The notes beneath the pieces were generated by a model. The model saw nothing but the letters and a program-made list of their open reading frames with translations, was not told the DNA's origin and did not search any database. A program made the position numbers and the translations under genes. A stretch of 32,612 nt of DNA. It comes from Tannerella sp. GTDB taxonomy: Bacteria; Bacteroidota; Bacteroidia; Bacteroidales; Tannerellaceae. Numbering within the stretch: position 1 is the stretch's first letter; each line of letters begins with the position of its first letter. Positions 1 to 32,612 of this stretch are shown here, one piece after another. The stretch spans positions 1 through 32,612 of the forward strand of contig JAIRMH010000166.1 of assembly GCA_031258835.1 (NCBI GenBank), in the 5' to 3' direction.

Positions 1-1
1 A

Positions 2-214
2 ATCATCCTGCCTGATTATAAGAGGAAAAGTTTTTTTATCAGTCCAAGACAGTCGGGGAGAGATTATGAAAACGGCGCTTTTTTTGAATTGGACTTGATT
101 GAATTGAAACAGGCATACAGCGAAAACAAACTGAGTGGCAAGCTGAAAGAATTGACTGCCTCACTGGACGAAAGCAAGGATAACAACATATTTTTGCTGT
201 TTGAGTTTAAATAA
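2..214 (+). CDS. 6-bladed beta-propeller lipoprotein, C-terminal fragment (cut by window edge)
   Basis: The reading frame is open from the left edge and stops with TAA at 212-214, giving about 70 C-terminal residues. The tail has the pattern ELKQAY...KLSGKLKELTASLDES, which closely parallels the tail of the next gene (LVESYKRGELKGKLKEIAATLDEE), so the two are tandem paralogues. By that match it is the end of a 6-bladed beta-propeller lipoprotein of the type common in Bacteroidales. The next gene starts about 30 bases downstream, so the two are probably co-transcribed. Its function is unknown. Confidence 0.7.
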   Translation: MILPDYKRKSFFISPRQSGRDYENGAFFELDLIELKQAYSENKLSGKLKELTASLDESKDNNIFLLFEFK

Positions 215-244
215 AAATTGAGTAATAATATAAATAAAAGAATT

Positions 245-1411
245 ATGGAAAGTGCAAAATCAATTTCAGTAATCATTCTGTTAGCAGTAATAGCAGGATG
301 CGGAGGAAACAAACAGTCAGCAGATGGCATTATCACGGTCGATGTTACGGCAAATTACCCCCAAAAGGAGTTGATTCTTCAGGACTTCATGGAAGTAGAA
401 TACATTCCGTTAGAGACCACTAACGACTTTTTGACTCAAGGTTTCGTATTGACAGTGGGCAAGGAAATCATACTGGTAAAAAATAGAATAAACAATGGAG
501 ACATTTTTATCTATGACAGAAACGGGAAGGCCTTGAGAAAGATAAACCGGATGGGACAGGGCGCTGAAGAATATCTGTTCATTAACGCGATCGCTCTGGA
601 TGAAGACAGCCGTGAAATATTTGTCAATGAGATAGGAAGAGAAAAAATCCTTGTCTACGATTTATATGGAGAATTCAAACGAAGTATTAGCTATCCGAAC
701 AACGTTAGATACGATAATATACACATTTACGACAAGGAGCATTTGATCTGCTATGATTCATCAATAAACAATAAAGGGGGCGAAGCGAGAGGCCGTCGAT
801 CCTATCATTTCATTATATCCAAACAGAATGGGCGTATCATAAAAGAAATCTACATCCCTTTTGAAAAAAACAAATCGCACCGGATAATAAGTGGAGAATA
901 TACGATGACAATAATCTCCGACGATTATTCAATAATTCCTGATCAGGACAACTGGTTACTGGTAGAATTATCATCCGATACCGTATACAAATATTCGCCG
1001 GATGAGCATTTAATTCCGTTTATCGTAAGAACTCCGCCAGTCCAATCCATGGAAACGGAAATATTTCTTCTTCCGGCATTTTTTACCGACCGTTACTATT
1101 TTATGAACACATCCAGCAAGAGATTTAACATGGAAAAAATGCATGGATACCCAAGTCCAAGTTTGATGTACGACAAAGAGGAAAACATGCTATTTGAATA
1201 CACGATCTACAATGACGATTATTCAAATAAGCAAGAAATAAGACTGAAGCCATCTGTAAATGATGAAATTGCATTTTGGGAAACTTTAGAGGCCGACCAG
1301 CTTGTTGAATCTTACAAGAGAGGGGAACTGAAAGGTAAATTGAAAGAAATTGCTGCGACACTGGACGAAGAATCAAATCCGGTGATAATGTTGATAAAGC
1401 ATAAGAAATAA
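245..1411 (+). CDS. 6-bladed beta-propeller lipoprotein
   Basis: This 388-residue protein begins with a lipoprotein signal: a charged start (MESAK), a hydrophobic stretch and the lipobox VIAGC, so it is probably anchored in a membrane. I chose the ATG at 245 rather than the in-frame TTG at 218 because it places the signal peptide normally. The body has repeated blade-like strands (IPLETT, GDIFIYDRNGKALRKINR, GQGAEEY, REIFVNE) typical of the family, including the RxGxGxxEY-like signature also seen in the leftward paralogue at 30167-31363. These proteins often lie near NVEALA-type peptides and transporters, but their biochemical role is not established. Codon use looks like its neighbours. Confidence 0.8.
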   Translation: MESAKSISVIILLAVIAGCGGNKQSADGIITVDVTANYPQKELILQDFMEVEYIPLETTNDFLTQGFVLTVGKEIILVKNRINNGDIFIYDRNGKALRKINRMGQGAEEYLFINAIALDEDSREIFVNEIGREKILVYDLYGEFKRSISYPNNVRYDNIHIYDKEHLICYDSSINNKGGEARGRRSYHFIISKQNGRIIKEIYIPFEKNKSHRIISGEYTMTIISDDYSIIPDQDNWLLVELSSDTVYKYSPDEHLIPFIVRTPPVQSMETEIFLLPAFFTDRYYFMNTSSKRFNMEKMHGYPSPSLMYDKEENMLFEYTIYNDDYSNKQEIRLKPSVNDEIAFWETLEADQLVESYKRGELKGKLKEIAATLDEESNPVIMLIKHKK

Positions 1412-1415
1412 ATAC

Positions 1416-1443
1416 TAGTGGTTAGTGGTTAGTGGTTAGTGGT
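1416..1443. repeat. Four tandem copies of a 7-bp unit (TAGTGGT)
   Basis: Four perfect head-to-tail copies of TAGTGGT begin five bases after the stop of the beta-propeller gene. Such a short non-triplet repeat can change copy number by slippage. It is noncoding here and no function is evident. Confidence 0.9.
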
Positions 1444-1492
1444 TAATCGAACAGAGATAGAACAAAATTTGCGGCAAATTGCCGACATGCTA

Positions 1493-1511
1493 CCCAACTT
1501 GGCCGGCCAAT
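1493..1511. promoter_or_regulatory. 19-bp element with 12-bp palindrome, left copy
   Basis: The sequence CCCAACTTGGCCGGCCAAT contains the perfect palindrome TTGGCCGGCCAA. The exact reverse complement of all 19 bases occurs at 28388-28406. Both copies lie upstream of the same type of conserved promoter, here about 100 bases before it. It could be a binding site for a dimeric regulator; the role is inferred only from conservation and position. Confidence 0.5.
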
Positions 1512-1611
1512 AAACGTAATTTCCTTGTAATCGCCCACGAACACTGTACCATCACAGAACGCAGATATTTGTTGCCTTTCTCCTATAAATTTTGCCGTAT
1601 ATTTTTATTGG

Positions 1612-1648
1612 TCTGTGTGGAATGTCGAAAATTTCATGTACATTTGCA
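1612..1648 (+). promoter_or_regulatory. Conserved promoter (P1) of the lrp-recG run
   Basis: A Bacteroidetes -7 element TACATTTG lies at 1639-1646, about 30 bases before the regulator start codon. The 37-base block matches 28423-28459 at 35 of 37 positions, including the stretch between the usual -33 and -7 elements, and shares the core TTTCATGTACATTTGC with the promoter before cysE. No convincing TTTG -33 box is visible at normal spacing. Confidence 0.7.
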
Positions 1649-1675
1649 TTTATATTATTAGTAAATCAATTGAAA

Positions 1676-2143
1676 ATGGAAAATTCCGAAACAGAAAAAA
1701 TTGACAAGTTAGATCATCAGATTCTGGAGATTATTTCTAAGAATGCGAGGATTCCTTTTAAAGATGTGGCCGAAGCGTGTGGCGTATCAAGGGCCGCGAT
1801 TCATCAACGTGTGCAAAGACTTATTGAATCGAAAGTGATTATTGGCTCCGGTTATCATATTAATCCGAAGATGCTGGGTTATAACACTTGTACTTATATC
1901 GGCATAAAACTTGAGCGCGGATCGATGTATAAAGATGTAGTTCCGCAATTAGAAAAGATACCGGAAATTGTCGAGATACATTATACAACCGGCCCTTATA
2001 CGATGTTGATAAAACTGTATGCGCGCGATAACGAGCACCTGATGGAACTTGTGAACAGTAAGATTCAGGAGATACACGGAGTGACCGAAACTGAAACGCT
2101 TATGTCGTTGCGTACAAGTCTTAAACGTGAATTACCTGTCTAA
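1676..2143 (+). CDS. Lrp/AsnC family transcriptional regulator
   Basis: The 155-residue protein has the standard two-domain layout: an N-terminal winged helix-turn-helix (about residues 8-57; LDHQILEIISKNARIPFKDVAEACGVSR region) and a C-terminal RAM/AsnC effector domain with the typical beta-alpha-beta pattern (TYIGIKLERG ... PEIVEIHYTTGPYTMLIKLYARD). Family members form octamers of dimers and sense amino acids or other small molecules. The frame is open further upstream, but the ATG at 1676 gives the usual family length and lies 29 bases after the -7 element. It is the first gene of the rightward run; its targets cannot be read from the sequence. Confidence 0.9.
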   Translation: MENSETEKIDKLDHQILEIISKNARIPFKDVAEACGVSRAAIHQRVQRLIESKVIIGSGYHINPKMLGYNTCTYIGIKLERGSMYKDVVPQLEKIPEIVEIHYTTGPYTMLIKLYARDNEHLMELVNSKIQEIHGVTETETLMSLRTSLKRELPV

Positions 2144-2171
2144 GCGACAGGGGAAATAATACGTTATTATA

Positions 2172-3593
2172 ATGATTTCATCGACAAATAAGAGAGCTTT
2201 CAAGCCTATATATCAGCGAATCGGCATAAAGATTTTATGTTTTTTGCTGGTATCTGCCTGTTCGTTTGCAAACAAGAGTTATTGTTTTCGTCTTTACCTG
2301 AAAGATAAAGGCGCACCGCCTTTCAGTATATCTTCTCCCGAAGCGTTTTTATCGGTAGAATCCGTCGAACGGCGTATGTTACGGGAAGTCTTTGTTGACG
2401 AAACTGATTTTCCTGTTTCTCAGGCTTATATGGATGAATTAATAGCGAACGGCGTTTCACCGGTTGTGCAGAGTAAGTGGATGAAAACCGTGGTTGTGGA
2501 GAGTCCGGATAGCGCCGTTGTGGAAAAACTTAAAAGCATCTCGTTTGTCGATTCCCTGACATGCGTATGGAACGGCGTCGACCGTCAGGGAGTGTTATCG
2601 TGTAATGAAGAGGATACGTCATGGTTTAGGTCAATGGATAATCCGCTGGAGAAACTTTACGGTTATGCGGAAAATCAAATGGAAATGCTTAATGGCTTGC
2701 GTTTACACACCATCGGTTATCGCGGCAAAGAGATTCGTATAGCGCTTATAGACGCCGGCTTTATGAATGTAAACCGGATAGAGGCCTTTTCGTCTATGAA
2801 ACTGTTAGGCGCCCGTAACATAACATTTCCGGGACGTAGCGTTTTTTGTGAAGACGATCATGGGACGAAAGTCCTGTCGTGTATCGCCGCAAATCTTCCG
2901 GGAGTGATGGTCGGTACGGCTCCGGAGGCGTCGTTTTTACTGATAAAAAGCGAAGATACGCGGGGAGAATTTCCGATAGAAGAAGATTTGTGGGTTGCCG
3001 CCGTGGAATATGCCGATAGCGTTGGCGTCGATATTGTATCTTCCTCGTTGGGTTATTTTCGTTATGATAGCATAGTCAATTATTATAGCCGGTCGGATTT
3101 GAACGGACAGACGGCTTTTGTCAGCCGCATTGCCGATATCGCTGCGCAAAAGGGACTGTTGGTAGTATGCAGCGCCGGTAATGAAGGGGGTAATGAGTGG
3201 GAGAAGATCACGTTTCCGGCAGATGTGCCGAATATTCTGACTGTTGGAAGCATTACTTCCGATAGGGAAAAAAGTTCATTTAGCTCTGTCGGGATGACGG
3301 CGGATTATCGAATAAAACCGGATGTAGTCGCTTTGGGCACCATGGTATGCGTGATAAATTCCGCCGGTCAGGTTCAATATACGAATGGTACATCGTTCTC
3401 CGCTCCGATCGTAGCAGGGCTGGCTGCCTGTCTGTGGCAGGCTTTCCCTCTTTTAAAAAATACCGAATTGATAAAATTGATAAAAAATTCATCAAGTCAG
3501 TATCAACACCCGGATGCTCAATTGGGATACGGCATTCCCGATATGTTGGATGCATATAATAAAGCTAATCATGATGCTTGGCGAAGTTTCTAA
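2172..3593 (+). CDS. Secreted S8 (subtilisin-like) serine peptidase
   Basis: The 473-residue protein has a hydrophobic signal segment (about residues 17-33; VSAC could be a lipobox, so lipoprotein or free secretion are both possible). The next ~130 residues (CFRLYLKDKG, SVERRMLREVFVDETDFPVS, then the VVESPDSAVVEKL region) look like a propeptide-type domain known from Bacteroidetes S8 proteases. The subtilase triad is complete: Asp194 (ALIDAGF), His230 (DDHGTKV) and Ser408 (NGTSFSAP), with the oxyanion Asn337 (SAGNEGG). It should therefore be an active endopeptidase outside the cytoplasm. It starts 28 bases after the Lrp gene and sits in the same run as cytoplasmic housekeeping genes. There is no type IX sorting domain at the C-terminus. 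Confidence 0.9.
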   Translation: MISSTNKRAFKPIYQRIGIKILCFLLVSACSFANKSYCFRLYLKDKGAPPFSISSPEAFLSVESVERRMLREVFVDETDFPVSQAYMDELIANGVSPVVQSKWMKTVVVESPDSAVVEKLKSISFVDSLTCVWNGVDRQGVLSCNEEDTSWFRSMDNPLEKLYGYAENQMEMLNGLRLHTIGYRGKEIRIALIDAGFMNVNRIEAFSSMKLLGARNITFPGRSVFCEDDHGTKVLSCIAANLPGVMVGTAPEASFLLIKSEDTRGEFPIEEDLWVAAVEYADSVGVDIVSSSLGYFRYDSIVNYYSRSDLNGQTAFVSRIADIAAQKGLLVVCSAGNEGGNEWEKITFPADVPNILTVGSITSDREKSSFSSVGMTADYRIKPDVVALGTMVCVINSAGQVQYTNGTSFSAPIVAGLAACLWQAFPLLKNTELIKLIKNSSSQYQHPDAQLGYGIPDMLDAYNKANHDAWRSF

Positions 3594-3678
3594 ATCGAGT
3601 GCGGATCGTCATTTCCCCGAAGGCCGGCGGTTCGGTGGAAACGATTGTTTTCATGGGGATGATTCCCACCGTGAAGCG

Positions 3679-5031
3679 ATGTCGCTGTTGGAACTTAATA
3701 CTTTTGTCCGGAATGTTATCAACGATGCTCTCCCCGAAACATGTTGGGTGCGTGCCGAAACGAGCGATGTGCGTGTAAATGCTGCGTCGGGACATTGCTA
3801 TCTTGAATTTATCGACAAAGACGGACGCACCGGGCAAATCGTCGCCAGGGCGCGTGGCGTCGTGTGGGCAAGGACATTTCAGATGCTTAAGCCTTATTTT
3901 GAGCAGGAGACAGGGCAGATTTTCAAATCGGGATTGAAGACGCTTGTGAATGTTTCGATAGAATTTCATGAGCTATATGGCTATAGTCTTAATGTGCACG
4001 ATATAGACCCTTCGTATACGGTGGGGGATCTGGTGAAGAAGCGTAAGGAGATTATTTTCCGGTTGCAGCAGGAAGGGATTTTCGGGATGAATAAAGAGTT
4101 GCCGTTTCCTTCGTTACCACAGCGCGTTGCGGTCATTACTTCTCCGACGGCAGCCGGATATGAAGATTTTGTCGACCAACTCACTCATAATAAAAAAGGT
4201 TTCCCTTTTTATATAAAACTTTTTTCGGCGGTTATGCAGGGAGAAAAGACGGAAGAAAGTATCATTGATGCACTTGAAAGGATTTTTCCCCATGCCGGTC
4301 TTTTTGATGTGGTAGTGATTATTCGCGGAGGGGGCGCTACGTCCGAGCTGAGCAGTTTTGATTCCTATCTTTTGGCTGCTAATTGCGCTCAGTTTCCTTT
4401 GCCGGTCATTACCGGTATCGGTCATGAACGTGATGATACGGTGGTGGATATGGTCGCTCATTCGCGCATGAAAACGCCGACTGCCGTCGCTTCATTCCTG
4501 ATAGAATGTATGGACAGAGAAGCGGAACGCATGCAGGAACTGGAAAATAAAATACATGCCGGGGCGACCGTCCGTATAACACGGGAAAAAGCGGTTTTGC
4601 ACCTGCTTGCAACGAAATTACCGGTCATAGTTACCGGTCGGATAGAGAGACATCGTAAGCGGCTACATGCGATGACGGTTCATCTGTCGGCATTACCGCA
4701 ATGGCTACGTCACCGTCTGGAAAGTATCGACGAACTGTCGCCACGTATTCAACGTGCGGTCGATTCGGCGCTTTCGAAACGTGCAACATTCATTGAAGCC
4801 ATGCCTTTACGCTTGCAGAACGCTTTCGCCGCAGTATTGTCGGGGCGTCGCAGGAATTTGGAACTGAATGAACAGTATATAAAAATGGCATCCCCGGAAT
4901 ATATTCTGAAACGTGGTTATACATTGACGATGAAGGATGGGAAAATTGTAAAGTATGCGGCGGATTTGTTTGAAGGAGACGAAATAGCCGTAAAATTTTC
5001 CGATGGAGAAAGAAAAGGTACAATCCTGTGA
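3679..5031 (+). CDS. xseA: Exodeoxyribonuclease VII large subunit
   Basis: XseA forms, with XseB, the bidirectional single-strand-specific exonuclease VII that acts in DNA repair in the cytoplasm. The 450-residue product has an N-terminal OB-fold (about residues 4-100, including the SGHCYLEFIDKD strand), then the catalytic domain with RVAVITSPTAAGYEDF, the RGGGATSELSSFD motif, GIGHERDDTVVDMVA and TPTAVA. A long coiled, basic region follows, then the C-terminal SPEYILKRGYTLTMKDGKIV segment. The open frame extends upstream into the protease gene, but the ATG at 3679 fits the family start (MSLLELNTFVRNVI). Starts at 3571/3574 would overlap the protease end and add an unconserved leader. xseB follows after 28 bases. 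Confidence 0.95.
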   Translation: MSLLELNTFVRNVINDALPETCWVRAETSDVRVNAASGHCYLEFIDKDGRTGQIVARARGVVWARTFQMLKPYFEQETGQIFKSGLKTLVNVSIEFHELYGYSLNVHDIDPSYTVGDLVKKRKEIIFRLQQEGIFGMNKELPFPSLPQRVAVITSPTAAGYEDFVDQLTHNKKGFPFYIKLFSAVMQGEKTEESIIDALERIFPHAGLFDVVVIIRGGGATSELSSFDSYLLAANCAQFPLPVITGIGHERDDTVVDMVAHSRMKTPTAVASFLIECMDREAERMQELENKIHAGATVRITREKAVLHLLATKLPVIVTGRIERHRKRLHAMTVHLSALPQWLRHRLESIDELSPRIQRAVDSALSKRATFIEAMPLRLQNAFAAVLSGRRRNLELNEQYIKMASPEYILKRGYTLTMKDGKIVKYAADLFEGDEIAVKFSDGERKGTIL

Positions 5032-5059
5032 CAAAAATAAAAAATGAAGAACGCGATAT

Positions 5060-5257
5060 ATGGAAAAAAAAGAAACGTATAACGAAGCCGTAGAAAAGTT
5101 ACGGGCTATCGTTACAGATATTGAGAATGGAGAACTGGATGTAGACGTCCTGTCGGAAAAAGTGAAAGAAGCGACGCGCCTTATAAAATTATGTAAGGAA
5201 AAGCTTTTTAAGGCTGACGAAGAGGTCAAGAAGATTCTCGGCGAACTCGACACGTAA
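5060..5257 (+). CDS. xseB: Exodeoxyribonuclease VII small subunit
   Basis: This 65-residue protein has the XseB pattern: YNEAVEKLRAIVTDIENGELDVDVLSEKVKEA followed by a helix with KLCKEKL and DEEVKKIL. It is a two-helix coiled-coil partner that activates XseA in the exonuclease VII complex. It lies 28 bases after xseA and 46 before ispD, consistent with one transcript. Length is normal for the family. Confidence 0.95.
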   Translation: MEKKETYNEAVEKLRAIVTDIENGELDVDVLSEKVKEATRLIKLCKEKLFKADEEVKKILGELDT

Positions 5258-5303
5258 ATGTCGGGTGAGATTTACCATTTGTATTAATGTCACATTTAAA
5301 GAC

Positions 5304-5996
5304 ATGAAGCGGACTGTTATAATCGTTGCCGGAGGTAAAGGCGTGCGAATGGGAGGAGGTTTGCCGAAACAATTTATCCCATTGCAGGGGCAACCTGTGT
5401 TGATGCATACATTAGATGTTTTTTATCAATGGGATGCCGCTATGGAGCTATTGTTGGTGATTCCGGAAGAACAGGCTTCGTATTGGAGGATGCTTTGTAA
5501 AGAGTTGAATTATACGGTTCCTCACCGCATTGTTTATGGAGGCGATACTCGCTTTCATTCGGTAAGGAATGGTTTAAACGGGACAGAAGGAGAGGGTATA
5601 ATCGCCGTACATGACGGGGTGCGTCCGTTTGTCTCGCCGGAGGTGATTTCTTCGTGTTTTACAATAGCCGGCGCTTTCGGGGCGGCCATACCGGTTGTTC
5701 CGATGATTGAATCGGTTCGAGAAATAAATGGAAACGATAGTCGCCCGTTTGACCGCAATCGCCTTTGCATCGTACAGACACCGCAGGTTTTTCGTGCGGG
5801 TTTATTACGTCGGGCTTATGAGCAGCCTTATGATGAGCGTTTCACGGATGACGCTTCGTTGGTGGAAGCGGCGGGTCATACGATCCGCTTAGTGGACGGC
5901 AATCGCGAAAATATAAAAATTACAACACCAATGGATCTTAAATGCGCAGAGTTTTTACTTACGGAAAAACGAATGAATCTTGTAGGGGAGATTTGA
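5304..5996 (+). CDS. ispD: 2-C-methyl-D-erythritol 4-phosphate cytidylyltransferase
   Basis: IspD transfers CMP from CTP to methylerythritol phosphate in the non-mevalonate isoprenoid pathway. The 230-residue protein has the nucleotide-binding signature AGGKGVRMGGGLPKQF near the N-terminus, the VHDGVRPFVS motif about 105 residues in, VQTPQVFRAGLL, and TDDASLVEAAG. The ATG at 5304 directly precedes the conserved MKRTVIIVAGG beta strand; an in-frame GTG at 5265 would add an unlikely tail. It is followed after 3 bases by recG, an order I recall from other Bacteroidales. No missing key residues were seen. Confidence 0.95.
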   Translation: MKRTVIIVAGGKGVRMGGGLPKQFIPLQGQPVLMHTLDVFYQWDAAMELLLVIPEEQASYWRMLCKELNYTVPHRIVYGGDTRFHSVRNGLNGTEGEGIIAVHDGVRPFVSPEVISSCFTIAGAFGAAIPVVPMIESVREINGNDSRPFDRNRLCIVQTPQVFRAGLLRRAYEQPYDERFTDDASLVEAAGHTIRLVDGNRENIKITTPMDLKCAEFLLTEKRMNLVGEI

Positions 5997-5999
5997 ATT

Positions 6000-8093
6000 T
6001 TGGATATTGATGAACGTTCCATAATGTATTTGACGGGAGTAGGCCCCAAACGTGCCGAAATCCTGAAAAAGGAAGCGAATATCGTTTCCTTTGAGGATTT
6101 ATTGTATTATTTCCCATATAAATATGTGGATCGCAGCCGGTTTTATACGGTAAGTGAAATAAACGGCAATATGCCTTATATACAATTGAAAGGGCGTATT
6201 ATTCTTTTTGATACGGCAGGAGAGGGCAGAACCCGACGCCTTATCGGAAAATTTACCGATGGTACGGGCACTGTTGATTTGATATGGTTTCAAGGAATTA
6301 AATATATTACCGATAAATATAAAACAGGGCAGGAGTATATTGTATTCGGCAAACCAACGGAGTTTGCCCATGCGTATAATATTGTACATCCGGAGATCGA
6401 CCCGGCAGAAAACGCCTCGCAGGTGGCTAACGGCCTCGTTCCTTTTTATAACACGACCGAGAAGATGAAAAAAACGTTTTTACATTCGCGTGCTATACAA
6501 AATCTGCAATTCACCTTGTTGACAAATCTGGATTGGCATCTGCCGGAAACGTTACCGGCTCATGTCCTTTCAGGATTGAATATGATATCGGTTTCGGAGG
6601 CGATGAAAAATATTCATTTTCCCGAATCGGCAGAGAAACTGCGTCGGGCACAGTTCCGCTTGAAATTCGATGAACTTTTTTATATACAGTTGAATATACT
6701 TCGTACGGCGACACTGCGGCGGAATAAATTGAAAGGGATCGTTTTTCCGGTAGTGGGGGATATCTTTAATACATTTTATAAAGATTGTCTTCCGTTCGGT
6801 TTGACAAATGCGCAGAAGCGCGTTATTCGCGAAATGCGTTCGGATATGCGTAGCGGACACCAGATGAACCGTCTGCTGCAAGGTGACGTGGGTAGCGGCA
6901 AGACGCTTGTGGCGCTTATGGCAATGCTTCTGGCGGTTGATAATGGCTATCAGGCTTGTATGATGGCTCCGACGGAGATACTTGCCAACCAGCACCTTGT
7001 TACGATCAAAGAATTTTTGAAAGATATGAATGTCCGTATAGGGCTTCTTACCGGTTCTACGACGAAAAGGAAACGTAATATATTGCTACCTGACCTTGCT
7101 TCAGGTAAAATAGATATCCTTGTCGGAACGCATGCCCTGATAGAAAGTACCGTCGTTTTCAAATCTCTGGGGCTGGCCGTCATCGACGAACAGCATCGTT
7201 TTGGCGTAGAGCAACGTTCGAAATTATGGGTTAAGGATGCAGTCCTTCCTCATGTTCTTATTATGACGGCGACACCTATTCCACGAACCCTTGCAATGAC
7301 ACTTTACGGCGACCTGGATGTGTCGGTTATCGACGAACTTCCGCCCGGGCGGAAGCCCGTTAAGACCGTTCACCGCTATGATACAAAAAGAGTGGAAGTG
7401 TTTGAGTTTTTACGTTCGGAAATCGGAAAGGGACGTCAGGTATATGTCGTATATCCTCTTATTGAAGAGAATGAAAAACTGGATTATAAGAATCTTGGAG
7501 AGGGTTTTGAAACTTTTAAGAAAGTATTTCCGGAGTATAAGGTATGTATGGTACACGGGAAAATGAAGGCAAAAGAAAAAGATGCCGGGATGCAACAATT
7601 TGTTTCGGGAGAAGCCCATATTCTTGTTGCTACGACGGTTATTGAAGTCGGCGTGAATGTGCCGAACGCTTCGGTGATGGTTATTGAAAGCGCCGAGCGC
7701 TTCGGCCTTTCACAGTTGCATCAACTTCGTGGACGCGTAGGGCGTGGAGCAGAACAATCCTACTGCATACTGATCTCTTCCTATAAACTTAGCAATGAAA
7801 CGCGAAAACGTCTTGAGATAATGGTAGCCAGCAATGACGGATTCGAAATAGCAGAGGCCGATCTTAAACTGCGTGGTGCCGGCGATCTGGAAGGGACGCA
7901 ACAAAGCGGTGAGGGACTTTTCCTGAAAATAGCAAACCTTGCCTCCGACGGGCAAATCCTTCAGTTTGCACGAAACATTGCCCAAGGAATCCTTGACGAA
8001 GATCCGAATCTGGAAAAACCCGAAAATAAACTCCTCCAGTCGCGGCTCGCAACGCTTTTCCGCCGTAAAATCAACTGGGGACTTATCTCCTGA
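6000..8093 (+). CDS. recG: ATP-dependent DNA helicase RecG
   Basis: RecG remodels stalled forks and branched DNA, driving fork regression and Holliday junction migration. The 697-residue protein has the N-terminal wedge/OB region (YLTGVGPKRAEIL, LLYYFPYKYVDRS, IQLKGRI). Helicase motifs follow: Walker A GDVGSGKTL (residues 295-303), DEQH (396-399), TATPIPRTLAMTLYGDLD, and QLRGRVGRG, then the TRKRLEIM and DLKLRGAGDLEGTQQSG tail motifs. The start is probably TTG at 6000. The frame is closed by the ispD stop at 5994-5996, the next ATG (6024) would remove residues that normally precede the YLTGVGP motif, and homologues carry about ten residues there. It overlaps no gene and is the last member of the run from P1. 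Confidence 0.95.
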   Translation: MDIDERSIMYLTGVGPKRAEILKKEANIVSFEDLLYYFPYKYVDRSRFYTVSEINGNMPYIQLKGRIILFDTAGEGRTRRLIGKFTDGTGTVDLIWFQGIKYITDKYKTGQEYIVFGKPTEFAHAYNIVHPEIDPAENASQVANGLVPFYNTTEKMKKTFLHSRAIQNLQFTLLTNLDWHLPETLPAHVLSGLNMISVSEAMKNIHFPESAEKLRRAQFRLKFDELFYIQLNILRTATLRRNKLKGIVFPVVGDIFNTFYKDCLPFGLTNAQKRVIREMRSDMRSGHQMNRLLQGDVGSGKTLVALMAMLLAVDNGYQACMMAPTEILANQHLVTIKEFLKDMNVRIGLLTGSTTKRKRNILLPDLASGKIDILVGTHALIESTVVFKSLGLAVIDEQHRFGVEQRSKLWVKDAVLPHVLIMTATPIPRTLAMTLYGDLDVSVIDELPPGRKPVKTVHRYDTKRVEVFEFLRSEIGKGRQVYVVYPLIEENEKLDYKNLGEGFETFKKVFPEYKVCMVHGKMKAKEKDAGMQQFVSGEAHILVATTVIEVGVNVPNASVMVIESAERFGLSQLHQLRGRVGRGAEQSYCILISSYKLSNETRKRLEIMVASNDGFEIAEADLKLRGAGDLEGTQQSGEGLFLKIANLASDGQILQFARNIAQGILDEDPNLEKPENKLLQSRLATLFRRKINWGLIS

Positions 8094-8180
8094 ACTCCAT
8101 CAACAGGAAGCCGGTCTGCCGTTAGGTGGCAGCAACCCTCCTTTTTCGCCCGCCTTTGTTGAATCTACAGTCAACCAATT

Positions 8181-8224
8181 ATTTCGCATGTGCTTGGAAA
8201 TCGCAAAAATTTCATGTAGTTTTG
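8181..8224 (+). promoter_or_regulatory. Conserved promoter (P2) of the rpn gene
   Basis: The 44-base block ends in the -7 element TAGTTTTG (8217-8224), 25 bases before the rpn start codon. It matches 9505-9548, before cysE, at 39 of 44 positions. The shared stretch begins ATTTCGCATGTGCTTGG. Confidence 0.7.
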
Positions 8225-8249
8225 TAGCATCATTTTAAAAGTAATCATC

Positions 8250-9173
8250 ATGGCACGATATTTAGACCCCAAAAATGATTTGATATTCAAGCGGATCTTC
8301 GGCGAACATCCCAATTTGCTGAAAAGTTTCCTCAATGCGCTGATGCCGCTAAAGGCAGGTCAGCAGATAGAAAGCCTGGAGTACCTTCCGGCCGAGCAGG
8401 TACCCGATAATCCTGCAAAGAAAAACTCGATCGTTGATGTCCGCTGCATAGACAACTACGGTCGTCAGTTTATCGTAGAGATGCAGATGCTGTGGAACAG
8501 TTCCTTTTCCAACCGTTTGGTTTTCAATGCGTCGAAAGCCTATGTTAGGCAGTTGGAAAAAAGCCAGCGCTACCACTTGCTTCAACCGGTATACGCTCTT
8601 GCCATCCTCGACAGCGTATTTGACAAACAGACGGCGGAGTTTTACCACCACTACCGTATCGTTAACGACCGTAATACGGAAGAGGTGATCGAAGGGCTGG
8701 AGTTTGTTCTGGTAGAGTTACCCAAGTTCCGTGCGGAGACGTGGACAGAGCGTCGTTTGGCGGTATTGTGGCTGCGCTTCCTGCGTGAAGTGGAGGAGCA
8801 GCAGAGCGTCGTTTCTGACGATTTAAAGTCAGACGCCGAGATCCGCCAGGCGCTGGAATTGTGCGAAGTAGGCGCCTATACGAATGCCGAGCTGGCTGTT
8901 TATGACGCATACTGGGATGCCATCCGCGTCGAAAACAGTCTCATCTACGAAGGCATAATAGAAGGCGAAGCAAAAGGTGAAGCGAAAGGCATTGCAAAAG
9001 GTCGTGCGGAAGGTCGTGCGGAAGGCATAGCAGAAGGCGAAGCGAAAAAGCTAATCAATATTGTCCTTAATTGCAAGCGCAACAGTTTCTCCATAGAGCA
9101 GATGCAAGCCATTACCGGTCTCGGCGAGGAAGAGTTGCAAGAGATCCTTCGCTCGATTGAGAGTACTCTATAA
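8250..9173 (+). CDS. Rpn family recombination-promoting nuclease / putative transposase
   Basis: The 307-residue protein begins with the family's ARYLDPKNDLIFKRIFGEHP signature. It carries the PD-(D/E)XK nuclease core: Asp in NSIVDVRCID (about residue 63), then the E-x-Q motif in FIVEMQMLW (about 77-79) and the SNRLVFNASKAYVRQL helix. Rpn proteins promote RecA-independent recombination and some act in phage defence. Before the C-terminus is a low-complexity helical stretch of 4-residue units (EGEAKG, EGRAEG) at 8961-9047, a usual family feature. The final residues (MQAITGLGEEELQEIL) are also typical. It has its own promoter and is flanked by promoter repeats. No terminal inverted repeats of an insertion sequence were seen. 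Confidence 0.9.
   Translation: MARYLDPKNDLIFKRIFGEHPNLLKSFLNALMPLKAGQQIESLEYLPAEQVPDNPAKKNSIVDVRCIDNYGRQFIVEMQMLWNSSFSNRLVFNASKAYVRQLEKSQRYHLLQPVYALAILDSVFDKQTAEFYHHYRIVNDRNTEEVIEGLEFVLVELPKFRAETWTERRLAVLWLRFLREVEEQQSVVSDDLKSDAEIRQALELCEVGAYTNAELAVYDAYWDAIRVENSLIYEGIIEGEAKGEAKGIAKGRAEGRAEGIAEGEAKKLINIVLNCKRNSFSIEQMQAITGLGEEELQEILRSIESTL
8961..9047 (+). repeat. 12-bp-period repeat inside the rpn gene
   Basis: Twenty-nine codons made of GAAGGC/AAAGGT + GxA units encode the E/K-G-x-A stretch. The 12-base period keeps frame, so gain or loss of units would lengthen or shorten the linker before the C-terminal segment without a frameshift. Confidence 0.75.
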
Positions 9174-9504
9174 TGCCACTTTAATAAGGAGGTGGATTTT
9201 GTAAAAAGAATGAAGGTATAGCCTTCAACTGTTCAACGAGAAACAAGTCAAAAAGACTGTATCTCCAACATCTGGTAGATGCCTGTGCTTGTGAATTATA
9301 AACCTTGCTTGGCTGAATTTATTAAGGCGTAGCCTTCAAAACATTGTGACTGTTAGTTGAATTTACAGATCCGTATTCCCCTCTATCACATATAAGATTA
9401 GGACACAAAGATAATACAATTATACGATCGTTGAGCGCTTGCTTTTCATTATCTTTGGCGAGCGGGAGTGATCATGTACGTTTCCTCTGTAAAAAAACTT
9501 TTTC
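9174..9504. other. 331-bp spacer between rpn and the cysE promoter
   Basis: No convincing gene is visible. Two small hairpins carry similar arms: GAAGG-TATAG-CCTTC near 9210 and AAGGC-GTA-GCCTT near 9328. Two TATCTTTG -7-like elements diverge, one leftward (9406-9413 complement) and one rightward (9450-9457), but neither has a gene of its own. On the minus strand a short open frame (ending VEQLKAIPSFFLQNPPPY) runs beneath 9180-9330. It might be a remnant of a mobile element; I could not assign it. Confidence 0.5.
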
Positions 9505-9548
9505 ATTTCGCATGTGCTTGGAAATAGCAGAATTTTCATGTACATTTG
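9505..9548 (+). promoter_or_regulatory. Conserved promoter (P3) of cysE
   Basis: The block ends in the -7 element TACATTTG (9541-9548), 20 bases before the cysE ATG. It is 39/44 identical to P2 at 8181-8224 and shares TTTCATGTACATTTGC with P1. Confidence 0.7.
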
Positions 9549-9568
9549 CGGAAATAAAAAAATGACAA

Positions 9569-10456
9569 ATGGCTCAACTTGCTGATATTATTAAGAAAAA
9601 TATCGAATCACTGACCTGCTGTGAGCAGATAGAATATAAGCATATCCCACGCAGGGAAGGACAGGCTCTTCCTAATATGACCGGGCTGAAAGAAATCATC
9701 GCTATTCTGAAAGATATTTTCTTTCCCGGTTTTTTTAGCGAGTCGGTAACGAATACAAGCATGCAACGTTATCTCGGGATACAGATGGAGAATCTTAATT
9801 CGCTTTTGACGGAACAGATCCGGAATGGGTTGCATTTTTTTTCTGATCAGGCTCCGGATGTGTTGGATGCGGGAGACGCCGAAGCGCTCTCGCTGTCATT
9901 CCTTGAGAAGATCCCTGCAATTAAACGTTTACTTTGTACGGATGTGCAGGCGATGTTTGATAACGATCCGGCGGCAAAAAGTACGGGGGAGGTCATCATT
10001 TGTTATCCGAGTATTCAGGCGATGATACATTACCGGGTTGCGCATGAGCTGCTCCTTTTGGGTATCCCCGTCCTGCCGCGTATCATAACGGAAATCGCTC
10101 ATTCGGCAACCGGCATTGACATACATCCCGGAGCGCGTATCGGCGAATATTTCAGTATAGACCACGGGACAGGCGTGGTAATAGGGGAAACGGTAATCAT
10201 CGGCAATCATGTAAGCCTTTACAAAGGAGTAACGCTTGGCGCCAAAAATTTTGTGTTGGACGAGTGCGGCAATCCGCTAAATCTCCCGCGTCATCCTATT
10301 ATTGAGGATCATGTCGTTATTTATTCCAATGCAACCGTTCTGGGACGGATCACGATAGGACATGATTCCGTTATAGGGGGAAACGTATGGCTGACAAATA
10401 GCGTTCCGCCACATTCCCGCGTGATACAACAGAAAGCCGCCTCTAATGAGGATTAA
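9569..10456 (+). CDS. cysE: Serine O-acetyltransferase
   Basis: The enzyme acetylates L-serine with acetyl-CoA to O-acetylserine, the committed step of cysteine synthesis. The 295-residue protein has an alpha-helical N-terminal half (about 1-150) and a left-handed beta-helix of hexapeptide repeats. The catalytic pair is visible as Asp184 (TGIDIHPGARIG) and His199 (SIDHGTGVVIGET), with the same 15-residue spacing as the E. coli enzyme. Further hexapeptide motifs are YKGVTLGAKNF, RHPIIEDHVVIYSNATVLGRITIG and IGGNVWL. It starts close behind promoter P3 and appears to be a single-gene unit ending at the terminator at 10522. No cysteine synthase gene is nearby. Confidence 0.93.
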   Translation: MAQLADIIKKNIESLTCCEQIEYKHIPRREGQALPNMTGLKEIIAILKDIFFPGFFSESVTNTSMQRYLGIQMENLNSLLTEQIRNGLHFFSDQAPDVLDAGDAEALSLSFLEKIPAIKRLLCTDVQAMFDNDPAAKSTGEVIICYPSIQAMIHYRVAHELLLLGIPVLPRIITEIAHSATGIDIHPGARIGEYFSIDHGTGVVIGETVIIGNHVSLYKGVTLGAKNFVLDECGNPLNLPRHPIIEDHVVIYSNATVLGRITIGHDSVIGGNVWLTNSVPPHSRVIQQKAASNED

Positions 10457-10521
10457 AACGAAAGAAGGCGGTTTGCGCATTTCGAGTGATTTATAAAGAA
10501 TGTCGGCTAATATAAAGCATA

Positions 10522-10558
10522 TTCCGTCAAGCCGGACTACAAATCCGGCTTGACGGAA
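10522..10558. terminator. Bidirectional terminator between cysE and ahcY
   Basis: A perfect 15-bp inverted repeat (arms 10522-10536 and 10544-10558, loop CTACAAA) lies between the convergent genes cysE and ahcY. There is no long T-run, but its position and perfect stem fit a shared transcription stop. Confidence 0.75.
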
Positions 10559-10609
10559 CTTTCAAACATTCCCATAAAAATGTTTGGTAATCCCTTTTCG
10601 ATTTTCCGT

Positions 10610-12028
10610 TTAATAACGGTAATGGTCTGCTTTATAGGGGCCTTCTACCGGGACGCCGATGTAATCGGCTTGCTCTTGAGTAAGTTTTGTCAGTTTTACG
10701 CCTATGCGTTCAAGGTGTAACCGTGCAACTTCTTCATCAAGATGTTTCGGCAGGCGATATACTCCGATTTTATAATCTTTTTGCCATAAGTCTATTTGCG
10801 CTAAGGTTTGGTTTGTAAAGGAGTTACTCATCACAAACGACGGGTGACCGGTTGCGCAGCCCAGATTCACTAAACGACCTTCGGCCAGGAGGAAAATAGA
10901 GTGACCGTCGGGAAAAGTGTATTTATCTACCTGCGGTTTGATGTTTGTATGCCTGATGCCGGGAAAATTTATCAGGTTATCGACCTGTATTTCGTTGTCG
11001 AAATGGCCGATATTACAAACGATGGCCTGGTCGGGCATTGCCTTCAGGTGGTTTATCGTAATAATGTCGCGGTTCCCAGTCGTTGTAACGAAAATATTGC
11101 CTTCTTTGACCGCTTCTTCCATTGTCGTTACTTCGAATCCTTCCATGGCCGCCTGTAAAGCGCAAATGGGATCTATTTCCGTAACGAGAACTCTGGCTCC
11201 GTAAGAGCGCATGGAGTGTGAACAACCTTTGCCGACGTCCCCGTATCCTGCTACGACAACGACTTTTCCTGCAATCATAACATCCGTGGCGCGTTTGATG
11301 CCGTCGGCCAGCGATTCGCGACAGCCGTACAGGTTGTCGAATTTGGATTTTGTGACCGAATCGTTTACATTGATTGCCGGGACGAGCAGTTCGCCACGTT
11401 CCATCATCTGATACAGGCGATGTACGCCTGTTGTTGTTTCTTCGGATACGCCGCGCATTTCCGAAACCATACGATGCCAGCGCAGAGGATCTTCCGTTAA
11501 AATGCCTTTTAATGTATTAAGAATCACCTGTTCTTCATGATTGCCACCTTTGCGATCGATTGTAGACGGGTCATTCTCTGCTTTGTAACCCCAATGAAAT
11601 AATAAAGAAGCGTCTCCACCGTCGTCTACGATCAGGTTAGGCCCCTTTCCTTCGGGAAATCGCAATGCTTGATCCGTACACCACCAATATTCTTCCAGCG
11701 TCTCGCCTTTCCATGCGAAAACGGGAATCCCTGCGGCTGCTATTGCTGCTGCTGCATGATCCTGCGTCGAGAAAATATTACAGCTTGCCCAGCGTACTTC
11801 CGCGCCTAAGCTTACCAATGTTTCGATAAGTACCGCCGTCTGGATGGTCATGTGCAGCGAACCTGTTATACGTGCGCCATGTAACGGTTGTTGTCCGGCG
11901 TACTTTTTACGCAGAGCCATCAGGCCCGGCATTTCGTGTTCGGCAATTTCGATCTCTTTGCGTCCGAAATCCGCCAATTGGATATCTGCCACTTTATAAG
12001 GCAGATCATTTGGAAATAATTGTAACAT
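10610..12028 (-). CDS. ahcY: Adenosylhomocysteinase
   Basis: AhcY reversibly splits S-adenosylhomocysteine to adenosine and homocysteine, clearing the product inhibitor of methyltransferases. The 472-residue protein has [22 protein letters not shown] and [10 protein letters not shown] near the N-terminus and the substrate residues around [10 protein letters not shown]. The NAD-binding loop is [11 protein letters not shown] (GYGDVGKG at 261-268). It ends in the conserved tail YKADHYRY, whose lysine and tyrosine contact the cofactor of the neighbouring subunit. It follows the inositol-monophosphatase-like gene with a 33-base gap and is probably read from that gene's promoter. No lesion was seen. 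Confidence 0.97.
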
Positions 12029-12039
12029 GAATTTTTATA

Positions 12040-12081
12040 ATTAAGTGATATGATTGATATATTAAGTGATATGATTGGTAT
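12040..12081. repeat. 21-bp tandem duplication across the phosphatase stop codon
   Basis: Positions 12040-12060 and 12061-12081 are the same 21-mer with one difference (GATTGAT versus GATTGGT). The right copy contains the TAA stop and last codons (TNHIT) of the phosphatase gene; the left copy forms most of the gap before ahcY. It appears to be a recent duplication that lengthened the intergenic gap. Confidence 0.9.
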
Positions 12082-12865
12082 ATTCGGAAATAAAATTCAA
12101 TACTTGTTTATGCAATATGTTGTTTGAGGAGGCGACGATATGATGTGATAAGGTAAAATCCGGGTGGTTGTCAAAACCGGAGACCGTTCCGCCCGCTTCC
12201 ATCACAATTCGTGCGCCTGCCGCAAAATCCCAGAGTTTTAGATACGCTTCCAGCCAGAAATCGAATCTTCCGGCGGCGACATAGCACAGGTTTGTCGCTG
12301 CCGATCCAGTAAGGCGGATGCCGGCGCTTGCCCCGTAGAAATGTGGGATCAGGCGGTCGGCTAAAGCCCTGTATTTTTCATAATTGTAGGGAAGGCCGAT
12401 GCCGATGAACGATTTATCGGTTTCTGTTGTAGGGGATGTATGTATCGGTTTGCCGTCCAAGTATGCGCCCCCATCTTTCCACGCATAGAAACACTCCCGG
12501 CGGCATACTTCATAAACTACCCCAATAAGAATGGTCGTTCCTTTTCTCAGGGCGATGCTTACGCAATACGGTGCGAAATCATGAATGTAATTGGTTGTTC
12601 CGTCTAGCGGATCGATGATCCAGCAATATTCCTCATCATGATACGTCGCCTGCCCTTCTTCCGAAATGAACCCGGCTTCCGGCAATAATTCCGAAAGCCG
12701 TTTTATCAACAGGATCTCCGTATCCTTATCAATATGAGACACATAATCGTATTTTCCTTTTTCGATAATATCTTCGGGGCGAAACGATTTTCTTTGTTCG
12801 CTAAGGTAAAAGCCTGCTTCTTTTGCTGTAAGAATAATTTTTTCAGTTAATGATTCCGGATTCAT
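12062..12865 (-). CDS. Inositol monophosphatase family protein
   Basis: The 268-residue protein belongs to the Mg-dependent, Li-sensitive phosphatase family that includes inositol monophosphatase (SuhB) and 3'-phosphoadenosine 5'-phosphate phosphatase. Metal-binding motifs are all present: GFISEEG (Glu70), WIIDPLDGTTNYIHDFAPY (Asp85, Asp88) and LWDFAAGARIVMEAGG (Asp213). The frame continues to an ATG at 12916, but a -7 element lies at 12880-12887 inside that extension, so the start at 12865 is preferred. Neighbouring ahcY and the family's known activity on phosphoadenosine would fit nucleotide salvage, but the sequence alone cannot separate inositol phosphate from nucleotide substrates. Confidence 0.88.
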   Translation of the reverse strand: MNPESLTEKIILTAKEAGFYLSEQRKSFRPEDIIEKGKYDYVSHIDKDTEILLIKRLSELLPEAGFISEEGQATYHDEEYCWIIDPLDGTTNYIHDFAPYCVSIALRKGTTILIGVVYEVCRRECFYAWKDGGAYLDGKPIHTSPTTETDKSFIGIGLPYNYEKYRALADRLIPHFYGASAGIRLTGSAATNLCYVAAGRFDFWLEAYLKLWDFAAGARIVMEAGGTVSGFDNHPDFTLSHHIVASSNNILHKQVLNFISEYTNHIT

Positions 12866-12879
12866 TCTGTATTTTTCGG

Positions 12880-12910
12880 CAAAATTATATGAAAAACTCG
12901 GATTTTCCAA
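12880..12910 (-). promoter_or_regulatory. Promoter of the phosphatase-ahcY operon
   Basis: On the minus strand, TAATTTTG (12887-12880) matches the Bacteroidetes -7 consensus TAnnTTTG. A TTGG (complement of 12907-12910) lies 20 bases upstream as a -33 candidate. The start codon at 12865 would lie close to the transcript start. Confidence 0.6.
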
Positions 12911-13041
12911 GTGCATGAAATGAAAAAACTGTTTTTATACAGAAGGAAAGTGCGATAAAAATCAGATAGTTGTGCCCGATTAATTGGATTATATGAACGA
13001 AAAATAATTGCAAAACATGCTATATAACATATCTTTTTATT

Positions 13042-13071
13042 TTTGCTTAAACGTTTTATCTATTATCTTTG
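13042..13071 (+). promoter_or_regulatory. lacI promoter with embedded operator
   Basis: A -33 TTTG (13042-13045) and a -7 TATCTTTG (13064-13071) are separated by 18 bases, a near-ideal Bacteroidetes promoter. The operator-like sequence TTGCTTAAACGTTTTA (13043-13058) fills the spacer. A repressor bound there would block the polymerase, so lacI probably controls itself. The same TTGCTTAAWCG half-site occurs at 14122-14132 (complement) and 16869-16879. Confidence 0.75.
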
Positions 13072-13099
13072 TCGCGAAATTTAATTTAATATTCAAAAA

Positions 13100-14107
13100 A
13101 TGGCTCGTGTTTCTATAAAAAGTATAGCCATGGAGTTAGGCATTTCTACGGCGACCGTGTCACTTGTTCTTAGCGGAAAAGAAAAAGTGGGGCGCGTAAG
13201 TAAAAATATGGCTGAAAAAATTCGATTGAAAGCCCGGGAAATGCATTATGAACCGAATCACCTTGCCCGTGGCTTAAGGATAGGATGTTCGCAAACCATC
13301 GGATTGATAGTGGCGGATATTTCCAATCTGTTTTTTGCGAATTTGGCTTTTCACATACAGGAGCATGCGGAAAAGTATGGATATAGCGTTATTATTACGA
13401 ATACAAACGAAAGCGACTTGAAACTGGAGAAGATGGTCAATGTTCTGAAAAGCAGACAGGTGGACGGATTTATTATTGTACCTACGGAACACGGACAGCC
13501 TTATGTCGAAGCGTTGCTAAAGCGTAATATCCCGACCGTACTGATAGACCGTAATTTTACGGAAATAAATGTCGGCGCTGTTGTTGTGGATAATTATAAT
13601 GCATCGGCAGTAGCGGTGAAAAATCTTATAAAACAAGGATGTAAAAATATCGGATTGATTGTTTATAAGAGTCGGCTGCAGCATATGCAGGAACGCATGA
13701 GAGGATATATTGATGCGGTTAAAGAACATGGATATTATAATCCGGATTTTATAAAAGAGGTCAATTACTCGCTTATTTCCAATGATATTTCTATTGCGAT
13801 AGAAAGTTTGTTGTTAAAAGAGAATAATATAGATGGTCTGTTTTTTGCTACAAATACATTATCGATGCTGGGTATCAAACAGTTGATAAATATGAACCGA
13901 CGGATTCCCGAAGATGTTAAAATAGTATGCTTTGATAAAAGCGATGCGTTTGATTTTATGAACATCCCGATTCCGTATATACGGCAACCGATACCTGAAA
14001 TGGGACGGAAAGCGGTTGAATTGTTGATTGAGCAAATAAAAGATCCCTCTGAAAATAAAAAATGCGTTGAATTGCAGGCTTCCCTTATAGACAGTCCTGT
14101 CAATTAG
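13100..14107 (+). CDS. LacI family transcriptional regulator of the sugar locus
   Basis: The 335-residue protein has an N-terminal LacI helix-turn-helix (about residues 3-24: VSIKSIAMELGISTATVSLVLSG without gaps), a hinge region with YEPNHLARGLR, and a periplasmic-binding-protein-like effector domain (QTIGLIVADISNLFFANL, DGFIIVPTEH, IPTVLIDRN, DGLFFATNTLSMLGIKQL, IRQPIPEMGRKAVELL). Family members release DNA, or bind it, on binding a sugar or sugar phosphate. It is followed 61 bases later by the FucP-type permease and precedes the whole catabolic locus, so D-arabinose, L-fucose or a derived ketose are candidate effectors. Three matching operators support local control. Confidence 0.92.
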   Translation: MARVSIKSIAMELGISTATVSLVLSGKEKVGRVSKNMAEKIRLKAREMHYEPNHLARGLRIGCSQTIGLIVADISNLFFANLAFHIQEHAEKYGYSVIITNTNESDLKLEKMVNVLKSRQVDGFIIVPTEHGQPYVEALLKRNIPTVLIDRNFTEINVGAVVVDNYNASAVAVKNLIKQGCKNIGLIVYKSRLQHMQERMRGYIDAVKEHGYYNPDFIKEVNYSLISNDISIAIESLLLKENNIDGLFFATNTLSMLGIKQLINMNRRIPEDVKIVCFDKSDAFDFMNIPIPYIRQPIPEMGRKAVELLIEQIKDPSENKKCVELQASLIDSPVN

Positions 14108-14115
14108 CTTTTTGA

Positions 14116-14132
14116 GTTAAACGATTAAGCAA
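14116..14132 (-). promoter_or_regulatory. LacI operator before the permease gene
   Basis: The complement reads TTGCTTAATCGTTTAAC, matching the lacI promoter operator in 10 of 11 bases of the half-site, with a better second half (CGTTTAA). It lies in the 61-base gap between lacI and the permease gene. No TAnnTTTG element follows it, so the permease may be read mainly from the lacI promoter. Confidence 0.6.
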
Positions 14133-14168
14133 ATGAAATGAATATATAAAAACCTTATTATTAGTATT

Positions 14169-15599
14169 ATGAGACAGAAAATTGTACCGAAAAATGCGTT
14201 ATGGCCATTTATTTTATTGACGACATTGTTTTTTGCGTGGGCGGTTCCGAATAATCTTACGGACACGATGTTGGCGGCGTTTAAGCGGATTATGAGTTTA
14301 TCAGATTCTAAAACGGCCTGGATACAGGTTGTTTGTTATTTGTTAGGATACGGTTTTTGCGCTATTCCGGGGGCGTTGTTTATTAAGAAATATACTTATA
14401 AGTCCGGCGTATTATTAGGATTAGCCTTTTATGCCGGGGGATGTTTCCTTTTTTACCCTGCCATGTTGTGTTTGCAAATTAACGCAGACATTAGTTTTGC
14501 GATGTATCTGTTTGCCATATTTATCCTGTTCGCAGGGCTTTCCGTACTCGAGACCTCGTCAAATTCTTATATCTGTGCGATCGGTTCGGAGGAAACGGCT
14601 ACCCGGCGGCTGAATCTGGCGCAGTCGTTTAACCCTTTTGGAGCAATCGGCGGTGTCGTCATAAGCCAAGTGTTTATCTTATCCCAATTAAATTTACTGA
14701 CTGCATCCGAACGGACGGCAATGCCTGCCGATGAATTGACAAAAATACAAGGATTCGAGCTGAATGCCGTAACAATGACTTATGTTATTTTGGGAGTGGT
14801 TATGGCAGTTTTATTATTAGCCATTCTATTGACGCAAATGCCGAAATTGAAAGAAGGCGACAGAAAGCCGGAATTAGTTGCAACGTTTAAAAGATTATTT
14901 AAAAATAGAAATTATGTATGGGGTGTTGTCGCCCAATTTTTTTACGTAGGCGCACAAATTGCCGTATGGTCATTTGTTATACGTTATGCAATGCAACAAT
15001 TAGACCTGGACGGCATTGTGGCATCGCTTGGGGCAAATGTACCGTCGATCGAAGTGGTAGATGCACTCCGAAATGTAGAGCCGATAGCGTCCGGTTTTTA
15101 CCGATTGTGTGAAGTGGCGGGATTAAACGATTTGTTACCTCGTACGGCAGAGCAGGCCGGTGCGACATATTATATAATATCGCTGATATTATTTGTTTTG
15201 ATGCGTTTTGCCTGTACCGGGTTGATGAAGTATATAAAGCCGTATAAAATATTAACGATCCTGGCATTAGCGGCTGTGGCGTGCTGCCTTGTAACCATCT
15301 ATGGAAAAGGGGCTGTAGGCGTATATTCGCTGATGTTTATTTCGGGGTGTATGTCGCTGATGTTTCCTACTATTTACGGGATAGGTGTACGCGGACTTGG
15401 CGAAGATACGAAAATTGGAGGTGCGGGTATGGTAATGGCTATTGCAGGAGCAGCGGTTTTGACGCAGATACAGGGAATTGTATCGGATTCCTCAAGTATA
15501 GGACTGGCATATTGGGTTCCTGCCGTTGCATTCGGCATAATAGCATATTACAGCATAGTTATCTGTGGTAAAGCAGAAAGAAAAGAAAATATCCGATGA
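14169..15599 (+). CDS. fucP: FucP-type sugar:proton symporter (MFS, FHS family)
   Basis: The 476-residue membrane protein has about twelve hydrophobic segments and signature motifs of the fucose/galactose/hexose symporter family. These are NNLTDTMLAAFKR in the first loop and LETSSNSYICAIGSEE followed by NLAQSFNPFGAIGG in the middle of the N-terminal half. E. coli FucP imports L-fucose and also D-arabinose and L-galactose with protons. Here it would carry the monosaccharide released in the periplasm across the inner membrane to FucI. It sits 61 bases after lacI and 95 before the GH172 gene. The substrate is inferred from neighbours; a plain fucose role cannot be excluded. Confidence 0.88.
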   Translation: MRQKIVPKNALWPFILLTTLFFAWAVPNNLTDTMLAAFKRIMSLSDSKTAWIQVVCYLLGYGFCAIPGALFIKKYTYKSGVLLGLAFYAGGCFLFYPAMLCLQINADISFAMYLFAIFILFAGLSVLETSSNSYICAIGSEETATRRLNLAQSFNPFGAIGGVVISQVFILSQLNLLTASERTAMPADELTKIQGFELNAVTMTYVILGVVMAVLLLAILLTQMPKLKEGDRKPELVATFKRLFKNRNYVWGVVAQFFYVGAQIAVWSFVIRYAMQQLDLDGIVASLGANVPSIEVVDALRNVEPIASGFYRLCEVAGLNDLLPRTAEQAGATYYIISLILFVLMRFACTGLMKYIKPYKILTILALAAVACCLVTIYGKGAVGVYSLMFISGCMSLMFPTIYGIGVRGLGEDTKIGGAGMVMAIAGAAVLTQIQGIVSDSSSIGLAYWVPAVAFGIIAYYSIVICGKAERKENIR

Positions 15600-15694
15600 G
15601 TGAAACAACTGTAAGGATGAATTCTCCGCGAATTTTTGAATGAAAGCAAATTGAGTTATATATTGTATTTATTAATTTATAAAACCGCGAACAA

Positions 15695-16855
15695 ATGAAA
15701 AAAATTTTATTGACAATCGTAGCGTTAACCGCAGCGTTAACGGTATTTTCCCAGAAGTATCCATATGATGGTCTTGATAATAACATGGGAAATCTATTTC
15801 GGCTATCAAATGCAAAAACCCGTTCCATCAGTCCTGAAAATTTCACGGGAGAAAAAGGAAAAGGAGGTATAGCCGATATTAAGGATCGGGATAAGCGGAA
15901 TGTTGCGAACGCATCGAACGCCGCGCGTGATCTGGGACAGGGCTGGAAGGTGAATCCGTATATCCGGATTGAATCTAAGGAGACGTTTACTATCGCAGAA
16001 ATAGAGGGGCCGGGAGCCATTCAGCATATCTGGATGACGCCGACAGGAAATTGGCGTTTTACGATTCTGCGTATTTATTGGGATGACGAAAAAGAACCTT
16101 CGGTAGAATGTCCGGTCGGCGACTTTTTCGGTATGGGATGGGGCACCTATGCCCCGTTGTCGTCGTTGGCCGTGTGCGTGAATCCTGGTAGTGCATTCAA
16201 TTGCTATTGGACGATGCCTTTCCGTAAAAAGTGCAAGATCACAATGGAAAACGTAAATGACCAGGACGCCATGACTTTATACTATCAGATTGATTATACC
16301 CTGACGGAAGTCCCGGAAGACGCAGCCTATTTTCATGCTCAATGGAGAAGGACGAATCCAAACCTGACCTCCGATTACACTATTATAGATGATGTGAAAG
16401 GAAAAGGACATTATGTGGGCGTTTATATGGCATGGGGCGTCCATAATAACGGATGGTGGGGCGAAGGGGAAATCAAATTCTTCATGGACGGAGATGCCAA
16501 ATTCCCTACTATCTGCGGTACCGGTACGGAAGATTATTTCTGCGGCTCGTATAATTTTGATCGCGAAGGACAATATAAGGAATTTTGCACTCCTTACGCG
16601 GGCCTGCATCAGGTCATACGTCCGGATGGCACGTATCGTTCGCAACAACGTTTCGGATTGTATCGCTGGCACATTAACGACCCGGTACGTTTTGAAAAAG
16701 ACTTGCGGATAACGATTCAAGATTTGGGTTGGAGGCACGGAGGCCGCTATCTGCCGCAGCAATCCGATATATCGTCCGTGACCTACTGGTATCAGACGGA
16801 GCCTCATCACACGTTTCCGAAACTTCCTTCGTGGGAAGGATTAGAAGTGAATTAA
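15695..16855 (+). CDS. GH172 family furanosidase (DUF2961)
   Basis: The 386-residue protein has a cleavable signal peptide (MKKILLTIVALTAALTVFSQ) and no lipobox, so it is probably periplasmic. It matches DUF2961/GH172: the LSNAKTRSISPENFTGEKG start, GPGAIQHIWMT, PVGDFFGMGWG, YYQIDY, and the core GEGEIKFFMDGD and GTGTEDYF motifs. Glu257/Glu259 and Glu279 are spaced like the nucleophile and acid/base glutamates of characterised GH172 enzymes. Known activities are alpha-D-fructofuranosidase/difructose anhydride synthase and exo-alpha-D-arabinofuranosidase. With GH116, FucI and FucP beside it, I favour alpha-D-arabinofuranosidase, as inference. Confidence 0.9.
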   Translation: MKKILLTIVALTAALTVFSQKYPYDGLDNNMGNLFRLSNAKTRSISPENFTGEKGKGGIADIKDRDKRNVANASNAARDLGQGWKVNPYIRIESKETFTIAEIEGPGAIQHIWMTPTGNWRFTILRIYWDDEKEPSVECPVGDFFGMGWGTYAPLSSLAVCVNPGSAFNCYWTMPFRKKCKITMENVNDQDAMTLYYQIDYTLTEVPEDAAYFHAQWRRTNPNLTSDYTIIDDVKGKGHYVGVYMAWGVHNNGWWGEGEIKFFMDGDAKFPTICGTGTEDYFCGSYNFDREGQYKEFCTPYAGLHQVIRPDGTYRSQQRFGLYRWHINDPVRFEKDLRITIQDLGWRHGGRYLPQQSDISSVTYWYQTEPHHTFPKLPSWEGLEVN

Positions 16856-16868
16856 TTGTTTTTAGTCG

Positions 16869-16884
16869 TTGCTTAAACGAATTA
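16869..16884 (+). promoter_or_regulatory. LacI operator before the GH116 gene
   Basis: TTGCTTAAACGAATTA repeats the 11-base half-site TTGCTTAAACG of the lacI promoter exactly. It lies in the 66-base gap between the GH172 and GH116 genes. An imperfect -7 (TAGGACTTTG, extra bases in the spacer) follows, so an internal promoter is possible but not clear. Confidence 0.6.
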
Positions 16885-16921
16885 TTTAATAGAGAAATGT
16901 AGGACTTTGAATCATGTATAG

Positions 16922-19471
16922 ATGAAACGATGCATTTATTTTATTGCAGTAGCGATTATGCTGTTTGCCTGTAACTTAGAAAGGCAAACAGGAGACAAAA
17001 GGGAATTTAATGCGAAATATGAAGGGGCTTTCATAAACAGGATTGCTTTTCCGATTGGTGGCTTGGGGACGGGAATGTTTTGCGTAGAGGGTACGGGCGC
17101 TATATCCAATATGTCTTTGCGTCATCGTCCGGAAGTGTTCCACGAACCGGCTATGTTTGCCGCTTTGCATCTGAAAAATATTGAAAACGGAACGAAAGTT
17201 CTTGAAGGGCCTGTACCTGACTGGAAAAAATTCGGAATGCCTAATTCCGCATTAGGAGGAGGAGGGACATGGGGACTTCCGAGGTTTAAGGAATCTACCT
17301 TTCATGCACGCTTCCCGTTTGCAGAAATAGAACTGAACGATCCGGCGTTACCGGTAAAGGTTAAAATTACTGCATGGAATCCTTTTATCCCGACAGACGC
17401 CGATGACTCAAGTCTGCCGGTCGGAGGATTCGAATATCAATTTACAAATACGGGTAATGACGAGCTGGAAGCTATATTTTCTTATAACACCCGCAATTTC
17501 ATGTATGTTCAAGGCAAAGGAGATTCTTATATCCGTTCTTTTGAGAATGGCTTTGTTCTTTGTCAGACCGGACAGGAAAACGAACCTTTTCATGAAGGAG
17601 AGTTTGCCGTATTTACGGATCAGCCGGAGACGGTTGTAAATCATAATTGGTTCAGGGGTGGCTGGTTTGATCCGCTTACTATCTGTTGGAACAACATAAG
17701 TAGTGGAGTGATGGAGACGAATAAGGAAAAGGAACCCGGAGCTCCTGGCGCATCGTTATTTGTTCCGATAAAGATAAAACCGGGAGAAACGCAATTAGTA
17801 AAATTGTATATGTCATGGTATGTTCCTTATTCGCATCTGCGGATAGGGGGCGACCCCGGTAACGATTCGGATCTTCCCGGCGTCCCGACGCTTGTTAACA
17901 ACACGGATTATGACAATACGGGTAGCGGTAATTACAAGCCATGGTATAGCAGTAAATTCGGTAGCGTAGACGATGTCGCCGCATATTGGGTTCGTAATTA
18001 TTGCGGTTTGAAAAGCAAAACGCAATTATTCACAAACTCTTTTTATAGCAGCACATTGCCGGCAGAAGTACTGGAAGCTGTCGCCGCTAATCTTACCATA
18101 TTAAAATCGCCGACCGTGTTCAGGCAGTTTGACGGAAGAATGTGGAATTGGGAAGGATGCGGGGATACATGGGGATCTTGCCATGGTTCTTGCACGCATG
18201 TATGGAATTATGCGCAAGCTGTACCTCATTTATTCCCTGGTATGGAAAGGACGTTGCGTGAAACGGAGTTTTTTGTAAGCCAGGATAAAAGGGGACATCA
18301 AGCATTTCGCACGAATCTTCCGATACGTCCGGTTGTCCACAATTTTCATTCAGCTGCTGACGGGCAATTAGGCGGTATCATGAAAGTGTACCGCGAATGG
18401 AGGATATATGGAAACAGCGAATGGCTAAAGGATATTTATCCGGCAGTGAAGCAGAGCATGGATTATTGCATCGGCGTTTGGGATCCGGATAGGACAGGCG
18501 CCGTTGAAGAACCGCATCATAATACGTATGATATTGAATTTTGGGGACCTAACGGGATGATTAACAGTTTTTACTCCGGGGCATTGCAGGCTGTGTGCCT
18601 GATGGGGAAAGCTTTGGGCGAGGATGTCGCCGGATATGAGGCGTTGTTATCCGGAAGCAAGGAATATATGGAGACACGGCTGTTTGACGGAGAATATTTT
18701 ATTCAGGATATACGATGGAAAGATCTGAAAGCCCCGGATCCGACAAAAGCCCAGTCTTTCCATACTCAATATTCTCAGGAGGCGGTTGAAATATTGGAAA
18801 AAGAAGGTCCTAAATATCAATATGGAACAGGCTGTTTGTCCGATGGCGTTTTAGGCTCGTGGATGTCTCTGGTCTGCTGTATGCCTGAAGTGATCGATAA
18901 AGAAAAGATAAAGAGACATTTGACGTCCGTCCATAAATATAATCTCAAAAAGGATCTGAGTAATCATGCAAATCCGCAACGTCCTACTTTTGCATTAGGA
19001 AATGACGGTGGACTGCTATTATGCACGTGGCCTAAAGGCGGTAAACTTCAGTTGCCGTTTGTCTATAGCAATGAAGTATGGACGGGCATTGAGTATCAGG
19101 TAGCATCTCATTTGATGTTTGAAGGTGAAGTGGAGAAAGGGTTGGAGATTGTCCGCACTTGCCGCAGAAGATATGACGGTAGAGTAAGAAATCCGTTTAA
19201 TGAATATGAATGTGGAGCCTGGTACGCGAGGGCTATGGCCAGTTACGCTTTATTAGAGGGGCTGACAGGCGTTCGTTACGACGCGGTAGACGGTATATTA
19301 TATGTCAATTCCCGAATAGGGGATGATTTTACCTCTTTTCTCTCTACGGATACAGGATTCGGCAACGTCGGATTGACGAATGGAAAGCCGTTTATCGATG
19401 TAAAATATGGTTCCATAGACGTGAAAAAATGTATCGTGTCAGGTGTGGAAGTGGCTTTATTAAATAAATAA
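16922..19471 (+). CDS. GH116 family glycoside hydrolase lipoprotein
   Basis: The 849-residue protein has a lipoprotein signal with lipobox LFACN. It carries the two GH116 parts: the N-terminal beta-sandwich (IAFPIGGLGTGMFCVEGTGAIS region, about 35-330) and the C-terminal (alpha/alpha)6 barrel formerly called DUF608 (about 385-830: CTHVWNYAQAVPHLFPGMER, NTYDIEFWGPNG, NEVWTGIEYQVASHL). Candidate catalytic residues are Glu411 (MWNWEGC) and Asp537 (NTYD), placed roughly like those of the GBA2-related bacterial enzyme. GH116 covers beta-glucosidase, beta-xylosidase, beta-N-acetylglucosaminidase and an exo-beta-D-arabinofuranosidase. Next to a GH172 the last is the most attractive, but substrate cannot be read directly. 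Confidence 0.88.
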   Translation: MKRCIYFIAVAIMLFACNLERQTGDKREFNAKYEGAFINRIAFPIGGLGTGMFCVEGTGAISNMSLRHRPEVFHEPAMFAALHLKNIENGTKVLEGPVPDWKKFGMPNSALGGGGTWGLPRFKESTFHARFPFAEIELNDPALPVKVKITAWNPFIPTDADDSSLPVGGFEYQFTNTGNDELEAIFSYNTRNFMYVQGKGDSYIRSFENGFVLCQTGQENEPFHEGEFAVFTDQPETVVNHNWFRGGWFDPLTICWNNISSGVMETNKEKEPGAPGASLFVPIKIKPGETQLVKLYMSWYVPYSHLRIGGDPGNDSDLPGVPTLVNNTDYDNTGSGNYKPWYSSKFGSVDDVAAYWVRNYCGLKSKTQLFTNSFYSSTLPAEVLEAVAANLTILKSPTVFRQFDGRMWNWEGCGDTWGSCHGSCTHVWNYAQAVPHLFPGMERTLRETEFFVSQDKRGHQAFRTNLPIRPVVHNFHSAADGQLGGIMKVYREWRIYGNSEWLKDIYPAVKQSMDYCIGVWDPDRTGAVEEPHHNTYDIEFWGPNGMINSFYSGALQAVCLMGKALGEDVAGYEALLSGSKEYMETRLFDGEYFIQDIRWKDLKAPDPTKAQSFHTQYSQEAVEILEKEGPKYQYGTGCLSDGVLGSWMSLVCCMPEVIDKEKIKRHLTSVHKYNLKKDLSNHANPQRPTFALGNDGGLLLCTWPKGGKLQLPFVYSNEVWTGIEYQVASHLMFEGEVEKGLEIVRTCRRRYDGRVRNPFNEYECGAWYARAMASYALLEGLTGVRYDAVDGILYVNSRIGDDFTSFLSTDTGFGNVGLTNGKPFIDVKYGSIDVKKCIVSGVEVALLNK

Positions 19472-19484
19472 AATAATATGCACA

Positions 19485-20726
19485 ATGGAGAAAATGAATT
19501 ATCAGGTATTGCTTTTGATGTGTACAATACTTTTTTCCTGTAACGGAAAAGTTAAAAAACAAACGAATATGAATGAATTGCAAAAAGGAACGTTTCGTTA
19601 TGATTTGAATTATTTATCCGGTAAGGACGACAAGCTAACCGTACTTTCCGGGAATGAGGGGAGATCGCAAATTATTGTTTCGCCTAAATATCAAGCGAAG
19701 GTTTTTACTGCCACAGCGGAGGGGCTGTCTGGCAAAAGCCTTGGATTTATCAATTATCGGGTGTTGGATTCCGATGTGATTGATGAACACATGAATGGTT
19801 ATGGCGGTGAAAATCGTTTCTGGTTAGGCCCCGAAGGAGGAACCTATTCCATCTTTTTTGAACGGGGGAAGACGCAGGTATATGATAACTGGCATACACC
19901 CAAACCTATTGATATTGAGACTTGGGAAATCACTTCGGCGAACAGTAAAAAAGTAACTTTCAAAAAAGAGATGGAAGTGATCAATTACCTCGGAAATCTA
20001 TTGGCGTTGCGTGCGGAAAGGACGGTATCTCTTCTTGAGGAAGCGGAAATTCAATCGGCTTTAGGCATTGAAATACCCCGCGGGGTAAATACGGTGGCCT
20101 ATGCGACGGACAACAGGATCGTGAACCTTGACGATTTCGAGTGGACGGCGGAAACCGGAACGATCTGTATCTGGATACTCGACATGTTTCATACTTCGCC
20201 CGAAGCGTGTACGGTCGTCCCTTTTTATGACGGCAACGCTACGGATCTGGGTAAGATCGTTACTTCCGACTATTTCGGGGAAATACCTTCTGACCGGTTG
20301 AAGATAAAAGATAACGTCATATATCTTAAAACGGACGGGAAATACCGCAGCAAATTGGGACTGAACGGCAAACGTACGACCGCCATAGCCGGCAATTATG
20401 ACCCTGTTTCGGGCCGTCTTACCGTTATTACTTATGATGTCGACCGGGAAGCGGTTTATTTAAATCAGGAATGGGATCCGGCAAAAGATCCGTTAAAAGG
20501 CGACGCGATGAACGCGTATAACGACGGCCCGCTGGAAGACGGAAGTATCATGGGGCCTTTTCTTGAGATCGAAAGCGTTTCCCCTGCCGCATTCCTGAAG
20601 CCGACGACCTCTATGTCGCATAAGCATACGGTTTATCATTTTATCGGAGAAGAAAAAGATCTGAATCCGATTATCGGAAAATTGTTTGGCATATCCGCGA
20701 GTGAGATAAGAACAGTTTTTCAGTAA
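19485..20726 (+). CDS. Uncharacterised PUL lipoprotein (DUF6786-like)
   Basis: This 413-residue protein has a signal peptide with lipobox LFSCN and begins 13 bases after the GH116 gene. The body is rich in beta strands with motifs such as YGGENRFWLGPEGGTYSIFF and a conserved-looking C-terminal segment (PFLEIESVSPA, SHKHTVYHFIGEE). From memory it fits the DUF6786 family; no catalytic activity is established for it as far as I know. The strand pattern and WLGPEGG motif recall galactose-mutarotase-like sandwiches, so a mutarotase, lyase or sugar-binding role is possible. Its place between GH116 and fucI ties it to the same substrate. Start could also be the ATG at 19494. Confidence 0.75.
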   Translation: MEKMNYQVLLLMCTILFSCNGKVKKQTNMNELQKGTFRYDLNYLSGKDDKLTVLSGNEGRSQIIVSPKYQAKVFTATAEGLSGKSLGFINYRVLDSDVIDEHMNGYGGENRFWLGPEGGTYSIFFERGKTQVYDNWHTPKPIDIETWEITSANSKKVTFKKEMEVINYLGNLLALRAERTVSLLEEAEIQSALGIEIPRGVNTVAYATDNRIVNLDDFEWTAETGTICIWILDMFHTSPEACTVVPFYDGNATDLGKIVTSDYFGEIPSDRLKIKDNVIYLKTDGKYRSKLGLNGKRTTAIAGNYDPVSGRLTVITYDVDREAVYLNQEWDPAKDPLKGDAMNAYNDGPLEDGSIMGPFLEIESVSPAAFLKPTTSMSHKHTVYHFIGEEKDLNPIIGKLFGISASEIRTVFQ

Positions 20727-20753
20727 GTTTTTACACGAAATACAGAAATATAT

Positions 20754-22532
20754 ATGATTAAAAAGAATTATCCGAGAATTGGTATCCGGCCGATAATTGA
20801 CGGTCGAAGGAAGGGTATCCGGGAATCGTTGGAAGAGGCGACGATGAATATGGCGCTTAACGTGGCGGAATTATATCGCAAATCGCTGTGTTACCCGGAC
20901 GGCTCTGCGGTTGAATGTATGATTGCCGATAGTTGTATCGGTGGAGTAAAGGAAGCGGCCGACTGTGCAGCGAAATTTGAGAGTGAGAATGTTGGTCTGA
21001 CGTTGTCGGTGACGCCTTGCTGGTGTTACGGTTCGGAAACGATCGATATGAATCCCGGAATACCGAAAGCTATTTGGGGCTTTAACGGGACGGAACGCCC
21101 CGGCGCCGTCTATTTATCTGCCGCACTGGCGGCTCATAACCAGTTTGGCCTGCCGGCATTTGGGATATATGGACGCGATGTTCAGGATATGGGAGAGATG
21201 TATATTCCACTTGATGTGCGGGAAAAGCTCTTACGGTTTGCCCGTGCGGGTTTGGCGGTAGCATTAATGCGCGGGCGGTCGTACCTGGCGATTGGGTCGG
21301 TTTCGATGGGGATCGCCGGGTCGATTGTGAACCCGGATTTTTTGAGGGAATATTTGGGTATGAGAACCGAATATGTAGACTGTTCGGAGATACTGCGTCG
21401 CATTCAACAGGGAATATATGACAGGGAAGAGTTTGAGAAAGCGATGGAGTGGACACGGAGGGAATGCATGGTAAATGAAGGGGAAGATTTTAATAAGGAA
21501 GTCATTCGCCGGACACGTAAGCAGAAGGATGAAGATTGGGTGTTTGTCGTGAAGATGACGCTTATCATGCGCGACCTCATGATTGGGAATGAGAAGTTAC
21601 GGGAAATGGGTTTTGGCGAAGAGGCAAACGGCCATAATGCCATTGCCGGCGGATTTCAGGGGCAGCGTCAGTGGACGGATTTTCTTCCTGACGGAGACTT
21701 CTCGGAAGCGGTGTTAAATTCTTCTTTTGATTGGAATGGTGTGCGTGAACCGTTTGTTGTCGCCACGGAGGATGATCATTTAAACGGGATAAGTATGCTG
21801 TTTGGTAAATTGCTTACCAATACGTCCCAGATGTTCGCCGATGTACGTACGTATTGGAGTCCCGGCGCTATCGAACGAGTAACGGGGTGGAAGCCGGACG
21901 GTATCCTGAAAGATGGAGCGATACACTTGATAAATTCCGGTTCGTGTACCTTGGATGGCACAGGGGAACAATCTGATGAAAACGGTTGTCCTGTGATAAA
22001 ACCGTTCTGGGAGATTCGGCAGGGAGAAATTGATAAAATGTTGACTGCGACGACTTGGTATCCTGCAAACTTGGAATATATGAGGGGCGGCGGTTATTCG
22101 TCGAAGTTCCTTACATGCGAAGGTATGCCGACGACGATGTGCCGACTTAATATCATCAGAGGTTTAGGCCCTGTTCTACAAATTGCCGAAGGCTGGACGG
22201 CGCGTTTTCCCGAACATGTGTTTGCGACGATTGATAAACGTACGGATAAAACATGGCCATCCACGTTTTTTGTTCCCCGCATTACAGGGAAGGGGCGTTT
22301 TAAAGATGTTTATTCGGTAATGAATTATTGGGGTTCCAATCACGGCGCAATAAGTTTTGGACATATAGGTGCGGATTTGATATCGCTTGCATCTATGCTA
22401 TCCATACCTGTCTGTATGCATAATGTTGATGAAGAAGACATTTTCCGTCCGTCTGCATGGGTAGCCCACGGTTCTGATCCGGAATATTCCGATTACAGAG
22501 CTTGTGCAACTTATGGGCCGTTGTACAAGTAA
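20754..22532 (+). CDS. fucI: L-fucose / D-arabinose isomerase
   Basis: The 592-residue cytoplasmic enzyme aligns along its whole length with E. coli FucI (591 residues): [90 protein letters not shown] and the end [12 protein letters not shown]. Active-site residues are present at Glu339 and Asp363 (E. coli Glu337 and Asp361), with the conserved His in NYWGSNHG. FucI converts L-fucose to L-fuculose and D-arabinose to D-ribulose, with Mn. No kinase or aldolase for the next steps lies in the window. It is the last gene of the enzyme run, before a hairpin. Confidence 0.95.
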
Positions 22533-22553
22533 AGTATTGGCGATTGGGAAAAA

Positions 22554-22602
22554 CCGATAAAAGGAGGCGTTATTTTGGAAGGTCATGCCTCCTTGTTATC
22601 GG
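22554..22602 (+). terminator. Terminator after fucI
   Basis: Arms 22554-22568 and 22587-22602 (AAGGAGGC / GCCTCCTT core, extended by CCGATAA / TTATCGG) form a stem of about 15 bp with one bulge and an 18-base loop. It lies 22 bases after the fucI stop and separates the enzyme genes from susC. Confidence 0.65.
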
Positions 22603-22647
22603 TCAAAGAAAAGAAAATTGGTCAAAAAGCCGGATTCTGATAGTGAC

Positions 22648-22681
22648 AAACATTCGCTGTAAATATTTTTACAGCGTGTTT
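22648..22681. promoter_or_regulatory. Hairpin in the susC leader region
   Basis: A perfect 9-bp stem (CGCTGTAAA / TTTACAGCG, loop TATT) at 22655-22676 is extended by CAAAC / GTTTG across a small internal loop. It lies about 140 bases before susC. It may be a second stop, an operator or an RNA leader structure. No TAnnTTTG promoter could be placed with confidence in 22603-22819. Confidence 0.5.
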
Positions 22682-22819
22682 GACTGTAATAACGGCCATT
22701 GGCGCAATCGTATAAAAATTTGTCATGCAGAAGAAAAAATATTTTTTTCCTTTATGCATGCTGCAAAGTTACTTAAATAATAGAATTAAAAATGTGTAGG
22801 GATAAAAAAAATTTTTATT

Positions 22820-25800
22820 ATGAAAAAATGTTTGAGTAAATATTTGAATAGAAGCAGAAAAATTATTCTGAAAACGACGTTTATAATGTTGTTTACATTA
22901 TGCCTTAACGTCGCGTATGCAGATAATGGTTTTCACGGAGTAGCTCAGGAAAAGACGATTACAGGCGTCGTTTCCGAAGCCGGCGGAGAAACCCTTTCCG
23001 GCGTGAGCGTTTTCGTAAAAGGAACAACCGCAGGTACGATTACGAATGTTAACGGGGAATATTCAATATCGGCGAATAGCAATTCGATATTAGTATTTTC
23101 GTATATAGGTAAGAAAACGGTCGAGATTGCGGTTGGTAATAAAACACTCCTGTCCGTTGTAATGGAAGATGATGTTTTTATATTAGAGGACGTCGTTGTA
23201 CAAACCGGATATATGACCCAGAAAAAGGCCGACTTGACAGGCGCTTTGGCATTAGCCGGTTCGGAAGACCTGAAGCAGAATCCGACCGCGAATGCAATGA
23301 AAGCGTTACAGGGGAAATTGCCCGGCGTATTTATTACCTCCAATGGAAATCCGGCAGAAGACGTGGGGATACAGATCAGAGGTATAACCTCAATCAATTC
23401 GGCCAGTCCCCTGATAATTGTCGACGGACTTCCTGCCAACATTAACCTGCGCGACCTGAATACGTTTGATATAGAAACAATCCAGGTGTTGAAGGATGCG
23501 GCATCCGCAAGTATTTACGGTTCGCGTGCAGCAAGCGGAGTGATAATAATTGAAACAAAAAAGGGAAAAAGAGGAGAAACGAGGGTGAGTTATGACGGTT
23601 CTGTTGGTTTTTCGTGGCTTACATCTGCTCCCGACATGTTGAATACCGAGCAATATGGGCGCGGTTTATGGCAGGCGAATGTAAATGACGGGAATGATCC
23701 GAGCTCTACGGTTCGCATTTATGAATATGACTGGAATTATGGTTCAAATGGTTATCCGGTATTAAATTCCTTCCAACCCGTGGAATGGTTGAACAGTGCA
23801 CATACTATGCGTTCTGCGGATACAAAATGGTTTGATGAAATAACGCAAACAGGCGTTCGACAAAATCATCAGGTAACGGTATCTAACGGCAACGATAAGT
23901 CGCGAACTATGTTTTCTCTAAACTGCTATGATAACAAAGGAACGCAGATTGATACTTATTTCAAACGTTATTCAATACGGTTAAATTCCGATTATGACCT
24001 CATTAAAAACCGCCTGAAAATAGGAGAGAACATGGCTATTTCCTATCTTGACTATTTGTCCGGTAATGAAATGTATAATTCCTTAATTATGCCAAGTATC
24101 GTACCGGTTTATACAACAGACGGCGGATGGGGTGGAAGCGCTATGGAATTAGGTATGGACGACTATTGGAACCCTGTCAGAATCTTATCCATGAATAAAG
24201 AAAACAGCAATAAATTCATGAAAGCGATCGGAAGCGCTTACTTAGACTTATCGGTTATGAAAGGATTAAAACTGAAAACGCAATTCGGCGTCGACTATTC
24301 AAACTCATACTGGAGGCATGTAGATTATACTTGGGTTGAAGGAGGAGGTAAATTTGATAATGAAGGCGGAGTTGAAAATGATCAGAATCATACCGTAACG
24401 TATACGTGGACGAATACGATGAATTATAGCCTTAAAAAAGGAAAACACCATCTTGACGCAGTTGCCGGGACGGAGTTTATTCACTACTTGAATGAAGGGT
24501 TTAATGCTTACGGAGATGAAATACTCCTTTATGACAGAGATTACGCATTGCTATCAAGAACGACAGGAACGACGAGGAGAAAAATAAGCGGATGGTTCGA
24601 CGAATGGGCTTTATTTTCTTATTTTGCCAAAGCCAACTATGTATTTGATGATAAATACCTGTTGTCGGCAACTGTTCGTTATGACGGGTCTTCAAAATTC
24701 GGCGCCAATAACCGCTGGGGGCTTTTCCCTGCTTTTTCTGCCGGATGGAGGTTAAGTGAAGAAACATTTATGAAAGACATGGATGTCCTTTCGAATCTGA
24801 AACTCAGAGCAAGCTGGGGGCAAAACGGCAATTCCAATATTCCCTCAAATGCACTCCAGAATATTTATTACGCCAATTATGCGGATTTTACTATTCGAAC
24901 GTCTTATGCCATACAGGGACAGGAAACAGGAGAACTTCCCTCTGGGTATTATCGTGACCGCTTAGGCAATCCCGATTTGAAATGGGAAGCTACCGAGCAA
25001 ACAAACATAGGCGTAGATTTTGGTTTCTTTAATCAAAGAATTAACGGATCGATAGATTATTTTTATAAGGAAACGGAAGGCATGTTGTATGAACCTCCCT
25101 ATATCGGAGCCTTTGGCGAAGGAGGATATCAATACATCAATGCCGCCGGCATGAATAACAGAGGATTGGAGTTTATCATAAATTATCGGAATAAAAGAAC
25201 ATCGGAATTACAGTATTCCGTTACGGCTAATTTTTCTACTTTCAAGCATAAGATGGTTGACGTACCGGAACATGCGCTTCAATCGTACGGGGGTAACGGA
25301 ATGTTGGATAATATCATCGGACGTCCGATGAACTCTCATTACGGATTTATAGCCGACGGAATATTTAAAACGCAGGAAGAGGTCGACAATTCTCCACAGC
25401 AGGAAGGGAAAGGGATTGGCCGTATACGTTACAGGGATCTTGACGGAGATGGAGTTATTAGCGACAATTATGACAGGACGTGGATTGGCATCTCTGATCC
25501 GGACTTCATTGCAGGACTTAATTTCAGCGGAGGATATCGGGGGTTTGATTTGACGCTATTCTTTCAGGGCGTGTTTGGTAACGAAATTTACAATGAATGG
25601 AAAGTTTACAGTGATTTCTGGAATATTACGGAACAGGCGGGAAAAAATCATCAGACACGCATAACGGATGCGTGGACTCCTTCCACCCCGGATGCGGATA
25701 TACCGGCGTTATCGACCCAGAACGCCAATAATGAGCGCAGAATGTCAACCTATTTCATTGAAGACGGTTCCTATCTGAAACTGCGGACAGCCGAACTGGG

Positions 25801-25993
25801 ATATACCTTGCCGCAGAAGATCTCAGATAAAATATATATGAGTAATTTGCGGGTATATGCCTCGGCACAGAATATTTTTACAATGAAAGCATGGTGGTCC
25901 GACAATAAATTTACAGGGCCTGATCCCGAACATAATAATTTTGCTTACCTCATACCCTTTACATTAACTTTTGGCATTAATATATCATTCTAA
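22820..25993 (+). CDS. SusC/RagA family TonB-dependent outer membrane transporter
   Basis: The 1057-residue protein has a long signal peptide, then a carboxypeptidase-D-like domain (about 44-117: ITGVVSEAGGETLSGVSVFV, NVNGEYSI), a TonB-box-like EDVVVQTG, the plug with LQGKLPGVFI, IRGITSINSASPLIIVDGLP, VLKDAASASIYGSRAASGVI, and a large beta-barrel ending in an aromatic-terminated strand (TFGINISF). With SusD it forms the outer-membrane complex that imports oligosaccharides using TonB energy. It is 13 bases upstream of susD. Together with the upstream enzymes it makes this a PUL, with the unusual order of enzymes first and SusCD last. Confidence 0.95.
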   Translation: MKKCLSKYLNRSRKIILKTTFIMLFTLCLNVAYADNGFHGVAQEKTITGVVSEAGGETLSGVSVFVKGTTAGTITNVNGEYSISANSNSILVFSYIGKKTVEIAVGNKTLLSVVMEDDVFILEDVVVQTGYMTQKKADLTGALALAGSEDLKQNPTANAMKALQGKLPGVFITSNGNPAEDVGIQIRGITSINSASPLIIVDGLPANINLRDLNTFDIETIQVLKDAASASIYGSRAASGVIIIETKKGKRGETRVSYDGSVGFSWLTSAPDMLNTEQYGRGLWQANVNDGNDPSSTVRIYEYDWNYGSNGYPVLNSFQPVEWLNSAHTMRSADTKWFDEITQTGVRQNHQVTVSNGNDKSRTMFSLNCYDNKGTQIDTYFKRYSIRLNSDYDLIKNRLKIGENMAISYLDYLSGNEMYNSLIMPSIVPVYTTDGGWGGSAMELGMDDYWNPVRILSMNKENSNKFMKAIGSAYLDLSVMKGLKLKTQFGVDYSNSYWRHVDYTWVEGGGKFDNEGGVENDQNHTVTYTWTNTMNYSLKKGKHHLDAVAGTEFIHYLNEGFNAYGDEILLYDRDYALLSRTTGTTRRKISGWFDEWALFSYFAKANYVFDDKYLLSATVRYDGSSKFGANNRWGLFPAFSAGWRLSEETFMKDMDVLSNLKLRASWGQNGNSNIPSNALQNIYYANYADFTIRTSYAIQGQETGELPSGYYRDRLGNPDLKWEATEQTNIGVDFGFFNQRINGSIDYFYKETEGMLYEPPYIGAFGEGGYQYINAAGMNNRGLEFIINYRNKRTSELQYSVTANFSTFKHKMVDVPEHALQSYGGNGMLDNIIGRPMNSHYGFIADGIFKTQEEVDNSPQQEGKGIGRIRYRDLDGDGVISDNYDRTWIGISDPDFIAGLNFSGGYRGFDLTLFFQGVFGNEIYNEWKVYSDFWNITEQAGKNHQTRITDAWTPSTPDADIPALSTQNANNERRMSTYFIEDGSYLKLRTAELGYTLPQKISDKIYMSNLRVYASAQNIFTMKAWWSDNKFTGPDPEHNNFAYLIPFTLTFGINISF

Positions 25994-26005
25994 ACAACCC
26001 TTATT

Positions 26006-27754
26006 ATGAAAAATATTTATAAACTATTTATAGCCGTTATATGTGTAATATTGACAGGGTGTAACGGTTATCTGGAGATAAATCCCAAAGGAGCGATAGC
26101 GGACGGATTAATAACCGGTAATTCCGAATTGGTGGATGGCTTTGTGACGGCAGCTTACGCGTATGTGCCGAATCTGGGATATGCAGAGTCGCACAATCCA
26201 TGGATGCATGGATCGATACGTTCGGACGATACGTACAAAGGAGGCGGGGGCATTTCCGACCAATTGCCATGGCATGAATTTGAAACGTTTGCCGCCGTTA
26301 CCGCCAATACAGGTAATAATGACGGCCCGTGGTACCGGGGATATTGTGCTGTTTCACGGTGTAATACGGCCATTAACCTCCTTCGGGGATTAGAACTTTC
26401 CGAAATGCCTGAACGTGATATACGTATTGCGGAGATGAGGTTCCTGCGCGGGGCTGTTTATTTTAACATGAAACTTTTCTGGAGATATATCCCGTGGATA
26501 GGCGATGAAATTTCAAATAACATGGAAGAAGTCTTAGCCACCCCTAATGTTCCGGAAGATGGTGAAATGTCTTTATGGAAGAATATTCTTGACGATTTCG
26601 AATATGCTGCACAAAACCTGGAGATAACGCCAAAGGACAAAGGCCGCATAACCAGGATCGCCGCCAAAGCAATGGCAGCAAAGACCTTGCTTTTTATGGC
26701 TTACGAACAGGATGACAGACATCAGTTTACTTCCTTAAACCGGCAGAGACTTGAAAATGCATTACAGTATCTGAATGAAATAACGGCGATGGAAGGCGAT
26801 GTGGTGACCCTTTGCGAAGATTTTGCCGATAATTTCCTGCCCGAATATGATAATGCTACGAAAGAATCCATCTGGGAAGTTCAATACTCCATTGCTGACG
26901 GCACAAACAACGGCGGACGTATCAACTGGGGCGACGAACTGAACGCACCGTGGTGGGTGCCTCATTTCAGTTGTTGCGATTTCCACAAAGTAAGTTTCAA
27001 TCTGGCAAACGCATTTAGGACAGATGTAAACGGTCTGCCGTTGTTTGATACTTTCAACGAAGCGGAACTGAAAAACAATTACAGCGACTATTTCAACAGG
27101 AATACATTTGATCCGCGTTTTAGTCACACGGTAGCAGTTCCGGGACATCCGTTTAAATACGACGCTACCTTGCCATATGATTCGACAGGTTCGCGCGACC
27201 CTGCTATTTACGGCTATATGAATTCTTTGAAAGAACAGGTGCATCCCGATTGCGACTGCGTTTTAAAACCTTTCTACGTGCAGAACTCTATGAATAAACG
27301 CAACATCCGTTATGCGGAAGTTCTGTTGTGGAAAGCGGAAGTGCTCATACAACTGGATCGTTATCAGGAAGCCTTGCCGATCATAAACAAAATAAGGAAA
27401 AGGGCATCGGAAAGTATGGCTCGCCTGAAATGGGATGATGGCGCTCCTGTCTTGAACTATAAAATAAGTTTGTATGAAGACGGTATTAACTGTACATGGA
27501 CGAAAGACTTCGCATGGAAAGTCCTTCAATGGGAAAATCGTCTTGAAACGGCATGCGAAGGACGTCGCTTCTTCGACCTTTTACGATGGGGAGCGCTTGA
27601 GAAGACGATGAATGACTATTTTGCAAAAGAAAGAACCAGATATAACTGGATGAACAATGCCCATTTTTCAGCCGGACGCGATGAATACAAACCCATTCCT
27701 CAGGCGCAAATAAACTGGTCGAAAGGGTTATATAAACAAAATCCGGGATATTGA
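26006..27754 (+). CDS. SusD/RagB family nutrient-binding outer membrane lipoprotein
   Basis: The 582-residue protein has a lipobox (LTGCNGYLEINPKG), the standard SusD start. Features of the TPR-containing SusD fold follow: RFLRGAVYFNMKLFWRYIP, RITRIAAKAMAAKTLLFMA, NIRYAEVLLWKAEVLIQL, ALPIINKIRKRA, EGRRFFDLLRWG and the C-terminal PIPQAQINWSKGLYKQNPGY. It is surface exposed, caps the SusC barrel and binds glycan. Ligand cannot be told from sequence. It is separated from susC by 12 bases; the following small lipoprotein gene begins 32 bases downstream. Confidence 0.95.
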   Translation: MKNIYKLFIAVICVILTGCNGYLEINPKGAIADGLITGNSELVDGFVTAAYAYVPNLGYAESHNPWMHGSIRSDDTYKGGGGISDQLPWHEFETFAAVTANTGNNDGPWYRGYCAVSRCNTAINLLRGLELSEMPERDIRIAEMRFLRGAVYFNMKLFWRYIPWIGDEISNNMEEVLATPNVPEDGEMSLWKNILDDFEYAAQNLEITPKDKGRITRIAAKAMAAKTLLFMAYEQDDRHQFTSLNRQRLENALQYLNEITAMEGDVVTLCEDFADNFLPEYDNATKESIWEVQYSIADGTNNGGRINWGDELNAPWWVPHFSCCDFHKVSFNLANAFRTDVNGLPLFDTFNEAELKNNYSDYFNRNTFDPRFSHTVAVPGHPFKYDATLPYDSTGSRDPAIYGYMNSLKEQVHPDCDCVLKPFYVQNSMNKRNIRYAEVLLWKAEVLIQLDRYQEALPIINKIRKRASESMARLKWDDGAPVLNYKISLYEDGINCTWTKDFAWKVLQWENRLETACEGRRFFDLLRWGALEKTMNDYFAKERTRYNWMNNAHFSAGRDEYKPIPQAQINWSKGLYKQNPGY

Positions 27755-27786
27755 TTTTAATTGAATTATTTATATATAATGTACTT

Positions 27787-28221
27787 ATGAAAAAATTAGA
27801 AAATATATTTGTCGCAATAGCAACGGTATTGATCTATACTTCTTGCTACGACAGAGAAATAGTATCGTCGAAAGAAGGTGTAAGTTTACCGCCCGCGACG
27901 AATTTAAGCCATATTATTTCCGGCAACAAAATAACTTTGACATGGCAAATACCATCAGGTATCCCCTCGGAAATGAACCGGCCTTTAGGCGTTAATATTC
28001 AGATATTGCGCTGTCTGCAAGGATCTCTGACGAATGTCAGGATCTTTAATTCGACGTTTCAGAACGAACCGACAGAAGTAATCTTAGATATGCCGTCAAA
28101 TCCCGACGGCGGGATATATGAATATCATATTGTCGTAAAACTGACAGGTACGATGAAAGAACCTGAATATGGCCATTCCGGGACGATTTATTCGTTAGGC
28201 CGGACGGTAGTTGTTAAATAA
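27787..28221 (+). CDS. Small PUL lipoprotein (DUF4945-like)
   Basis: The 144-residue protein starts at the ATG at 27787, which gives a normal signal peptide and lipobox (IYTSCYDRE); the frame is open up to the susD stop, but that extension is not signal-like. It has one fibronectin-III-like beta sandwich (SLPPATNLSHIISGNKITLTWQIP, then IYEYHIVVKLTG, RTVVVK). It resembles small proteins found after susCD genes (DUF4945, from memory). It may be an accessory surface glycan-binding protein; no function is proven. A hairpin follows it. Confidence 0.7.
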   Translation: MKKLENIFVAIATVLIYTSCYDREIVSSKEGVSLPPATNLSHIISGNKITLTWQIPSGIPSEMNRPLGVNIQILRCLQGSLTNVRIFNSTFQNEPTEVILDMPSNPDGGIYEYHIVVKLTGTMKEPEYGHSGTIYSLGRTVVVK

Positions 28222-28228
28222 ATTCCAA

Positions 28229-28262
28229 GCGACGTCGTCACATTCAATGCGTGCGGCGTCGC
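28229..28262 (+). terminator. Hairpin after the susCD genes
   Basis: Arms GCGACGTCGT (28229-28238) and GCGGCGTCGC (28253-28262) pair over 10 bp with two G-U pairs, seven bases after the stop of the last PUL gene. No T-run follows. It probably ends the susCD transcript. Confidence 0.55.
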
Positions 28263-28387
28263 TAAACTTCCGGACAGGTCTGAAGATTCTATTGAAACAG
28301 TTGAACCCTGGTATGAGAAAAAATCCATAGTCCCCCATTGATGATATGCCGCCAAAGTATATTCCTGACTGCAAGACGATTATGTTA

Positions 28388-28406
28388 ATTGGCCGGCCAA
28401 GTTGGG
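28388..28406. promoter_or_regulatory. 19-bp element with 12-bp palindrome, right copy
   Basis: ATTGGCCGGCCAAGTTGGG is the exact reverse complement of 1493-1511 and shares the palindrome TTGGCCGGCCAA. Here it lies 17 bases before the conserved promoter block of the restriction-modification locus. Confidence 0.5.
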
Positions 28407-28422
28407 TTATGTATTTTATCGA

Positions 28423-28459
28423 TCTGTGTGTAATGTCGAAAATTTCATATACATTTGCA
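28423..28459 (+). promoter_or_regulatory. Conserved promoter (P4) of the restriction-modification remnant
   Basis: The 37-base block is 35/37 identical to P1 (1612-1648) and contains the -7 element TACATTTG at 28450-28457. The first ATG of the downstream frame is only 4 bases after the -7, so the message would be leaderless or the start lies elsewhere. Confidence 0.65.
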
Positions 28460-28461
28460 GC

Positions 28462-28693
28462 ATGGATACAATAAACAACCATCATCAGCCATTATCGAAA
28501 ATATTTGGATTTCCGATTCAAAATCAATCGGACAGAGCCATGCGTTATCTGAAAAATAAGCTTTGCCCGTTCAATAATATTGTGTCCAGCTGCACTAAAA
28601 ACAGCATCGGACTATCTTTCTTCGTCAAGGAAAAGATTGTTGGACTCCAAACGACCGGATATAGATAATTTTGAAAATATTGTAGTAGAATGA
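28462..28693 (+). pseudogene. Internally deleted NotI-family restriction endonuclease remnant
   Basis: The frame from 28462 encodes 68 residues beginning like NotI-family endonucleases: LSKIFGFPIQNQSDRAM, then KLCPFNNIVSSCTK, matching the family's conserved CPF motif and iron-binding-type cysteines (family recalled, not searched). After CTK the sequence loses similarity and stops at 28668. In the +1 frame a different segment (from about 28595: LKTASDYLSSSRKRLLDSKR, then PDIDNFENIVVE) ends with TGA at 28691-28693, overlapping the methylase ATG as ATGA. This looks like the true C-terminus of the endonuclease. A full enzyme is around 300 residues, so most of the middle is gone and the gene is dead. 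Confidence 0.6.
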
Positions 28694-29562
28694 GCCATCA
28701 AATGAACCTGTTCGGGGAAGAATGTATTGAAAGTGCGATTACCAACGTATCGTCGGTTCCGCAGCGAAGCCCGTTTCGATATCCGGGAGGAAAGACTTGG
28801 CTTATTCCCACTGTCAGACAATGGCTCAGACAAAATGGTAAGACAGTTCCGGAACTGATTGAACCATTTGCCGGCGGCGGCATTGTAAGCCTTACGGCAG
28901 CATTTGAAAATATAGCCAATCACATCACAATGGTTGAAAAAGACGAAGAAATAGCTGCTGTCTGGGAAATTATCCTGAATGAAAAAAATCAATGGCTTGC
29001 CGACAAAATTCTATTCTATAATCTGACGGCGGAAAACATAAAAGCCGAATTGGACAGACCTGATAAAGAGATACAGGATGTGGCATTTTGTACTATTCTC
29101 AAAAATCGCATTTTCCACGGCGGCATCCTTGCCCGTGGAGCAGGCATGACCAAAAATGGAGAAAACGGAAAGGGAATCGCTTCGCGCTGGTATCCCAAAA
29201 CATTACATGACCGGATTATTGCTATTGGTTACGTAAAACAGAAAATCAAATTTATAACCGGAGACGCGTTCGATATTTTGGAGAAAAATAAAGAGAATAG
29301 AGAGATTTATTTTTTTATTGACCCTCCTTATACCATTGCCGGCAAAAGGCTTTACAATCATTCGCATATAGACCATGAGCAACTTTTCGCCCTGACGTCC
29401 AAAATAAAAGGCAAATTCATGTTGACATATGATAATACGGATGAAATACAAGAACTTGCTGAATTATATCATCTTCCATACAAAACGATTTCAATGAAAA
29501 CAACTCATCATCTGAAAAAAACGGAAATTATTATTTCAGACAATTTTTCATGGTGGAAATAA
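28690..29562 (+). CDS. D12 class N6-adenine DNA methyltransferase
   Basis: The 290-residue protein has the Dam/D12-class motifs: PFRYPGGK (28-35), SAM-binding EPFAGGG (58-64), and catalytic DPPY (211-214), plus SRWYP and the MLTYDNTDEI segment. It should transfer a methyl group to adenine N6 at a specific DNA site. The start ATG overlaps the stop of the restriction-gene remnant by one base each way (ATGA), the classic coupling of a restriction-modification pair. With the endonuclease destroyed it is now an orphan methylase. All motifs are intact, so activity is likely. The recognition sequence cannot be predicted. Confidence 0.9.
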   Translation: MSHQMNLFGEECIESAITNVSSVPQRSPFRYPGGKTWLIPTVRQWLRQNGKTVPELIEPFAGGGIVSLTAAFENIANHITMVEKDEEIAAVWEIILNEKNQWLADKILFYNLTAENIKAELDRPDKEIQDVAFCTILKNRIFHGGILARGAGMTKNGENGKGIASRWYPKTLHDRIIAIGYVKQKIKFITGDAFDILEKNKENREIYFFIDPPYTIAGKRLYNHSHIDHEQLFALTSKIKGKFMLTYDNTDEIQELAELYHLPYKTISMKTTHHLKKTEIIISDNFSWWK

Positions 29563-29611
29563 AATCCACCAATTGAGAATACTTCAACCGGCAATAGCGT
29601 GGCAATGCTAC

Positions 29612-29691
29612 AATATCCAGTGTATTTATCCAACCCTTTTTATGCTTATTTCCGTGATTAACAATGAATTAATATAGTTTTAAGAACTGAC
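29612..29691 (+). repeat. ~80-bp direct repeat, left copy
   Basis: This stretch matches 32298-32374 almost throughout, with 41 consecutive identical bases at 29644-29684 versus 32327-32367. It ends 5 bases before the DUF1573 stop codon. The two copies bracket the leftward peptide/propeller cassette. No gene lies in 29563-29696. Confidence 0.9.
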
Positions 29692-29696
29692 TAGCC

Positions 29697-30174
29697 TCAT
29701 TCTACATTGGCCTTGAAGAATAATTTAACCGGTTCTTTTGATTGATTATGAAAGACCATGATTGTTTTAGAATTACGCCCTGGTGAGTCGGGTGTAAAAC
29801 GGATTGTCAGTTCTGATGATTTATTTATGTCAAGGGGGTTCTTATCCCATTGAGGCATGGTACATCCGCAGGATGTTTTTACGTCTGTTATAATCAATGG
29901 ATTAATTGAATGATTTGTGTATTTGAATCGTATCTCTTGAGGTTGTCCGTTTTTTATTGTTCCGATATCAATTGTAATATTTTCAAAGACAGGAATCTTC
30001 GATATGTTGGAATTTAACTTGTCAGAAATAGCTCTATGGTATTTCATGGATATATCGGGAAATTGTTTGTCCGGCATAAAAATATTCTTTGTGATTACAT
30101 TTTTCATCTTTGCAACCAAAAAAAATAAAAATAAGGACAAATGACAAGATCTGTTTCATTTTGAATTTATTCAT
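29697..30174 (-). pseudogene. DUF1573 lipoprotein, apparently frameshifted
   Basis: The C-terminal frame (29697-30140) encodes a DUF1573 immunoglobulin-like domain: ITIDIGTIKNGQPQEIRFKY, then DVKTSCGCTMPQWDK and FTPDSPGRNSKTIMVFHN. It has no usable signal peptide. In the other frame, an ATG at 30174 (or 30159) starts MKQILSFVLIFIFFGCKDEK, a perfect lipoprotein signal, which stops soon after. Removing one T from the five-T run near 30076 (coding strand TATTTTTATG) would join them as ...NHKEYFMPDKQFPDIS. The first ATG overlaps the stop of the upstream propeller gene (translational coupling). Either the gene is broken or the base is a sequencing error. DUF1573 proteins are exported; their function is unclear. 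Confidence 0.65.
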
Positions 30175-31363
30175 GGTTTTTTAATTTAACTTTTACAATT
30201 ACAGGGTTGTCTATTTCCTCTATTCTTGTCGCTAAGTTTTCCAAATAAGGCGATTTCTTTACCTTTCCGAGTTGTTTGATTTGAGTAAGCAAAAGACCCG
30301 GCTCCGTCGATGTATAGAGATACTCGCCGTCAACATATAAAATACTGATTGACATTGGTATACCCTGTATGTCATCAAACAGAAAATAACCCATATTATG
30401 GATAGTATTATCATTTTTAGCGACATAGACAAACCCATAAAGTTTGCGTGCATAGTTCATTAATATGTAATCGTCTGTTTCGTAAAAAGAACTAAGTGTT
30501 GTTAATCCGCCGGAATTTTTAGAGTTTTGCGTCTTTTCTATATTTGCATCTTCTTGAAATGAAAGATCATATGTATTTGTGGTAAATTCAACCTTGTATC
30601 TTGGTATTAACCGATAAGATTCATCGATACCGTAAATTTCCGGCTTCATATATTCCGTCAATAAAACAGTATCTTTATAGAAAGAAAAGTTATTTTGCGA
30701 CAAAGGCACATTCAAATGACTTTCTCTGAAAGTGTATTTCAACTGTTGCGCCAAATTTATGTTGTCATGTAACACGACATATCGGAACTGTTCCGGAAAA
30801 ACAGACGAAAAATAATATCTATTTGGGCTTCTTCCACAATAGCATAGAAACGTATCTCCTCTTTGTATTGCAAAAGTAGACAATATCAAAGTAATTGGAA
30901 TTTTATTCAAAAAATGTCCGTCATCGCCCGAATATTGGTAAAAAGCCTGACCTGAATCCGAATATATATAGACATCTCCGGTTTTGGTATGGATTGAGAA
31001 ATCACTTATCCGCGGGTATTCGTCAGGGCCACTGCCTCTTTTACTTATCTTATGAATAAATTTACCATTTTGCCCGAAACAAAAAATAGTTTCCGTCATA
31101 CTGTCCCATATATAAAATTTGCTATCCCACACCAGAACTTTCGTCATGTTACCAATCAAGATATCATCGCGCGTTTCCAATGGTATATAAATCGTACTGT
31201 CAGCTATTTCGGATATCTTAGCGATGTCTTTCCGGCTAATATCATCCGGATTAATTACGATGGTTTTAAACAGAGAATTATCAATAATTACTTCTCTAAT
31301 CTGTACTTTCTTGTGGCAAGAAATAAAAAGCAATAAAGCAATAATTGCGTATGTAATCTTCAT
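30167..31363 (-). CDS. 6-bladed beta-propeller lipoprotein
   Basis: The 398-residue protein has a lipoprotein signal (MKITYAIIALLLFISCHKK) and blade repeats: STIYIPLETRDD, KFYIWDSMTETIFCFGQNGKFIHKI, KRGSGPDEYPRISDF, GDVYIYSDS and GEYLYTSTEPG. It is a paralogue of the genes at 2-214 and 245-1411, sharing the IPLET motif, the GxGxxEY motif and a similar tail (NLATRIEEIDNPVIV). It overlaps the start of the DUF1573 gene and is separated from the NVEALA-like gene upstream by a strong terminator, so it probably has its own promoter in 31364-31403, which I could not place. Function unknown. Confidence 0.82.
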   Translation of the reverse strand: MKITYAIIALLLFISCHKKVQIREVIIDNSLFKTIVINPDDISRKDIAKISEIADSTIYIPLETRDDILIGNMTKVLVWDSKFYIWDSMTETIFCFGQNGKFIHKISKRGSGPDEYPRISDFSIHTKTGDVYIYSDSGQAFYQYSGDDGHFLNKIPITLILSTFAIQRGDTFLCYCGRSPNRYYFSSVFPEQFRYVVLHDNINLAQQLKYTFRESHLNVPLSQNNFSFYKDTVLLTEYMKPEIYGIDESYRLIPRYKVEFTTNTYDLSFQEDANIEKTQNSKNSGGLTTLSSFYETDDYILMNYARKLYGFVYVAKNDNTIHNMGYFLFDDIQGIPMSISILYVDGEYLYTSTEPGLLLTQIKQLGKVKKSPYLENLATRIEEIDNPVIVKVKLKNHE

Positions 31364-31403
31364 AATGTCATATAATTTTAATTTTACGGACGAGATTCGT
31401 ATA

Positions 31404-31437
31404 AAAAAGGTTGCCTGAATTTTCAGGCAACCTTTTT
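31404..31437. terminator. Strong bidirectional terminator
   Basis: A perfect 15-bp stem (AAAAAGGTTGCCTGA / TCAGGCAACCTTTTT) with loop ATTT gives a T-run on either strand. On the minus strand it follows the NVEALA-like gene by 7 bases and would stop its transcript before the propeller gene. Confidence 0.9.
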
Positions 31438-31444
31438 CCGACTT

Positions 31445-31951
31445 TTAAGATCCATTTTTTTTGCAGGTATAGTAAGAACACCCTTCGTTATTATTGCCTG
31501 TGTATCTACATGCATTAGATGTTCCATCAAATTCTACTGTATAATCAAATTTGACAGAGCAGACTGTTCCACCTACATAAGGCACCCAATCAGGGATTTG
31601 TACATCAACTTCACAAGTGCGTGTCTCGGTAACTTTACGGTCTTTTTGCTCATTAGAATACCCATGAGAATAATCAACTCCTCCGCTACCCATAGAACTG
31701 CCGCCTCCATAGCCGGAACTGTCAGAACCGCTACCGGATCCGGAACCGCTACTTCCGCCGGAAGAATTGGATTGAGCTAATATTTCTATATGCAACTTGT
31801 TATTTGTAGTAATCCCGTAATTATTAATTGCATGACGCAAATTCAATACGAACATGAGCGCCAACCCTGCCTCTTCCGACAACTTTCCTCCGGCATAGCA
31901 TTCCCGCATATAATCGGAAGGAGAACAACTGCATCTTTTTTTCAGGCACAT
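31445..31951 (-). CDS. NVEALA-like cysteine-rich secreted peptide precursor
   Basis: The 168-residue frame has a segment typical of these Bacteroidales leaders (MFVLNLRHAINNYGI, NNKLHIEILAQSN), where IEILAQ stands at the place of the NVEALA cleavage motif. A Gly/Ser linker (SGGSSGSGSGSGSDSSGYGG) follows, then a cysteine-rich tail with five Cys (TRTCEV, GTVCSV, NACRY, EGCSYYTCKK). Precursors of this kind are thought to be cleaved and exported by peptidase-containing ABC transporters. The N-terminus is odd: MCLKKRCSCSPSDYMRECYAGG has four more cysteines and only a short hydrophobic stretch, so the start is uncertain (31951 or the ATG 14 codons later) and the signal may be damaged. Confidence 0.6.
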   Translation of the reverse strand: MCLKKRCSCSPSDYMRECYAGGKLSEEAGLALMFVLNLRHAINNYGITTNNKLHIEILAQSNSSGGSSGSGSGSGSDSSGYGGGSSMGSGGVDYSHGYSNEQKDRKVTETRTCEVDVQIPDWVPYVGGTVCSVKFDYTVEFDGTSNACRYTGNNNEGCSYYTCKKNGS

Positions 31952-32297
31952 TATCTTTTTCTTAAAATTTTCACAAAGGAAAAGACAAAATCCTATTCCC
32001 GGATTTTTTTAGCGTTAATAATCTATAATGTGTACATTTTTTTTAAGACGAGGATAATTCAATCCGGCCTATCCGTCCACAGAACGTCCTTGTAATCAGG
32101 AACATACTTCGGCAACATTTTGTAAATGAGGGAATACGGTTTTTTCCATACTGTGAGGGAGGGCGGGAGCGTTTAAATTGAAATACGTCATATATTTGAG
32201 CGGCATGTTGATTAGTGCGCGAAGGTTGGTGGATGACAGACTTTAACGAACATCTTACAAAAAACAGCAAGGCAGGTTGTTCCGAACTGCAGGAAAA
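31952..32297. other. 346-bp region without an intact gene
   Basis: No complete gene is visible. On the minus strand around 32050-32250, two overlapping frames hold peptide-like stretches (LINMPLKYMTYFNLNAP and KKPYSLIYKMLPKYVPDYKD) that would join with a single frameshift near 32150, then stop. This could be a decayed gene end, but I cannot identify it. Confidence 0.4.
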
Positions 32298-32374
32298 TAA
32301 TCCAGTGCATTTATCCAACTTTTTACGCTTATTTCCGTGATTAACAATGAATTAATATAGTTTTAAGGACTGAC
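32298..32374 (+). repeat. ~80-bp direct repeat, right copy
   Basis: Near-identical to 29612-29691, with a 2-base length difference in a C/T run and 41 identical bases at 32327-32367. Same orientation as the left copy. Confidence 0.9.
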
Positions 32375-32431
32375 AAACTAAGTCGGCCAAATGTTAACAA
32401 TATCGGTTTTCATATAAAAACACATAATTAA

Positions 32432-32612
32432 ATCGGTATCAACGAAGAAGGGTTGCCTGTGTTCAAGGACACCAAACAACTGAAATATATATACGATGTA
32501 TACGAAGCCGCATTTATAAATGATTCCTTATATGTAATGGACGCTAAGTACATAGCTCCCAGCCTGTATCTTTTAACCTTGCAGGATGAGTTGCCCAGGA
32601 AATCAAGGCAAT
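32432..32612 (+). CDS. Partial open frame running off the right edge, possible propeller fragment
   Basis: After a TAA at 32429-32431 the plus frame is open for 60 codons to the window end (INEEGLPVFKDTKQLKYIYD, then FINDSLYVMDAKYIAPSLYL). There is no ATG before 32537; the only earlier start is a TTG at 32453. The INDSLYVMD / LYLLTLQDELPRK pattern weakly resembles a beta-propeller blade, as in nearby genes. It may be a gene that has lost its 5' end next to the direct repeat, or a gene with an unusual start. Confidence 0.35.
   Translation, partial: MGINEEGLPVFKDTKQLKYIYDVYEAAFINDSLYVMDAKYIAPSLYLLTLQDELPRKSRQ

Follow-up and report, generated by a model that had tools for sequence, protein, structure and literature searches.

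A nine-gene locus of Tannerella sp. was found to combine a GH172 and a GH116 hydrolase with a FucI isomerase and a SusC/SusD pair, a grouping that is a feature of D-arabinan polysaccharide utilization loci (PULs) of the D. gadei PUL42 type. The locus is very probably (at about 85%, judged from sequence) a PUL for D-arabinan, the arabinan of actinobacterial arabinogalactan or lipoarabinomannan, or for its oligosaccharides. A D-arabinan substrate had been proposed in an earlier, sequence-only reading, and is supported here by the best matches of the two hydrolases (ExoMA1 and ExoMA2), by an Asn in GH172 and active-site residues in GH116, and by a GH183 gene and a FucI-linked ribulokinase elsewhere in the genome.

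Locus organization and relatives

The nine rightward genes of the sequence-only reading were all recovered on the + strand, within 13100-28221 of the window (the whole 32,612-nucleotide stretch analysed), with families assigned at the curated cut-offs of Pfam and NCBIfam. All nine reading frames are open, and the intergenic gaps are, in gene order, 61, 95, 66, 13, 27, 287, 12, and -4 bp. The protein between GH116 and fucI, previously termed an unknown lipoprotein, belongs to DUF6786. The locus and its 3′ flank comprise the following features:

13100..14107, + strand, lacI: LacI-family regulator, probable local regulator (Pfam LacI and Peripla_BP_3)
14169..15599, + strand, fucP: FucP-type MFS sugar:H+ symporter, proposed D-arabinose importer (TIGR00885, 391 bits, cut-off 280.4)
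15695..16855, + strand: GH172 (DUF2961), predicted periplasmic exo-alpha-D-arabinofuranosidase (PF11175, 344 bits)
16922..19471, + strand: GH116, predicted exo-beta-D-arabinofuranosidase (PF04685/PF12215, Glyco_hydr_116N and DUF608)
19485..20726, + strand: DUF6786 protein with a lipobox-like LFSC (PF20583, 502 bits)
20754..22532, + strand, fucI: cytoplasmic D-arabinose/L-fucose isomerase (TIGR01089, 1012 bits; PRK10991, 1037 bits; Pfam Fucose_iso N1/N2/C)
22820..25993, + strand, susC: SusC-type TonB-dependent outer-membrane importer (TIGR04056, 873 bits)
26006..27754, + strand, susD: SusD-type surface glycan-binding lipoprotein (PF07980, 114 bits)
27751..28221, + strand: small DUF4945 protein, perhaps an accessory surface lipoprotein (PF16303, 98.6 bits)
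28222..29562, no strand: site of GH183 in the nearest related loci; in the window a gap devoid of long + strand genes, followed by a methyltransferase
28690-29562, + strand: D12-class DNA adenine methyltransferase (Pfam MethyltransfD12)

The top NCBIfam model for LacI is RbsR-like, at 193 bits and under its cut-off of 382. In the DUF4945 protein an IYTSC motif was seen by eye, and a lipobox pattern search gave no match.

The two nearest relatives are L175 (Tannerella sp. Ct408_bin163) and L174 (Porphyromonadaceae UBA8128), with identities to the window of 84-86% for GH116, 87-89% for GH172, 86-89% for FucI, and 74-76% for DUF6786. L175 has the window's gene order, with an extra 31% GH172 ahead of FucI that the window lacks; L174 has it from GH172, where its contig starts, the LacI/FucP part falling beyond the contig. 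LacI of L175 is 81% identical to that of the window, and FucP is 76% identical in L175 and 80% in L176. A further related locus, on contig 33 of G230 (L161 and L162), a genome of the same taxonomic order, carries LacI (50%), FucI (78%), SusC (51%), SusD (48%), and DUF4945 (35%), together with GH116 (66% in the catalytic part, 48% in the N part), GH172 (78%), DUF6786 (60%), and FucP (65%). Its gene order differs from that of the window, and it also holds an FGGY ribulokinase, a protein weakly resembling GH88, additional GH172s, and a GH183 that a transposase separates from DUF4945. SusC and SusD are 54% and 52% identical to those on contig C154 of the window's own genome. DUF4945 adjoins SusD in all four of these loci (G230, C154, L174, and L175).

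The two hydrolases

The GH172 protein, with a full-length DUF2961 domain (PF11175, 1-235 of 235) and a signal-like start without a lipobox, is predicted to be an exo-alpha-D-arabinofuranosidase of the ExoMA1 type. Its best PDB match is ExoMA1 (8ic8, 404 bits), followed by alphaFFase1 (7v1v, 160), 4kq7 (146), and 8ah3 (135). In the alignment, Asn287 falls on Asn253 of ExoMA1, where alphaFFase1 has Gly299, and Asn rather than Gly at this position is reported to exclude fructose (PMC10509167). The sequence-only reading had named clustering with fructofuranosidases as evidence against D-arabinan; by scores and alignment, the protein sides with ExoMA1. Since alphaFFase1 is itself a GH172, the locus might instead have served alpha-D-fructofuranosides (difructose anhydride or the inulobiose type), with GH172 acting likewise; given the Asn, the much closer ExoMA1, the use of fructose without any need for FucI, and the lack of a fructokinase in a Pfam scan of 23 window ORFs (the long, mostly non-overlapping ones of 60 called mechanically), such a role is extremely unlikely.

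Position 287 is Asn, Asp, or Gly among relatives. At 50% identity or more, Asn was found 30 times with FucI, FucP, or GH116 near and 6 times without (Asp 15 and 7, Gly 2 and 7, Cys 0 and 1; ExoMA1 excluded); these counts are biased, because some loci came from a search with DUF6786 and others from one with GH172, and the link of residue to context is not leaned on. The GH172 alignment was reduced from 139 hits to 89 rows, including five typed or window rows, by leaving out hits of at least 460 aa, short matches, and near-copies. Close GH172s (64-85% identical to the window's) also stand alone in the flanks fetched, away from GH116, FucI, FucP, and DUF6786, as does the 85% example in G105, a genome of the same family.

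The GH116 protein, which begins with a lipobox-like LFAC, is predicted to be an exo-beta-D-arabinofuranosidase of GH116 subfamily 4 and the ExoMA2 type. Its best PDB match is ExoMA2 (8ic6, 352 bits), the next being 9wiz at 51. Residues E411, H426, R463, and D537 correspond to E431, H446, R483, and D557 of ExoMA2, in which E431 and D557 are the nucleophile and acid/base, and His446 and Arg483 replace Asp452 and His507 of the beta-glucosidase. This set is kept in 57 of 58 GH116 rows, and thus marks the whole subfamily rather than the window's clade. When matches to ExoMA2 were scored, L087 reached 454 bits and the window 385, and other Bacteroidota clades match as well or better. The sequence-only reading had named clustering of GH116 with beta-glucosidases as evidence against D-arabinan; by score and by the four residues, the protein is of the ExoMA2 type. 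In the tree, from which characterised beta-glucosidases are absent, ExoMA2 sits on its own long branch, no nearer to the window than to other Bacteroidota clades. The 58 rows, which include the second copies L082/L161 and L084/L173, were kept after leaving out identical rows and those below 600 aa; four further rows, among them the GH116 of contig C20, were dropped for the tree.

FucI, FucP, and the possibility of an L-fucose locus

L-fucose is the substrate of FucI and FucP in well-studied bacteria, and the NCBIfam models for both proteins are named for it. The locus could accordingly be one for L-fucose, in which FucP and FucI handle L-fucose freed by enzymes elsewhere, while GH172 and GH116 cut other sugars of the same glycan; a locus in genome G262 (L144) has DUF6786 alongside FucI, a GH95-like protein, GH29, and a FucP-like gene. 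This is very unlikely on several grounds. In agreement with the sequence-only reading, no alpha-L-fucosidase, fuculokinase or other FGGY kinase, or fuculose-phosphate (class II) aldolase was found in the 23 scanned ORFs of the window. None of four FGGY kinases compared with the fuculokinase model passed its cut-off. A separate FucP (38%) and FucI (66%) are encoded on contig C201 of the same genome, where a GH29 fucosidase lies some 5-6 kb away. In the FucI tree, the window's protein lies among FucIs of GH172/GH116 loci and that of C201 lies outside (branch support 90, with 2 of 39 rows fucosidase-labelled); matches below 450 aa were left out of this tree, and the labels of L162, L258, and L267 were set by hand. 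The best PDB match of the window's FucI is a D-arabinose isomerase (3a9r, 905 bits), L-fucose isomerases scoring 855 and less.

The missing endo-enzyme and other loci in the genome

One feature of D-arabinan PULs, the GH183 (DUF4185) endo-D-arabinanase, is absent from the locus. The sequence-only reading had stated as much for the window, and indeed DUF4185 was not found in the 23 ORFs scanned, while tblastn with three GH183 proteins gave nothing better than E 0.89 and no remnant. GH183 or its N-terminus lies directly 3′ of DUF4945 in L174, L175, and C154, so that both nearest relatives keep the gene that the window lacks. The GC content is 0.368 in 28301-32612, compared to 0.433 in the locus.

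The same reading had pointed to the rest of the genome for a GH183 and a D-ribulokinase, and both were found there. A second locus, pieced from three other contigs with exact end overlaps of 23 and 119 bp, has the order GH172-GH116-DUF6786-SusCD-GH183-GH172b-GH43-FucI-ribulokinase, with DUF4185/GH183 on contig C190 and the ribulokinase adjoining another FucI on C194. A third, partial locus on C154 reads FucI-SusCD-DUF4945-GH183-like N-terminus. These loci might come from more than one organism, since the GC content of the second-locus contigs is 0.472, compared to 0.428 for the window, and the metagenome-assembled genome is fragmented, 86% complete, and 4.9% contaminated. Of the 33 genomes from which related loci came, 10 had a GH183 above its cut-off, compared to 9 of the 295 genomes sampled evenly across the order; the former figure leans upward, because a GH183-like gene had already been recognised in 4 of the 33 loci at the time of choosing. 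DUF6786, GH116, and GH183 had no match in the three other same-family genomes of the sample (the 12 congeneric genomes, G328-G339, lie outside it).

The lack of an endo-enzyme in the window would also fit a source of D-arabinofuranose other than mycobacterial-type walls, such as pilin or lipopolysaccharide glycans or short D-Araf oligosaccharides, with GH116 acting on a different terminal sugar. Short Pseudomonas pili glycans served as a GH172 substrate in PMC10115798, and 13 of 80 DUF6786 loci, e.g., in Niabella and Sphingobacterium, have GH172, FucI, and a FucP-like gene but lack both GH116 and GH183 within the flanks retrieved. With GH183 present in the genome and in the two nearest loci, such a source is unlikely.

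DUF6786

The DUF6786 protein stands out as a strongly conserved piece of the locus, and was not met in the literature searched. Among the 80 named DUF6786 loci kept, a set to which D. gadei does not belong, FucI is present in 34, a number that rises to 57 when loci with a FucP-like gene are counted as well; DUF6786 is thus often a partner of these genes.

Comparisons with known folds were negative. Against the PDB, phmmer gave four weak matches (E 0.58 and worse) and a profile search none; with Pfam at E up to 10, 11 families besides DUF6786 appeared, each matched by one or two of 47 members. A mutarotase fold found no support by hhalign against 24 aldose epimerases (0.5% probability, E 0.13, 293 columns); DUF4380 gave the best score, against three proteins (4.4%, E 0.009, 39 columns), but one far too low to count, and seven unrelated controls gave 0.1-1.3% and E 0.04-0.5.

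L-fucose and D-arabinose share their ring stereochemistry. We propose, as a doubtful explanation, that DUF6786 may be an exported enzyme acting on free D-arabinose and L-fucose ahead of uptake at the FucP step (in the simplest case a mutarotase, or a helper that turns furanose into pyranose), and a general FucI/FucP partner across Bacteroidota that would link arabinan and fucose loci.

Proposed pathway and significance

The families, active-site residues, gene order, relatives, and further loci, as read from the DNA, suggest a route for which substrate, direction of transport, periplasmic placing, and regulation are predicted. SusC and SusD, with DUF4945, would bind and import arabinan fragments, from which GH172 and GH116 would remove terminal alpha- and beta-D-arabinofuranose, respectively, in the periplasm. 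D-arabinose would then enter the cytoplasm via FucP and be converted by FucI to D-ribulose, and the ribulokinase encoded next to a further FucI on C194 could supply D-ribulose-5-phosphate to the pentose phosphate pathway. LacI would act as the sugar sensor. The endo-cut would come from GH183 of the genome's other related loci or of neighbours, and the window copy therefore looks specialised for the exo-trimming half.

If this is right, the D-arabinan of actinobacterial walls is food for some Bacteroidales, up to three such loci may be kept per genome, with and without the endo-enzyme, and more enzyme sources become available for mycobacterial cell-wall analysis. Annotation would also be affected. 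A termite-gut CAZyme survey (PMC11481507) counted GH116s of Dysgonomonadaceae, Tannerellaceae, and others as cellodextrin-acting, whereas the GH116s of L176 and L181 (Md513 codes, probably termite MAGs) keep the arabinofuranosidase-subfamily residues and adjoin DUF6786 with FucP, GH172, or FucI. A literature search for D-arabinofuranosyl and termite returned no paper on the subject by title.

Comparison with known systems

The GH172/GH116/GH183/FucI set is already described in PUL42 of D. gadei (PMC10115798, PMC10509167), and the novelty is therefore lower than the sequence-only reading implied. When D. gadei ATCC BAA-286 was grown on D-arabinan, PUL42 proteins were abundant and FucI was the most abundant CAZyme, and three GH172s were active on arabinogalactan (PMC10115798); the GH116 gene is numbered next to DgGH172a (HMPREF9455_02467/02468) in PMC10509167. 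As far as these descriptions go, PUL42 resembles the window in its neighbouring GH172 and GH116 genes and its FucI, but has two more GH172s and a DUF4185/GH183, compared to one GH172 and no GH183 in the window; the window's genome carries these extra functions at its other loci. The sole direct alignment with D. gadei is that of the solved DgGH172c (8ah3) to the window's GH172, at 135 bits.

The Microbacterium arabinogalactanolyticum cluster (EndoMA1/2, ExoMA1, and ExoMA2), as outlined in PMC10509167, shares the logic of GH172, GH116, isomerase, and kinase, and its ExoMA1 and ExoMA2 are the best solved-structure matches for the window's two hydrolases. That system is actinobacterial, with an ABC importer and intracellular exo-enzymes, whereas the window has SusCD and FucP, and exo-enzymes with export-like starts.

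The nine-gene locus and its flanks

The window spans all of contig C300 (32,612 bases), part of a fragmented metagenome-assembled genome (MAG) that comprises 354 contigs and is 86% complete, with 4.9% contamination. The rightward run of nine genes from lacI to a small lipoprotein gene (DUF4945), described in the sequence-only reading, was confirmed, and every gene exceeds a curated Pfam or NCBIfam score. Features of the window are as follows:

8250-9173, PD-(D/E)XK nuclease-family transposase gene, amid the mostly housekeeping left flank
13100-28221, rightward, LacI, FucP, GH172, GH116, DUF6786, FucI, SusC, SusD and DUF4945
28222-32612, right flank, in which GC drops to 0.368; also codes for DUF1573 and DUF5128 beta-propeller proteins
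from 28690, DNA adenine methyltransferase (D12) of the right flank, by Pfam

Intergenic distances within the locus are short, the widest (287 bp) lying upstream of SusC. Inspection by eye and by pattern revealed lipobox-like motifs in GH116, DUF6786 and SusD, and a signal-like N-terminal stretch without a lipobox in GH172. The upstream flank is mainly housekeeping (exonuclease VII, IspD, RecG, SAH hydrolase, inositol phosphatase family). The low-GC right flank occupies the position where relatives have GH183.

The proposal that the locus degrades D-arabinan was supported by the likeness of two of its enzymes to ExoMA1 and ExoMA2, the D-arabinan exo-enzymes of Microbacterium arabinogalactanolyticum, and by pathway parts elsewhere in the genome; judged from sequence, the locus is very probably (about 0.85) a D-arabinan degradation locus.

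GH172 and GH116 enzymes

Among solved structures, the window GH172 matched best the exo-alpha-D-arabinofuranosidase ExoMA1 (404 bits, versus 160 for the alpha-fructofuranosidase alphaFFase1). Asn253 of ExoMA1 blocks fructose, and alphaFFase1 has Gly299 at the equivalent site (PMC10509167); Asn287 of the window GH172 aligns with this column. In 67 GH172 rows of at least 50% identity (window and ExoMA1 excluded), the column holds Asn in 35, Asp in 22, Gly in 9 and Cys in 1, and the Asp form goes unmentioned in the literature passages covered. Many close GH172s in an even 295-genome sample of the order had no other locus hydrolase, FucI, FucP or DUF6786 in the fetched flanks, so that GH172 by itself is no marker of an arabinan locus.

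The window GH116 was closest to the exo-beta-D-arabinofuranosidase ExoMA2 (352 bits), with a glucosylceramidase as runner-up (51 bits). His446 and Arg483 of ExoMA2 were singled out as two residues distinct from beta-glucosidase (PMC10509167); the window enzyme retains the equivalents of both, together with the nucleophile and acid/base, in a comparison that covered these four residues. As a caution, all four are conserved in 57 of 58 GH116 rows, counting the window and ExoMA2. In a quick 54-row tree, several Bacteroidota clades surround ExoMA2, which has a long branch and is no closer to the window's clade than to the rest; its summed BLAST score is 454 for locus L087 versus 385 for the window. 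At the level of sequence, the window GH116 is thus shown to belong to the ExoMA2 type; its exact substrate we infer.

Other loci of the same genome carry related domains:

L019 (contig C24), 2-13994, a separate PUL encoding GH172-like enzymes: two ~700-aa DUF2961 proteins that flank a putative GxGYxYP glycoside hydrolase, then a 1067-aa ORF, SusD and M14 peptidase
L018 (contig C333), 899-10426, another uncharacterised DUF2961 PUL: 541-aa DUF2961 protein, 1058-aa SusC-sized ORF, SusD, DUF4959/DUF5126 and DUF4998
L020 (contig C151), 5849-9090, GH30 adjoining a 605-aa protein whose catalytic domain is GH116-like/rhamnosidase-like

Other pathway components in the genome

The sequence-only reading had pointed beyond the window for a GH183 endo-enzyme and a D-ribulokinase, and candidates for both are present. 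The single DUF4185 (GH183) HMM match in the genome lies on contig C190 (316 bits). Exact overlaps join C190 to C20 (23 bp at the contig ends, within a GH116 gene) and to C194 (119 bp, within a GH43 gene), giving, when the three contigs are combined, a second locus with GH172, GH116, DUF6786, SusC, SusD, an FG-GAP protein, GH183, a longer GH172, GH43, FucI and an FGGY kinase. Identities to the window are 91% for GH172, 67% and 83% for the two parts of GH116, 65% for DUF6786 and 79% for FucI. The kinase scored 695 bits against the ribulokinase model NF003154 (cut-off 428), fell slightly short of TIGR01234 (572 versus 583), and reached 50 bits with the L-fuculokinase model (cut-off 471). It is one of four FGGY kinases found in the genome; the others are ribulokinase-like beside an L-arabinose isomerase, rhamnulokinase-like (below cut-off) beside a rhamnose isomerase, and glycerol-kinase-like.

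Contig C154 carries part of a third locus, with identities to the window of 87% for FucI (over the part present), 54% for SusC, 52% for SusD and 35% for DUF4945. At its end, a protein is cut off after 103 residues, which are 65% like the start of the GH183 of L174 (Porphyromonadaceae UBA8128), and because the contig stops before the DUF4185 domain, this locus is putatively GH183-bearing. GC contents of 0.472 (C20/C190), 0.457 (C194), 0.458 (C154), 0.477 (C24), 0.450 (C201) and 0.428 (window) make a mixed origin of these contigs possible.

FucI and DUF6786

An L-fucose role is likelier for contig C201, where another FucP (38%) and FucI (66%) lie ~5-6 kb from a GH29 fucosidase; the intervening genes include those for ribosomal S2 and EF-Ts. 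The top solved structure for the window FucI was a named D-arabinose isomerase (905 bits), with L-fucose isomerases at 855 or below. A 39-row FucI tree drew 26 rows from GH172/GH116 loci or from the two further loci of the window's genome, 2 from fucosidase loci and 11 from neither. A single branch sets the GH172/GH116-type FucIs apart; its support is 90 (not starred), and 8 of 500 shuffles gave as low a value, a grouping favoured by the drawing of most rows through the DUF6786 search. The window, L174, L175 (Tannerella sp. Ct408_bin163) and C154 group at 100, and the C201 FucI falls outside the GH172/GH116-type group. On contig C10 (L268, 4802-7738), a glycerol-kinase-like FGGY gene precedes one whose product has a fucose-isomerase C-terminal domain (PF02952, 122 bits; weak sulfoquinovose-isomerase match).

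DUF6786 has many invariant residues, and the window member starts lipobox-like. The family co-occurs with FucI or FucP both in GH172 loci and in fucosidase loci such as L144 (FucI, GH95-like, GH29, DUF6786, FucP-like), which points to a putative task on a sugar common to both, not on one linkage. PDB sequence and profile searches, Pfam and hhalign yielded no fold assignment, and the literature searched held no mention of DUF6786.

Related loci in other genomes

Among the 295 genomes, matches were found to DUF6786 in 21, DUF4185 in 20 (9 above cut-off), GH116 in 25 and GH172 in 48. The three other same-family genomes sampled had no DUF6786, DUF4185 or GH116 match, indicating that the locus is patchy. 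In genome G230, one stretch encodes ribulokinase, FucP, DUF6786, GH172s, GH116, GH183, DUF4945, SusD, SusC, GH172, FucI and LacI. Its locus L161 also contains:

6887-9007, 707-aa protein, weakly GH88-like
15225-16334, 370-aa protein between GH116 and GH183, with no Pfam match
17907-19148, DDE transposase separating GH183 from DUF4945, a possible route for separation or loss of the endo-enzyme

The best 80 of 580 relatives among named genomes with DUF6786 were searched by tblastn; loci cut by contig ends were scored as lacking a gene, and totals were summed by hand. FucI occurred in 34 of the 80 (one at just 22%), and FucI or a FucP-like gene in 57, although many FucP-like matches, at 25-36%, could be other MFS carriers. 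GH172 of at least 50% identity was present in 49, GH116 at any identity in 26, and a GH183-like gene in 4 (one at 24%). A DUF4185 search of 34 loci chosen from these best 80, with 33 genomes searchable, gave matches in 13 of 33 (10 above cut-off); 4 of the matching loci were known beforehand as GH183-like carriers.

The name Md513_bin60 is applied to a MAG obtained from Mastotermes darwiniensis, a termite (PMC12483993). By this usage, the Md513 codes of L176 and L181 mark them as probably termite-gut MAGs. Further codes among the listed loci are presumably of the same kind. In a termite-gut survey, cellodextrins were the substrate assigned to GH116 from several groups, Dysgonomonadaceae and Tannerellaceae included (PMC11481507); judging by the GH116s in L176 and L181, at least part of these may act on D-arabinan instead.

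Comparison with known systems

In Dysgonomonas gadei grown on D-arabinan, a predicted fucose isomerase from the D-arabinan locus PUL42 was the most abundant CAZyme, the three GH172s of PUL42 showed D-arabinofuranosidase activity on arabinogalactan, and DUF4185 was identified as the endo-enzyme for D-arabinan (PMC10115798). ExoMA2 cleaves beta-D-Araf, and the GH116 of the D. gadei cluster (HMPREF9455_02468) is numbered beside DgGH172a (02467) (PMC10509167). Literature searches yielded these two papers and, judged by title, no further study of a D-arabinan cluster. With the D. gadei cluster and ExoMA2 published, the gene combination is already in print, and the window locus is an added member of modest novelty. 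L174 has the window's order from GH172 onward; L175 has the same order as the window and continues into GH183, which the window locus lacks.
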